Source: Shewanella vesiculosa | GTDB taxonomy: Bacteria; Pseudomonadota; Gammaproteobacteria; Enterobacterales; Shewanellaceae | Direction: 5' to 3' | DNA: 64,000 nucleotides | NCBI RefSeq assembly: GCF_021560015.1 | Contig: NZ_CP073588.1 | Coordinates: 2,232,001 to 2,296,000 of the forward strand | Part shown: piece by piece, positions 1-64,000 of the stretch | Layout: every line of letters starts with the position of its first letter | Position numbering within the stretch: the first letter of the stretch is position 1 | Translations under genes and position numbers: made by a program | Notes under the pieces: model-generated | What the model was told of the DNA's origin: nothing | Seen by the model: the letters and a program-made list of their open reading frames with translations, nothing else | Databases searched by the model: none

Positions 1-27
1 CTATGCCAAATCTACTGATAGCACTCA

Positions 28-61
28 AGTCATAAAGCTGCATATAGTAGACTTTATGACT
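28..61. repeat. inverted repeat downstream of alaS
   Basis: Ten-base arms AGTCATAAAG and CTTTATGACT are perfectly complementary around a 14-base loop. It sits just beyond the alaS stop, so it could end the alaS transcript, but no T-run follows on the minus strand, so it is not a typical intrinsic terminator. Confidence 0.4.
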
Positions 62-95
62 CAATTGCCGATAAATCGTTAATTTACAGATTTAA

Positions 96-2720
96 TTAGC
101 TTAAACGTTCGTTTACCCAAGGTGCAACCAAGGCTAATGCAGCGGCTAAATTCTCAGGCTGAGTACCACCCGCTTGAGCCATATCTGGGCGTCCGCCGCC
201 CTTACCGCCAACCTGCTGTGCGACCATTGCCACTAACTCACCCGCTTTAACTTTTTTAGTTAAATCATTGCTGACACCAACAATTAAGTTAACTTTACCG
301 TCTTTAGACGTACCTAAGACAATAATCGCAGATTTAAGCTTTTGTTTCAGCTCATCTTGTAAACCACGAAGTGAACCAGGATCAATGCCATCAAGCTGCT
401 TAACTAACAACTTAACCCCATTGATGTCGACTGCATCACCCGCCATATCGGCACTGGCTGCTGCAGCTAACTTATCTTTTAACTGCGACAAATCTTTTTC
501 TAATTGCTTCACTTTATCTAACTGGGCTTTTAACTTAGCCACAACTGAAGCACTGTCTGATTTAAGTAATTGCGCGGCTTCATCTAATACTGCTTGTTGA
601 TCGGCAATATAAGCCATTGCTGCGATACCTGTGACAGCTTCAATACGACGCACACCGGCAGCAATACCGCCCTCAGAAGTGATTTTAAATAACCCAATAT
701 CACCAGTACGGCCAACATGAGTACCACCACATAGCTCGATAGAGAAATCCCCCATAGTCACCACGCGAACTTGGTCATCGTATTTCTCACCAAATAATGC
801 CATGGCGCCTTTTTCTTTGGCTTCGTCAATGGCCATTTCAGTGGTGCAAAGTTCATGGTTACGGCGAATTTGAGTATTGACTAGATCTTCTACCGCTTTT
901 AACTCTGAAGCTTTAACCGCTTCAAAATGAGCAAAGTCAAAACGTAAGCGCTCAGGGTTAACTAATGAGCCCTTCTGAGACACATGCGAGCCTAACACTT
1001 GACGTAATGCAGCATGCAGTAAGTGAGTGACGGAATGATTTAACTGAGTACGATGACGTAAATTTTTATCCACTTGCGCAATTAACTGCTGACCAATAAC
1101 TAATTTGCCTTGGCTTAATTGACCTTCATGACCAATAGCAGGGCCAAACTTTTGCGTGTCGTTAACAATAAACAGTAAACCTTCAGCTGTCAGTTGACCT
1201 TTATCGCCCACCTGTCCACCTGACTCTGCATAGAATGGCGTATTATCTAGCACAACAACGGCATCTTGACCGGCAACCACAGTATCAACCGCTTTACCGT
1301 CAACATATAAACCAATCACATTAGGCTGACCAGTTAACTCGGTATAACCACTGAATGCGGTTTCTGCATCAATAATTAATTGGCTATTATAATCTGCGCC
1401 AAAGTTACCTGCGGCTTGTGCGCGACTTCTTTGCTCCGCCATTGCGACTTCAAAGCCTGCTTCATCAACATTAATATCACGTTCACGACAAACATCAGCG
1501 GTTAAATCAACTGGAAAACCATAAGTGTCATACAGTTTAAATACCGTTTCACCATCTAAAGTATTACCTTGTAGCGTATTTAGCGCACCATCCAAAATCA
1601 CTAAGCCACGCTCAAGTGTACGAGCAAACTGCTCTTCTTCTGCTTTTAAGGCTTTTTCAACAATGGCTTGTGTTTGTTTTAACCCATTAGCTGCATCACC
1701 CATAACGCTAATGAGTGTTGGGACTAACTTATAGAAAAATGCATCGGTAGCACCAAGCTTATTACCGTGACGAACTGCGCGACGAATAATACGACGCAAT
1801 ACATAACCACGGCCTTCGTTTGATGGCATAACACCATCGGCAATTAAAAATGCACAAGAACGTATATGATCAGCAATAACCCGTAATGATTTATTTTCTG
1901 AATCAGATACACCAATAATTTCAGCCGTTTTTGCGATGAGTTGTTTAAAGATATCGATTTCGTAGTTTGAATGCACACCTTGCATAATTGCTGCAATACG
2001 CTCAATGCCCATACCTGTATCAACCGAAGGTTTAGGCAATGGCAACATTTCACCGTCGGCTTGACGGTTATATTGCATAAATACAATATTCCAGATTTCA
2101 ATAAAGCGATCGCCGTCTTCTTCAGGCGTACCAGGACGACCGCCCCAGATATGATCGCCATGATCATAGAAAATTTCGCTACATGGGCCACAAGGTCCGG
2201 TATCACCCATCTGCCAGAAGTTATCAGACGCAAACGCGCCACCTTTATTATCACCAATACGGATCATATTTTCAGGTGCAACACCAATTTTTTGCGTCCA
2301 AAGTTCATAGGCTTCGTCATCTGTTTCATAAATGGTGACACATAAGCGATCTTTTGGCAGCTTGAGGGTTTCAGTTAAAAAGGTCCATGCAAAACGGATC
2401 GCATCTTCTTTAAAATAATCGCCAAAACTGAAATTACCCAACATTTCAAAAAAAGTGTGGTGACGAGCGGTATAACCCACATTGTCTAAATCGTTATGTT
2501 TACCACCAGCACGAACGCAACGTTGTGATGTTGTTGCTCGGCTATAGTTGCGCTTATCCATACCGAGGAACACATCTTTAAACTGATTCATACCCGCATT
2601 GGTAAATAACAGTGTTGGGTCGTTAGTGGGAACGAGCGAGCTGCTATCAACAACCTGATGTCCGTTATCTTCAAAGTACTTTAAAAATGCACTTCTTAAC
2701 TCTGCTGTAGTCTGAAACAT
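96..2720 (-). CDS. alaS: alanine--tRNA ligase
   Basis: Cytoplasmic class II enzyme that charges tRNA-Ala with alanine and hydrolyses mischarged Ser/Gly-tRNA-Ala. The 874 residues match the usual length (E. coli 876). The N-terminal catalytic core starts MFQTTAELR and holds the conserved [11 protein letters not shown] segment. The editing domain has its zinc ligands in [10 protein letters not shown] (about residues 562-566) and LCGGTHVG (about 663-667). The C-terminal end has the glycine-rich [15 protein letters not shown] stretch of the C-Ala domain. It lies downstream of recA on the same strand, but 766 bases separate them, where many gammaproteobacteria carry recX. Identification is certain. 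Confidence 0.98.
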
Positions 2721-3089
2721 GAAATGGCCCTGAATAGAGAAAATACAAAAGTAACGAGCTTGATATGCAAGCTAGTAAATGTAGGCATTATATACTGAAT
2801 TTGTCGAAAGAAGCGAGTTGAGTCAGTTGATTATAATCTCGACAAAATCGATAGAATGACGATCTACTGACCCGAAAACGACAGAGATAGCGAACTCAAT
2901 CCACTGATTATTTAAGCGGAATATGCATTTCTATCTTGTCGATAAATAAGCTCGTTGATCATGACTAGGACATAATTTGACTAATCAATCTGATAAGCAA
3001 CCAAATCAAACGCATAAGAAACCAAGATAGTTAACATTTTGGCAAGTATGGTAATCAGCACAATCGTGATGTGATAAGAAATAATGTGA

Positions 3090-3119
3090 TTAAAAAGGAT
3101 GCTATTAAAAAGGATGTTA
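3090..3119. repeat. 15-base tandem duplication
   Basis: Two adjacent 15-base units, TTAAAAAGGATGCTA and TTAAAAAGGATGTTA, differ at one position. They lie in the gene-free recA-alaS interval and look like a slippage duplication. Confidence 0.7.
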
Positions 3120-3384
3120 TTTAGCCTAACCGACTTTTGATAGAGCAACTTGTCGCCGTACATTTCTCAAGCGCCCAACTTTACTTAAAAATGATTCAAT
3201 CACCTTAACATTAGCAAACACAAATAAATGCTTACCAAGGGTGTTAAAGGCATTAGATATTTTGTTTGCTTAAAGCGGTGTTGACTATAGCTGGCATGAT
3301 TAGCCATTGTGCATAACAAGTGTCACTTAAAAGGCTCCGAGTTTGCCATTATCTGCAACATTTAGACTGGATGACTTTTAAAAT

Positions 3385-3414
3385 ATGGTGAGTGTAAAGA
3401 TGGTGAGTGCGTGT
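3385..3414. repeat. imperfect 15-base tandem duplication
   Basis: ATGGTGAGTG occurs at 3385-3394 and again at 3400-3409, a period of 15 bases, the same period as the duplication about 300 bases away. The last five bases of the two units differ. Confidence 0.55.
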
Positions 3415-3442
3415 AATGAGGCGACTTTATGGCGTCAAATTT

Positions 3443-3467
3443 CGCGGCGCGCAGAAGCGCTACCGCG
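3443..3467 (-). terminator. GC-rich hairpin after recA
   Basis: CGCGG pairs with CCGCG and the inner GCGC with GCGC around a four-base loop, 20 bases beyond the recA stop. The T-tract on the minus strand is poor (AAATTTG), so intrinsic termination is only likely. Confidence 0.45.
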
Positions 3468-3486
3468 ATAAATATGACTGGCTAAT

Positions 3487-4551
3487 TTAGAATACTTCAC
3501 CTGTTTCAAGGTCAATATTCTCATCACTTTCAGTGGTTGAGTCTGATGAGTTAGCCCCACCATTCAATAACATGCCACGAAGAGTGATATTAATTTCATC
3601 GGCAATAGCTGGATTTTCAGTCAAAAATTTACCAGCATTGGCACGGCCTTGACCAATTTTTTCGCCTTTGTAGCTGTACCAAGCACCGGCTTTATCAACC
3701 AGCTTGTGTGCAACACCTAAGTCAACTAGTTCGCCGGTACGGTTAATACCTTGTCCATAAAGGATCTGGAATTCAGCTTGCTTAAATGGAGCTGCAATCT
3801 TATTTTTAACCACTTTAACGCGAGTTTCATTACCGATGACTTCATCGCCATCTTTAATCGCACCGGTACGACGAATATCTAAACGAACAGATGCGTAGAA
3901 TTTAAGTGCATTACCACCAGTGGTCGTTTCTGGACTACCAAACATTACACCAATTTTCATACGAATTTGGTTAATAAAAATAAGCAGTGTGTTTGATTGC
4001 TTAAGGTTACCAGCAAGTTTGCGCATCGCTTGGCTCATCATACGCGCAGCAAGGCCCATATGCGAATCACCAATTTCACCTTCAATTTCTGCTTTTGGTG
4101 TTAATGCCGCAACAGAATCGACAACGATTACGTCTACCGCACCTGAACGCGTTAACGCATCACAAATTTCTAGTGCTTGTTCGCCTGTATCTGGCTGTGA
4201 ACAAAGTAAGTTATCAATATCTACGCCTAGCTTTTTGGCATAAATTGGGTCAAGAGCATGTTCAGCATCAATAAACGCACAGGTTTTACCTTCGCGTTGC
4301 GCTGCGGCAATCACTTCAAGAGTTAATGTGGTTTTACCTGATGACTCTGGGCCGTAAATCTCAACGATACGTCCCATTGGTAAACCACCCGCACCAAGTG
4401 CGATGTCCAATGAAAGCGAACCGGTAGAGATAGTTTCAACATCCATTGTGCGATCTTCGCCCAACTTCATAATTGAGCCTTTACCAAATTGCTTTTCAAT
4501 TTGGCTTAATACGGCGGCTAGCGCTTTCTCTTTGTTTGGATCAACCTTCAT
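3487..4551 (-). CDS. recA: recombinase RecA
   Basis: DNA-dependent ATPase that forms filaments on single-stranded DNA, drives strand exchange and triggers LexA self-cleavage. The 354 residues are the normal length. Walker A GPESSGKT lies at about residue 67, the Walker B-like strand [12 protein letters not shown] at about 140, and the DNA-binding loops are intact ([30 protein letters not shown]). The acidic tail ends [13 protein letters not shown] consensus LexA box lies about 100 bases upstream, so SOS control is expected. mutS is divergent; cinA, often next to recA, is not present between them. Confidence 0.99.
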
Positions 4552-4646
4552 TATAAAACCCTCTTAAGGCATTCAATACGTTTAGTAAAATGCTATTTTG
4601 ACTTAGGTGAAATGATGTAAACCATTTCATTATGTTCATCAGTATA

Positions 4647-4662
4647 CTGTATAGTCATACAG
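4647..4662. promoter_or_regulatory. LexA (SOS) box of recA
   Basis: CTGT, eight bases, ACAG: a perfect match to the gammaproteobacterial LexA consensus CTGT-N8-ACAG, about 95 bases upstream of the recA start in the recA-mutS divergent spacer. It is expected to repress recA. Confidence 0.92.
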
Positions 4663-4836
4663 TATCAAGTGCTGAGGGCAATTTTTTTTAAACCTTAGTG
4701 AATTGCCTTTTTACATCAATATTTTATCTCCATATACTTTTTTGTTTGAATCTATTTATACCCTAGGGGCAAATATTGTTAAGATTAGCCTCATAAGATT
4801 TACGTCCTAAGATTGATTAATAGTGAAGTGTTCATA

Positions 4837-7419
4837 ATGACAGTGATTGATACCAGCGATTTAGAAAAACACACCCCGATGATGCGTCAGTATTTAGGCT
4901 TAAAAGCGGCCCATCCTGATATGTTATTGTTTTACCGAATGGGTGATTTTTATGAGTTGTTTTACGATGATGCTAAGCGCGCTTCTGAAATGCTGGGGAT
5001 TTCACTTACTGCTCGCGGAAAAAGCGGCGGCGATCCTATCCCAATGGCTGGAATCCCCTATCATGCTGTAGAAGGCTATTTAGCTAAACTAGTCAATATC
5101 GGCCAGTCTGTAGCCATTTGTGAGCAAATTGGTGATCCTGCGACATCAAAAGGCCCAGTTGAGCGCCAAGTCGTACGCATTGTGACTCCAGGTACCTTAA
5201 CGGATGAGGCTTTACTTCAAGAAAAACACGACAATTTACTGGCGGCGCTTTATCAAGGTAAAAACGGTTTTGGATACGCTACCTTAGATATTTCATCAGG
5301 TCGTTTTGTGGTTGCTGAATTACCCACTCGTGAAGCCCTAGAAGCTGAATTACAACGCACTAATCCTGCCGAGTTGCTCTACAGTGAAGATTTTACTGAC
5401 ATGTTATTAATCAATAATATGAAAGGTATTCGTCGCCGTCCAGAGTGGGAGTTTGATTATGATACTTGCGTAAATTTACTGCTTGGTCAATTTGGTACCA
5501 AAGATTTACATGGCTTTGGTATTAGTGATGCACGCTTAGCATTACAAGCTGCTGGTTGTTTAATGCAGTATGTCAAAGATACGCAAAAGATGGCACTGCC
5601 ACACATTAATTCGATTGTGCGTTTTAACCAATCTGAATCCATTATTTTAGATGCCGCGACGCGACGTAACTTAGAATTAACGCAAAACTTGTCTGGTGGG
5701 CGTGAAAATACCCTGTCGTGGGTACTCGATAATACTGCCACACCTATGGGCAGTCGCATGTTACAACGCTGGATCCATGAGCCACTTCGAAATAGACAAA
5801 CGATTCAATATCGCCATAACGCCGTAAGCGAGTTGATTGAGCAAGATATATATCACCCCCTGCATGAGCAGCTGAAGGTTTTAGGCGATATTGAACGTAT
5901 TATGGCTCGTTTGGCACTGCGTAGCGCCAGACCTCGTGATTTTTCACGTTTAAAGCAAGCGCTAGCACTGCTACCTGAAATTCAACAAACATTAGCCGTT
6001 TGCCAACAACCAAGATTGACAGCTTTAATTCAATTATTGGGTGAGTTTCCAGAACAACACGATTTATTAGCACGCGCAATTGTTGATAATCCGCCAGTAT
6101 TAATTCGTGACGGTGGCGTAATCCGAACGGGCTACAACAATGAATTAGACGAATGGCGTAAGTTAAGTGAAGGCGCAAGTGATTATTTAGTCGAACTTGA
6201 AGCTCGCGAGAAACAACAAACTGGAATTAACACTTTAAAAGTAGGTTATAACCGCGTCCATGGTTACTACATTGAAGTCAGCCGTTTACAAGCTGATAGA
6301 GTGCCACTAAGTTATCAACGTCGCCAAACCCTTAAAGGCACCGAACGTTATATCACTCCAGAATTAAAAGAATACGAAGAAAAGGTACTCTCAAGCCAGG
6401 GCAAAGCGCTCGCACTTGAAAAACAACTGTGGGAACAACTTTTTGACTTATTGCTACCTAAATTACAAGAGTTACAACAGTTTGCCAGTGCCGCGGCCGA
6501 ATTAGATATATTAAGTAATTTTGCCGAGCGTGCAGAAACCCTTAATTATCAATGTCCACAAATGACGCAGGATATTGGTATTCATATCAATGCTGGACGC
6601 CATCCTGTGGTAGAGCGCGTCAGTCAAGCGGCATTTATTGCTAACCCTGTGGTATTAACACCTAAACGGCAAATGCTTATTGTAACTGGCCCTAATATGG
6701 GCGGTAAATCAACCTATATGCGTCAAGTGGCACTGATTACATTAATGGCACACATAGGCTGTTTTGTTCCTGCTGACTCAGCTCAAATTGGTGAAATCGA
6801 TCGGATATTCACCCGTATTGGCGCATCTGACGATTTAGCATCTGGTCGATCCACCTTTATGGTTGAAATGACCGAAACGGCTAATATTTTGCATAATGCG
6901 ACCGCAAACAGTTTAGTGTTAATGGATGAGATAGGCCGCGGTACTTCAACCTATGATGGTTTATCGCTGGCATGGTCTGCTGCAGAATATCTCGCGAAAA
7001 ATGTCAGTGCACTGACATTATTTGCCACTCATTATTTTGAACTCACCCAACTGCCAGAGCTGTTACCATCAGTAATGAATGTGCACCTAGATGCAATAGA
7101 ACACGACGACACAATTGCCTTTATGCATTCAGTGCAAGAAGGTGCGGCAAGTAAAAGTTATGGCTTACAAGTCGCGGCGCTAGCCGGGGTTCCCGCTGCG
7201 GTCATTAAGGCGGCAAAACAAAAGCTACATCAACTTGAAAATAGGGATATGAGTTCACCACAACATAATCAGGCTCAAGTGAATATGAATTTATTACCAC
7301 CAATGCCAGAGCCATCAGCAGTATTGGAAAAGTTAGCACTAATTAACCCTGATGATTTGACCCCTAAACAGGCATTAGATTATTTATATGAATTGAAGCG
7401 CTTAAACAACGTGAGCTAA
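4837..7419 (+). CDS. mutS: DNA mismatch repair protein MutS
   Basis: Recognises base mismatches and small insertion/deletion loops and starts methyl-directed repair with MutL and MutH. I start it at the ATG at 4837 ([12 protein letters not shown]) rather than the TTG 24 bases upstream, giving 860 residues, near E. coli (853). The mismatch-reading Phe-X-Glu is F38-Y-E40 in [12 protein letters not shown]. Walker A is GPNMGGKST at about 618-626, Walker B is [12 protein letters not shown], and the helix-turn-helix near the end is intact. The gene is complete, which matters because neighbouring genes carry many small indels. Confidence 0.98.
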
Positions 7420-7457
7420 CAAATAGTGCTAGTGATTTTTCGCGACGATAGCAACGG

Positions 7458-7479
7458 TGGAAGTCTGCAGAGACTTCCA
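7458..7479 (+). terminator. mutS terminator hairpin
   Basis: TGGAAGTCT and AGACTTCCA form a perfect nine-base-pair stem with loop GCAG, followed by TTTGATATTT, 38 bases after the mutS stop. Confidence 0.75.
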
Positions 7480-7830
7480 TTTGATATTTACGATTAACTG
7501 ACGCAAGCCCACTATTAATTAGCTCTTAGCAATATACTGCATCAAAAGGATAAACGTACCGAGGGAATGAGACAGGCATAAAATAGGCTATAGACAATAG
7601 GATAGTCTTTCTAACAAGTTGCTGAACTGAGCTTAAATTGTCATATCGAATAGTGATCAATCGATCACAATCACATCAATCACGTTGGTATTGATTGTCG
7701 GGATAAACCTAAACACATGAGTAAAAAGTAATCTCTCATATAGGCTTTACCCGCATATCAACAATAGCTTAAGTTAACGTTATCCAAAATTTAGCTATCA
7801 CAAATGATTCAAGTTAAATTAATTAATCAC

Positions 7831-7870
7831 CAGTAACTTAATTATGACAGTAACTTAGTTATGACAGTAA
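7831..7870. repeat. 17-base tandem repeat, 2.3 copies
   Basis: CAGTAACTTAATTATGA is followed directly by CAGTAACTTAGTTATGA and then CAGTAA. One base differs between the full units. It lies about 15 bases beyond the rpoS stop. Confidence 0.8.
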
Positions 7871-7884
7871 ACGTTCACTGTCCA

Positions 7885-8856
7885 TTAGTCTCTGAATAAT
7901 GCTTCAACAGAAAGCCCTTGAGCGCCCAATAAATCTTTTAAACGTTTAAGCGCTTCCACTTGAATTTGACGCACACGTTCACGTGTTAAACCAATTTCAG
8001 CACCAACATTCTCTAACGTTGAAGGTTCATATCCAAGCAAACCAAAGCGTCTCGCCAGTACTTCACGTTGTTTAGTATTAAGCTCATTTAACCATCCAAC
8101 TATCGAATTCGATAAGTCTTCATTTTGCACCCGATAATCCGGGCCTACTGAATCGTCATCAGCAATAACATCTAATAAAGCCTTCTCATTATCGCCGCTC
8201 AGTGGTGTGTCGACAGAAGTAATTCGTTCATTTAGTTTCAACATGCGACTGACATCACCCGTCGACACATCTAACTTTTCTGCAATTTCTTCTGCAGTCG
8301 GTTCGTGGTCAAGTTTTTGCGCCAGCTGTCTTGCGGTGCGTAAGTAAACATTTAATTCTTTAACTATATGGATAGGCAGGCGAATGGTGCGGGTTTGATT
8401 CATAATTGCCCGTTCAATTGTTTGTCTGATCCACCATGTAGCGTAAGTAGAAAAACGGAAACCACGCTCTGGGTCGAACTTTTCTACCGCTCTAATTAAA
8501 CCTAAATTGCCTTCTTCAATAAGATCGAGCAACGCTAATCCGCGGTTGTTATATCTTCTGGAAATTTTAACGACAAGACGGAGATTACTTTCTATCATGC
8601 GGTTGCGAGATTTTTCGCAGCCTTTGAGGGCTTTACGTGAAAAAAATACTTCTTCCTCTGCTGTTAGTAGCGGGGAAAAACCTATTTCACCTAAATATAA
8701 TTGAGTGGCGTCTAAATTTTTCTGTAAGTCATCTTGGACTTTTTCTTCAATATCGAGTTGTTGCACCAAATTAGCATCATCGGTTGCAACTTCTGGTGGT
8801 TGTTTAGCTAGATCGACAAGACATTCTGCTGAAGCAGTATTATTTTTGCGGCTCAT
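7885..8856 (-). CDS. rpoS: RNA polymerase sigma factor RpoS
   Basis: Stationary-phase and general-stress sigma-70-family factor. 323 residues. Region 1.2 starts around [16 protein letters not shown], region 2 contains [34 protein letters not shown] and the -10-reading [16 protein letters not shown], and region 4 ends with the -35-reading helix-turn-helix [18 protein letters not shown]. The start is set by GGGAGAG five bases before ATG. It follows nlpD with 78 bases between; in related bacteria the main rpoS promoter lies inside nlpD. Confidence 0.98.
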
Positions 8857-8934
8857 AATTGCTCTCCCAAACCTAATTTATGTTATTTAATCTACTGCAC
8901 TCGCTTATCCTCCGTTATTTATGTTGCTAAACAA

Positions 8935-9864
8935 TTACTGTTTAGGTAGATATCGTAATGGGTTGACAGACTTACCATGAAAGCGCACTTCAAAGTGAAG
9001 CATAACTTGATTAGTCCCAGTACTGCCCATTTTTGCAACTGTTTGACCTGCCGTCACATATTGCCTTTCCTTAACCACTATCGTGTCAGCATGCGCATAA
9101 GCACTTAAAAAATCATCATTGTGTTTGATAATCACTAAATTGCCATATCCGCGCAGTGCATTACCTGCATACACGACTTTCCCATCTGCAGCGGCTTTAA
9201 TAATATCACCGCGATTACCTGCAATCTTAATACCTTGATTGCCTTGTTCTGAAGCCGAAAAATACCCGATTATCCGACCTCTAACTGGCCAATGCCATAA
9301 TTGAACTTGTTGTGGTAAATTTGCGACAGAACCACTTGTATTTTGGTTAATTGTTTGTTGGGTAGTTGTTACAGAATACGCAGGCTTGACTTTGTGATCA
9401 AGCTCTTTTTTCGTTCTGCTTGAAACAGCTGCTGTGCCTGACTTTGAAGTGACTACTGACTTTATTGTTTCTGATTTTGAACCAATTGAACTGGCAATAT
9501 ATGGCTTATTAATGGCTTGAGTTTGAACAGAAGCAACCTGAGTTTGAGGGGTACGAACAGCTGGCGTTGGACGATTACTTTTGGCCGCTAAATGAAGTAT
9601 TTGGCCAGGATATATAGTATAAGGAGCCGATAAATGGTTCAAGCGAGCAACTTCGGCAAAATGGCGTCCAGCTCCCCAAGCGATTGAATAAAGGGTGTCG
9701 CCTTGCTGTACTTTATATTTATCGGTTTTTAATGACCCTTTATGGTAACGAGGTCCATGATTTTTTGATGATAAACTGTCAACCGGCGCAGGACGATCTG
9801 CTTGAAAGCTGCATCCTGTGAGCATAATTGCTAAGACCATAAAGTTTGGCCAACCGGTATTCAT
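8935..9864 (-). CDS. nlpD: lipoprotein NlpD, LysM and M23 peptidase-like
   Basis: Outer-membrane lipoprotein that activates the amidase AmiC for septal peptidoglycan splitting. 309 residues from the ATG at 9864 (AAGGA upstream). A short signal peptide ends in lipobox LTGC; a LysM domain follows (KYKVQQGDTLYSIAWGAG to YTIYPGQILHL, about residues 50-93), then a Thr/Ser/Gln-rich linker, then an M23 LytM domain at the C-terminus. The M23 metal ligands look partly missing (for example HFEVRF retained, the usual HxxxD replaced by GNQGIKIAG), as expected for an activator rather than an enzyme. Next gene downstream is rpoS. Confidence 0.95.
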   Translation of the reverse strand: MNTGWPNFMVLAIMLTGCSFQADRPAPVDSLSSKNHGPRYHKGSLKTDKYKVQQGDTLYSIAWGAGRHFAEVARLNHLSAPYTIYPGQILHLAAKSNRPTPAVRTPQTQVASVQTQAINKPYIASSIGSKSETIKSVVTSKSGTAAVSSRTKKELDHKVKPAYSVTTTQQTINQNTSGSVANLPQQVQLWHWPVRGRIIGYFSASEQGNQGIKIAGNRGDIIKAAADGKVVYAGNALRGYGNLVIIKHNDDFLSAYAHADTIVVKERQYVTAGQTVAKMGSTGTNQVMLHFEVRFHGKSVNPLRYLPKQ

Positions 9865-9969
9865 CAAACAAAATCCTTACAGAGAAAAATACATGATTGT
9901 TAAGCTAAAACAAGCTTATTCCAAACGAACATCAGGTTCACTAACCAAAACTCAACTGTGTCGAATTGA

Positions 9970-10604
9970 CTACGCCAAATCTCCGTTAATAAGCGGCACA
10001 AATTTAACCGCCTCAATAATCTCAGATTGGAATGATTGTCCAATACGGGTAATTTTGAGTAATTGTTGGATGTCTTCTCCAACAGGAATAATTAAAACTC
10101 CATGTTCAGCTAATTGTTCAAGCAAGGCTTGAGGCACTGTTGCCGCAGCAGCAGTCACCATAATGCCATCAAATGGACCGCGATTTGGCCAACCTTGCCA
10201 ACCGTCACCGTATTTAAATGACACATTATGTAAATCGAGACGCTTTAAACGTTGCCGAGCTTGTATTTGCAATGCCTTTATTCGCTCAATAGTACAGAGC
10301 TCAGGAATTAATGACGCTAAAACGGCAGCTTGATATCCTGATCCTGTACCAACTTCGAGCACTTTTTGAGGTTGGTGCTGCATTAACAGCTCTGTCATTC
10401 GAGCAACGATATAAGGCTGTGAAATAGTTTGTCCCTGCCCTATAGGTAACGCGGTATTTTCATAGGCTTTATGCTAGCGCACCATCAAGAAACATCTCTC
10501 GTGGTGTAGTCGCGACAGCATGCAATACTGCAGGATCTTTAATTCCTGCCTCCGCCAACTTTTTGGCCAAATTAAGTGCTGATGTTGATGCTACCCCGGG
10601 TCAT
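9970..10604 (-). pseudogene. pcm: protein-L-isoaspartate O-methyltransferase, two frame breaks
   Basis: SAM-dependent repair methyltransferase that acts on isoaspartyl residues in aged proteins. The start ATG at 10604 overlaps the surE stop as ATGA. Two indels break it: one extra G in CCCGGGG at about 10594-10597, and two missing bases near 10472, where GCATAAA replaces the expected GCA CAT AAA. Removing one and restoring the other gives exactly 211 residues, the family length. The downstream part is readable from 10398 as 142 residues and holds the SAM motif [27 protein letters not shown] spans that ATG. As written the protein cannot be made whole. Sequencing error is as likely as true inactivation. 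Confidence 0.85.
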
Positions 10605-11350
10605 ATTTTTATTATCCAATCGGCTAATCCATCAAGTTGATTGTATGCTGTTAAGTCAACGGTTAGCGGAGTTATCGAAACATAACCTGCTGCGACTGCA
10701 CCAAAATCAGTTCCATCACCCGCATCTTGTTCACTGCCAACTGGCCCGAGCCAGTATATATCTTTACCCGCTGGATCTTGGGTTTTTATCATACCTTCAG
10801 CTTTATGCCTGGCCCCCAGACGGGTGACTTTAATCCCTTTAATTTGTGTTAAAGGCAAATCAGGAACATTAACATTTAAAATTTGATCGCGGCTAATTGG
10901 GTGAGACAGTAAACCTTTTACGATTTTCACGGCATAAATTGCAGCGGTATCATAGTGAACGAGTGATTTACCCGCCAGTGATATAGCAATAGCGGGTAAA
11001 CCTAAAAAACGCCCTTCCATGGCTGCTGCAACAGTACCAGAATATAAGGTATCATCGCCCATATTCGCTCCGGCATTAATACCAGAAACCACAATATCGG
11101 GCTCGACATCACAAAGCTGTCTAATCGCAAGATGGACACAGTCTGTGGGTGTGCCGTTAACAGAAATACAGCCGTTATCTAAGTTATTAATTCTTAATGG
11201 ATTAGTCAAGGTTAATGAGTTACTTGCTCCCGAGCAATTACGATCAGGTGCAACCGTTAATACTTGCGCAAACTCACTCAGTGCCTGGCTTAACGCAATA
11301 ATACCGGGTGCATTAACACCATCATCATTACTGACTAAAATATTAATCAT
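10601..11350 (-). CDS. surE: 5'/3'-nucleotidase SurE
   Basis: Metal-dependent nucleotidase and exopolyphosphatase linked to stationary-phase survival. 249 residues, full length. The N-terminal metal site [13 protein letters not shown] is intact, as are the [10 protein letters not shown] and [13 protein letters not shown] motifs. It starts three bases after the truD stop and overlaps pcm by four bases, so truD-surE-pcm read as one unit. Confidence 0.98.
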
Positions 11351-11353
11351 TCA

Positions 11354-12427
11354 TTAACACTCTTCATTTGTTTTAGCTTGTTGATCTGCAACCATCACTT
11401 TTCGCTGTGACTCTTGGACATCTTGATAATCAACCAGTTCACGAAGCACTGATGTAGCATAACTCCCTGCTGGTAATATAAATTCAAGTGTTAGCGTATC
11501 GGCGTCAAATTGCCATTTCATTCCTTGAGGTTCAAGCAATAAAGGCCGTCTTTCTTGTGACAAACCCGCTTCTTCGAGGCCCTGAAGATCAGCTGAAAAT
11601 TCGGCTAACGGCATCATTTCTACTGCTAATGCATCACCTTGTGCTAATGGTGTTCCCCTGCCCCACAATGGTGCTGCAAGTTGAATATCTTTTTCTGCTA
11701 AACGAGTTGTCAGAACGTCATCCCAAGCTTCCACAGTAAAATAGCTTTTACTGCCGGCTAACATCACACAATCGCCTGTTAATGTCTCGATATGATGATT
11801 GGCGAGGCGAAATGACACCACTTGGTTAAATATATTGGAACGCACAGCCGATAAATACATGCTGCGTTTGTGACGATCTTTTATATTTCGACCACCACTG
11901 AGCATTTGTCGGCCTAAGATAAGGTTTTTACCATCATGGCCAAAACGTTGTTCACCAAAATAATTAGGCACACCCAGTTTAGCAATCTGCTGTAAACGCA
12001 TGTCAACATCGGTAGCATCAGTAATATTTCGTAATGTCAGCACAAACCGGTTGCCAAGTAATGCGCCTATACGCAGTTTTTTGCTATGACGGCTACTCGA
12101 TAAAATCGTTAGCTTTTCATCATTTAGCTGAGCCCACTCTGGTGTTTCTTTACCAGGAATGCGGATCCCGAACCATTGTTCAGTAATGGCATTTTTGTCT
12201 TTTTGGCCAGCATAAGTCACTTCTTTTGGATGAACCTTAGCAAATTTAGCTAATATCTCAGCAACATAAACCGTATTCATGCCATTTTTGCGCACGTGGA
12301 GCATATGATGTTCACCTTCGCCAGTTGGCGTAAAAGGCAAAATTTCTTGGACAATAAAATCACTGTTATGGGTACGTAAATCAGCTTGGCTTATTGGTTT
12401 ACCAAATAGGTAATGTAATTCTTTCAT
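11354..12427 (-). CDS. truD: tRNA pseudouridine(13) synthase TruD
   Basis: Makes pseudouridine 13 in tRNA-Glu. 357 residues, close to E. coli TruD (349). The catalytic Asp lies in TYAGQKDKNAITEQWFGI (about residues 75-92), and the family signatures GNRFVLTLRN and NYFGEQRFGHDGKN are present. Packed between ispF (28 bases) and surE (3 bases). Confidence 0.97.
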   Translation of the reverse strand: MKELHYLFGKPISQADLRTHNSDFIVQEILPFTPTGEGEHHMLHVRKNGMNTVYVAEILAKFAKVHPKEVTYAGQKDKNAITEQWFGIRIPGKETPEWAQLNDEKLTILSSSRHSKKLRIGALLGNRFVLTLRNITDATDVDMRLQQIAKLGVPNYFGEQRFGHDGKNLILGRQMLSGGRNIKDRHKRSMYLSAVRSNIFNQVVSFRLANHHIETLTGDCVMLAGSKSYFTVEAWDDVLTTRLAEKDIQLAAPLWGRGTPLAQGDALAVEMMPLAEFSADLQGLEEAGLSQERRPLLLEPQGMKWQFDADTLTLEFILPAGSYATSVLRELVDYQDVQESQRKVMVADQQAKTNEEC

Positions 12428-12455
12428 GTGACAGAACTCTCTATATATTTTTAGG

Positions 12456-12935
12456 TTATTGGCTCTTCATCAACACAACAGCTTCAACGGCAATGCCTTC
12501 TTTACGCCCAGTAAAACCAAGTTTTTCGGTGGTCGTCGCTTTTACATTAATATTATCGATATCGGTTTGTAAATCGACACTTAAACACTGACGTATCGCT
12601 TCAATATGAGGCGCCATTTTAGGTGCTTGCGCAATAATAGTCACATCGAGGTTACCTAAAACAAACTGCTTTTGCAGTGCAAGTTGATAGCAATGTTTCA
12701 ATAACTCTCGGCTATCTGCACCAGCAAAATTAGCATCGGTATCAGGAAAATGTTTACCTATGTCGCCTAATGCCATCGCACCTAATATGGCATCGCTAAT
12801 AGCATGCAGAACGACATCACCATCAGAATGAGCTATCAGCCCACTTTCATAAGGCACCGTAACCCCGCCTAAAATAAGCGGGCTGTCACCGCCAAATTTG
12901 TGTACATCAAAACCATGACCGATACGAATATTCAT
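12456..12935 (-). CDS. ispF: 2-C-methyl-D-erythritol 2,4-cyclodiphosphate synthase
   Basis: Fifth step of the MEP isoprenoid pathway, releasing CMP to form the cyclodiphosphate. 159 residues, the normal length. Zinc-site GHGFDVHKF at the N-terminus, [18 protein letters not shown], the [10 protein letters not shown] loop and C-terminal [19 protein letters not shown] are all present. Directly downstream of ispD, the usual pairing. Confidence 0.98.
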
Positions 12936-12998
12936 TTCAAAACCTTACGTTAACTGACTATCAGGTGATATTAACGACTCGAGCTAAATCTGTTAAAT

Positions 12999-13697
12999 TT
13001 ATTGTTGTGACATAAACAAAACTGCCAATTGTAAATCATCTGGATGAGTCACTTTAATATTATCCACCCGACCACTGACCAACCCCGGCATAACACCAGC
13101 CCATTCCATAGCACTGGCTTCATCTGTAATAGGGGCCTGCGCCGCTAATGCTGCTGATAAATGGCGGCGTAAAATTGATGCTGGGAAAAATTGTGGGGTG
13201 AGCGCATGCCATAACAAGGTGCGATCGACAGTATTAACAATATGACCACTGGCATCACTGCGCTTCATGGTGTCACGAACCGGTGCCGCCAAAATAGCGC
13301 CTTGAGGATAAATGTCTACAGACTCAATTAATCGACTGATATCGGTTAGGGTAACACAAGGCCTGGCGGCATCATGGACAAGCGCCCACGCGTCTGGATG
13401 ATGACTATAAACATAGTCTAATGCGGCTAAAACTGAGTCGGCACGCTCTCCACCACCCACAACTTGGATTAACTTAGGATGCTGAGATTGCGGTAATTGG
13501 CTGAAATAATGATCTTGTGGATGCAATGCAACAATGACTTGTTCTATTTCAGGATGAGCGAATAATGTATCTAATGTATGAGCGAGAATACTTTGTTGAC
13601 CAAGCATTAAATATTGCTTAGGTTTGTCAGCACCCATGCGGCTGCCAATACCTGCAGCAGGTACAATAGCGAAAATAGAACGAGGATTGTTGCGCAT
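12999..13697 (-). CDS. ispD: 2-C-methyl-D-erythritol 4-phosphate cytidylyltransferase
   Basis: Third MEP pathway step: CTP plus MEP gives CDP-methylerythritol. 232 residues. The nucleotide-binding loop PAAGIGSRMGADKPKQYL is at residues 13-30, WALVHDAARPCV at about 102, and the C-terminal DNIKVTHPDDLQLA motif is intact. Operon order ftsB-ispD-ispF-truD-surE-pcm is typical of gammaproteobacteria. Confidence 0.98.
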   Translation of the reverse strand: MRNNPRSIFAIVPAAGIGSRMGADKPKQYLMLGQQSILAHTLDTLFAHPEIEQVIVALHPQDHYFSQLPQSQHPKLIQVVGGGERADSVLAALDYVYSHHPDAWALVHDAARPCVTLTDISRLIESVDIYPQGAILAAPVRDTMKRSDASGHIVNTVDRTLLWHALTPQFFPASILRRHLSAALAAQAPITDEASAMEWAGVMPGLVSGRVDNIKVTHPDDLQLAVLFMSQQ

Positions 13698-13759
13698 ATT
13701 AGCAGTACCAAGATTGAAAGTAATATGATTGAGGGTTATACCTGCAGTACCACATAAGG

Positions 13760-14062
13760 TTAACGATTAAATTGGTTGCGTTCACGCAGCTCACTGCCTA
13801 CAACTCGATAAAACGTCTCGCCTTCTTTAACCATACCTAACTCGTTACGGGCACGTTCTTCAATGGCTTCTGTGCCACTTTTTAAATCAATAATTTCTTC
13901 TTTAAGGATTTGATTTCGAGCAACAAGCTTGTCATTACTTTGTTCTTGCGCCGCGATTTGCGTTTGCAAGACGACATATTCTGAAAAGTTGTTATCGCCC
14001 TGCCAAAGCCGGTACTGTAAAAGTGATAATAAACAAATCAATAAAAATATTAGTTGTTTCAT
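13760..14062 (-). CDS. ftsB: cell division protein FtsB
   Basis: Small single-pass inner-membrane protein that binds FtsL and FtsQ in the divisome. 100 residues: a membrane segment at about 3-18 (LIFLLICLLSLLQYRLW), then a coiled coil (about 30-65), then the conserved RARNELGMVKEGETFYRVV region. First gene of its block, separated from eno by a strong terminator. Confidence 0.96.
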   Translation of the reverse strand: MKQLIFLLICLLSLLQYRLWQGDNNFSEYVVLQTQIAAQEQSNDKLVARNQILKEEIIDLKSGTEAIEERARNELGMVKEGETFYRVVGSELRERNQFNR

Positions 14063-14116
14063 AATATTAAGTTATGTCGAAGTAACCCCTAGAAAATATG
14101 ACTGTTATAGTACAAC

Positions 14117-14145
14117 AAAAAAGGCCACCAAGTGGTGGCCTTTTT
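14117..14145. terminator. bidirectional terminator between eno and ftsB
   Basis: GGCCACC and GGTGGCC form the stem around loop AAGT, flanked by six A and five T, so it has a U-tract in either direction. Its role is to end the eno transcript on the minus strand. Confidence 0.9.
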
Positions 14146-14162
14146 AAGCTAAAGCAAAAATA

Positions 14163-15491
<1,329 letters not shown>

Positions 15492-15706
15492 TTAAAAAAT
15501 TAAAAGAAATAAAAAGTTAATACCAATAAAAATACATACAACACTAAAAACAGTAGACTTATTGGTATATAACTTTCAGTTCTGTAATTTAAATTCGAAT
15601 ATCACTTAGGATAAATCGAATTAGACTTTGCATCAACTTAGTTTTGACTACTGTGATACAAGATTGAGGCTATTATTTGATCTAACGCAAGTATCGTGCA
15701 TAAAAA

Positions 15707-15732
15707 AGCCGCTAATGCATGCATTAGCGGCT
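15707..15732 (-). terminator. pyrG terminator
   Basis: A 26-base perfect palindrome (AGCCGCTAATGC and its complement) preceded on the plus strand by AAAAAA, which gives the U-tract on the minus strand, seven bases after the pyrG stop. Confidence 0.88.
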
Positions 15733-15738
15733 AGTTCA

Positions 15739-17424
<1,686 letters not shown>

Positions 17425-17490
17425 CTAGGACGGGGCGATATTATAGCAAAGCCACCTCGTTTCGACAAACTTAAACGCGCTAATTTTAGC

Positions 17491-18312
17491 TTAATTTATG
17501 TTTTCGTGTTGTTTTACACGATTCCAGTAGTGGTCTAATTGCTCTAAGCTGTGTTGCTCTATTGGTTTTCCACTTAGGGCAACACATTGTTCAACCCCTC
17601 TGAATCGCCGTTCAAATTTATGATTGGCTTGACGCAATGCTTGCTCGGGATCAACCTTTAAGTGGCGCGCAAGATTGACCACTGCAAACAATAAATCGCC
17701 CATTTCATCGACTATTCTCGGTTGATAAAAATCAGGATCTTGATGTCGTTGATTAACTTCTACCAGTACTTCATCGATTTCTTCATGTATTTTAGCCACC
17801 ACAGGCTCAAGCTCGGCCCAATCGAACCCCACTTTTGCCACTCGATGTTGTATTTTTCGTGCTCGACTGAGTGCCGGTAATGCGTGAGGAATATCATCTA
17901 AAGCGGAATGCAGTTGCTTTTGCTGACGTTCTGAGGCTTTTAATTTATCCCAGGCTTGGCTTAAATCATCGGTATTGGTGATTGCCGCAGGTGCTTGGGT
18001 TTCTGGTTGGCCAAACACATGGGGATGACGACGAACCAACTTATCACTAATACGCTCAATCACTGTGGCAAAGTTAAACATGCCTTGCTCTTGGCCTAAT
18101 TGGCAATAAAACACCACCTGAAATAATAAATCACCCAGTTCATCAGGTAATTCCTGCCATGCTTTGCGCTCAATAGTATCCACTACTTCATAAGCTTCTT
18201 CTAAAGTAAAAGGCACTATCGTTGTAAAGTCTTGGGCAAGATCCCACGGACATCCTGATTTAGGGTCGCGCAATTGCTGCATAATGGTCAATAACGATTG
18301 AATATCTGCCAC
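17491..18312 (-). CDS. mazG: nucleoside triphosphate pyrophosphohydrolase MazG
   Basis: Hydrolyses NTPs and dNTPs to the monophosphate and pyrophosphate. I start at the GTG at 18312 (VADIQSLLTIMQQLRD), which has GAGGA at the right distance, giving 273 residues (E. coli 263). Two MazG repeats: first with DPKSGCPWDLAQ and EEAYEVVDTIE, second with EIDEVLVEV and EMGDLLFAVVNLARHL. It lies just downstream of relA, the same link as in E. coli where MazG tempers the stringent response. A terminator hairpin separates the two. Confidence 0.95.
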   Translation of the reverse strand: MADIQSLLTIMQQLRDPKSGCPWDLAQDFTTIVPFTLEEAYEVVDTIERKAWQELPDELGDLLFQVVFYCQLGQEQGMFNFATVIERISDKLVRRHPHVFGQPETQAPAAITNTDDLSQAWDKLKASERQQKQLHSALDDIPHALPALSRARKIQHRVAKVGFDWAELEPVVAKIHEEIDEVLVEVNQRHQDPDFYQPRIVDEMGDLLFAVVNLARHLKVDPEQALRQANHKFERRFRGVEQCVALSGKPIEQHSLEQLDHYWNRVKQHENIN

Positions 18313-18338
18313 GATAGTGTCCTCTTTGAATAAGTAAA

Positions 18339-18363
18339 AAGGCACCTTCGTTAGAGGTGCCTT
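18339..18363 (-). terminator. terminator between relA and mazG
   Basis: AAGGCACCT and AGGTGCCTT pair around a seven-base loop, with an A-run on the plus strand giving a U-tract on the minus strand. It lies 57 bases beyond the relA stop and ends just before the mazG ribosome-binding site. Confidence 0.85.
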
Positions 18364-18419
18364 GATCGCGATAATGTGATTATCTGTGTCTTGATTATCT
18401 GCGAATTACCGTCTGTTAA

Positions 18420-20627
18420 CTAAAGTCTGCGCGACTCAATCACGCCATCAACTTGGGATAACTTGGCGAGGATCCGTGATAAACCGTCTAAGTTGTACAA
18501 CTCAAGTTCAACTTCTACCGTTGCGGTTTGAGTTTTCACGTCTGATGATGAACTCATGGCCATCACATTAGACTTTTCAGCAGCCAGCACTGTGGTTAAG
18601 TCACGTAACAAACCACTACGGTCATGTGATAGCACCCTAACGCGGATTCGATAACCACCAGAGTAGTTCTCGCCCCAAATCACATCGACGCTACGTTCAG
18701 GATGAGCACGCATTAACTCTTTGACTTGCTCGCAATCGCTGCGGTGCACTGAAATTCCCCGCCCCATAGTGATGTATCCAAAAATCTCATCACCAGGTAC
18801 CGGTTGGCAACAACGAGCGATATGACTCATTAAATTACCCACACCATTAACTTCAACTTGGCCTTTGCTCGATTTTTTAGGTTTATGTGACGCTTTCTTG
18901 ATGATGTCTTCAAGTAAATTTTCGTCTGTGTCAGCGACCTTACGAATTTTGGTGTCAGTGAAATTAACCACTTGGTTTAAGCGCAAATCGCCGCCACCGA
19001 TGGCTGCCAACATGTCATCCATTGAATTTAAATTAAAGCGTTCTACCGCCACCGCGGCGTCTTTGACTTTTAAGCCAACGCGGGCCAATTCAGATTCAAG
19101 CATCTCCTTACCCGCAGCAATATTTTTGTCGCGATCTTGTTGCTTAAACCAGTGTTGAATTTTTGAGCGTGAACGTGACGACTTGATATAGCCTAAATTA
19201 AGATTGAGCCAATCACGTTTGGGGTTAGGCGTTTTTGAAGTGATAATCTCAATCCGCTCGCCCGTTTCCACTTGGTAAGTGAAGGGAACTATGCGGCCAT
19301 CAACCTTAGCGCCGATACATTTATGCCCCACCTGCGAGTGAATATAGTAAGCAAAATCGAGCACGGTTGAACCTAAAGGTAAGTCAACTACTTCACCACT
19401 TGGGGTAAATACATAAACTCGATCTTCAAATACTTGGCTGCGGACTTCATCAACTAAATTACCGCTTTCGGCGACATCTTCTTGCCACTGCAGAATTTTA
19501 CGCAACCAGTTAATTTTTTCTTCGTAACCCGTTTGCTTACTGTTACTCGCACCTTCTTTGTATTTCCAATGCGCAGCGACCCCAAGCTCGGAATCTTGAT
19601 GCATTGCTTCGGTACGAATTTGAATTTCTACTGTTTTGCCTTCTGGGCCTACAACTACAGTATGAATCGATTGATATCCATTCGGTTTTGGATTGGCGAC
19701 ATAATCATCAAACTCACGAGGAATATGGTGCCAAAGATCATGCACAACCCCTAATGCGCCATAGCAATCTTGTAATCTTTCAGTGACGATACGTACGGCA
19801 CGAACGTCAAAAAGCTCATCAAACTTGAGATCTTTGCCCTTCATTTTGCGCCAAATACTGTAGATATGCTTAGGACGACCGTACACTTTGGCGCGAATAT
19901 CATCACTGTCTAAGCGTTGTTGTAATTGAGTCACAAATTTGTCGATAAACACTTCACGATCAAGGCGTTTACCATCTAATTGTTTGGCAATGTCTTTGTA
20001 AACCGTTGGATGCAAATAGCGAAAAGATATATCTTCTAGCTCCCACTTGAGCTGACCAATACCTAAACGATTAGCTAATGGTGCATAAATATCGGCAATT
20101 TCGCGGGCTAACAATACTCGAGTTTCTTCATCGGCGTTTTTAACCGCACGAAGCAAACATACACGCTCAGCCAATTTGATAACCACAGCACGCACGTCTT
20201 CAACCATAGCCAATAGCATTTTGCGGATGTTATCGATTTGCGGTTCTGCATCACGGGAGTTTTGACTGACTTTTAACGCGCCGATAGCATTCATGGTGAC
20301 AACACTGGCAACAAGTTTTGCAAGATTTTCACCGTATTGCTCTACAATTTGCTCTTCATTGAGTACACCTGCATCGAGTAGCAGAAATAACACCGCTGCT
20401 TGGAGGGTTTCGATGTCCATATTCAGCGGCGCTAAAATCTCAATCATTTCGCGAGCGCGCGCAAGCAACTCTGTATGAGCCAGCTTGTTTTTAACCGGTA
20501 AGGCCTCAACTTGCTGGATCAATAATAATAATTTCTGAGCATCATCTTTGTCGTCGAGATATCGAGCGACCCACTCATCTAATTGGAATGCTTGCGTGTT
20601 AAAATGTGCTTCGCGAACAGATACCAT
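18420..20627 (-). CDS. relA: GTP pyrophosphokinase RelA
   Basis: Ribosome-associated synthetase of (p)ppGpp in the stringent response. Start chosen at 20627 (MVSVREAHF), with GGAAGGG directly upstream, giving 735 residues. The N-terminal hydrolase-like domain lacks the catalytic HD pair (LLLDAGVLNEEQ instead), as in RelA rather than SpoT. The synthetase domain follows (about 240-380; RAVRIVTER, KPNGYQSIHTVV), then TGS (VFTPSGEVVDLPLGSTVLDFAYYIH), zinc-finger and C-terminal ACT domains. Confidence 0.97.
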   Translation of the reverse strand: MVSVREAHFNTQAFQLDEWVARYLDDKDDAQKLLLLIQQVEALPVKNKLAHTELLARAREMIEILAPLNMDIETLQAAVLFLLLDAGVLNEEQIVEQYGENLAKLVASVVTMNAIGALKVSQNSRDAEPQIDNIRKMLLAMVEDVRAVVIKLAERVCLLRAVKNADEETRVLLAREIADIYAPLANRLGIGQLKWELEDISFRYLHPTVYKDIAKQLDGKRLDREVFIDKFVTQLQQRLDSDDIRAKVYGRPKHIYSIWRKMKGKDLKFDELFDVRAVRIVTERLQDCYGALGVVHDLWHHIPREFDDYVANPKPNGYQSIHTVVVGPEGKTVEIQIRTEAMHQDSELGVAAHWKYKEGASNSKQTGYEEKINWLRKILQWQEDVAESGNLVDEVRSQVFEDRVYVFTPSGEVVDLPLGSTVLDFAYYIHSQVGHKCIGAKVDGRIVPFTYQVETGERIEIITSKTPNPKRDWLNLNLGYIKSSRSRSKIQHWFKQQDRDKNIAAGKEMLESELARVGLKVKDAAVAVERFNLNSMDDMLAAIGGGDLRLNQVVNFTDTKIRKVADTDENLLEDIIKKASHKPKKSSKGQVEVNGVGNLMSHIARCCQPVPGDEIFGYITMGRGISVHRSDCEQVKELMRAHPERSVDVIWGENYSGGYRIRVRVLSHDRSGLLRDLTTVLAAEKSNVMAMSSSSDVKTQTATVEVELELYNLDGLSRILAKLSQVDGVIESRRL

Positions 20628-20819
20628 GAACCCTTCCTTAGCCGCATGACCGACTGACAGACATTCAACCATATTGCCACATATAAAACTGTGTTTGTAT
20701 GGCGCTAACAATAACTAAACGACCTATCTTGAAGCTCTACATACGTTTGTCAATTTAATCGCGTTTAGTTGAACAAATTTTTAGCATACCTAAGTTCCGA
20801 TATCGCTAAAACGGCCTGT

Positions 20820-22184
20820 TTATTTATCTAATTCAAATAACACCATGGCTTCAATATGATGTGTTTGTGGAAACATATCCACTAATCCGACTTTAGCAAT
20901 ACGATAACCATTAGCTAATAATACACTACTGTCGCGAGCTAAACTTGCCGGATTGCATGAAACATAGACCACTTTCTTAGGTTGCATTTTCTGTAACCAT
21001 TGTAAACTTTCGAAGGCACCGGCTCTGGCAGGATCAAGTAACAGTTTATCAATTTTCCCCAGCCAGGGTTGCGTCGATAAATCTGCACTTAAGTCTGCAT
21101 GATAAAAAGTGACGTTATCCAGTTTATTGTCGATAGCATTTTGTTTAGCTTGTTGTACCATTTCAGGCACACCTTCAACAGCGACAACCTCAGCAGCCTT
21201 CAATGCCAAAGGTAAGCTGAAATTCCCCACACCACAAAACAAATCTAAAATGCGCTCGCCTGGCTGAGGGTCTAACCACGCAATAGCTTGATCTACCATG
21301 CTCTGATTAATCGCGCCGTTAACTTGCACAAAATTACCCGGGGTAAACGAACAACGTACCGACTCCTGTGCAAGATGGTAATAAGGTAACGTCACCGCAT
21401 CATGAGTTTGTAACAAGGGATATAATTGGGTCAATTGACCGGCATCATCTTGCAATAATAAGTTAACTTGATGTTTCTCAGCAAAACCCGTTAACCAACG
21501 AATATCTGACGCGGGTAACACTTTCGTCACTCTTAATACTGCAAAATTACCGTTATCCGCTTGAGTGAGTTCAACGTGCCCCAAACTTGTCCGCGCTTTG
21601 AGTTGATTTAAATTAACCGCAAATGGCGTAATTAGTGCCGATAAAGACTCTGCTAATACAGGACACTGCTGAATAGAAACAATTTTATTGCTATTGGCTG
21701 CGCGAAACCCCAACTGCAGCCGGCGAGTGTTTTTATCAAATAATGTTGCCAGTCTGGCGCGTCGACGGTAATGCCAACTGTCACCCACGATAGGAGCTGC
21801 GACAACATCGGTCTCAATCGCTGAAGCAGTCGATGATTTACTCATAAGGTCGACTAAGGTCGTTTGTTTATGTTCGCGCTGAGCTTGTGTGTCCATATGC
21901 TGTAAATCACAGCCGCCACATTCATAATAATGCGGACAATGAGGTTTGACTCGATGAGCAGATGCAAGCTCAATCGCGATTAACTTAGCTTTAGAGTAGC
22001 TTTTCTTTTGTTCCACAAATTGCACTGTTGCCGTTTCGTCAGGCAACACACCAGGAATAAACACCACTTTGCCTTGATGCTGCGCTATACCTGCACCTAA
22101 ATGGTCAAGTTGAGTCACACTGAGGCTTAGTTTTGTTGATAATTGCTTAGATTTGTTCGGTTTAGCTTGGAAAAATTGTGCCAT
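20820..22184 (-). CDS. rlmD: 23S rRNA (uracil(1939)-C(5))-methyltransferase
   Basis: SAM-dependent methylation of U1939 in 23S rRNA. 454 residues. N-terminal TRAM domain, then the 4Fe-4S cluster motif [14 protein letters not shown] (about residues 81-94), then the methyltransferase domain with [15 protein letters not shown], and the catalytic Cys in [14 protein letters not shown]. Divergent from barA with about 100 bases between. Confidence 0.96.
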
Positions 22185-22286
22185 TTCGGCCTCAGGTATT
22201 GAATAAAAAACTAGTCAAGAGTGCGCCATCTCTGGCAATCTAGACGCAATAATCGCGATTAAGTAACAGGGACATACCTAACAAAC

Positions 22287-25144
22287 ATGAAAAGTGCCAA
22301 CAATATGACCAAATACAGCCTACGCTCTTGGGTTCTGGTACTTGCGTTAGCACCCACTATTGTCGTGGGTATTCTACTTGGAAGTTATTTCACGATAAAC
22401 CGCTTTTATGAATTGGAACAAACCTTAATTGAAAAAGGCAGTAACATTGTCGAACCGTTAGCGATTGCCAGTGAATTTGGCATTATTAATCAAGACCGTG
22501 AATCAACTAAACTTTTACTCGCCGCTTCACAGATAAACAATGCATCCCTAATCCTCTCCATCGCTGTTTTTGATGCCAAAAACCAACTCTTTGTGACATC
22601 GCACTATCACAAAGATTTTGAAACCATGCGTTATAAGCAACCTTTGGCTAACTTGGTTGGAACAGAGCATGAAACCATTGGCGATACCTTAGTCATTCGA
22701 GTGCCAATAATATCTCATACTGGCTTAGAACTAAAACCGGTTGCCAACATCAATCGCCAGAATGACACTAATACCGATAATGCGTCGGCAAACAATGGCA
22801 TGATTGCGCCGATTTACAACAACCAACAAGAAAAAATACTCGGCTATATTTCGGTATTATTAAACAAAGAAAACGCTCTGCTTGAACAACATAGAGCAGC
22901 AATAGCCGCATTTATTATCGTGTTGATTGGCGTACAGTTTAACTTATTTTTCACTTTCCGTTTAGTCAAATATGTTAACTACCCCATTACCGAAATGGTG
23001 CGAGTTGTTGCCAAAATTCGTGAAGGTAAACTCGATACTCGCCTTGAAGGAAATCTGATTGGCGAGCTCGATCTGCTTAAACGGGGTATCAATGCAATGG
23101 CAGGATCATTGTCTGAATATCACGATGAAATGCAGCAAAACATTGATCAAGCAACCTCAGATTTACGCGAAACCCTTGAACAAATTGAAATTCAGAACGT
23201 AGAACTCGATATAGCTAAGAAACGAGCGCTTGAAGCAAGCCGGATAAAATCAGAATTTTTAGCTAACATGTCGCATGAGCTTCGTACCCCACTTAATGGT
23301 GTCATAGGTTTTGCAAGACAGCTGTTAAAAACGCCACTGCATACCAGCCAGCTCGACTACATTAAAACTATTGAACGCAGTGCCAGTAATTTATTAGGGA
23401 TTATCAATGACATTCTCGACTTCTCAAAACTAGAAGCCGGCAAAATGGTATTAGAGAAAATGCCATTTGCATTGCGTGAAACCCTTACCGAAACCTTGAC
23501 CATTATTGCCGGAAGTGCTCAAGAAAAAGGCCTAGAATTAGTCATTGATATCGATGCCAATGTTCCTGAAAGCGTCAGTGGTGATGCCATGAGAGTGAGT
23601 CAAATTATTACCAACTTAGTCGGTAACGCCATCAAATTTACCGACAAAGGCAGTGTGATACTCAAAATCCACTTAGTGGGTCAGGACGACGATAATATTA
23701 CCTTACGCTGCGAAGTTATTGATACTGGCATTGGCATTGATGAAAGTCAGCAAGAGTATCTATTTCAGGCATTTGGCCAGGCAGACTCATCGATTTCTCG
23801 CCGCTTTGGTGGCACTGGATTAGGTTTAGTCATTACCAAACGCTTAATTAACCAAATGGGCGGCCAAATAGGCTTTACCTCTGCGCCCGATAAAGGCTCA
23901 AACTTTTGGTTTATTTTACCGCTGGGGATCAGTCAATTTGAGATTGGTGAAGTACTGCCGGTGGATGTATTGCAACATAAATCAGTATTATTGTATGAAC
24001 CACGAGAATTAACTCGCGACACTCTTAACCGTCGCTTAGTGTCATGGCAATTAATTATCACTAGTGTTGCCAATCCCGAAAACCTGACGTCGGTTTTGCA
24101 AAGTAAAAACAGCAAGTTTGATTACATCATCATTAGCTGTCATGGGTTTGCAGACAACGCAGCCTTTATCCATTTGTTACAACAAGCCAGACAGCATACT
24201 GACTGCCTTATTTTATTGCATGACTGTCTAGACCAAGACATGATAATCAATGTACTAAAAGTCAATGCAGATGTATTGCTCAACACTCCGGTTAGCGATT
24301 TTACCCTAGCACATCATTTAATCTATCCTCCAATGCCGTCAACCTTAGTGGCTTTACCTGAACAAATAAACCATGAGATTAGCAAACGCCAAAATGCATC
24401 CGTATTAGCCGTTGACGACAATATGGCCAACCTAAAGCTAATTGATACCCTACTCAAAGAGTTGGTCGATAATGTGGTCACAGTCAATAACGGCGCGGAT
24501 GCGATAAAACAAGCAAACACACAAGTGTTTGACTTAATCTTTATGGATATTCAAATGCCAGGCACAGATGGCATCCGCAACCAAACAAATTCGTTCAGGA
24601 TCTCTCAATCGAAATACGCCGATTATTGCCGTTACTGCACATGCTATTGCAGAAGAACGTGAGAACATATTAGCCAGTGGTATGGATGGTTTCCTTCCCA
24701 AACCTATTGATGAACTGTCACTAAAAAGCGTTATCAGTCGATGGATAATTAAACCGCAATTCACCCATTTTGATACTCATGTGCTCAATTGGGATTTATG
24801 TTTAACCCAGGCCAATCAAAAAACAGATTTAGCATTAGACATGTTAAAGATGCTAGTTAACTCATTACCTGAAACCACCGCAACGATTAATGAGGCATTA
24901 ATTGCAAAAAAATGCCGAGGTACTTGTGCAAGCGGTGCATAAACTGCATGGCGCAACATGTTATTGCGGTGTACCTACGACACAAAAACTGTGCCGGGAT
25001 ATTGAGTCAGCATTAAAGCATAAAATTGCCATTGATGACTTAGAACCTGAAATACTAGAGTTACTTGATGAGTTAACTAAGGTAGAATCAGCAGCAAATC
25101 AAGTCATAAACCAGCTATCAGTGGATATACCCCATGACCAGTAA
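22287..25144 (+). pseudogene. barA: hybrid sensor histidine kinase BarA, two frame breaks
   Basis: Membrane sensor of the BarA/UvrY system that controls Csr small RNAs. Order: TM1 (about 14-34), periplasmic domain, TM2 (about 205-225), HAMP, DHp with SHELRTPLNG (His near residue 330), HATPase, a second domain, a receiver with FMDIQMPGTDG, and HPt with HKLHG. Two indels break it: near 24575-24579 two bases seem missing (expected ATC CGC GCA, matching E. coli DGIRA), and A7 at 24906-24912 has one A too many. Corrected length is 952 residues. The end overlaps the yjaG start by 11 bases, supporting the corrected frame. As written the product stops just after the receiver Asp and lacks HPt. An alternative start is ATG 22305 (MTKYSLRSW), closer to E. 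coli. Confidence 0.88.
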
Positions 25145-25730
25145 ATCCGGTTTTTTCAAACGCCTAAAAGCGTTATCGTTACCTCAGAAGCAGCTTTTTG
25201 CTTTAGCATTGTGCCAACGAATGTTGCCTAACTACCAATTATTTTCTGAAGTGTGTGAATTTGGCCAACCGCAGGTGCTCAGTACAGCCTTAGAGTTACT
25301 GTGGCAAAGCCAGTATGACAAAAAACTTAAGTTCAATATTGACGTGCATTTACAACGCCTTGATGAAAATACTCCAGATCCTAGTGAATTTGAAGCCTAT
25401 GGTGCTTACCCTGCCATGGATGCAGCAGTAGCCATTGCAACGCTAATGGGTGCTATAGACGGGAAAATTGAAGAAGATATTACTAATATTAGTAAGTTAT
25501 CATCAAGCACTGTAGCAAATTACATTGAAGCAATTAGTGATGAATCATTAATGGATGAAGAACTTGATGAATTTGTATTTTCGCACCCAGTAATGGAAGA
25601 AGAAAAAGAACTACAAGGCATGTTACTCGACATTATCGAAGCTAACCCAGAAATCACCAGCGAACTGGTTAAAGGTTTACGTAAAGAGATTATCGAAGCC
25701 GGTGTGTCTAATATTGGCATTAGTCTATAG
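25134..25730 (+). CDS. yjaG: YjaG family protein (DUF416)
   Basis: 198 residues. I recognise the DUF416/YjaG family by its start (FFKRLKALSLPQKQLFALALCQRMLPNY) and the acidic middle (AYGAYPAMDAAVAIATLMGA). The function is not established. No signal peptide or membrane segment; probably soluble and cytoplasmic. The ATG lies within the last codons of barA, so it is likely translationally coupled. A terminator follows. Confidence 0.9.
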   Translation: MTSKSGFFKRLKALSLPQKQLFALALCQRMLPNYQLFSEVCEFGQPQVLSTALELLWQSQYDKKLKFNIDVHLQRLDENTPDPSEFEAYGAYPAMDAAVAIATLMGAIDGKIEEDITNISKLSSSTVANYIEAISDESLMDEELDEFVFSHPVMEEEKELQGMLLDIIEANPEITSELVKGLRKEIIEAGVSNIGISL

Positions 25731-26082
25731 GGGCTGACTCCGATACTGCCAATAAACAACCAAGCCTGATGTTATTCAGGCTTTTTATTGAGTGTCACGC
25801 CATGAAATTTTTTATCACAGTTTCATTTTTATCCAGCCTGATAAAAAACCGATAATTGTACCTTAATCGTTAGTTATCTGCTGCAAATAGGCTCTTTCTT
25901 TGGGTTGAATCCAGTAAGTGCATTTTTACTGAACTTGAAATATTGTCATCAGCAAAAGTATTACAGGTCAGTTTGAGCCAAAAGTAAAAAATAAACACTC
26001 GTTTAACTTTAGCCTAATTGCATCCTCCTAGCAAAACGCAGTAAAGTGACCATATTGTCATTTTGTTAAGGAATTGCGTGGG
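25731..26082. other. spacer between yjaG and the AEC-type transporter
   Basis: About 350 bases with the yjaG terminator at 25762-25786 and no credible ORF. The last part should hold the promoter of the transporter gene. Confidence 0.6.
25762..25786 (+). terminator. yjaG terminator
   Basis: AAGCCTGA and TCAGGCTT form the stem, loop TGTTAT, followed by a T-run. It is 31 bases after the yjaG stop. Confidence 0.9.
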
Positions 26083-27051
26083 ATGTCCAGTATTCTTACC
26101 CCGCTAATCGCTGTATTTATCATTATGCTGCTTGGCAGTATTGTACAAAAATTGAGATTTTTGCCAGCCGACACCGATCTGATCCTCAATCAATTTGTCT
26201 ACTACATTGCCTTTCCGGCAATTTTACTGATTGTATTAGCTGAAACACGCATTGAAGACATTATTCAATGGGGCTTTATTGGTGGCTTTAGTTTGGCGAT
26301 GATCATTACCTATGCATTGGTGATTGCTGTGTCATTGTGGCGCAAACCTAAGCAGCAAGCCGTTGCGGCAATGCGCGCCTTAAATGCCACCTTTGGCAAT
26401 ACTGCATTTATTGGTATTCCATTACTGAGCTTGTTATTCCCAGGTAACAAGATCGCCTTAGTTGCCGCTGCCATTGCCAGCTTACTGTCGGTGTTTATGT
26501 TTGCCTTTGCCTTGGTCTCTATTGAACTGGCCAGCCGTGACAAAAAATCAACTGATCATGCCATCGTCATCATGGCGAATGCACTATGCAAAAATCCGAT
26601 TGTACTGGGCAGCGTCATTGGTATCAGCCTATCGGCATTGCATATTACCTTACCAGAGAGTCTGGCATTAGTACTGCATCAAATAGGCAATACCTCAAGC
26701 CCTTGTGCACTATTTGCCATCGGAATGGTACTTGCTAAAGCGTTACGACATCAATCGTTCGCAAAAATGTTCAGTCTCGGACTTATAATAGAACTCAGTT
26801 TCATTAACTTACTCAAGTTATTTGTTCAGCCCTTGATTGCCTTTGGATTACTCAAATTCTTTGGCGTAGAGCATCAACTACTGATTATGGGAGTACTTTT
26901 AGCAGCCTTACCAACGGCAGCAAGCGTATATCTGTTGGCTGAACGATACCAAATTAATGCCAATGGAAGTGCTCAAGGGATTTTATATGGCACATTAATC
27001 ACCTTTATCAGTTTGCCTATAATAGAAACACTTTTAAAATCCATTGCTTAA
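26083..27051 (+). CDS. AEC (auxin efflux carrier) family transporter
   Basis: Inner-membrane permease of 322 residues with about ten hydrophobic segments in two halves and a short cytoplasmic middle. The family features are the N-terminal LIAVFIIMLLGSIVQ helix, the YYIAFPAILLIVL helix and the small-residue motif NATFGNTAFIGIPLL. Bacterial members carry dicarboxylates such as malate or other organic acids; the substrate here cannot be told. ATG at 26083 is chosen because AAGGA is ten bases before it; the TTG nine bases upstream almost touches that site. Confidence 0.88.
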   Translation: MSSILTPLIAVFIIMLLGSIVQKLRFLPADTDLILNQFVYYIAFPAILLIVLAETRIEDIIQWGFIGGFSLAMIITYALVIAVSLWRKPKQQAVAAMRALNATFGNTAFIGIPLLSLLFPGNKIALVAAAIASLLSVFMFAFALVSIELASRDKKSTDHAIVIMANALCKNPIVLGSVIGISLSALHITLPESLALVLHQIGNTSSPCALFAIGMVLAKALRHQSFAKMFSLGLIIELSFINLLKLFVQPLIAFGLLKFFGVEHQLLIMGVLLAALPTAASVYLLAERYQINANGSAQGILYGTLITFISLPIIETLLKSIA

Positions 27052-27109
27052 TGTTCAACCGACTCTCGACGATAAAATAGTCAATAATAATTTTACCTCA
27101 ACCACTTTA

Positions 27110-27125
27110 CTGTATATAAAATCAG
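27110..27125. promoter_or_regulatory. LexA-like box 1 of recN
   Basis: CTGT, eight bases, TCAG: one mismatch to CTGT-N8-ACAG. It lies seven bases before the stronger box; E. coli recN also has more than one LexA site. Confidence 0.6.
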
Positions 27126-27131
27126 TATATA

Positions 27132-27147
27132 CTGTTTATCAATACAG
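27132..27147. promoter_or_regulatory. LexA (SOS) box 2 of recN
   Basis: CTGTTTATCAATACAG is a perfect CTGT-N8-ACAG site 31 bases before the recN start, a position that would block the promoter. Confidence 0.92.
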
Positions 27148-27178
27148 TGGTTTGGTCGTTTATTGACAGGAATTCATT

Positions 27179-28837
27179 ATGCTTTGCCAACTCAGCATCA
27201 ATAATTTTGCTATCGTGCGTTTTTTAGAACTCGATTTTAAAGCAGGTATGACAAGCATCACCGGCGAAACTGGTGCAGGTAAATCGATTGCAATCGATGC
27301 ACTTGGGTTATGTCTTGGTAATCGTAGTGATGCCAATACTGTCAGACCTGGCGCCAGCAAAACCGAAGTGAGTGCAAGGTTTACCCTTGTCGATGTGCCT
27401 TTAGCTAAACGTTGGCTTGAAGATAGCGATCTCGATGCTGAAGATGAATGCATATTGCGTCGAACCATTAGCAGTGATGGCCGCTCAAGAGCCTACATTA
27501 ATGGTAATCCAGTTCCTGTGACGCAATTAAAAGCCATCGGCCAGTTATTGATTGGTATTCACGGCCAGCATGCTCATCACGCTATGCTCAAAAGCGAACA
27601 TCAATTAAACCTACTCGACAACTATGCTAATCACAAACTACTACTCGATAGTGTCAGTGCCAGCTACCAACGCTGCAAGCAAGTTGAAAACGAGCTGAAG
27701 GATCTTGAGCAAGCTCAGCATGAGCGTATTTCTCGTCAACAGTTACTCCAATATCAAGTTGAAGAGCTAAATGAATTCAACTTAGGCTTAGATGAGTTTG
27801 ATGAAATAGAACAAGAACACAAACGCTTAGCCAATGGCACAGATCTAATTGAACGTTGCCAAGCGGGCTTGCATTTATTGACCGAAAATGATGATGCTAA
27901 TATCGAATCACTACTCAATAAAGTGGCCACTATTGCAGATACGCTTCAAGGCTTCGATGAATCACTTAGCCCGATTAGCACTATGATCAATGATGCATTA
28001 ATTCAAGTACAAGAAAGCGCTAGCGAAATTGAGAGTTATTTAAGTAGTTTAGAGCTTGATCCTGAACATTTCGCCTATTTAGAAAAACGCCTATCAATGG
28101 CAATGCAATTGGCGCGCAAGCATCATGTGAGTGCTGACAAGCTAGCGCTACATCATCAAGCGCTTATGAGTGAATTAGCCGAACTTGCTGACGATGAAAC
28201 TAAATTAGATGAAATAAGACAACAACTTGCAGACACCAGAAATGCTTATCTAACTAATGCACAAAAACTCAGCCAAAGCCGCAGCCGTTATGCCAAGGAA
28301 TTAGATAAGTTAGTCACTCAATCTATTCATGAACTCAACATGCCTAAGGGTAAGTTTACCATTCAGATTAATCATAATCCGCACAACATTTCAGTTAATG
28401 GCTGCGATAACATTGAGTTTATGGTGACCACTAACCCAGGACAACCATTGCAACCGATCTCAAAAGTCGCCTCTGGCGGTGAGCTATCGCGCATTGGATT
28501 GGGGATTCAAGTGATCACGGCGAAAAAAGTTGCCACTCCAACATTAATATTTGATGAAGTTGATGTGGGTATTTCAGGTCCAACAGCCTCTGTCGTCGGA
28601 CGCATGTTACGCAGTCTTGGCGAGTCGACCCAAGTGTTATGCGTCACCCATTTGCCGCAAGTTGCGGGTAATGGTCATCAGCACATGTTTGTGAATAAAT
28701 TTAATAAAGGTGGCAACACAGAAACGACCATGCAGGCCTTGGATAAAGAGCAACGGGTGAATGAACTTGCACGCTTATTGGGTGGCGATGTCATAACCGA
28801 AAACACCTTAGCTAACGCCCGTGAACTATTGCAATAA
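27179..28837 (+). CDS. recN: DNA repair protein RecN
   Basis: SMC-like ATPase for double-strand break repair. 552 residues (E. coli 553). Walker A GETGAGKSIAIDAL at about residues 29-42, long coiled-coil arms in the middle, then signature SGGELSRIGLGIQV and Walker B TLIFDEVDVGISG near the C-terminus. AGGAA precedes the ATG. Two LexA-type boxes just upstream mark it as an SOS gene. Confidence 0.98.
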   Translation: MLCQLSINNFAIVRFLELDFKAGMTSITGETGAGKSIAIDALGLCLGNRSDANTVRPGASKTEVSARFTLVDVPLAKRWLEDSDLDAEDECILRRTISSDGRSRAYINGNPVPVTQLKAIGQLLIGIHGQHAHHAMLKSEHQLNLLDNYANHKLLLDSVSASYQRCKQVENELKDLEQAQHERISRQQLLQYQVEELNEFNLGLDEFDEIEQEHKRLANGTDLIERCQAGLHLLTENDDANIESLLNKVATIADTLQGFDESLSPISTMINDALIQVQESASEIESYLSSLELDPEHFAYLEKRLSMAMQLARKHHVSADKLALHHQALMSELAELADDETKLDEIRQQLADTRNAYLTNAQKLSQSRSRYAKELDKLVTQSIHELNMPKGKFTIQINHNPHNISVNGCDNIEFMVTTNPGQPLQPISKVASGGELSRIGLGIQVITAKKVATPTLIFDEVDVGISGPTASVVGRMLRSLGESTQVLCVTHLPQVAGNGHQHMFVNKFNKGGNTETTMQALDKEQRVNELARLLGGDVITENTLANARELLQ

Positions 28838-28908
28838 TCGTTACGCACTTATAAAAAGTAAATCAATATGTTAACGTAAAGTTAACATGAATTTACGGAT
28901 AAATCATA

Positions 28909-30051
28909 ATGATCAAAGTAATAAAGGGCTTGGGTGTTGTTGTCGGACTAATTTGCAGCTTATTAGTATTTATTGTTGTCTGTTTAGTGGCCATTAACGC
29001 TACAGACAGAACAAAGTCACCGAACACGCTTTTAGTTGAAACTTGGTTAAAACAACAATCGATTGACCCTGCCCAAAATGGTTTTGTATATTTGCAAGCT
29101 TTTAGCGGCACTATTGAGGATGTAACGGCGAAAGAAATGGCCACGACATTAAGTTTCAATGATGAAGAAAATCAACTATTAAGCGATTACAAAAAATCGT
29201 GTTATCAAACAGATGTAGCAAGCTGTAATGAATTTATTGAAAAAAATAACGATAGTATTTTACAAACAATTAAGGCACATAAAGCCAATATCACTCATTA
29301 TAACAAGCTGATTGCAATGCCTTATTGGCAAGAAGATATTCAGTATTTAACACCTGAGAGTCTATTTAAATGGTTACCACTACTTAACTTACGAGCAATC
29401 AGTGAACTTAGCGTTTTAATCAACTTTGACGGGGCCACTAAACTTAATGCTAATGAGGCCTTGTTAACATTTTTAACTACAGATGCTCAATTCTGGAATA
29501 TGGTTTATCACTCATCTCGCTCTATAGTCAACCATATGATTGCCGTTAGCGTCATCAAATCTCAACTTAACTTTGCCAGCACTGTAGCTAAGACACTCGA
29601 TAGCGCGTTTGTAAATAAAGTCACCACTTGGCAAACGCCATTCGAATTAACTAACAACGATTTTGAGAGAGTATTTTCTGGTGAATGGCAGTTTGCTCAT
29701 AATGTCAGAGAACAAATGCTAATTGAAGTGCAGTCTGATGAAGTCGCCTTTTATGAAAAATGGCTAGCAGATGCTTTGTACAAGCCCACAGACAGTGACA
29801 ACCTTATGGCTGAGTATATTGTAAGCTTAGTAAAGGAACCGGTTTCAACGAGCTCTGCTCACACGGTCATAAAGCCTGATTACTGCTCCCTTGACAATTA
29901 TATAAAGCAATTATGGATGTCACGCTACAACCCGATTGGTAAATTATTTAACTGCACAGTTTATGAAACAGATTATAAGCAACGTTTGACTAATATCAAT
30001 ACTGAGTTAGAGCTATTGCGCACTAATCTACTTACCGGAACATCATCTTAA
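28909..30051 (+). CDS. membrane-anchored protein of unknown function
   Basis: 380 residues; I do not recognise the family. Residues about 6-32 form one hydrophobic segment (VIKGLGVVVGLICSLL onward), after which the rest is soluble and probably periplasmic. Four cysteines (CYQTDVASC, and two near the end in DYCSLD and FNCTVY) could form disulfides. The middle is helical and rich in Leu, Asn, Lys. It follows recN by 71 bases with no terminator in between, but codes for nothing obviously linked to repair. Ribosome-binding site is weak (CGGAT). A terminator follows. Confidence 0.75.
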   Translation: MIKVIKGLGVVVGLICSLLVFIVVCLVAINATDRTKSPNTLLVETWLKQQSIDPAQNGFVYLQAFSGTIEDVTAKEMATTLSFNDEENQLLSDYKKSCYQTDVASCNEFIEKNNDSILQTIKAHKANITHYNKLIAMPYWQEDIQYLTPESLFKWLPLLNLRAISELSVLINFDGATKLNANEALLTFLTTDAQFWNMVYHSSRSIVNHMIAVSVIKSQLNFASTVAKTLDSAFVNKVTTWQTPFELTNNDFERVFSGEWQFAHNVREQMLIEVQSDEVAFYEKWLADALYKPTDSDNLMAEYIVSLVKEPVSTSSAHTVIKPDYCSLDNYIKQLWMSRYNPIGKLFNCTVYETDYKQRLTNINTELELLRTNLLTGTSS

Positions 30052-30090
30052 TAAATTCACTTCGACTGATTTTATTGAATGCCGTTAGCG

Positions 30091-30118
30091 AAAAAGAGCA
30101 CAAATGGGCTCTTTTTTG
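30091..30118 (+). terminator. terminator after the unknown anchored protein
   Basis: AAAAAGAGC and GCTCTTTTT pair around an eight-base loop, ending in a T6 run, 39 bases after the stop at 30051. Confidence 0.88.
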
Positions 30119-30333
30119 TTTTATAAATCTTTATATAAAGTGCTTAACCTGAAATCGAGATAAAGATGAGAAGGTAATAAAAATGAACTTATTTTGCCAC
30201 CTCGCGCGCTAAACTTATTATTTTAACAAGATTCAGCATCTTGCGACTGAATGCATCGATAACAAGCCTATCAACTCAGTGAGGAAAACAAAGGACTTTT
30301 TGATAGTCGTTTGTTATCCAAAATTCAGGTTAC

Positions 30334-30825
30334 TTATAAATAATAAACCGCAAGTTGCACCCCGATTAACGAAAATACACCCGCTAATACGTCATCAATC
30401 ATTATCCCAAAACCACCATGCACTTTGGCATCGAGCCATCGGATAGGCCATGGTTTAATAATGTCCAAAAAGCGAAATAGTACAAAACCAAGTGCTAACC
30501 ACATAAAACCTAAAGGGGCTGCAATCATGGTAATCATCAATCCAACAACTTCATCCCATACAATAGCACCATGATCGTGCACCCCCATGTCCTTAGCAGC
30601 TTTTCCACAAATGTAGAATCCAGCAAGCATGCTAATACAGGTAATGATTAGGTAATGGGTTAAGCTTAACTGTTGCATCAAAAGCACTAAAGGTATCGCA
30701 GCTAAAGTACCAAAGGTACCCGGCGCTTTTGCTGCTTTACCACTGCCAAAGCCTAGTGCCAAAAAGTGTATTGGATGGGCTAATGACAGCTTTTTAACAA
30801 ATTTATCTTGGGTTAATAGTCTCAT
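30334..30825 (-). CDS. pgpA: phosphatidylglycerophosphatase A
   Basis: Inner-membrane enzyme that dephosphorylates phosphatidylglycerol phosphate to phosphatidylglycerol. I start at 30825 (MRLLTQDKFVKKL), ten bases after the thiL stop, giving 163 residues. Motifs: FGSGKAAKAPGTFGTLAAIP, HDHGAIVWDEVVGLMI, and FRFLDIIKPWPIRWLD, with hydrophobic segments between. Last gene of the rib-nusB-thiL-pgpA unit. Confidence 0.95.
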   Translation of the reverse strand: MRLLTQDKFVKKLSLAHPIHFLALGFGSGKAAKAPGTFGTLAAIPLVLLMQQLSLTHYLIITCISMLAGFYICGKAAKDMGVHDHGAIVWDEVVGLMITMIAAPLGFMWLALGFVLFRFLDIIKPWPIRWLDAKVHGGFGIMIDDVLAGVFSLIGVQLAVYYL

Positions 30826-30835
30826 AATATTCACA

Positions 30836-31792
30836 TTAGAAATGTACAAAGCCACGTGAAATGAGGTTAAATTCCTGGCCATCATCGACTAATTTTAATT
30901 TGTCACCGGCGCAGATTTGACCAATTTTAACGAATTTCACCCCAGCATGGATCAAAGCTGTATTGATTGCACCGCGCTGTGACTCAGGTACAGTAAATAA
31001 CAGCTCATAATCTTCCCCGCCAGTTAATGCATAACTTAAAGCATCTTCGCGGCTGAGGTTGGCTTTGATTGATTTTGATAACGGAATTTTATTTACATCG
31101 ATTGTCGCTCCCACTTTCGATGCCGTTAACACATGACCAATATCGGATATTAAGCCATCAGATAAATCAATTGCACTTGTTGCAAGCGTTCGCAGTGCTT
31201 GACCAGCCAAGACTCGAGGTGTGGGGTAATAATGTCGATTAATCAGGTATTCTTTATCTTCAGTATTGACGCTTTGGGCACCTCTGAGAATATCAAGACC
31301 CAAGGCTGAGTCACCTAAAGTACCAGTGACGTATATCCAATCGCCATTTTTGGCACCAGCACGAGTCAAGGCAGTGCCTTTTATCACTTGGCCATTAATG
31401 GTGATACTGATACTGCGCGGTCCCCGAGTGGTATCGCCGCCGATTAAGGCTATACCGTAGTATTCGGCAATCTCAAATAAGCCTTCACTAAAGCTGGCTA
31501 ACCAGGGTTGATCAACGCTAGGTAGTGTGAGAGCTAAGGTAAACCAAGCAGGTTCCGCCCCCATAGCAGCAAGATCAGAAAGATTAACCGCTAACGATTT
31601 GTACCCTAAAGCATGGGCGGGGATGTCGGCTAAAAAATGAACTCCCTCAACGAGAGTATCACAAGAAATCGCAATGGATTTATTGTCTGCAGGATTCACT
31701 AACGCACAGTCATCGCCGATGCTTAATTCAACATCGCGCCTTTTTTGGCCTTTATTGCGGAAGTAATGTTCAATGAGTTGGAATTCTTTCAC
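30836..31792 (-). CDS. thiL: thiamine-monophosphate kinase
   Basis: Phosphorylates thiamine monophosphate to the active cofactor thiamine pyrophosphate. The likely start is the GTG at 31792 (VKEFQLIEHYFRNKG), giving 318 residues; the frame is open further but without homology-like sequence. Motifs: SIGDDCALVN at about 24-33, YKSLAVNLSDLAAMGAEPAWF, IGGDTTRGPRS and ALTGGEDYELLFTV. It lies between nusB and pgpA, as in E. coli. Confidence 0.95.
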   Translation of the reverse strand: MKEFQLIEHYFRNKGQKRRDVELSIGDDCALVNPADNKSIAISCDTLVEGVHFLADIPAHALGYKSLAVNLSDLAAMGAEPAWFTLALTLPSVDQPWLASFSEGLFEIAEYYGIALIGGDTTRGPRSISITINGQVIKGTALTRAGAKNGDWIYVTGTLGDSALGLDILRGAQSVNTEDKEYLINRHYYPTPRVLAGQALRTLATSAIDLSDGLISDIGHVLTASKVGATIDVNKIPLSKSIKANLSREDALSYALTGGEDYELLFTVPESQRGAINTALIHAGVKFVKIGQICAGDKLKLVDDGQEFNLISRGFVHF

Positions 31793-31851
31793 ATTCAGTC
31801 TGGTACGGTAAACCGTCCACCTTAATTTTGAAACCATTAACAACAAATGAA

Positions 31852-31873
31852 AACGGTATCCGAAGATACCGTT
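31852..31873 (-). terminator. UUCG-loop hairpin between nusB and thiL
   Basis: AACGGTATC and GATACCGTT form a nine-base-pair stem. On the minus strand the loop is the very stable TTCG tetraloop and TTTTC follows. It sits seven bases after the nusB stop and about 60 before the thiL start, so it may cut down rather than end transcription of thiL-pgpA. Confidence 0.65.
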
Positions 31874-31879
31874 CTGGTG

Positions 31880-32284
31880 TTACTTATGCTTCACTAACTT
31901 ATCAAGCAAGCCGTTAACAAATTTGTGACTATCTTCAGCACCAAACGCTTTCGCTAGCTCGATACCTTCGTTAATCGCCACTTTAAACGGCACATCTTTA
32001 CGGAAGGTCAACTCGTAAGTTGCCAGACGCACAATGGCTTTTTCTACTGGTGACACTTCTTCAAAATTACGATCAAGATGCGGCTTTAATAGCTCATCAA
32101 TTTGCGATGTTTTTGATGCTACACCAGTTAACAACTCACGAAAATAAGCGACATCAACACCGTCAGTGTTCTGTTCAGTTAAAAACTCATGTTCTACGTC
32201 AGCAACTTTGTTTTTACTTAACTGCCATGAATAAATGGCTTGAACGGCTAAACGGCGGGCCTTACGGCGCTCTGAAGGTTTCAT
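31880..32284 (-). CDS. nusB: transcription antitermination factor NusB
   Basis: RNA-binding all-helical protein that with NusE (S10) binds boxA for rRNA antitermination. 134 residues (E. coli 139). Arg-rich start [22 protein letters not shown] and the conserved C-terminal [26 protein letters not shown]...[11 protein letters not shown] are present. It follows ribH by 13 bases. Confidence 0.97.
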
Positions 32285-32297
32285 ACTTTTCCTACTA

Positions 32298-32774
32298 TTA
32301 CAGCTGTTGTTCTAGTTGTTGCAGTACATTAACCATTTCAAGCAAACTAAGGGCTGCTTCGCCACCTTTATTGCCTGCTTTAGTACCTGAGCGCTCAATA
32401 GCTTGCTCAATGGTATCTGTGGTTAATACACCAAATGAAACAGGAAGATCATACTCTAATGCAACTTGTGCAAGACCTTTATTACATTCACCAGCAACAA
32501 ATTCAAAATGAGGTGTTCCGCCACGAATGACAGCACCTAATGCAATGATACCGTCAAACTTGCCACTTGCTGCAACACGCTTTGCGGCAAGGGGTAATTC
32601 AACTGCACCAGGGACGCGAACAACAGTAATGTTGTCGTCACTAACCTGGCCAAAACGCTTTAATGTGTCTATTGCACCATCAAGCAGACTTTCAACTAAA
32701 AAGCTATTGAATCGCGAGATCACGATCGCCACTTTGGCATTTTTCGCTTCGATATTACCTTGAACTACGTTCAT
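32298..32774 (-). CDS. ribH: 6,7-dimethyl-8-ribityllumazine synthase
   Basis: Penultimate riboflavin step, joining the ribitylamino-pyrimidine with dihydroxybutanone phosphate. 158 residues. [21 protein letters not shown], the [11 protein letters not shown] loop, [15 protein letters not shown] (catalytic His in the TPHFE loop) and [24 protein letters not shown] are all canonical. First of the ribH-nusB-thiL-pgpA set, downstream of ribBA. Confidence 0.98.
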
Positions 32775-32897
32775 TCTATCTTACCTAAATTAGCTAAAGC
32801 ACCCGGCTCGGGGCAAAAAGAGGCGTTATAATATCACAGCCAAAAGCCCTGAGCGCTATGCAATTAATGAAATTGTTAAATTTACCACGAGCTAAAA

Positions 32898-34001
32898 TTA
32901 TTCAGCTATATAATCAGTCACTTCTAAACCGAAACCCGACAGTGAATGGTAACGTTTTGGTGAGCTTAATAAGCGCATAGTCGTAACACCTAAACTCGAC
33001 AGAATTTGCGAGCCTACACCAACACGACGAGATGTTCCTTGCCACATTGCTGGCGCTGGAGATTGACCATTGTCTTCAGCTTCGAACGCTTTGACTTTGG
33101 CCAATAAGTTACTTGTATGTTCATCATTACCCAGCAACACTAAAACACCACCTTCTAAAGCAATCCTTTCCATGGCTTTTTCTAATGGCCAACTGCGCTT
33201 TTGATCACGTTCAGAATGCAGTAAATCATTGAAGGTGTTTTGTAAATGAACACGCACCAAACAATTTGATTTTACTTCATCTTTAATCAAGGCGTAATGT
33301 AATTGATTATCGATAGTGTCTCTAAAGGTCACCATAGTAAACTCACCAAAACGAGTAGGTAATTTACTGAGCTTCGCGAACAACTGTGGTTTCGTTGGTA
33401 TTACGGTACTCAATCAAGTCGGCAATAGTGCCTATTTTAATGCCATGTTTTTCACTGAATATTTCTAAATCCGGACAGCGAGCCATAGTGCCATCCTCGT
33501 TTAATATTTCAACTATCACGCCTGAAGGTTCACATCCTGCTAAGCGCGCGCTAAATCGCAACCCGCTTCGGTATGGCCAGCACGAGTTAATACCCCGCCT
33601 TCTTGCGCCATTAATGGAAAAATATGTCCAGGCTGAACCAAATCAGAGGCTTTAGCATCTTTAGCAACGGCAGCTTGAACTGTTACAGCACGATCATGGG
33701 CTGAAATACCTGTGGTCACCCCAGTTGCTGCTTCAATTGAAACCGTAAAATTAGTTGAAAACTGGGCGTTATTGTTGGTCACCATTAAAGGTAAGTTAAG
33801 CTGCTGACAACACTCTTTGGTCATGGTTTGGCAAATTAATCCGCGGCCATAAGTGGCCATGAAGTTGATTGCAGCTGGCGTCACTTTATCAGCGGCCATA
33901 ATCAAATCGCCTTCATTCTCTCTGTCTTCATCATCCATCAAGATAACCATCTTGCCTTGACGAATATCTTCAATGATTTCTTCTATGCTATGTAGCGCCA
34001 T
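32898..34001 (-). pseudogene. ribBA: bifunctional RibBA, two compensating frame breaks
   Basis: DHBP synthase (RibB) plus GTP cyclohydrolase II-type domain (RibA) for riboflavin synthesis. RibB half has [16 protein letters not shown] and [16 protein letters not shown]. Two indels: an extra GC dinucleotide in the tract at 33544-33551 (expected [10 protein letters not shown]), and a two-base loss near 33371-33376 just before KLPTRFGEF. They offset each other, and the corrected protein is 367 residues. The segment between them is readable as 33364-33561. The RibA half, as in many Shewanella-type RibBA proteins, lacks the Cys-rich zinc motif of true GTP cyclohydrolase II (no GDVFGSxRCDCG seen), so it may be catalytically RibB only. 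No other ribB copy is visible here. Confidence 0.85.
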
Positions 34002-34114
34002 TGTCAGACCTTTATTGATTAAGTATTCGATTTAAACCTTAGGCATTAAATCTGTTTATACCGTGTGTTTTTACACTTCGGGTACTGGGTACGAATGATA
34101 TTTTACGGCAACAA

Positions 34115-34774
34115 CTAACGCAAAAAACCTGATTTAGCGAGTAATTCCATGGTCACGCCCGATGAAGGCTGTGCATGGTGAGCTTCTGGTTGCATTAATC
34201 GTTCTAAATAACGGGCAATTAAATCCACTTCAATGTTAACGCTATCACCGACTTTCAAATGCACCAGCGTAGTCTCGCCCGCAGTATGAGGCACTATGGT
34301 TAATCTGAAGCGATGACCATCAACTTCATTGACGGTTAAACTAACACCGTCAATGGTAATCGAACCTTTGTGAGCGATGTAACGACTTAATTGCGCTGGT
34401 GTTGATAACCAAAACTCAAGCGCTTTACCTCGATAAGCACACTGCTCTACTTTTGCGATGCCATCCACGTGGCCGCTGACCATGTGCCCACCCAACCTTG
34501 TGGTTGGCGTAACCGCTTTTTCAAGATTAACCTTTTGGCCGACTTGATAATGACTAAAACCGGTTAACGCGACAGTTTCAGCTGATATATCAGCAATATA
34601 ACCATCACCTAAACGTTCAACAACCGTTAAACACACACCATTAGTCGCAATGCTGTCACCTAGCTTTACATCGGTTAAATCTAGCTTACCGCTAGCAACC
34701 GTTAAGCGAATATCGTCACCTTTTCGATCAATTTTACGTAATGTGCCAAGGGCTTCGATTATCCCAGTAAACAT
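34115..34774 (-). CDS. ribE: riboflavin synthase alpha chain
   Basis: Last riboflavin step: dismutates two 6,7-dimethyl-8-ribityllumazine molecules. 219 residues made of two similar barrels. First starts MFTGIIEALGTL and holds GDSIATNGVCLTV and ISAETVALTGF; second holds LGGHMVSGHVDGIAKVE and GSITIDGVSLTVNEV. Between ribD and ribBA, so the pathway genes are contiguous. Some databases call this gene ribC. Confidence 0.97.
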   Translation of the reverse strand: MFTGIIEALGTLRKIDRKGDDIRLTVASGKLDLTDVKLGDSIATNGVCLTVVERLGDGYIADISAETVALTGFSHYQVGQKVNLEKAVTPTTRLGGHMVSGHVDGIAKVEQCAYRGKALEFWLSTPAQLSRYIAHKGSITIDGVSLTVNEVDGHRFRLTIVPHTAGETTLVHLKVGDSVNIEVDLIARYLERLMQPEAHHAQPSSGVTMELLAKSGFLR

Positions 34775-34837
34775 AATGACTCACTTTTTGCTTATAAACT
34801 TTGCTCTTGCTCGGGTTTTCGCCTAAGCACTCGCACA

Positions 34838-35983
34838 TTAATACGATTGATTATATCTAAGGATATATCGCTTATCTTGTCCAATGCTACGCTCATCGAT
34901 TAATTGCAACGACGGTGTTTGATCCATCGCACTGTAATCGGGTAGCTGCAACATATTACGTCCATGGCTGCCTAAAAGTTTAGCTGCCTGATAAAGCACT
35001 ACTTCATCAGCGAGACCTTGGGCAACAAATGCGCCGGCTAACGTTGCCCCAGCTTCAACTAATACGCTATTGCTATGCTGACCTAAATACGTTAGCAAAG
35101 CTAACAAAGGGATTCTACCTGACGAGTCACACTCTAATTGCAGAAAATCAACGTGCTGTGGAAAGTCAATTTTGACCTTGTCAGAATAAGCACAGCCTGA
35201 AACCAGTAAAATAGGACTTTGAATCGAAAATAACTGCTGGGCTGACGTTAATCTAGCTTGGCTATCAAGCACCACCCTTAAAGGCTGGAATATGTCTTCT
35301 TGCGTATGACAAGTGGTTAATTCACCGAGCGCTTCATAACGGACATTTAAGCTAGGGTCATCAACAAGAATAGTTTCAACCCCAGTGATTAATGCGCAAT
35401 GCCTAGCTCGGTACTTTTGCACATCAGCCCTGGCAGCGTCACCGGTAATCCACTTTGACACTCCATTCGACAGGGCTGTTTTACCGTCTAAACTGGCGGC
35501 TATTTTCACTGTCACCCAAGGCAAGCCAGTTTTCATCCGCTTCATGAAACCCAAATTTAGCGCATAAGCTTGCTCTGTCAGTAATCCGATATCAACTTGA
35601 ATACCTGCATCACGTAACATGCTGATACCGCGGCCAGCAACCTGTGGATTGGCATCGTTAACAGCAATAACAACTCGAGCGACCTTGGCATTAATTAAGC
35701 CTAAAGCACAAGGTGGTGTGCGGCCGTAATGGCTACACGGCTCAAGAGTGACATACGCGGTAGCATCTTGTGCCGAAAAGCCATTATCGCGAACCATTTT
35801 AAGCGCATTGACTTCGGCGTGGCCCTGGCCTGCACGCTGGTGATAACCTTCACCGATAATCTGGCCATTGGCGACAATGACGCAACCGACACAAGGATTT
35901 GGCCGAGTGGTATAACGACCTTTCTCGGCGAGTGCTATCGCACGGCTCATCATTTGAGTGTCGAAGGTAGAAAAGTTAGCCAT
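34838..35983 (-). CDS. ribD: bifunctional riboflavin deaminase/reductase RibD
   Basis: Second and third riboflavin steps: deaminates the pyrimidine and reduces the ribosyl side chain with NADPH. 381 residues. N-terminal deaminase: zinc ligands in GHAEVNALKM (about residue 51) and TLEPCSHYGRTPPC (about 76-89). C-terminal reductase: TVKIAASLDGKTAL and SKWITGDAARADVQKYRARHCALITG. 56 bases after nrdR. Confidence 0.97.
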   Translation of the reverse strand: MANFSTFDTQMMSRAIALAEKGRYTTRPNPCVGCVIVANGQIIGEGYHQRAGQGHAEVNALKMVRDNGFSAQDATAYVTLEPCSHYGRTPPCALGLINAKVARVVIAVNDANPQVAGRGISMLRDAGIQVDIGLLTEQAYALNLGFMKRMKTGLPWVTVKIAASLDGKTALSNGVSKWITGDAARADVQKYRARHCALITGVETILVDDPSLNVRYEALGELTTCHTQEDIFQPLRVVLDSQARLTSAQQLFSIQSPILLVSGCAYSDKVKIDFPQHVDFLQLECDSSGRIPLLALLTYLGQHSNSVLVEAGATLAGAFVAQGLADEVVLYQAAKLLGSHGRNMLQLPDYSAMDQTPSLQLIDERSIGQDKRYILRYNQSY

Positions 35984-36039
35984 ATTAGGTAATCTCTTAT
36001 TGCTCAGATGCCGTCATAAAAGGATGATATTTGTCGCCA

Positions 36040-36489
36040 TTACTTTTGTAATTTGGCAATGGCCTCACCAAATTGTGATACATCTTCAAATGCTCGATAA
36101 ACTGATGCAAAGCGGATATAAGCCACTTTATCAAGGTTCATCAACTGTTCCATCATAAGATTACCAATCATTTCAGAATTAACTTCGCGTTCGCCCGTTG
36201 CGCGCAGCGTTGATTTGATTTTAGTCAATGCTTGTTCAATTTCATCGATTGAAACAGGACGTTTTTCAACGGCACGCAGCATGCCGCCACGCAGCTTTTC
36301 TTCATCAAAGGGTTGCCGAGTACCGTCACGTTTAATCACTCTGGGCATCACTAATTCTGCACCCTCAAAGGTAGTGAAACGCTCATGGCATTCGGTACAT
36401 TCCCGGCGGCGACGAACTTGGTGACCATCAGCCACTAATCGAGAATCTATAACTTTGGTATCGGTCGCGCTACAAAAAGGGCAATGCAT
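36040..36489 (-). CDS. nrdR: transcriptional repressor NrdR
   Basis: ATP/dATP-sensing zinc repressor of ribonucleotide reductase genes. Start at 36489 ([12 protein letters not shown]), with a perfect GGAGG upstream, giving 149 residues, the E. coli length. N-terminal zinc ribbon CPFC...[10 protein letters not shown], then an ATP-cone domain ([22 protein letters not shown]). Placed just upstream of ribD as in most gammaproteobacteria. Confidence 0.98.
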
Positions 36490-36502
36490 TGAGCCTCCTG
36501 CA

Positions 36503-36540
36503 GAAAAAAACAAAATGGCCGCTAACAATTAGCGGCCATT
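36503..36540 (-). terminator. terminator between glyA and nrdR
   Basis: AATGGCCGCT and AGCGGCCATT make a ten-base-pair stem with a seven-base loop; the plus-strand A-run at 36503-36515 supplies the U-tract for transcripts from glyA. It overlaps the nrdR leader. Confidence 0.88.
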
Positions 36541-36603
36541 AAAGTTTATCCTATTTGTTGAGCAAGGTTAACCTAAACCTTTTCAACAGGCATCAAGAGA
36601 CGA

Positions 36604-37852
36604 TTAACCGTATACAGGGAATCGAGCACATAATGCCAACACTTGACCTTTCACTCGTTCAGCCACTTCGGCATTAGATGCATCATCAAGAATGTCACAA
36701 ATCCAGCCGGTTAACTCTTTCTGCTTCTTTAAAACCACGACGAGTAATTGCTGGTGTTCCAATACGAACACCAGAGGTGACGAACGGTGAACGTGGATCA
36801 TCAGGTACTGAGTTTTTGTTCACGGTAATGTTGGCATTGCCCAATGCAGCATCTGCTTCTTTACCCGTTAAATCACGGCCAATTAAATCAACCAACATTA
36901 AATGGTTTTCTGTACCGCCAGAAACAATTTTGTAACCACGATCTAAAAACACACTTACCATAGCTTTAGCATTTTTAACAACTTGCTGTTGATATAGTTT
37001 AAACTCTGGCTCTAATGCTTCCTTAAATGCAACCGCTTTACCGGCGATAACATGCATTAAAGGGCCACCTTGGCCACCAGGGAATACCGCTGAGTTCAAC
37101 TTTTTATATAAGTCTTCATCATTAGCTGCAGAAATAATAATACCGCCACGTGGACCAGCCAATGTTTTATGGGTTGTTGAGGTCACAACGTGTGCATGAG
37201 GCACAGGCGTTGGATAAACATCTGCAGCCACTAAGCCAGCAACGTGAGCCATATCAACAAGCAAATAAGCACCAACTTTATCAGCAATCTCACGCATTTT
37301 AGCCCAATCGACTATGCCTGAAAATGCCGAAAAACCGCCGATCATCATCTTAGGCTTGTGCTCAATAGCTAAGCGTTCCATTTCGTCATAGTCAATTTTA
37401 CCTGACTCGTCGATGCCGTAAGGAATGATGTTGTAAAGCTTGCCGGAAAAGTTAACTGGTGAACCGTGAGTTAAGTGACCGCCGTGGGCTAAGTTCATAC
37501 CTAATACAGTGTCACCTGGCTTTAATAGCGCCATAAATACCGCACTGTTAGCTTGTGAACCAGAATGAGGCTGCACGTTGGCATATGTGGCACCAAATAA
37601 TTCTTTTGCGCGTTCAATCGCTAATGTTTCAACCACATCAACGTATTCGCACCCACCATAGTAACGCTTACCTGGATAACCTTCAGCATACTTGTTAGTT
37701 AACTGAGAACCTTGCGCTTCCATCACACGTGGACTGGTATAGTTTTCAGATGCAATCAATTCAATGTGTTCTTCTTGACGACAAGTTTCATCTTCAATGG
37801 CTTTAAATAATTCTGGATCATAATCCGCAATATTCATCGCTTTCTTCAACAT
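36604..37852 (-). pseudogene. glyA: serine hydroxymethyltransferase, one frame break near the C-terminus
   Basis: PLP enzyme that interconverts serine and glycine and loads tetrahydrofolate with one-carbon units. Residues 1-378 match E. coli GlyA closely (start [15 protein letters not shown] Lys in [15 protein letters not shown]), then the frame runs off at KEAE near 36717-36723. The rest ([13 protein letters not shown] to CARFPVYG, 38 residues) continues in another frame to 36604. A loss of two or five bases fits; five would restore the E. coli-like EAEAKEL and 417 residues. As written the product ends as a 385-residue protein with a wrong tail. The gene is normally needed for growth on minimal medium, so an error in the sequence is likely. 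Confidence 0.9.
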
Positions 37853-38113
37853 GGTAGCTCCAACATCATTATCTATATAGTAGGGTTGCGGCGTATTCTA
37901 CTCTGCAACGATAATGATTTACAGTATAAACAACATGAAATTCACTGTGTTCTGAATACAAAACGATTCATGTTTATGCCAATAGACTGGCAAATTTTAG
38001 ATCTTATGTGGCCGAAAAAACACTCAGGAGCAAATCACACAATTGCCTGTTGAGTTCAGCCTATAATACAGTAGAATTATCATCATCTTTATTGACAATT
38101 AGACAGTATTATT

Positions 38114-39781
38114 ATGGCTCAGTTTGTATACAGCATGCTTCGTGTGGGTAAAATTGTCCCGCCTAAAAAGCAGATTTTAAAAGATATTTCATTAAGTTTC
38201 TTTCCTGGCGCCAAAATTGGTGTGCTCGGCTTAAACGGTTCAGGTAAATCGACATTACTGCGTATTATGGCCGGCATCGACACTGAAATCGAAGGTGAAG
38301 CACGCCCAATGCCTGGATTGAAAATTGGTTATTTACCCCAGGAACCTCGCTTAAATGAGCAACAAACGGTTCGCGAAGCCGTTGAAGAAGCCTTAAGTGA
38401 AGCTAAAAATGCCCTAACCCGTTTAGATGAGGTTTATGCGGCTTATGCTGAGCCCGATGCTGATTTTGATGCGCTCGCTAAAGAGCAAGGTCAACTAGAA
38501 GCTATTATCCAATCTCAAGATGCTCACAATATTGATCATATTCTGGAACGTGCAGCAAATGCGTTACGCCTCCCCGATTGGGATGAAAAAATAGCTGTAC
38601 TTTCTGGTGGTGAACGCCGACGTGTCGCAATTTGTCGCTTGTTACTTGAAAAGCCTGAAATGCTATTACTTGACGAACCGACCAACCACTTAGATGCTGA
38701 GTCAGTGGCTTGGCTAGAGCATTTTTTACAAGAATATACTGGTACAGTCGTGGCGATTACCCATGACCGTTATTTCTTAGATAATGCTGCAGGCTGGATT
38801 TTAGAACTCGATCGCGGTGAAGGTATTCCATGGCAAGGCAACTACTCATCTTGGCTTGAGCAAAAAGACGCCCGTTTACAGCAAGAGTCTTCTACCGAAA
38901 GCGCTCGTCAAAAAACCATTGCTAAAGAACTAGAATGGGTAAGACAAGGTGCCAAAGGTCGTCAGTCTAAGGGCAAAGCCCGTATGGCTCGTTTTGAAGA
39001 ACTCAACACTAACGATTATCAAAAACGTAACGAAACTAATGAGTTGTTCATTCCGCCAGGGCCACGCCTTGGTGATAAAGTGATCGAAGTGACTAATTTA
39101 ACCAAGTCATATGGTGACCGCGTACTGATTGACGACCTAACCTTCACAGTCCCAAAAGGGGCAATTGTCGGTATTATTGGTGCTAACGGTGCTGGTAAAT
39201 CAACCTTGTTCAAAATGATCTCAGGTGATGAGCAACCGGACAGTGGCGATATTTCTGTCGGTGAGTCGGTTCAAATCGCCTCGGTAGATCAGTTCCGCGA
39301 TTCAATGAATGATAAAAATACTGTCTGGCAAGAGATATCTGGCGGTCACGATATTATGCGTATCAACAACACCGAGATATCGAGCCGTGCTTATGTTGGC
39401 CGCTTTAACTTCCGTGGTGGCGACCAGCAAAAAATCATCGGCACCTTATCGGGTGGTGAGCGCAACCGAGTACATTTAGCCAAATTATTGCAAGCTGGTG
39501 GCAACGTATTGCTACTCGATGAACCCACCAACGATTTAGACATCGAAACATTGCGAGCTCTCGAAGAAGCCTTATTAGAGTTTCCTGGGTGTGCAATGGT
39601 TATTTCTCATGACCGTTGGTTCCTCGACCGCATTGCAACTCATATTTTGGATTATCGAGACGAAGGCAAAGTGAACTTCTATGAAGGCAACTATACTGAG
39701 TATTCAACTTGGTTAAAGAATACCTTAGGAACTGATGTCGTTGAACCTCATCGACTAAAATACAAGCGCTTAAACAAGTAA
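38114..39781 (+). CDS. ettA: energy-dependent translational throttle protein EttA
   Basis: ABC-F ATPase that binds the ribosomal E site and gates the first peptide bond according to ATP/ADP ratio. 555 residues, the usual length. Two ABC domains: GLNGSGKSTLLRI with SGGERRRVAICRLLL and LLLDEPTNHLD; then GANGAGKSTLFKM with SGGERNRVHLAKLL and LLLDEPTNDLD. The PtIM linker with the WVRQGAKGRQSKGKAR stretch and the Arm region fit EttA rather than Uup. Monocistronic, divergent from glyA. Confidence 0.97.
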   Translation: MAQFVYSMLRVGKIVPPKKQILKDISLSFFPGAKIGVLGLNGSGKSTLLRIMAGIDTEIEGEARPMPGLKIGYLPQEPRLNEQQTVREAVEEALSEAKNALTRLDEVYAAYAEPDADFDALAKEQGQLEAIIQSQDAHNIDHILERAANALRLPDWDEKIAVLSGGERRRVAICRLLLEKPEMLLLDEPTNHLDAESVAWLEHFLQEYTGTVVAITHDRYFLDNAAGWILELDRGEGIPWQGNYSSWLEQKDARLQQESSTESARQKTIAKELEWVRQGAKGRQSKGKARMARFEELNTNDYQKRNETNELFIPPGPRLGDKVIEVTNLTKSYGDRVLIDDLTFTVPKGAIVGIIGANGAGKSTLFKMISGDEQPDSGDISVGESVQIASVDQFRDSMNDKNTVWQEISGGHDIMRINNTEISSRAYVGRFNFRGGDQQKIIGTLSGGERNRVHLAKLLQAGGNVLLLDEPTNDLDIETLRALEEALLEFPGCAMVISHDRWFLDRIATHILDYRDEGKVNFYEGNYTEYSTWLKNTLGTDVVEPHRLKYKRLNK

Positions 39782-40112
39782 CCTAAACACTTTCGCACAA
39801 ATTGTTAATAATTGTTAAGCTTGAGTGATAGTGTTGAAATAGAAGTATCGAATAAAGCAGAGCCCTAAGCTCTGCTTTATTATATTAGCTCGTATGTGAA
39901 AGGTTATTATTGAGAATGCTCTGTAGAAATATCAACATGTGTCAAAAACCTGTCAATTCATTGCACGAGATAGGCCACAATCTATTTGTAAAGCCAAAAT
40001 AACTTCAGTATTATTAATTACTAATGAACTACTTTATCTTTTGCTGATGATATTCAGCATATAACAGAGTGTCGATGGTTCCAGCTAGTATAGATACTTA
40101 ATGGAGAAATCA
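39782..40112. other. spacer between ettA and an unknown gene
   Basis: About 330 bases, A+T-rich, with the ettA terminator near its start. No gene or recognised RNA seen; it should carry the promoter of the next gene. Confidence 0.6.
39851..39881 (+). terminator. ettA terminator
   Basis: AATAAAGCAGAGC and GCTCTGCTTTATT form a 13-base-pair stem with loop CCTAA, 69 bases beyond the ettA stop. The stem tail is A+T-rich rather than followed by a long T-run. Confidence 0.78.
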
Positions 40113-41264
40113 GTGAGATACGGTTCAATTAACCTTGTTTTATTGTGTTTTTACGCCAGCAGCTCATTTGCGGCTCTCGAAATCATGACCTCAGCAGAAA
40201 AACTTTCGCTCAATAAAATTGAACATCAATACGATATCAATACTCTACAGATCCCGGTTAACGACAAACTCTTACAACTTGATAAAAAAGCCGATGAAAT
40301 AGTAGGTTTAAAAAAATTAATTATTTCAGAAAAACAACGATATGACGAACTGCTTGTAAAACTAGCAGAGCTTGAGCAAGATAAAGATGCACTTACTGAT
40401 ATCAATAAAAAAATTGAAGCGTCAGTCAATTTAGTCTATGAATTAACCCTAAAAGTAGACCAACACAGCAAACGTCTTGAAGCTAAAAAAACCGAATTAT
40501 TAGCTGAATACGAGGCAATAGATACAAAAATCGCTGCAAAAAATCAGCTGTTATTTACACTTAAAACAGACATTATTAACCGTTTAATTACTGATTTGTC
40601 TAAATCAAATAGCACACTGCCCGTCGTTATAAATAGTTCGATTGAGTGTTCAAAATATCCATCTATCGCAGATTGTTTGATGAAGTCTAAAAAGAAAAAC
40701 TTATCTAACACAGTCAATGAATCACCGTTTTTAAATGACAAGAGTATTTTATTGTCATATGAAATGATGAATGCCAGTATTAACATAAATGGAGATTTAC
40801 ACTATAAGGTGGTAATGAAGTTTACGCCTTCTTATAACAATAAAATCGACTCAATATTGAATGAAAAGTTAGGTTTAAAGTCAGCAATGTTGACATTAAT
40901 CAGTGATGTTTCAGCAGATTGGTATATCAATAATACGAAAATAGGCACAGGTAAAAAGCTATATCACGAGCTCCCTTTAGGTCAGCATAGTATTTTAGCC
41001 TCATACCAAAAACAAAATAAATCGAGTGTCGAAAACATCAAAGGTAATGGCGTAATTAATTATCAATTCAATCATACAACAGCAACTAAAAAAATCACCA
41101 ACGAACCAAATATGGTTGCAGCTAGTGTGTCAAAAAGTATAAATAAGCGAAGTGATGATGCTCAAATGAAATCCGCTGACAAAGGTTATGAATATTTTAT
41201 GGGTGTAACCCCCTTGAGCAAAAAGCAAAATATTGAGTTTACAAACGAACCCGTTGAGAAGTAA
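40113..41264 (+). CDS. secreted coiled-coil protein of unknown function
   Basis: 383 residues from the GTG at 40113; GGAGA at 40103-40107 is correctly spaced for GTG, while the ATG at 40101 has no site. A signal peptide ends near SSSFA-AL. Residues about 25-155 are Lys/Glu/Leu/Ile-rich and look like long coiled coil. After two Cys (CSKYPSIADC) comes a compact region with DWYINNTKIGTG and LPLGQHSILASY, resembling the beta-sandwich PEGA repeat in pattern, which is an inference. I do not recognise the whole protein. The low-GC, Lys/Asn-rich composition differs from neighbours and may indicate later acquisition. A terminator follows. Confidence 0.7.
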   Translation: MRYGSINLVLLCFYASSSFAALEIMTSAEKLSLNKIEHQYDINTLQIPVNDKLLQLDKKADEIVGLKKLIISEKQRYDELLVKLAELEQDKDALTDINKKIEASVNLVYELTLKVDQHSKRLEAKKTELLAEYEAIDTKIAAKNQLLFTLKTDIINRLITDLSKSNSTLPVVINSSIECSKYPSIADCLMKSKKKNLSNTVNESPFLNDKSILLSYEMMNASININGDLHYKVVMKFTPSYNNKIDSILNEKLGLKSAMLTLISDVSADWYINNTKIGTGKKLYHELPLGQHSILASYQKQNKSSVENIKGNGVINYQFNHTTATKKITNEPNMVAASVSKSINKRSDDAQMKSADKGYEYFMGVTPLSKKQNIEFTNEPVEK

Positions 41265-41326
41265 GAGATCAATTTGACTCGTAATAAAGCGCTTGCACTA
41301 ACAATTTTATTAGGATAAATATTCAC

Positions 41327-41352
41327 GCCATATCAACAGATATGGCTTTTTT
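41327..41352 (+). terminator. terminator after the coiled-coil protein
   Basis: GCCATATC and GATATGGC pair around AACA, then six T. Confidence 0.9.
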
Positions 41353-41531
41353 ATGACGATTAATTGTTACCCCCCTCGCTTCATATGCGCCTTGTTACAA
41401 AGAAAATCGAAAGATTTACATTACTTTACGCTCAATTAAGCAAAAATAATTACAATACCCAAACATCAATCACCGGCTAGCCATTAGCCAATGTCGTCGC
41501 GCAACGACACCTTCCATTATTGTTTATAGAG

Positions 41532-42629
41532 ATGTGTACTCAGATGATCAAAAAACTTAGCCAATATCTTTTTTCAACTACCATATTGATTATGGGATAT
41601 GTTGGATTTGTTCACACAGTTAACGCCGCGCCCAAGGCTATGCACGCAGAAAAAGTTGTGCCTGTTATCACAGCCATCGTTGAACAACATGAGCTTTCAC
41701 AATCAATTACCTTAATAGGAAAGCTTGTCGCGACTCACTCAGTAATGATAGCCCCGCAAGTTGCAGGCAAAATAGATAATATAGAAGTCACATCCAATCA
41801 ATACGTCAAGCAAGGGCAAGCATTACTGACGCTTGATAACCGTAAAGCTAAAGCCAGCGTAACCGAAGCCCAAGCTTATTATCAAGATGAAGTTCGCAAG
41901 CTTAACGAATTTAACAAGTTAATCCATGTTAACGCCATTACCCAAACTGAAATAGAAGCGCAAAAATCGACTGTTGATATCGCTTTTGCCCGACTAGAAT
42001 CAGCCAAAACTGACCTTGACTACCATACATTAACCGCGCCCTTTTCAGGTAATACCGGCCTAGTCAATTTCAGTCGCGGAAAAATGGTTACCATTAATGA
42101 GTCTCTATTATCACTTGATGACTTGTCTGTGCTTCAGTTGGACTTACAAGTGCCAGAGCATTATTTATCACAACTCAGCACGGGAATGTCAGTCAAGGCG
42201 ACCAGTAGAGCTTGGAATAAAACCACCTTCACAGGCAAAATTATCGCCATTGACCCTCGCGTCAATTCAGCCACACTCAACCTCAACATTCGCAGTCAGT
42301 TTGATAACCAAAAGGGTCAATTAAAGCCCGGTATGATGATGTCAGCTACGCTAGTATTTCCAAGTGTGTCATCACCAATAGTGCCAGTACAAGCTCTTGA
42401 ATATTCAGGTACTAAACGGTATGTCTACGTGATCGATAAGCATAATATCGCTACTCGTACCCAAGTGATGTTAGGCGCAAGAATTAAAGACCAAGTCTTA
42501 CTGGAATCTGGTATCAACATTGGTGATCACATCGTAGTTCAAGGCTTGGTCAACATGCGTGATGGTGTCAAAGTGAAAGAGTTAGCGACTCAATCGGAAA
42601 CGCCTCCGGTGCAACAGGAGCATAAATAA
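41532..42629 (+). CDS. RND efflux periplasmic adaptor (membrane fusion protein)
   Basis: HlyD/MexA-like adaptor that bridges an RND pump and an outer-membrane channel. 365 residues from ATG 41532; ATG 41544 (MIKKLSQYLFS) is equally possible as neither has a clear ribosome-binding site. A signal peptide ends near VNA-APK. The lipoyl half-motifs are IAPQVAGKIDNIEV with VKQGQALLTLDNRKAK, and YHTLTAPFSGNTGLV; an alpha-hairpin lies between. Beta-barrel and membrane-proximal domains follow. Its stop overlaps the pump start by one base, so the two are coupled. Confidence 0.93.
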   Translation: MCTQMIKKLSQYLFSTTILIMGYVGFVHTVNAAPKAMHAEKVVPVITAIVEQHELSQSITLIGKLVATHSVMIAPQVAGKIDNIEVTSNQYVKQGQALLTLDNRKAKASVTEAQAYYQDEVRKLNEFNKLIHVNAITQTEIEAQKSTVDIAFARLESAKTDLDYHTLTAPFSGNTGLVNFSRGKMVTINESLLSLDDLSVLQLDLQVPEHYLSQLSTGMSVKATSRAWNKTTFTGKIIAIDPRVNSATLNLNIRSQFDNQKGQLKPGMMMSATLVFPSVSSPIVPVQALEYSGTKRYVYVIDKHNIATRTQVMLGARIKDQVLLESGINIGDHIVVQGLVNMRDGVKVKELATQSETPPVQQEHK

Positions 42630-45600
42630 TGTGGCTAAGTGATACGGCGGTTAAGCGCCCTGTTGTTGCGATTGTATTAAGTCTGTTGCTGTGCGTATTT
42701 GGTTTAGTGTCTTTCTCCAAACTGTCGGTGAGAGAAATGCCCGACGTGCAAAATCCTGTCGTGACAGTGATGACCACTTATAGCGGTGCATCGGCGACGA
42801 TAATGGAAAGTAAAATCACTAAAAATCTCGAAGATGAATTAACAGGTATTAGTGGTATTGATGAAATCACCTCAACGACTCGAAATGGCATGTCACGTAT
42901 TTCAATCAAATTTGAGCTGGGTTGGGACTTAACTGAAGGCGTAAGTGACGTCCGTGACGCCGTAGCAAAAGCACAACGTCGCTTACCTGATGAAGCAAAC
43001 GATCCAATTGTATCGAAAGATAATGGCACGGGTGAGCCATCAATTTACGTCAACTTAAGCTCTGAAAATATGGACCGAACTCAGCTGACCGATTACGCCC
43101 AGCGAGTATTAGAAGACCGATTTAGCTTAATTACTGGTGTGAGCTCGGTTAATATTTCTGGTGGCTTATACAAAGTCATGTATGTGCAGCTAAAACCGCA
43201 ATTAATGGCCGGTAGAAATGTTACCACCAACGACATCATCAGTGCATTAAATACTGAAAACCTTGAAACACCCGGTGGTGAAGTTCGCAATGACACGACC
43301 GTCATGTCAGTCAGAACGAAACGACTCTATTACAGCCCAGAAGACTTTAATTATCTAGTGGTTCACACCGCAGATGATGGCACACCGATTTACCTTAAAG
43401 ATGTCGCAAGCGTGTTTGTCGGTGCAGAGAATGAAAACTCGACCTTTAAAAGTAACGGCATTGTTAACTTAAGTCTCGGCATAGTGCCACAATCAGATGC
43501 CAATCCATTAGACATCTCGACGCGAGTACAACAAGAAGTCGATAAAGTGCAGAGTTTTCTGCCCGAAGGCACAAAACTGATTGTTGATTATGATGCTAAC
43601 GTGTTTATTGCACGCTCGATTAATGAGGTATACAACACCCTGTTTATTACTGGGGTACTGGTTATCCTGGTATTGTACATTTTTATCGGACAAGTGCGCG
43701 CAACGCTTATTCCTGCGGTGACGGTTCCGGTATCATTAATTGCTGCATTTATAGCAGCATACAGCTTAGGTTATTCAATTAACTTATTAACCCTAATGGC
43801 ACTGATTTTAGCTATTGGACTGGTGGTTGATGACGCTATCGTAGTTGTTGAGAATATCTTCCACCATATTGAGCAAGGTGAAGAACCGATCCTCGCTGCT
43901 TATAAGGGAACGCGCGAGGTTGGCTTTGCGGTTATTTCCACCACACTAGTTTTGGTAATGGTGTTTTTACCTATTTCATTTATGGATGGCATGGTTGGAT
44001 TACTGTTTACCGAGTTTTCGGTGATGCTGGCGATGTCGGTGCTGTTTTCATCACTTATCGCCCTAACGCTAACGCCAGTAATGAGCAGTAAACTCTTAAA
44101 AGCCAATGTGAAGAAAAATCGTTTTAATATTGCTATCGATAATGGGTTTGCCCGTATGGAGCGAGGTTATCGTAGACTGGTTAAATGGGCATTACGCTGG
44201 CGTATAGCAGCACCGCTGATCATCATCGCCTGCATTGGTGGTAGCTACATGCTGATGCAACAAGTCCCTTCACAACTGTCACCACAAGAAGATCGCGGCG
44301 TGTTATTTGCGTTTATTAAAGGCGCCGAAGGCACCAGTTATAATCGTATGATCGCCAACATGGATATTGTTGAAAGTAGATTGATGCCACTGTTAGGTCA
44401 AGGTGTAGTGAAATCATTCAGTGTTGAAGCACCAGCATTTGGTGGTCGAGCCGGAGACCAAACAGGATTTGCCATCATCCAGCTGGAAGATTGGCAAGAT
44501 CGTGACACTAATATTAAACAAGCACTGGCATTAATCGCTCAAACCTTAAAAGATATTCCAGATGTGATGGTACGCCCTATGCTGCCAGGATTTAGAGGTC
44601 AATCCAGTGAACCGGTGCAGTTTGTGCTCGGAGGCTCTGACTATTCAGAGTTATTCAAATGGGCTCAAGTGCTGCAACAAGAGGCTGATGCAAGTCCGAT
44701 GCTTTCAGGGGCTGATTTAGATTATGCGGAAACAACCCCAGAACTGGTTGTTACTGTAGATAAACAGCGAGCTGCTGAACTCGGTATCAGTGTGGAAGAA
44801 ATCTCCACCACATTAGAAATTATGTTAGGTGGACGCAAAGAGACAACGTTTGTCGAACGCGGTGAAGAGTATGATGTCTATCTTCGTGGTGATGAAAACA
44901 GCTTTAATAGTATCACTGATCTTAGCAAGATTTACTTCCGCTCAGGCAGAGGCCAACTCATTACCCTTGATACTGTTACTCATGTTGAAGAAGTCGCCTC
45001 GCCACAAAGATTGAGTCATACCAATAAACAAAAATCGATCACCATCAAAGCCAATTTAGGTGAAGGTTATACCCTTGGGGAAGCGCTAGACTTTTTAGAA
45101 CAACGCGCAATAACATTGTTACCCAGCGATATCTCGATTGCTTACACAGGTGAGTCAAAAGATTTTAAAGAAAATCAATCCGGCGTAATGATAGTGTTTG
45201 GTTTAGCATTGCTGATTGCTTATCTAGTATTGGCAGCTCAATTTGAAAGTTTCATCAACCCAGCGGTGGTAATGTTTACCGTTCCTATGGGCATTTTTGG
45301 TGGTTTTATAGGTTTAGTGCTTACCCATCAAGGGATGAATATTTACAGCCAAATAGGCATGATAATGTTAATTGGTATGGTCACTAAAAACGGGATTTTA
45401 ATTGTCGAGTTTGCCAATCAATTACGCGATCGAGGCTTATCGCTGGACAATGCCATTATTGATGCATCAGCACGTCGTTTACGGCCGATATTAATGACGG
45501 CATTCACCACATTAATTGGTGCAATACCGTTAATCGTCTCTACCGGCGCAGGGAGTGAAAGCCGTATTGCTGTTGGAACTGTGATATTCTTTGGCATGGC

Positions 45601-45733
45601 ATTTGCGACCATGGTAACTTTATTAGTGATCCCCGCAATGTACCGACTTATTTCTTCGTCAACCCACTCTCCTGGGTTTGTAGAAGAACAACTTAATAAT
45701 GCTATTGCCGCTCAACAAGCGCAAAAGCCTTAA
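42629..45733 (+). CDS. RND (HAE1-type) efflux pump inner-membrane transporter
   Basis: Proton-driven drug or metabolite exporter. 1034 residues, full length. The start MWLSDTAVKRPVVAIVLSLLL holds TM1; the periplasmic loop follows; TM4 has the proton-relay pair in LAIGLVVDDAIVVVENIFHH; the second half repeats the layout and carries GMVTKNGILIVEFANQLRD and SARRLRPILMTAFTTLIGAIPLI. AGGAG sits eight bases upstream of the ATG. No tolC-like gene is next to the pair, so it probably uses a shared channel. Of the Pseudomonas/Vibrio pumps it recalls MexK/VexH-type proteins, but the substrate is unknown. Confidence 0.95.
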   Translation: MWLSDTAVKRPVVAIVLSLLLCVFGLVSFSKLSVREMPDVQNPVVTVMTTYSGASATIMESKITKNLEDELTGISGIDEITSTTRNGMSRISIKFELGWDLTEGVSDVRDAVAKAQRRLPDEANDPIVSKDNGTGEPSIYVNLSSENMDRTQLTDYAQRVLEDRFSLITGVSSVNISGGLYKVMYVQLKPQLMAGRNVTTNDIISALNTENLETPGGEVRNDTTVMSVRTKRLYYSPEDFNYLVVHTADDGTPIYLKDVASVFVGAENENSTFKSNGIVNLSLGIVPQSDANPLDISTRVQQEVDKVQSFLPEGTKLIVDYDANVFIARSINEVYNTLFITGVLVILVLYIFIGQVRATLIPAVTVPVSLIAAFIAAYSLGYSINLLTLMALILAIGLVVDDAIVVVENIFHHIEQGEEPILAAYKGTREVGFAVISTTLVLVMVFLPISFMDGMVGLLFTEFSVMLAMSVLFSSLIALTLTPVMSSKLLKANVKKNRFNIAIDNGFARMERGYRRLVKWALRWRIAAPLIIIACIGGSYMLMQQVPSQLSPQEDRGVLFAFIKGAEGTSYNRMIANMDIVESRLMPLLGQGVVKSFSVEAPAFGGRAGDQTGFAIIQLEDWQDRDTNIKQALALIAQTLKDIPDVMVRPMLPGFRGQSSEPVQFVLGGSDYSELFKWAQVLQQEADASPMLSGADLDYAETTPELVVTVDKQRAAELGISVEEISTTLEIMLGGRKETTFVERGEEYDVYLRGDENSFNSITDLSKIYFRSGRGQLITLDTVTHVEEVASPQRLSHTNKQKSITIKANLGEGYTLGEALDFLEQRAITLLPSDISIAYTGESKDFKENQSGVMIVFGLALLIAYLVLAAQFESFINPAVVMFTVPMGIFGGFIGLVLTHQGMNIYSQIGMIMLIGMVTKNGILIVEFANQLRDRGLSLDNAIIDASARRLRPILMTAFTTLIGAIPLIVSTGAGSESRIAVGTVIFFGMAFATMVTLLVIPAMYRLISSSTHSPGFVEEQLNNAIAAQQAQKP

Positions 45734-45749
45734 TTTTTCAGGTGTAATA

Positions 45750-46223
45750 ATGACAACGCTTGCCGTATTTGTAGATGTGCAAAATATTTATTACACCTGT
45801 AAGCAAGGTTTTGGTCGTTCGTTTAATTACCGAGCCTTGTATAAGCAGTTATCGGCACGAGGGAACATTTCTCATGCTATCGCTTATGCTATTGCGCCAG
45901 CTGATGATGGACAGGTAAAGTTTCAAGACGCGCTAAAACACATTGGCTTTAACGTAAAAACTAAGCCCTATATTCAGCGTAGTGATGGTTCGGCTAAAGG
46001 AGATTGGGACGTGGGGATCACCATCGATATGCTTGAGATAGCGCCCACGGTAGATGAAGTTATTTTACTCTCTGGTGATGGTGATTTTGATTTATTACTA
46101 AAAAAGATAAACCAAACAACCACATGCTATACCCACGTATTAAGTGTTGAGCGCCTCACAGCAAAATCTTTAACCGATCAATGCCAACAATTTACCGCTA
46201 TCGAAGCACCATTATTGATCTAG
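45750..46223 (+). CDS. NYN domain protein (LabA/DUF88 family)
   Basis: Putative PIN-like nuclease of 157 residues. Start at 45750 is set by AGGTG before the ATG; it is 16 bases after the pump stop. Acidic residues expected in a NYN active site are visible: AVFVDVQNIYY, KGDWDVGITIDM and ILLSGDGDFDLLL. The family is thought to cut RNA, but targets are unknown. It probably shares a transcript with the RND pair, although no functional link is evident. Confidence 0.85.
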   Translation: MTTLAVFVDVQNIYYTCKQGFGRSFNYRALYKQLSARGNISHAIAYAIAPADDGQVKFQDALKHIGFNVKTKPYIQRSDGSAKGDWDVGITIDMLEIAPTVDEVILLSGDGDFDLLLKKINQTTTCYTHVLSVERLTAKSLTDQCQQFTAIEAPLLI

Positions 46224-46627
46224 ATAATATAACGTAAGCTTGTGCCAATGAGCGATACCAAGTGACTTTTGCGTGCTAAAAACTTAATTAGCCACAACTT
46301 AGCGCCACATTACTGTAGTCCATTACAGCAACACTGCATAAGTTCTAACACAATAGAATAGCCGCATAAATTAACAAACCGATGCAGTTTAACTTCAATG
46401 ATATTGGTCAGTATCAAATGGATTTAAGCCAGGTTAATTTATCGAATATAAGTATACAGTAACGGGTGCCGATTACGCTTATCGGTAATCGAAAAAACTT
46501 ATATAACAAGCGCTTAATCACTAAAAGTTCACAGAATGGACTGATGATGAAAAACATGAAATATCACTTTATTGCTAGAAGTGCTATTATTGCCTTGCCA
46601 TTACAGGACTGTTCGATAAAGGATTAT
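46224..46627. other. spacer before the solute-binding protein gene
   Basis: About 400 bases without a convincing gene. The reading frame of the next gene is open back to 46466, but no homology-like sequence or ribosome-binding site supports that extension. Confidence 0.55.
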
Positions 46628-47443
46628 ATGTCGTCAACATATCAAAAAAATGTACTTTTTGATTGCATTTTACTGCCAAAATATTCTTGCTTATCAATAC
46701 ATTACTTATTTTTAATATTAATGACTATTGTCAGTTTCCTTTCTATACACAATACCGCGGCACAACCATTATCAATTACGCTAGCCGCTGAAGATAGCTG
46801 GCCGCCCTTTGCTGATGAAGTTGGTCGAGGCATTTCCCACAACATTATCCGCCATGCTTTTGAGCAAGTTGATGTTAACATCTCAACTATCGTAGTCCCT
46901 TATGCTCGCGGATTAATTATGACTGAACGAGGCTCGGTTGATGGCGTATTTAATGTTACCAGAGAGCAAAGTACGATTGACCGATTTGTTTTCGGTAATG
47001 AACCTCTTTTTACCATAACGGCTTCTTTTTTCTTTGCCAAAGATTATCCTACGGTTGCAAAAAATAAATGGCAACTGCCAACCCAAAGCACCATAGGTAT
47101 TGTCAATGGTTATGAGTATGGAGATGAATTTACAACACTGGTAGAAAAACGAAAGCTCCAAGTTATCACTGTAGATAGCCAACGCCAATTAACTAATTTG
47201 TTATTAGTGGGCAGAATTGACTCTGCTATCATGTATGATCTTGTTGCTGACGTTTACATCAAGCGGATGGGAGTTAACAATGATATACAAGCTAAATTTA
47301 ACAATCATACCAGTAAAATATTTGTCGCTTTTTCTAAACTTAATCCGCAATCAAAACACCTTAGCGAGTTACTCGACAAAGGGCTAATAGCACTAAAAAA
47401 ACAGGGTAAATACCAGCAATTACTTCTGCCCCTAAATGATTAA
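46628..47443 (+). CDS. periplasmic solute-binding protein, family 3 (transporter-like)
   Basis: 271 residues from the ATG at 46628 (MSSTYQKN), chosen for AAAGGA upstream. A hydrophobic segment (IHYLFLILMTIVSFLSIHNTAA) acts as signal peptide. The rest fits the small-amino-acid-binding SBP_bac_3 fold: ITLAAEDSWPPFADEVGRGISHNIIRHAFEQ, then VDGVFNVTREQSTIDRFVFGNEPL. No permease or ATPase genes are adjacent, so it may be an orphan binding protein or sensor. Confidence 0.8.
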   Translation: MSSTYQKNVLFDCILLPKYSCLSIHYLFLILMTIVSFLSIHNTAAQPLSITLAAEDSWPPFADEVGRGISHNIIRHAFEQVDVNISTIVVPYARGLIMTERGSVDGVFNVTREQSTIDRFVFGNEPLFTITASFFFAKDYPTVAKNKWQLPTQSTIGIVNGYEYGDEFTTLVEKRKLQVITVDSQRQLTNLLLVGRIDSAIMYDLVADVYIKRMGVNNDIQAKFNNHTSKIFVAFSKLNPQSKHLSELLDKGLIALKKQGKYQQLLLPLND

Positions 47444-47478
47444 TAGCAACACAGTAAATAACATAAGGTCATAGTGTA

Positions 47479-47910
47479 ATGAGTCGTGTCCCTGCGCAAC
47501 AACAATACAGCCCAGTGCAGTCTTTTTCAGTACAAATTTATTATGAAGATACTGACTTTTCAGGAGTGGTGTATCATCCAAATTTTTTGAAATATTTCGA
47601 ACGTGCTCGTGAACATGTTATTGGTGCAGAGATCCTCAGCCAACTTTGGCAACAACAACAATTGGGTTTTGCTGTTTATCGCAGTGATATGTTATGTCAC
47701 GATGGCGTTGAATTTGCTGATATTATTGATGTACGTACTCAATTTTATTTTGAAAGTAAGTACCGTACAGTGTGGAAACAGGAAATATGGCGACCTAATG
47801 CTAAAAAACCAGCAGTGACGGCAACGATAGAAATGGTCTGTATGAACCAGAAACGTCAACTTGCGCCCATGCCGACAGAATTAATGACCCATCTATCCAA
47901 GGGGATTTAA
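47479..47910 (+). CDS. YbgC/FadM-like hotdog acyl-CoA thioesterase
   Basis: 143 residues with one hotdog domain. The 4-hydroxybenzoyl-CoA-type active-site pattern is clear: YYEDTDFSGVVYHPNFLKYFERARE (residues 21-45), with the catalytic Asp in the DTD motif. Hydrolyses acyl-CoA thioesters; substrate unknown. AAGGT lies upstream of the ATG. It follows the solute-binding gene by 35 bases and converges with the EAL gene. Confidence 0.9.
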   Translation: MSRVPAQQQYSPVQSFSVQIYYEDTDFSGVVYHPNFLKYFERAREHVIGAEILSQLWQQQQLGFAVYRSDMLCHDGVEFADIIDVRTQFYFESKYRTVWKQEIWRPNAKKPAVTATIEMVCMNQKRQLAPMPTELMTHLSKGI

Positions 47911-47934
47911 AACATTAGCGCTATAGATAACAAT

Positions 47935-49446
47935 TTATGGCTGGTTAATTTGAGCAGAGCTGATGAGTGGGTAATTAAGTTGCGGATATATGTGCTCAAA
48001 CTCACTGGCAGTAAAAGGTTTAGCAAAATAATCACCTTGAATGGTATCCACCCCAAAATAATGTAATGCTTCCAATACTGTCTTAGATTCAACCCCTTCA
48101 ACCGTCACTTCAAAACCTAGATTTTTAGCGAGATCGATACTCGTCTTAACAATTTGCTTTGCCGCTGGTGAAGTTTCAAACTCATCTAAAAAGGCTTTAT
48201 CTATTTTCACTTCATCAACGGGTAAATGACGCAAATAAGCCAAAGAAGAGTGGCCAGTACCAAAGTCATCAATCGCAAGTTTAACCCCAATATCGCGTAA
48301 TTGATTTAAAGTCACAATGGTTTGTGCCAGTGATTTCATTAAAACACTTTCAGTGATTTCAATCGTAATCGATTCGGCTGGCACCAGATATTGAGCTAAT
48401 TTGCTTGCAACATCAGCGGCAAGATTGGGATTATCTAAATCAGTAGAAGATAAATTAATGGCGACATTAACGTAAACCCCTGTGTTGCGCCATTTAACTT
48501 GTTGAGCTAGCACGTTATCTAACACCCAAGTACTCAAAATATTAATCATTCCAGTTTGTTCTGCTAATGGAATAAACTCATTAGGCGAAATTAATCCCAA
48601 ACTGTCATGCTGCCAACGAATTAACGCTTCAACCTGCTTACAGTGACCACTTTTTAAATCTAACTTGGGTTGGAATACCATAAACAGCTGATTTTGCTTT
48701 AACCCTTTAGGCAAGCCATTGATAATTAATAATTCTCTGTATTGGGCTTTATCATCATCTTGATCATAAAATGCCATGGCTTGCTTTAATGTTTTGGCTT
48801 TTTTTAATGCCAAATCTAAGCGGCGCAGCATCAAACTGACCTCGGCATGATGTTCACTTAATGACAATACACCCAATTGTATTTTGATACTGATGGGTTG
48901 TTGTTCAATTTCAAACGGTCTTTGTAATTCACTCTTGATTTCAAGCAGTTGCTCAACTGTCAATTTTTGGTGAAAAAACAATAGAAACTCATTTCCGTTC
49001 ATACGAGCGATAAACTGTGCTTTGCAATTAAGGTTATCGATCCGCTTCGCAAACGCTTTAAGAAATTTGTCGCCAAATAAAAAACCAAACAAATCGTTCA
49101 CAAACCGAAATTGTCGAATATCTATCAGCACTAACATGCCGTCTGACATGGGCATTTTAGACAACATTTTACGTTTAAAACCGACACGGTTAGCTAAGCC
49201 AGTTAACTTATCTCGTTCGGTACTAAAGATGCTTGATTGATGTAAGTCGTGAAGAACGTTAATGAGCGGTTTTAATGAGGTTGAAGTTGAAGCGGAGTCT
49301 ACGTTGAATGAATCTTGATTAAGTAATTGTAATTGCAACGAATGAGTCAATTGTTGAATAAAACGATGCTGACGCCAATAGAGAAGTGCAACGCTACACA
49401 GCAAGATCGCCATAATACATAACATCGTTATCAAAAAGTAATTCAT
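47935..49446 (-). CDS. cyclic-di-GMP phosphodiesterase, degenerate GGDEF plus EAL
   Basis: 503 residues from ATG 49446 (GAAG upstream); the TTG 21 bases earlier is less likely. One N-terminal membrane segment (YFLITMLCIMAILLCSVALLYW), then a GGDEF domain whose signature reads NGNEF instead of GGDEF (in ARMNGNEFLLFF), so it is unlikely to make c-di-GMP. The EAL domain has all key motifs: VEALIRWQH, NLSSTDL, IEITESVLM, AIDDFGTGHSSL, KIDKAFL and EGVES, so it should cleave c-di-GMP. The degenerate domain may bind GTP as a regulator, known for related proteins. Confidence 0.93.
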   Translation of the reverse strand: MNYFLITMLCIMAILLCSVALLYWRQHRFIQQLTHSLQLQLLNQDSFNVDSASTSTSLKPLINVLHDLHQSSIFSTERDKLTGLANRVGFKRKMLSKMPMSDGMLVLIDIRQFRFVNDLFGFLFGDKFLKAFAKRIDNLNCKAQFIARMNGNEFLLFFHQKLTVEQLLEIKSELQRPFEIEQQPISIKIQLGVLSLSEHHAEVSLMLRRLDLALKKAKTLKQAMAFYDQDDDKAQYRELLIINGLPKGLKQNQLFMVFQPKLDLKSGHCKQVEALIRWQHDSLGLISPNEFIPLAEQTGMINILSTWVLDNVLAQQVKWRNTGVYVNVAINLSSTDLDNPNLAADVASKLAQYLVPAESITIEITESVLMKSLAQTIVTLNQLRDIGVKLAIDDFGTGHSSLAYLRHLPVDEVKIDKAFLDEFETSPAAKQIVKTSIDLAKNLGFEVTVEGVESKTVLEALHYFGVDTIQGDYFAKPFTASEFEHIYPQLNYPLISSAQINQP

Positions 49447-49567
49447 TAAGTCTTCATCATGTTGCAATTTTAATCATCACAGTATTCAACGCAAAAATAC
49501 ATCACTAATATTAATCATCTGTGTTTGACTCATTTGATAATATCAGTGAAATAAGCACAACATACTA

Positions 49568-50410
49568 CTATTCGTAACTTTGCTTAATTGAATGATACAT
49601 ATCAATGAACTCATCACTGGCAAGATCTTCTGCAGTAACAGGCAAGCCTCTTTGTGCAAAGACGCCCAATCTTTCAGCTAATTCTTCACCGGCACGCAGT
49701 TCACCCGTGTAAAATGCAGCCGAACGGATAAAGTCGAGATAAGATACTTTTTCAGGCATGTAATGAAGATCGGCCCATCGTTCGACCACTTCCATTACCT
49801 CAGGGGCAAAATCCCATGTTTTTAATACGGCGCGACCAATAGGGCCCTGCATTTTACGCACTAAACTGCGTAAATCATCAATTCGGCTAAATAACTCAGG
49901 GTGAACTTCCGCTTCGGTTAATACTGGTAATGCACCAATATTATGCACTAAACCAGCTAGAGTAAGCGTATCACGGTCTAATTTCTTACTCGGGTGACGT
50001 TTATTGTACATATCTAACATGGCACCGGAGGAAGCTGTCACTTCAATAGAGGTTTTCCATACTTCATCCATCACCTCCCACACCATTTCGTTAGTGGAGA
50101 TAAATAACTGCTCCATGGCAACAGATGTGGTAATAGATTTAATTTGTACTAAACCAATACGACTCACAGCGGCATTAATATTTTCAGCTTTGTTACCACG
50201 AGAATATAAAGCACTGTTGGCAACTTTGATAATGCGCGCTGAAATAGCGGCATCTTGACCAATAATGTCAGCAACTTGCTTGAGGCTTGAATCTTGACGA
50301 GACACGACTTCTTGAACACGCATGGCCACTTCGGGCAGTGTTGGTAAAACTAAAGCATCATCTTTAAGCTTTTTTAATAGTCCAACCAAGAGTTGATGTT
50401 CCGTAGACAT
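49568..50410 (-). CDS. HDOD domain protein
   Basis: 280 residues from ATG 50410, with GGAG five bases upstream. The HDOD domain (HD-related output domain) covers most of it: LPTLPEVAMRVQEVVSRQDSSLKQVADIIGQDAAISARIIKVANSALY would be its N-terminal helical part and LAGLVHNIGALPVL its HD-like segment with the metal ligands replaced (HN instead of HD). HDOD proteins are signalling proteins in stress and c-di-GMP circuits without known catalysis. Lies 100 bases upstream of the EAL gene on the same strand. Confidence 0.9.
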   Translation of the reverse strand: MSTEHQLLVGLLKKLKDDALVLPTLPEVAMRVQEVVSRQDSSLKQVADIIGQDAAISARIIKVANSALYSRGNKAENINAAVSRIGLVQIKSITTSVAMEQLFISTNEMVWEVMDEVWKTSIEVTASSGAMLDMYNKRHPSKKLDRDTLTLAGLVHNIGALPVLTEAEVHPELFSRIDDLRSLVRKMQGPIGRAVLKTWDFAPEVMEVVERWADLHYMPEKVSYLDFIRSAAFYTGELRAGEELAERLGVFAQRGLPVTAEDLASDEFIDMYHSIKQSYE

Positions 50411-50660
50411 GAGGTCTCCATAAATAAATAGCCACTGATGTTGGATTATATACCCAAAGCGATAACATTTGCGATTACTCAACTAACGAGAAGCCAATTA
50501 ATTATATCGTTCCGTTAAGCTTTGTCGCTCGGTAACCAGATTAGTAGTTGTAAAATACAACCGACCTCACAAATTCTAAGGCTATATTTGTCCCCGCTAA
50601 TATCCTTAAGTAAGCTTCGGCCCTTGAGTCATACACTATTTAACTAGGTCGAGTAAAACC

Positions 50661-52025
50661 ATGTTTAAACCTGAATTATTATCTCCCGCTGGTACGCTTA
50701 AAAATATGCGTTACGCCTTTGCTTATGGTGCCGATGCTGTTTATGCAGGCCAACCTCGTTACAGTTTACGAGTCAGAAATAATGATTTCAAAATGGAGAA
50801 CCTTGCTTCAGGTATTGAAGAAGCTCATGCCCTAGGGAAAAAATTGTATGTGGTGAGTAATATTGCGCCGCACAATGCCAAACTCAAAACCTATATTAAA
50901 GACATGGAACCTGTGATTGCAATGAAACCCGATGCGGTGATCATGTCAGATCCGGGGCTTATTATGATGGTACGCGAAGCGTTCCCTGAACAAGTAGTTC
51001 ACTTATCAGTTCAAGCAAACGCCATTAACTGGGCGTCGGTCAAATTCTGGCAACAGCAAGGGATTAAGCGAGTCATATTATCGCGTGAATTGTCACTTGA
51101 TGAAATTGAAGAAATTCGTCAGCGGTGTCCAGATATAGAATTAGAAGTGTTTGTTCATGGCGCATTGTGTATGGCATATTCAGGCCGTTGTTTATTGTCT
51201 GGTTATATGAATAAACGCGATCCTAATCAGGGAACCTGCACTAATGCATGTCGCTGGAAATATGATGTACACCAAGCACAACAAACTGAGAGCGGAGATA
51301 TCATCCCTGTGGCCCCCACAGTTCAGTTTGAAACTCCAACCTTAGGTTCGGGTCAACCCAGTAATGAGATTGTTTTATTACAAGAAGCCGGTCGCCCTGG
51401 CGAATATATGCCAGCGTTTGAAGATGAACATGGCACTTACATTATGAACTCAAAAGATTTACGCGCTATTCAACATGTGGATCGTTTAACCAGAATGGGC
51501 ATTGATTCATTAAAAATTGAAGGTCGTACCAAATCTTTTTATTATGTTGCGCGCACTGCCCAACTTTATCGTCAGGCCATTGAAGATGCTGCTGCGGGTA
51601 AAGACTTTGATCGCACTTTAATGAACAACCTTGAAGGCTTAGCGCATCGCGGCTATACCGAAGGTTTTTTACGTCGTCACGTTCATGATGAATATCAAAA
51701 TTACCAATATGGTCATTCTGTAAGTGATAGTCAGCAATTTGCTGGTGAATTTACTGGCAAACGAAATCCACAAGGGTTAGCTGAAATAGACGTCAAAAAT
51801 AAATTCTCTGTCGGCGACAGCGTTGAAATAATGACAACTGAAGGTAATTTTGTTATCACTATTGAAGCATTACTGAATCGCAAAGGTGAATCTATCGATT
51901 CCGCTTTAGGCTCAGGACATTTTGTGTTTCTCGCGCTGCCAGCAGATATTAACATCGACAAAGCCATGCTAATGCGTAATTTACCTGAGGGGATGGATAC
52001 TCGAAACCCTCATCAATCTGTTTAA
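50661..52025 (+). CDS. trhP: tRNA 5-hydroxyuridine modification protein TrhP
   Basis: U32 peptidase-family protein (formerly YegQ) that hydroxylates tRNA U34 with prephenate. 454 residues (E. coli 453). Starts PELLSPAGTLKNMRYAFAYGADAVYAGQPRYSLR; the Cys cluster LCMAYSGRCLLSGYMNKRDPNQGTCTNACRW marks the U32 group. The ferredoxin yfhL starts 11 bases downstream, as expected for a partner in this reaction. Confidence 0.95.
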   Translation: MFKPELLSPAGTLKNMRYAFAYGADAVYAGQPRYSLRVRNNDFKMENLASGIEEAHALGKKLYVVSNIAPHNAKLKTYIKDMEPVIAMKPDAVIMSDPGLIMMVREAFPEQVVHLSVQANAINWASVKFWQQQGIKRVILSRELSLDEIEEIRQRCPDIELEVFVHGALCMAYSGRCLLSGYMNKRDPNQGTCTNACRWKYDVHQAQQTESGDIIPVAPTVQFETPTLGSGQPSNEIVLLQEAGRPGEYMPAFEDEHGTYIMNSKDLRAIQHVDRLTRMGIDSLKIEGRTKSFYYVARTAQLYRQAIEDAAAGKDFDRTLMNNLEGLAHRGYTEGFLRRHVHDEYQNYQYGHSVSDSQQFAGEFTGKRNPQGLAEIDVKNKFSVGDSVEIMTTEGNFVITIEALLNRKGESIDSALGSGHFVFLALPADINIDKAMLMRNLPEGMDTRNPHQSV

Positions 52026-52030
52026 CCTGA

Positions 52031-52294
<264 letters not shown>

Positions 52295-52331
52295 CACTGA
52301 CAACGCATGTTAGTCATACCGTAGTCAGCAT

Positions 52332-52367
52332 AAAGTGAATGAGCGCCGATTGGCGCTCATTCACTTT
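52332..52367 (+). terminator. terminator after yfhL
   Basis: A 16-base-pair perfect stem, with AAAGTGAATGAGCGCC as one arm, and loop GATT. It is 38 bases after the yfhL stop and may also serve the convergent gene at 52543. Confidence 0.85.
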
Positions 52368-52542
52368 GAGTCATTTAGCGGCATAAGTCATGCTCAAAAA
52401 TCATTGCAATCATAAAGACTGACTCACCTTCTGAGTAAATTGAAAAAGATGATAAATTTCATTTTGTTATCTTTATTTATGTGTTTATTTGCTCTGTTCT
52501 AAAATCATTACATTAAAATAGTATCAGACTAATTGAGCGAGC

Positions 52543-53523
52543 TTAATCTGTGGTACAACTTGCATTATCGGACATTTTTTCTATGTCATTTTGTGTGTTG
52601 AGTATGTTGCTATCTTCGGGTTGTAATTGAAGTGCTTTTTTGATCATCTCCATTGCCCTCTGTTTACAACCAGACACAGACAAACTGTAAGCGTAATTAT
52701 TTAAATAAGCGCCCTGTTGCTCAGGCTGTTGCGCGCTATAATTTAATCCCTGTTGATACCAAAAAGTAGCCTTGGCGTTATCTATTGCTAAATAATAATT
52801 TCCAAGCAAAAAATAGCTTAGCCAATAGTCAGGCCATTGTCTGGTGGCATTTTCAAGCGCATTTATGCCGGCAGTACTTTCGCCAACACTGAGCAAATCT
52901 TGGGCGGCGCTGGCGTAAATAAACCGGTCGAAATGTGAACTCTTGATATCCGGCGGCACAACAGCCAATAACCAATATTGGCCTCGCAACCAGGTGCGTT
53001 CAAATACTTTAAGTTCCGCGATACGGTTTTTATGGCTGCCAGAATGGAGCACTACCTGCTGATTATTAAGGTCATAGCCAGTTACCACTGCGTAATGCCA
53101 CATGGGATACCATGAGGTTGATAAATTTTGTAGCACTATGACCGGAATGTTTTCACTGACCAAAGACAGAAGTTGGGTCAAGTTGCCTGATTCAGCATAA
53201 GCAAGCAGCCCCTGTTGACGGGCTGCGGCCACCATTTCAATTTGCAAGCTGCCTTGTAAATCAGGAATAAACAGTGCTGGTGCTATTTGCTGAGGTGTTT
53301 TGGTTAGCCCATAAAAATTGAACACTTCTGAGAGTGTTGTAGGACCACAGAAGTAATCCTCTTGAGGATAAAAAGGAACCCCAGTAATTTGATGTTTAAG
53401 GGAAATATCGGGCGGATTAGCTAATAACATGGCTGTCTGGGGCGGAACCGATAGACAGCCACTGAGAAATAAACAAAAGCCAGTAATACCAACGGCTTTT
53501 GTGAACCAGCTTATGTGACTCAT
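52543..53523 (-). CDS. PA2778-family C39-like cysteine peptidase lipoprotein with TPR region
   Basis: 326 residues. Lipobox LSGC at the end of the signal peptide predicts an outer- or inner-membrane lipoprotein facing the periplasm. The C39-like domain (about residues 45-190) has the catalytic Cys in DYFCGPTTLSEVF and the His in MWHYAVVTGYDL, followed by an Asp/Asn. The C-terminal third has TPR-like helices (YWLSYFLLGNYYLAIDNAKATFWYQQGL). This is the PA2778 family of Pseudomonas; no function has been shown that I know of. It follows its partner by 15 bases, an operon of two. Confidence 0.88.
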   Translation of the reverse strand: MSHISWFTKAVGITGFCLFLSGCLSVPPQTAMLLANPPDISLKHQITGVPFYPQEDYFCGPTTLSEVFNFYGLTKTPQQIAPALFIPDLQGSLQIEMVAAARQQGLLAYAESGNLTQLLSLVSENIPVIVLQNLSTSWYPMWHYAVVTGYDLNNQQVVLHSGSHKNRIAELKVFERTWLRGQYWLLAVVPPDIKSSHFDRFIYASAAQDLLSVGESTAGINALENATRQWPDYWLSYFLLGNYYLAIDNAKATFWYQQGLNYSAQQPEQQGAYLNNYAYSLSVSGCKQRAMEMIKKALQLQPEDSNILNTQNDIEKMSDNASCTTD

Positions 53524-53538
53524 ACTTGAAAATACGAC

Positions 53539-53919
53539 CTAGTTAATGGGCCTAATAAAGGAAAACACATCGGTAACGCCCACCAAATCGAGAACCACTA
53601 ACACCACTAATACAGTGACCACAACTCCTACTACGCCACCAGCAGCCGCAGGCATATCATTCATTTGGGTGTTTAATTGGTTTAATTCCTGATCCGTCAT
53701 GCTGGCGATCCGCATTTCTGCATCCTCCATACTAACGCCAAGTGCTACCAGTTTATTTTGAACGTCAACGTTACTCAGCATTGCAATGACTTGTTGTTTA
53801 TTATAAATATTTTTCTGCTGAACGATAACCTGCTCTGAGGAAATAACCCCAGCGTAGGTGGTCGAAATACAAGTCAAATAAGCTAACATTACTGTGGCGA
53901 CTGCAAGAACTTTTTTCAT
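53539..53919 (-). CDS. PA2779-family small membrane protein
   Basis: 126 residues: Sec signal peptide (cleavage near TYA-G), a helical soluble part, then a double glycine at 94-95 preceding one strongly hydrophobic helix (about 96-118) and a short tail ending FIRPIN. The MTDQELNQL stretch (74-82) recalls the Leu/Glu-Leu pattern of double-Gly leaders. First gene of the pair with the PA2778-like peptidase. Confidence 0.86.
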   Translation of the reverse strand: MKKVLAVATVMLAYLTCISTTYAGVISSEQVIVQQKNIYNKQQVIAMLSNVDVQNKLVALGVSMEDAEMRIASMTDQELNQLNTQMNDMPAAAGGVVGVVVTVLVVLVVLDLVGVTDVFSFIRPIN

Positions 53920-54322
53920 TGGATTTCCTTTGATTGAGCGAATGTAAATATCTTATTAACAGTAGAGTTAATGCTGCGTAATAACAAGGTATATCGAGAT
54001 TATAGACATCAGATTATTTATATCATCGCGCAGAGTAAAAGCTGACATCATTACAGCCCAAAGATGACTGTATCTGAACCATACTTCTCCACGCCAGCTT
54101 ATAGGTTAATTGACGCCATTGAGCGCATTACTCCAAACTAACGCCTATAGCGCGATAAGATCGATCACTGATTGAATCTACTCTACTCACGGTTAAATGA
54201 TAACGTCAGGATTTGCGCTTGTATCTCATCTTGATTCGCTAATATTGAGCATCTAATCTTATGTTCCTAGCATCGGCAAAACGGCGCAAAATGCGCCGTT
54301 TTTCATGGTCAAACAAGCAAAA
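53920..54322. other. spacer upstream of the PA2779-like gene and after ubiT
   Basis: About 400 bases between two minus-strand genes. It holds the ubiT terminator at its right end and no credible ORF. Confidence 0.6.
54278..54302 (-). terminator. ubiT terminator
   Basis: AACGGCGCA and TGCGCCGTT (extended by A-T pairs) around AAA; on the minus strand the sequence ends in TTTT. It is 20 bases after the ubiT stop. Confidence 0.85.
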
Positions 54323-54832
54323 CTATTCACAGGGTCTTAACATGTGGAGCATTTTTGCCAGTTGCTCGATGCCGATCTGAGCGGGTTTGGGTAAGTTATC
54401 TAATTCAATAGATAACAATAGATTTTTAACTTGTAACCCTAACTCAGTATCCCCTTCTATACGTAATTTACGTTGAAAAAATAAGGTATCAGGATCTTCT
54501 ATCCCCGCGGCCACTAATATCAATTCCGGCACATTGGCACTTAAAGTCACATCAGGCTGAGTAAACGATCGTACTTGTAATTGTTGAGCAATCCCCACCT
54601 CAAAACGTAAACCAATATCATCAACACAAATCCCCACCCACTTGTGTTTGAGAAAATCGAGTTCATCAGACTGCAATTGTTCAGCTAACACTCGATTAAG
54701 CAGTGTATTGATCGCGGCTATTTTTAATGTTTCTGGCATGACACTGAGCGAGCTGCGACTAACCTGAGGTGCGAAATGCAATACCTTTTGCGCTAAGTGT
54801 TGCGATAATTGTTGTGATAATGCCTGAGTCAT
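54323..54832 (-). CDS. ubiT: ubiquinone biosynthesis accessory factor UbiT (SCP2 domain)
   Basis: 169-residue SCP2 sterol-binding-type protein (E. coli YhbT) required for O2-independent ubiquinone synthesis, where it is thought to bind the isoprenoid quinone intermediates. The SCP2 fold region includes WVGICVDDIGLRFEVGI and DVTLSANVPELILVAAGIEDPDTLFFQRKLRIEGDTELGLQVKNLL. Divergent from ubiU by 140 bases, so both likely share a regulatory region. Confidence 0.93.
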   Translation of the reverse strand: MTQALSQQLSQHLAQKVLHFAPQVSRSSLSVMPETLKIAAINTLLNRVLAEQLQSDELDFLKHKWVGICVDDIGLRFEVGIAQQLQVRSFTQPDVTLSANVPELILVAAGIEDPDTLFFQRKLRIEGDTELGLQVKNLLLSIELDNLPKPAQIGIEQLAKMLHMLRPCE

Positions 54833-54971
54833 CGAGAGTACCTACTTGCAAATAGAGCCAATAATCAAGTGAGTTTACTGGTAATTTATCTAACGAAACC
54901 TGTTTTAAATCAAATCATGTTAACTCAATCACATTTACACTCCTGTTCTTTGAAAAAATGAGAACACCAAT

Positions 54972-55973
54972 ATGGAACTCTTATGCCCCGCCGGTAATTT
55001 AGCGTCACTCAAAGCCGCGCTCAATGCCGGTGCTGATGCGGTTTACCTTGGACTAAAAGATGACACCAATGCGCGTTCGTTTGCAGGATTAAACTTTTCT
55101 GCCCCACAGCTAGCTCAAGCGACTCACTTAGCCCATAACCAAGGCCGAAAGGTGTTTTTAACCCTAAACACCTTCCCTAAACCCGGTGAGGAACATCGCT
55201 GGTATCAAGCAGTTGATTTAGCCGCACAATTAGAAATGGATGCGCTTATCGTTGCCGATTTATCATTACTCGATTATGCCCACCAGCATTATCCACACCT
55301 TCCGTTGCATTTATCGGTGCAAGCGAGTGCGACCAACCTCGGAGCGCTGTCATTTTACCAACAAGCTTTTAATATTGAACGGGCTGTATTACCACGAGTG
55401 CTGTCAATAAAGCAGGTTCGGGATTTAGCGAAAGTCAGCTCTGTTGATCTGGAAGTCTTTGCGTTTGGTAGTTTGTGCATCATGGCGGAAGGACGTTGTC
55501 ATTTATCATCATATGTTACAGGTCAATCCCCGAATACCGGTGGCTCATGCTCTCCCGCGAATCATGTTCGCTGGCAAGACAGTGGCAGTGATAAATTAAC
55601 CAGACTGAATAATGTGTTAATCGATAAAGCCGATGCGAGTCAACAACTGGGCTATCCCGTGGTCTGTAAGGGTCGATATGTTGCTGAATACGATCAAGAT
55701 GCAAAATATTTACTCGAATCACCCACCAGCTTAAGCACCTTAAGCTTATTACCTGAACTCGCTAAAGCGGGCATCAAATCACTCAAAATTGAAGGACGTC
55801 AGCGCAGCCCTGCTTATGTAAGTCAAGTGACCCACGTTTGGCGCAGTGCTATCGACACTTATTTGGCCAATCCCGATTCGTTTTGCGAACAACCACAATG
55901 GACGCAAGCATTGGCTAAAGTATCCGAAGGACAAATCACCACATTGGGCGCTTATCAGCGTCAATGGCAATAA
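54972..55973 (+). CDS. ubiU: O2-independent ubiquinone hydroxylase subunit UbiU
   Basis: U32 family, 333 residues (E. coli YhbU 331). Starts MELLCPAGNLASLKAALNAGADAVYLGL. The 4Fe-4S ligands are expected in GSLCIMAEGRCHLSSYVTG, GGSCSPANH and VVCKGRY. Forms a heterodimer with UbiV that hydroxylates quinone precursors with prephenate as oxygen donor under anoxia. Nine bases separate it from ubiV. Confidence 0.95.
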   Translation: MELLCPAGNLASLKAALNAGADAVYLGLKDDTNARSFAGLNFSAPQLAQATHLAHNQGRKVFLTLNTFPKPGEEHRWYQAVDLAAQLEMDALIVADLSLLDYAHQHYPHLPLHLSVQASATNLGALSFYQQAFNIERAVLPRVLSIKQVRDLAKVSSVDLEVFAFGSLCIMAEGRCHLSSYVTGQSPNTGGSCSPANHVRWQDSGSDKLTRLNNVLIDKADASQQLGYPVVCKGRYVAEYDQDAKYLLESPTSLSTLSLLPELAKAGIKSLKIEGRQRSPAYVSQVTHVWRSAIDTYLANPDSFCEQPQWTQALAKVSEGQITTLGAYQRQWQ

Positions 55974-55982
55974 GGTTACAGA

Positions 55983-56930
55983 ATGAAAATATCTCTTGCT
56001 CCAATTAGCTACTGCTGGTCAAAACCTGACGTTGAGCTTTTCTATCAACAAGTGGCTTTAAGTCATATCGATACTGTTTACTTAGGTGAAACCGTGTGCA
56101 GTCGTCGCCGCGAACTCAAGTTTAACGACTATCTTGATCTGGCGAATATGCTTAAGTCTCATGGTAAACATGTGGTGTTATCGACCATGGCACTAATAGA
56201 AGCACAATCAGAGCTCAGTGAATTAAAAAAAGCGATTGAGAATGGTGACTTTAGTATTGAAGCTAATGATATGGCGGCAGTACATTATGCACAGCAAGCC
56301 AAAGTTGCTTTTGTGTGCGGACCAATGATTAATAATTACAATCGGGCCAGTCTGGATTTACTGCATAAAAAAGGCATGTTCCGTTTTGTTATGCCATGTG
56401 AGTTATCTCAACAGTGGTTAAGTCGTATCATCAATCAAGGTGATAAACCCAAGTTTGAAATTGAAGTGCTCGGCCACGGCTATATGCCGTTAGCTCTTTC
56501 AGCGCGCTGCTTTACCGCTAAGCATTACCAGTTACCGAAAGATAAATGCCAAACGATTTGCCAACGCCACAGCAAAGGTTTATTGGCTCAAACTCAAGAG
56601 TCGCAGCCCTTATTACGCTTAAATGGCATTCAAACTCAATCAGCGGCACAAATAAACCTGATTAACCAAATTCCCCAGATGATCACCATGGGAGTGGACT
56701 ATTGGCGGATTTCACCCAACAAATTAACCGATATTGACTTGGGTTCTGAGCTTGCCAGCGCACTACAACAGGTAACAAACGACCCATTTAATACTGAAGA
56801 ACTATTCAATCAACAATTTAATCACAAGCAGCATACTGCAATCATTCATCATCATTGCAATGGTTACTGGTTCGGATTGCCGGGCATGGACTATCGCCAA
56901 GAGAACCAAGAAACTGTGTTTCCGTCATAA
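55983..56930 (+). CDS. ubiV: O2-independent ubiquinone hydroxylase subunit UbiV
   Basis: U32 family, 315 residues, partner of UbiU. Cys ligands can be placed in GETVCSRRRE (near residue 39), SARCFTAKHYQLPKDKCQTICQRH (near 180, 193, 197). AAGG before the ATG. With ubiT and ubiU this gives a complete anaerobic ubiquinone route. Confidence 0.95.
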   Translation: MKISLAPISYCWSKPDVELFYQQVALSHIDTVYLGETVCSRRRELKFNDYLDLANMLKSHGKHVVLSTMALIEAQSELSELKKAIENGDFSIEANDMAAVHYAQQAKVAFVCGPMINNYNRASLDLLHKKGMFRFVMPCELSQQWLSRIINQGDKPKFEIEVLGHGYMPLALSARCFTAKHYQLPKDKCQTICQRHSKGLLAQTQESQPLLRLNGIQTQSAAQINLINQIPQMITMGVDYWRISPNKLTDIDLGSELASALQQVTNDPFNTEELFNQQFNHKQHTAIIHHHCNGYWFGLPGMDYRQENQETVFPS

Positions 56931-56943
56931 AAACTCAGCCGAT

Positions 56944-56997
56944 TGCCATTAATGCAACCACTCATAATAATGATAATATTCATGTTCATTAATGGCA
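56944..56997. repeat. inverted repeat after ubiV
   Basis: TGCCATTAATG and CATTAATGGCA are perfect complements separated by 32 bases. No T-run follows, so it may be an operator or an extended hairpin. Confidence 0.5.
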
Positions 56998-57175
56998 TAC
57001 AAGCGACTTAAAAACTCACACACTCAAAGATGAAACACTCCAGAAACAAATCATTAACCAAATGATTATATTAGTTATTTATCATGTATAACATTATTCC
57101 CGCAAAGTAAATATCTACTCATATTTAACTAATATCTATTCGATTAAGTTATCATTTTACATACAGCAAAGAAGG

Positions 57176-57262
57176 GGGTAACCTTGCCTACCCAAAAAAC
57201 ACAACTGAATGGACATTCAATCTCTGTCCATAAGAAACAGTTGGATAGCCAAGCTGGCCAAC
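57176..57262 (+). promoter_or_regulatory. possible structured 5' leader (three hairpins)
   Basis: Hairpin 1 pairs GGGTA (57176-57180) with TACCC (57189-57193). Hairpin 2 pairs TGGACA (57210-57215) with TGTCCA (57225-57230). Hairpin 3 pairs GTTG (57240-57243) with CAAC (57259-57262) and inner GCC with GGC. The ribosome-binding site AAGGTG follows about 15 bases later. Stems are short, so this is tentative. Confidence 0.35.
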
Positions 57263-57291
57263 TTACAGCAAATACGTAAGGTGTATTTAAC

Positions 57292-58644
57292 GTGACACAC
57301 AAAAAACATAACATTAAAACAATTCTTACCTTTATCATTCCGTCACTGATTGGTTTGTTACTGTTTATGACGCCTATCACTGTCAATGGTTCGATTACCA
57401 TCCCAATTGCAATCATTTCAAAAGCATTGCAAAACCAAATGGGCAGTTCGATTCAGCTTATTGTGACCTGCATCGTTGTATTTATGGCAATAGCCTCATT
57501 GCTCACCCAGCTTATGAATCCTAAATTTGTGCGTAAAAATATTTTTTTACGCACCTTATTAAAAGTAAATTTATTTTGGTTAGCCGTGCGGATATTAGGC
57601 GCGGTCTTTATTGTCATGGTTTATTTGCAGATGGGACCTGATGCGATTACTTCATCGGCAACGGGTGGTTTAGTCTTAAATGATTTAGTGCCAGTACTAT
57701 TTTCAGTCTTTATCTTTGCAGGCATGTTATTGCCGCTATTACTCAATTTTGGTTTATTGGAGTTTTTTGGCACGTTATTAACCAAAGTGATGCGTCCAAT
57801 ATTCAATTTACCCGGACGCAGTGCGATTGACTGTATGGCATCCTGGTTAGGTGATGGCAGTGTGGGTATTTTAATGACCACCAAACAATACGAAACCCGT
57901 TTTTACACGGCACGAGAAGCAGCCGTTATTGGTACCACTTTTTCAGCGGTATCGATAACTTTCAGTCTAGTGGTTATATCGCAAGTAAAACTTGAGCACT
58001 TGTTTGTACCATTCTATCTCACTGTGTGTTTGGCAGGATTTGTCGCCGCTATCATAGTGCCGAAATTACCGCCGTTATCATGGAAAAAAGATCTGTATAT
58101 CGACGACACCCCACGCCATGAAGATGATGAAACAATTCCTGCCAGTCACGGTGTCTTTTCATGGGGATTTGAACAAGCAATGCAGCGAGCATCCTCTGCT
58201 GGTGGCATTAAACATGTCCTAACAGAAGGGATTAAAAACGTTGTTGATATGATTTTTGGGGTAATTCCAGTCGTTATGGCTATTGGTACCGTAGCGTTAG
58301 TGCTCGCTGAACATACACCAATTTTTAACTACTTAGGTATGCCATTTATTCCACTGTTAGAGCTACTACATATTCCTGAAGCCACTGAAGCCTCAAAAAC
58401 AATTGTGGTAGGATTTGCCGATATGTTTATTCCATCTATATTGGCCAGCTCTATTGAGTCTGACTTAACCCGTTTTGTCATTGCGGCATTATCTGTCACT
58501 CAGCTTATTTATATGAGTGAAGTGGGTGCTCTTTTGATTGGTAGTAAAATTCCGGTGAACTTTTTTGAGTTGTTCGTTATCTTTATCCTACGGACATTAG
58601 TAACGCTTCCTATTATTGCATTAATGGGCCATTTACTGATTTAG
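57292..58644 (+). CDS. YjiH family inner-membrane protein (nucleoside-recognition domain)
   Basis: 450 residues, starts at GTG with AAGGTG nine bases upstream. About ten hydrophobic segments. The family signature with Gly/Asp-rich FNLPGRSAIDCMASWLGDGSVGILMTTKQYE sits near residues 175-205, as in spore-maturation-type gate domains, and a second copy-like half follows GFADMFIPSILASSI. Function of YjiH is not firmly known; a nucleoside or amino-acid-derived substrate transporter is plausible. A strong terminator follows. Confidence 0.85.
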   Translation: MTHKKHNIKTILTFIIPSLIGLLLFMTPITVNGSITIPIAIISKALQNQMGSSIQLIVTCIVVFMAIASLLTQLMNPKFVRKNIFLRTLLKVNLFWLAVRILGAVFIVMVYLQMGPDAITSSATGGLVLNDLVPVLFSVFIFAGMLLPLLLNFGLLEFFGTLLTKVMRPIFNLPGRSAIDCMASWLGDGSVGILMTTKQYETRFYTAREAAVIGTTFSAVSITFSLVVISQVKLEHLFVPFYLTVCLAGFVAAIIVPKLPPLSWKKDLYIDDTPRHEDDETIPASHGVFSWGFEQAMQRASSAGGIKHVLTEGIKNVVDMIFGVIPVVMAIGTVALVLAEHTPIFNYLGMPFIPLLELLHIPEATEASKTIVVGFADMFIPSILASSIESDLTRFVIAALSVTQLIYMSEVGALLIGSKIPVNFFELFVIFILRTLVTLPIIALMGHLLI

Positions 58645-58680
58645 TAGGCGCAACTAAACATAACATCTTAATATCAACTC

Positions 58681-58704
58681 AGGAGCGCATTGCGCTCCTT
58701 TTTT
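58681..58704 (+). terminator. terminator after the YjiH-type gene
   Basis: AGGAGCGC and GCGCTCCT pair around ATT and are followed by a T-run. Confidence 0.92.
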
Positions 58705-58802
58705 ATACAAAATATTCTCTGCGTAACCGAGATAAATCGAGTATGCTTAACAAATAAGCATTGGCTATGTACCATAGCCATATTGATGACTAAGGGTGAA
58801 CC

Positions 58803-59169
58803 ATGGACAACAGACGTAAATTTTCTCGTATTTTATTTGCAGCCAGTGCGCATCTTGCGCAAACAGAACAAACTTGGCGCACTAAAATTTTAGATTTAAG
58901 TCTCAATGGCGCTCTAGTAGAACTGCCAGCAGGTTATACTGGTCAGCTACATACCATTTTAACCTTAGCGTTTGTGTTAGCCGATTCTGATATTGAACTG
59001 CACATGGAGGCGGAAATTGTTCATAAGACCCCAGAACATCTTGGGCTTAAAATGCACTCATATTGATGTTGACAGCATTACTCATCTGCGCCGTATTATC
59101 GAACTCAATATGGGCGATGCAGAATTATTAGATCGTGAGCTTACCTCGTTAATCACACCAGTTCCTTAA
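58803..59169 (+). pseudogene. small PilZ-domain protein, one frame break
   Basis: Single PilZ domain that would bind c-di-GMP: RRKFSR holds the Arg motif and DLSLNGALVEL the DxSxxG motif. The frame as written ends at 59066 (87 residues, HLGLKMHSY), but dropping one A from AAAA at 59049-59052 continues it as [15 protein letters not shown]... to 59169, giving 121 residues, the size of related proteins. AAGGGTG precedes the ATG. Likely cytoplasmic. The shortened form would keep both ligand motifs but lose the C-terminal helix. Confidence 0.85.
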
Positions 59170-59193
59170 GCTTGCAGATAAACCATGAGATGT

Positions 59194-59224
59194 AAAAAAG
59201 GTAAGCCAATGACTTACCTTTTTT
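59194..59224. terminator. bidirectional terminator between pilZ and radA
   Basis: AAAAAAGGTAAG and CTTACCTTTTTT form a 12-base-pair stem; both strands have the U-tract. It serves the convergent pilZ and radA genes. Confidence 0.92.
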
Positions 59225-59254
59225 ATACCAATAGCCCGCTGTATTACTCGAAAA

Positions 59255-60633
59255 TTAATTAATCAGCTCAAGTAACTCGTGGATAGTTTTAACTGGGATG
59301 ATTTTTGCGCCGAGCCCTTCCATGGTTTTATGATAATTACGAAATGGAATAAAAATCTCCGTAAAACCATGCTGCGCAGCTTCTCTCACTCTGGGCACTC
59401 CGCTATCAATTGGGCGCACATCACCATTCAAGCTCAACTCACCCATAATACAAGTGGTTCTTGGCACCACAAAGTCATTTAAACTGCTCAATAATGCTGT
59501 CACAAGCGCTAAATCGATACAGGTTTCTGACTCATCAATTTTTAACCCACCAACGATATTAAAAAATGTGTCGTGGAATATTTTGGTTTTAGTATGTTTA
59601 CGCAAAATACCGGTTAACATTTTAATCCGATTCATGTTTAACCCCACACATACACGCTGGGGAAATTCTGATTCAGTTTCAGTTGTTAAACATTGGATTT
59701 CTAATAGTAAATTACGGTTACCTTTACGAATACAGGTAATAGTCGAGCCAGGTGACTCTGTAGTAGAACCCGATAAGAATATCTCACTGGGATTATCTAC
59801 GCTCACCATACCGCGTTCGCTCATACGGAATATGCCCACGGTATCAACATCACCAAAACGGTTTTTATTGGCGCGCAAAGTGCGAATTTGACCATCATTA
59901 GTGTCGATATGTAACAGTGAATCCACGATATGCACTAAGGTTTGCGGTCCAGCAATTTCGTTATTTTTATTCACATGAGCAATAATGAACATGGTGACAT
60001 TATTTTTTTTACAATATTGCGTAAATGCCTGCGCCGCCGTTTTAACTTGTGAAGGCGATCCAGGGCTGCCATTGGCGGCATCAGTGACGACCGCTTGAAT
60101 AGAGTCAATCACCGCAAACTTGATTTGCTTGGCTTCTAATTCCTCAATAATAGCTTCTACACTGGTTTCAGACAGCAAAAACAAGTTATCTTCGTTGTAA
60201 TGAAGCTTTAAACGATTAACTCGGTTTTTAAACTGCGATAATGACTCTTCTGCAGTACAGTATAATGATGCCATCGACTGTGACATTCGGGCCACTAGAT
60301 CAGATAACAAGGTCGTTTTACCTGCGCCAGGATCACCGGAAATAATATTCACCGAGCCCGTGGTTAAACCACCGCTAAGCACTCGGTCTAATTCACCGAT
60401 CTCAGTAAGTCTTTTTTTCAGCATCCTGTGACTCAACTTCACTGAGTTTTTTTGAACCACCACCAGCAGCACCGGCGTATCCCAATACCGAAGTACGAGA
60501 AGTAGTGTTTTTTTGTGGCAGATAATTTCATTTCCACTAAAGAGTTCCACGCACCACAACGACACTGTCCCTGCCAACGAGGATAATCTAGGCCGCAATC
60601 GTCACAAACAAATGCCATTTTTGGAGCTTTTGC
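59255..60633 (-). pseudogene. radA: DNA repair protein RadA, two frame breaks
   Basis: RecA-like branch-migration ATPase with a Lon-like C-terminal domain. Start MAKAPKMAFVCDDCG at 60633. Domains: zinc finger (CDDC...CRC, spacing CxC in the second pair rather than CxxC), Walker A GDPGAGKTTLL, the RadA motif KNRFG, then the Lon-like part. Two A7 runs, 60508-60514 and 60412-60418, each carry one A too many; with six A the protein is 458 residues (E. coli 460). As written the N-terminal piece ends after 64 of its own residues and the main ORF lacks a proper start. The core sequence is clearly divergent from E. coli RadA. Confidence 0.85.
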
Positions 60634-61060
60634 CATGTTAATTCCCATGTTGCAAATCAATTAATACAATAAGATTGATACTATTAGGTCTGAGGACCAA
60701 TCGATAATCACTGTGAACATATCATTCTCTATTAGTCATACCAGCTGCTCATCAATACAACTATAACGGCTTAAACCACTCATAAGACAATAATAACAAT
60801 CAGCTTTACAGAGTTCTTTACGATTAACACCTTGCCCACACGCCATGTACACAAACGCTAAGCCATTATGAATAAGCTTCAAGAACACCAAGATACCGTT
60901 AAGACACTATGTTCATCTGAACGGTAAAATAATTAGCCCTAAAATCATTTCAGCATAACTCTCGAACAAGGTTCAAATCTATATTACTATAAAGATCAGC
61001 ACTTTCTTGCCGATAAAATTATTAGCCAGACTCACAATAAACAATTAAAACGACAAAATA
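60634..61060. other. divergent spacer between radA and the double-PilZ gene
   Basis: About 430 bases with no credible ORF. It should hold the promoters of both genes. No recognised motif. Confidence 0.6.
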
Positions 61061-63445
61061 ATGAGTTTAGATAACCACAGTGCATTAATCGAACAACTAA
61101 AACCTCTGTTCATGGAACCTGATTTTCAGGACGTTTTTGAGCAGTTAACTGCTGACGAATCAAATTCCACCCGTTTTCTTCTGAAAATGGAGCTCAACCG
61201 TATCTCATCATTGTGTAACAGAATTATAGATTTACGAGATAAAACAGAACTCCCTTGCAAAGAAGTCGTTATCGCTAATCAAAAGCACTTCCTTGACCAA
61301 CCCGCTAAGGAGGCTTTAGAGCAAGCACTGCCTTTATACCGCAATCAATATACTCTAGGGGTATACGAACAGGTTATTAAAGCCCATAAGCTGCGACGCA
61401 TAAAATTAAGAGAAAATATTCCTGCTGAGGCTATTGGCGAAGACAATCCATTTTTAATCCCTGGGGTCGTACTCGGAAGTTACTTTAATCGCTGCGAAGA
61501 ACGAATGAATTATAGCATTCGAATTCTGGTTTCTCAGCAAGGAATACCCGAAGTTAATGGTATGACACTAGATTTATCTGTGGGCGGTGCGCGGATTAAG
61601 TTGCCATTAAAACACCAACTGGATCAAGACAAACCAGTTAAAATTAAACTGCTTGAAGTCAGTGATGAGTTTTATGTAGAAGAGCTACAGCATGGCATTG
61701 AATATCAAATAGTTGATGTTCAAAATAAAGACAATACAGCGATTTTTAGACTGAAAAGACTTGGTGGTGGAGAAGCATTAGATAACTTGCTATCACAGCT
61801 GATCCGCAGCTATAAATTCCGCTATAAAGTGGATGTCAACGATGTCATTGTTACAGCTACGGGTTTAGGTTATGAGCGTCATTACTTACCACTACTAACC
61901 CATTTACCATTATATATCTCCATTGTTGACGGAAAACCACTGATAGCCTATGAATTGCTCGGCAGAGGTAATCAACCGATCCAACATTATTTTCTAGATG
62001 AAAATCAAATTAGCCAGCTACCGAGTTTCATTAATACTCGCCGCTTGACCCAATTGATTAAACATCCAGACAATAATGAACATTGTTACTTATTCAGTTT
62101 TACTCATAGCGCCCATGGGAAAGTGCATTTTTACTCTGCTACATTAGCAGAGCTCAGAGCAACTAAAAATCTTCATCTATTTTTAGGTTTTGCCTCTACC
62201 AAAGCGAGCTGGCGAGTGTTTAGAATTGTCATGCAGCCTATCGATCATAGTAAGAATTATAAAAACTCTACATTACCGGGTGATGATGCTCGATATGGCG
62301 CACTTACCGAACAACAATTAGCTCAATTTAGCCATACGTTACAATTAATTGACTTAACAAATAAAGAAGCAAATGAAGACTATCAAAGTTGGTTTGATAA
62401 ATCCGATGTAAATGGTTTAAAGATATTTTCGCAAGCAAAAACAAAACAACACAGCATTAAAAAAGTATCAATGCCATTTAGTGAACGACGCCATGAAGCT
62501 CGGTTCGCCTTTAAAACCTCAATCACAATTCAGCAAGGCGATAAAAAAGCCACCGGTATTACTCACGATATTTCGAGTCGAGGTTTACAACTCACGTTTG
62601 AAACTTCGACGGATTTTAATGAACCTGGTGCGGTAACATTATCATTTCCACGTCTACAAGCCGCAGCAGGCAAAGCCAATTTAACCCATTTACCTTATCA
62701 GTTAATCCGCAGCAGAATGGGGGGGAAGACTTTGCATTTAAGCGCTTTAATAGGCCATACACCCCATGATGGCGTTGAGTTTTTAAGTAAATTAATTGCC
62801 CACAACAAACAGAAGTTTGAGCAACTATCCGATCATGAAGGTCAGCAAAAAGAGCTGGCTGATGGCATGAAAAACCTGTTCATGCGCCAGTTACCCGGTG
62901 TACCATATTTTATCGAAAAAACAGTAAAATCAGCACAAATGGCTTACATAGGTATTGGTACAACGACGGATGAAATTAGCCACTTATTTGCCCAAGATAG
63001 TGACAAAGTACTGCAGTACAATTTAATGCCGCTGCTGGAAAATAACCTACTGAAACAAAAGATTATTGACCCTATCAAATTAATGAAACCGAATCAGGAT
63101 ATGGTTTTCTTTGAAGTGTTTATGCAACTGACTCGCCACGCTAGAGGAACAGTACAGATCCAATGTAAACTTAAATCTGAAATCGGTGATCGTGAGCAGC
63201 AAATTCAATTTATCACCCAAAGTAAAAAAGCTGGGCGCTTTATGGCATTAAGAGTGTACTTAGGGGCAACTGACAAGCCTGATATGAGCTATATTCGACG
63301 CGAGCTAGAGTTTATCCACATTCATGCTAACCACAGAGCAAAGCACCTAGAAGAGCAATTATGGAGAGTGATTGGTTCAGGTGAACTATTAGATATTACT
63401 GCTGAAGTTGAACTCCGTTTTCCTAGCTTAATGCCTGCAGCCTAG
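61061..63445 (+). CDS. large PilZ-domain protein with two PilZ modules
   Basis: 794 residues, no signal peptide or membrane segment seen. First PilZ: NRCEERMNYSIRI with DLSVGGARIKL (about residues 148-185). Second PilZ: ERRHEARFAFKTS with HDISSRGLQLTF (about 472-515). The remaining regions, including a C-terminal third (FMRQLPGVPYFIEKTVKSAQ onward), match nothing I recognise. The two intact ligand signatures predict binding of c-di-GMP by both modules. No ribosome-binding site is obvious before the ATG. It looks monocistronic, divergent from radA. Confidence 0.88.
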   Translation: MSLDNHSALIEQLKPLFMEPDFQDVFEQLTADESNSTRFLLKMELNRISSLCNRIIDLRDKTELPCKEVVIANQKHFLDQPAKEALEQALPLYRNQYTLGVYEQVIKAHKLRRIKLRENIPAEAIGEDNPFLIPGVVLGSYFNRCEERMNYSIRILVSQQGIPEVNGMTLDLSVGGARIKLPLKHQLDQDKPVKIKLLEVSDEFYVEELQHGIEYQIVDVQNKDNTAIFRLKRLGGGEALDNLLSQLIRSYKFRYKVDVNDVIVTATGLGYERHYLPLLTHLPLYISIVDGKPLIAYELLGRGNQPIQHYFLDENQISQLPSFINTRRLTQLIKHPDNNEHCYLFSFTHSAHGKVHFYSATLAELRATKNLHLFLGFASTKASWRVFRIVMQPIDHSKNYKNSTLPGDDARYGALTEQQLAQFSHTLQLIDLTNKEANEDYQSWFDKSDVNGLKIFSQAKTKQHSIKKVSMPFSERRHEARFAFKTSITIQQGDKKATGITHDISSRGLQLTFETSTDFNEPGAVTLSFPRLQAAAGKANLTHLPYQLIRSRMGGKTLHLSALIGHTPHDGVEFLSKLIAHNKQKFEQLSDHEGQQKELADGMKNLFMRQLPGVPYFIEKTVKSAQMAYIGIGTTTDEISHLFAQDSDKVLQYNLMPLLENNLLKQKIIDPIKLMKPNQDMVFFEVFMQLTRHARGTVQIQCKLKSEIGDREQQIQFITQSKKAGRFMALRVYLGATDKPDMSYIRRELEFIHIHANHRAKHLEEQLWRVIGSGELLDITAEVELRFPSLMPAA

Positions 63446-63480
63446 GTAATACTCAAGCAAGGATAAAATAATCGCTAGCG

Positions 63481-64000
63481 TTACAGTGTCAAATACCACT
63501 GCTTAATTTGCACAAAGTGATCTTGCTCTGCATGTCGATCCGTCAACATTCCTGCATGATCATAATCCAATAAATTACCCTTTTCTTTGGCGAGCAAGGT
63601 GTACTTTATCTGGCTAAAACCACATTCATCAATCATATCTCGTACATCTGACGGATTGCCTAATACACGATCATTTTTCCCCGCAATAAACCACGCTGGT
63701 GGCCAAACGGCTTTTTCAGCAGCTTGAGCATAATGAAAACTATCATCATGATCAATCCACTCTCCCCTAACCCAATCGATGGTTTGTAATAAGGACGCAC
63801 TGCTCTCGTTATCCATACCAACGCGGAGTCGACTGGCATTAAAATATCCCTGCTTAGCTATGCATAATGGCGCAAAGCGATTCCAAAAAAAATCGACCAT
63901 CAACCATTTCTTAAGTGATTTCACCTTTATGGTCCGTTTAGACCCAAAGGTTAGTAACGAAGCTACACTTGATTGCAAATGAGTATACCGAGCCAAACTG
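63481..64000 (-). CDS. alpha/beta hydrolase, C-terminal part cut by the window edge
   Basis: The frame is open to the edge, so the start and nucleophile Ser lie outside. At least 171 residues are seen. The acid residue fits AWFIAGKNDRVLG and the catalytic His DYDHAGMLTDRHAE; together they give the usual end of a serine alpha/beta hydrolase. A TTG at 63996 is probably an internal Leu codon, not the start. Substrate cannot be judged. Confidence 0.7.
   Translation of the reverse strand, partial: SLARYTHLQSSVASLLTFGSKRTIKVKSLKKWLMVDFFWNRFAPLCIAKQGYFNASRLRVGMDNESSASLLQTIDWVRGEWIDHDDSFHYAQAAEKAVWPPAWFIAGKNDRVLGNPSDVRDMIDECGFSQIKYTLLAKEKGNLLDYDHAGMLTDRHAEQDHFVQIKQWYLTL

Follow-up and report, generated by a model that had tools for sequence, protein, structure and literature searches.

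Ten frame breaks in six conserved genes of a Shewanella genome are very probably uncorrected errors of the deposited assembly

The window analysed here, a stretch of 64,000 nucleotides, carries six conserved genes that are each split by frame-breaking indels, and this raises the question of whether the genes are broken in the living strain or only in its deposited sequence. The host assembly is a single contig, a 4.78 Mb Shewanella genome with a completeness of 99.97%. When intact open reading frames (ORFs) from five relatives were aligned to the window by BLASTN, we found ten frame-breaking gaps, matching the about ten indels in six conserved genes that the first-pass annotation had described, and the breaks were absent wherever a relative's gene aligned (4 or 5 of 5). 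The genes, with the relatives against which their breaks were seen and the support for their identity, are as follows.

9970..10619 (ends approximate), minus strand: pcm, protein-L-isoaspartate O-methyltransferase; two breaks; 5 of 5 relatives; family match
22287..25144 (ends approximate), plus strand: barA, hybrid sensor histidine kinase; two breaks; 5 of 5 relatives; family match
32898..34001, minus strand: ribBA, DHBP synthase / GTP cyclohydrolase II; two breaks; 5 of 5 relatives; Pfam match on the orthologue from relative G099
36604..37852 (ends approximate), minus strand: glyA, serine hydroxymethyltransferase; one break; 5 of 5 relatives; family match
58803..59170 (end approximate), plus strand: PilZ-domain gene (pilZ); one break; 4 of 5 relatives; Pfam PF07238
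59255..60660 (end approximate), minus strand: radA (sms); two breaks; 4 of 5 relatives; NCBIfam TIGR00416 on the protein from relative G067

Seven breaks (pcm, barA, ribBA and glyA) were thus seen against all five relatives and three (pilZ and radA) against four, relative G049 having no alignment row there. By size they comprise five one-base gains, three two-base losses, one two-base gain and one five-base loss. pcm has a one-base gain in a G4 tract at about 10594 and a two-base loss at about 10472, and barA has a two-base loss at about 24575 and a one-base gain at 24900-24906. The ribBA breaks are of opposite sign, +2 in a GC repeat (33545-33551) and −2 at 33365-33367. The five-base loss lies in glyA around 36720-36722, close to codon 377 (of 417), and puts the final ~40 residues out of frame. 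The pilZ gene gains one base at approximately 59039-59043, around codon 81 (of 121). In radA, two A7 tracts have each gained a base, at about 60412 and 60506; in the G067 ORF of 463 codons these sites correspond roughly to codons 79 and 48. It had been proposed that all of the indels lie at short repeats. Judged by eye, this is clear for four gains, those in the pcm G4 tract, the ribBA GC repeat and the two A7 tracts of radA. The barA gain has a possible placement close to an A7, and the pilZ gain has one at a G3, but repeats are imperfect or not evident at the three two-base losses and the five-base loss. The products expected after correction (pcm 211, ribBA 367, radA 458, barA 952 and pilZ 121 residues) agree with the lengths of the relatives' ORFs (ribBA 367, pilZ 119-121, radA 463-467 and glyA 417, with pcm at 216 and barA at 974 when read from upstream starts), and family searches with the relatives' proteins confirmed all six identities. 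A protein search with a radA fragment gave as its top match, among the best 120 of 344 proteins, a Shewanella saliphila cluster with 96% identity over 87% of the query; the search ran on 90%-identity clusters, which would hide a copy carried by any other isolate of this species. Further gaps near ORF edges, at 2721, 4564, 13756, 20659, 34778, 41537, 47506 and 47897, were each seen against one or two relatives out of five and were left out of the count of gene breaks.

The breaks proved not to be confined to this locus. Across the window region, comparisons with this genome (G000) as target gave 6 to 10 inner events each, whereas those between relatives gave 0 to 2. We scanned three regions, 864 kb of the 4.78 Mb, with 723 G067 ORFs as reference, dropping 167 that had no match covering 60% at 72% identity and all events less than 60 nt from either end of a reference ORF; this end rule costs the window one pcm event, around codon 9, leaving nine inner events against G067, though ten were seen. 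The scan gave 71 inner frame-breaking events in 550,196 aligned bases and 556 genes, or 1.3 per 10 kb. The region around and including the window (38 events in 272,535 bases, 1.39 per 10 kb) and two distant regions (21 in 137,080 bases, 1.53 per 10 kb; 12 in 140,581 bases, 0.85 per 10 kb) had similar densities, whereas twelve comparisons among relatives, covering the window region, yielded a total of 8 events in 677,785 bases, or 0.12 per 10 kb; genomes recur in these twelve, which are not independent. When G000 ORFs were scanned in reverse against G067, 13 of the 19 events mirrored known ones; the other six fell in a 221-aa ORF, a 100-aa ORF (two events), a 165-aa ORF and two 126-aa ORFs that share local sequence. 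Some of the 71 events are probably not errors. One falls in an N-terminal extension that precedes the rplN domain, another comes from a poorly aligned 154-aa ORF (net −34), and a 260-aa ORF that has four breaks is perhaps divergent or else a true pseudogene; these doubtful events were kept within the 71.

The broken genes include some that are indispensable. Submitting 40 of the 57 broken ORFs to NCBIfam naming, at E-value limits from 1e-20 to 1e-60, assigned a family to 29 of the 40. In G000, rpsL, rpoC and rplD are each present only as two pieces in different frames and the first ~63 residues of parE lie in another frame, whereas in G067 each of the four is one open frame above the family cut-off. 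A search of G000 for a second intact copy of rpsL, rpoC, rplD or parE found none, and dnaK, lptG, guaB (two breaks), prfC, argG and more are broken as well; indispensable genes for which no second copy was found are thus not spared. With rpsL, rpoC and rplD broken, a cell could not grow. Because breaks occur at similar density in distant regions and extend to rpsL, rpoC, rplD and parE, we regard it as very probable, from sequence comparison, that all ten breaks stem from consensus errors left uncorrected in the deposited assembly, the reading that the first-pass annotation had also favored. The same two observations led us to reject decay specific to the window. We infer that the source lay in the reads or the assembly and not in the cell, that the rest of the genome would be alike, and that pcm, barA, ribBA, glyA, pilZ and radA are most likely intact in the living strain.

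The spectrum of the events suggests how such errors may have arisen. One-base gains account for 41 of the 71 events, and 33 of the 41 adjoin a homopolymer of at least 4, compared with 17% of random positions. The rate climbs steeply with homopolymer length: one-base gains fell in 0 of 4,425 A/T tracts of length 4, 1 of 1,524 of length 5, 3 of 478 of length 6, 11 of 124 of length 7 and 2 of 26 of length 8 or more, and in 6 of 831, 3 of 110, 6 of 18 and 1 of 5 G/C tracts of lengths 4, 5, 6 and 7. The sequencer or assembler would have miscounted bases, mostly by lengthening a homopolymer by one base and more rarely by altering 1 or 2 bases outside homopolymers, and the consensus would then have been left uncorrected by accurate reads. 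The steep rise alone would also fit real slippage.

Under-polished assemblies of the kind addressed by Kastor (PMC12007338) and Homopolish (PMC8011154) are alike in that genes found whole in references are fragmented by small indels, many of them at homopolymers, and there too breaks are detected by comparison with reference genomes. Homopolymer miscounts by 454 and Ion Torrent can likewise place false frame-shifts in coding sequence (PMC6742220), although the relevant passages of that paper give neither direction nor rate. In the Pss508 nanopore example described for Kastor, most false indels are deletions (PMC12007338). One-base gains dominate here, unlike in that example, so the mode of error proposed above is tentative.

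Could the indels instead be real? One reading is gene decay as in a recent host-restricted symbiont, with the six genes as young pseudogenes. The breaks are specific to G000, the 260-aa ORF with four breaks is a possible true pseudogene, and pcm, barA, radA and pilZ are dispensable in other bacteria. Decay would, however, have to extend to rpsL, rpoC, rplD and parE in a genome that is unreduced in size and completeness. It should also have left nonsense substitutions. Stops were scored as inner if 20 codons or more separated them from each gene end, a rule that excluded 17 of 19 stop substitutions for lying too near an ORF end; the scan halts at a gene's first frame break and passes over any codon 45 columns or fewer from a gap. 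Inner stops were found in one gene (2 codons) in 161,173 codons of 556 genes, no commoner than in the control directions (6 in 165,952 codons in reverse scans and 0 to 2 between relatives). Nonsense substitutions thus do not accompany the indels, contrary to what a pseudogene-rich decaying genome would show. Conserved genes, moreover, are little spared. In genes of at least 90% identity the density was 0.71 events per 10 kb and in the remaining identity bins 1.27-1.85, but once tract exposure was counted this difference, which might have been taken for selection, was mostly removed (8 events observed, 11.3 expected); the remaining shortfall leaves room for some real, selected losses. Taken together, we consider gene decay very improbable.

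Unrepaired replication slippage in a hypermutable, mismatch-repair-deficient strain could also produce real indels at short repeats, and both the homopolymer gains and their strong length dependence are possible under it. Against this, the three mismatch-repair genes examined, mutS, mutL and mutH, are open and full length, in keeping with the earlier reading of mutS as intact.

4813..7419, plus strand: mutS; open and full length; NCBIfam TIGR01070 over profile positions 1-839 of 840; no gap listed inside

Slippage would also be expected to give gains and losses more balanced than the 41 and 9 observed, and a hypermutator would still have to grow with broken rpsL, rpoC and rplD. A hypermutable lineage is therefore highly unlikely. 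A literature search on hypermutation with homopolymer decay found no matching paper.

Poly(A)-tract frameshifts with transcriptional slippage occur in insect endosymbionts. PMC3017870 and PMC5009743 touch on these subjects. The present breaks are alike in that they include single-base changes of tract length in coding genes; they differ in also involving G/C tracts, two-base changes and non-tract sites, and in lying in an unreduced genome. Breaks that are real but bypassed by transcriptional slippage or ribosomal frameshifting would suit those sites that are A7 or T7 tracts, but the sites are heterogeneous (+1, −1, +2, −2 and −5; G/C tracts; an rpoC break that adjoins no tract) and have no stop-at-site arrangement, the next stop lying at a median of 6 codons and within 2 codons in 16 of 70 cases, where chance gives medians of 5 and 9 codons and 30% and 20% within 2 codons. 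With no common slippery motif, chance-like stop distances and the ten window sites open in the relatives that aligned, programmed frameshifting was rejected, and bypass of real breaks appears extremely unlikely. That a free-living strain carries many real frame breaks, rpsL and rpoC included, and routinely restores its frames at short repeats during transcription or translation is barely conceivable, though it would make this a free-living bacterium with genome-wide frameshift tolerance.

If the breaks are consensus errors, as we hold, they have no significance as biology, since the organism itself very probably has all six genes intact. Extrapolating roughly from a density of ~1.3 events in each 10 kb of coding sequence that aligned, we estimate, rather than count, ~500 false frame breaks genome-wide. 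Claims of gene loss, pseudogenes, essentiality or hypermutation made from this assembly would be unsafe, despite its 99.97% marker completeness.

Syntenic segments were taken from five Shewanella relatives (G067, G099, G083, G085 and G049), and their ORFs of at least 100 codons were aligned to the window by BLASTN. The first-pass annotation had proposed that six conserved genes carry about ten frame-breaking indels, with sequencing or assembly error as the likeliest cause and real decay or a hypermutable lineage as rivals. We found ten such gaps, in pcm, barA, ribBA, glyA, the PilZ gene and radA, whose gene families were verified using the proteins of the relatives. Seven gaps were supported against all five relatives and three, in pilZ and radA, against four of five; the remaining gaps, close to ORF edges, each appeared against just one or two. 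When only inner events were counted (frame-breaking gaps more than 60 nt from both ends of the reference ORF), each relative gave 6 to 10 with the genome containing the window (G000) as target, versus 0 to 2 per comparison of relative with relative. The ten gaps comprise five gains of one base, three losses of two, one gain of two and one loss of five. That the breaks lie at short repeats held, by eye, for the gains, clearly so in pcm (a G4 tract), radA (both gains at A7 tracts) and ribBA (inside a GC repeat), with the barA gain placeable near A7 and the pilZ gain at G3; it did not hold for the losses, where no clear repeats were seen. A four-base difference at window position 20659, by the 5′ end of the relA ORF and found against two of five relatives, probably leaves relA unbroken, because it lies upstream of the start of most relA matches in the genus.

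G000 is a single contig of 4,782,877 bases with 99.97% completeness, in which the window spans bases 2,232,001–2,296,000. The closest match to the window's BarA fragment, among 80 loci kept from a scan of genome contigs that may omit records very close to the window's genome, was from S. ulleungensis (89% amino-acid identity), and a search with the relA region across 129 genomes of the genus returned G067, also one contig, as top match (87% nucleotide identity). Three regions of G000 were set against G067, one of 464 kb that contains the window and two of 200 kb each, surrounding rpoB and mutL, and 556 of 723 G067 ORFs had a usable match. The 550,196 bases compared contain 71 inner events, which fall in 57 ORFs: 38 in the region with the window (1.39 per 10 kb), 21 around rpoB (1.53) and 12 around mutL (0.85). 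As a control, twelve relative-versus-relative comparisons for the window region covered 677,785 bases and showed 8 events; these comparisons share genomes and are non-independent. When the scan was reversed, with G000 ORFs as queries to G067, 19 events were seen; 13 mirror ones already known, and the other 6 fall in five short ORFs (100 to 221 codons). Similar breaks occur in all sampled regions, so the window is typical of the sampled sequence (864 kb of 4.78 Mb).

Three other places in G000 stood out. At ~2,445,200 (region A; ORF matching locus L145, 8581–9363), a 260-aa G067 ORF shows four frame-breaking differences and, unlike the others, could represent either a genuine pseudogene or a gene that has diverged. 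Two stretches lack a long match at the corresponding syntenic position of G067:
~2,151,200–2,191,200 (~40 kb; loci L125–L127, e.g. L126:2799–17809), with P2-type phage genes for capsid, scaffold protease, baseplate J, tail fibre and minor tail protein; it looks like a prophage.
~2,354,700–2,409,700 (~55 kb; loci L132–L135), with type I kind restriction and N6-methylase genes, RND efflux genes and a Tn3-type transposase; the stretch resembles a genomic island.

By size, the 71 events were 41 single-base gains, nine single-base losses, nine two-base losses, five two-base gains and seven others. Of the single-base gains, 33 of 41 adjoin a homopolymer of at least four, compared with 17% for random positions, and their rate per tract varied with tract length.

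Single-base gains per homopolymer tract, with tract lengths as read in G000
A/T tracts: length 4, 0/4,425; length 5, 1/1,524; length 6, 3/478; length 7, 11/124; length 8 or more, 2/26
G/C tracts: length 4, 6/831; length 5, 3/110; length 6, 6/18; length 7, 1/5

By itself this dependence is compatible with slippage and miscounting alike; it is the essential genes that tell them apart. As the first-pass annotation had read it, mutS is intact, being full length with no gap inside it against the relatives, and mutL and mutH are open frames of 633 and 236 codons. PMC12007338 puts errors in long-read assemblies at below 0.05% of the genome, and there the pseudogene rate fell after error correction, to 5.6% from 23.3%; its false indels were mostly deletions, whereas deletions do not dominate in G000. 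In PMC6742220, caution is urged over 454 and Ion Torrent homopolymer miscounts, and PCR with Sanger sequencing is recommended for putative frameshifts.

Real gene decay would be expected to bring more inner stop substitutions than were seen: the 161,173 codons scanned in G000 contain 19 stop substitutions, two of which (in one ORF) are 20 codons or more from either end, and the reverse scans gave six at that distance in 165,952 codons. From least to most conserved gene bin, events per 10 kb were 1.85, 1.27, 1.54, 1.33 and 0.71, and observed counts against those expected from tract content were 7/5.5, 13/14.6, 24/22.1, 19/17.6 and 8/11.3. Conserved genes show no strong sparing, and the shortfall in the most conserved bin (8 versus 11.3) would allow for a small number of genuine breaks elsewhere.

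In G000, rpsL, rpoC and rplD were each found only as two pieces in different frames, and the first ~63 residues of parE are encoded in a different frame from the remainder. In G067 each of the four is a single open frame above the family cut-off. Two further G000 matches to parE fall under the family cut-off, inside an 810-codon frame read as gyrB. The search for second copies covered these four genes. Further broken ORFs include dnaK, lptG, guaB (two breaks), prfC, argG, serB, moaA, moeA, ppc, astD and others. To our knowledge no bacterium grows without ribosomal protein S12, L4 or RNA polymerase β′, and parE is essential in gammaproteobacteria. Because rpsL, rpoC, rplD and parE are indispensable yet broken, the sequence there cannot be faithful to the genome of a growing cell, short of some bypass of the breaks. 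Were they tolerated through programmed shifting, a motif common to the sites, or a stop placed at each break, would be expected; the median distance from break to next stop was 6 codons, with 16 of 70 within 2 codons, versus medians from random positions of 5 (gains) and 9 (losses), with 30% and 20% within 2 codons, and nothing suggests a bypass mechanism. Sequencing or assembly error, the reading preferred at the outset, is thus supported by breaks across the sampled regions, essential genes included, and the identity of the genes hit is the decisive point.
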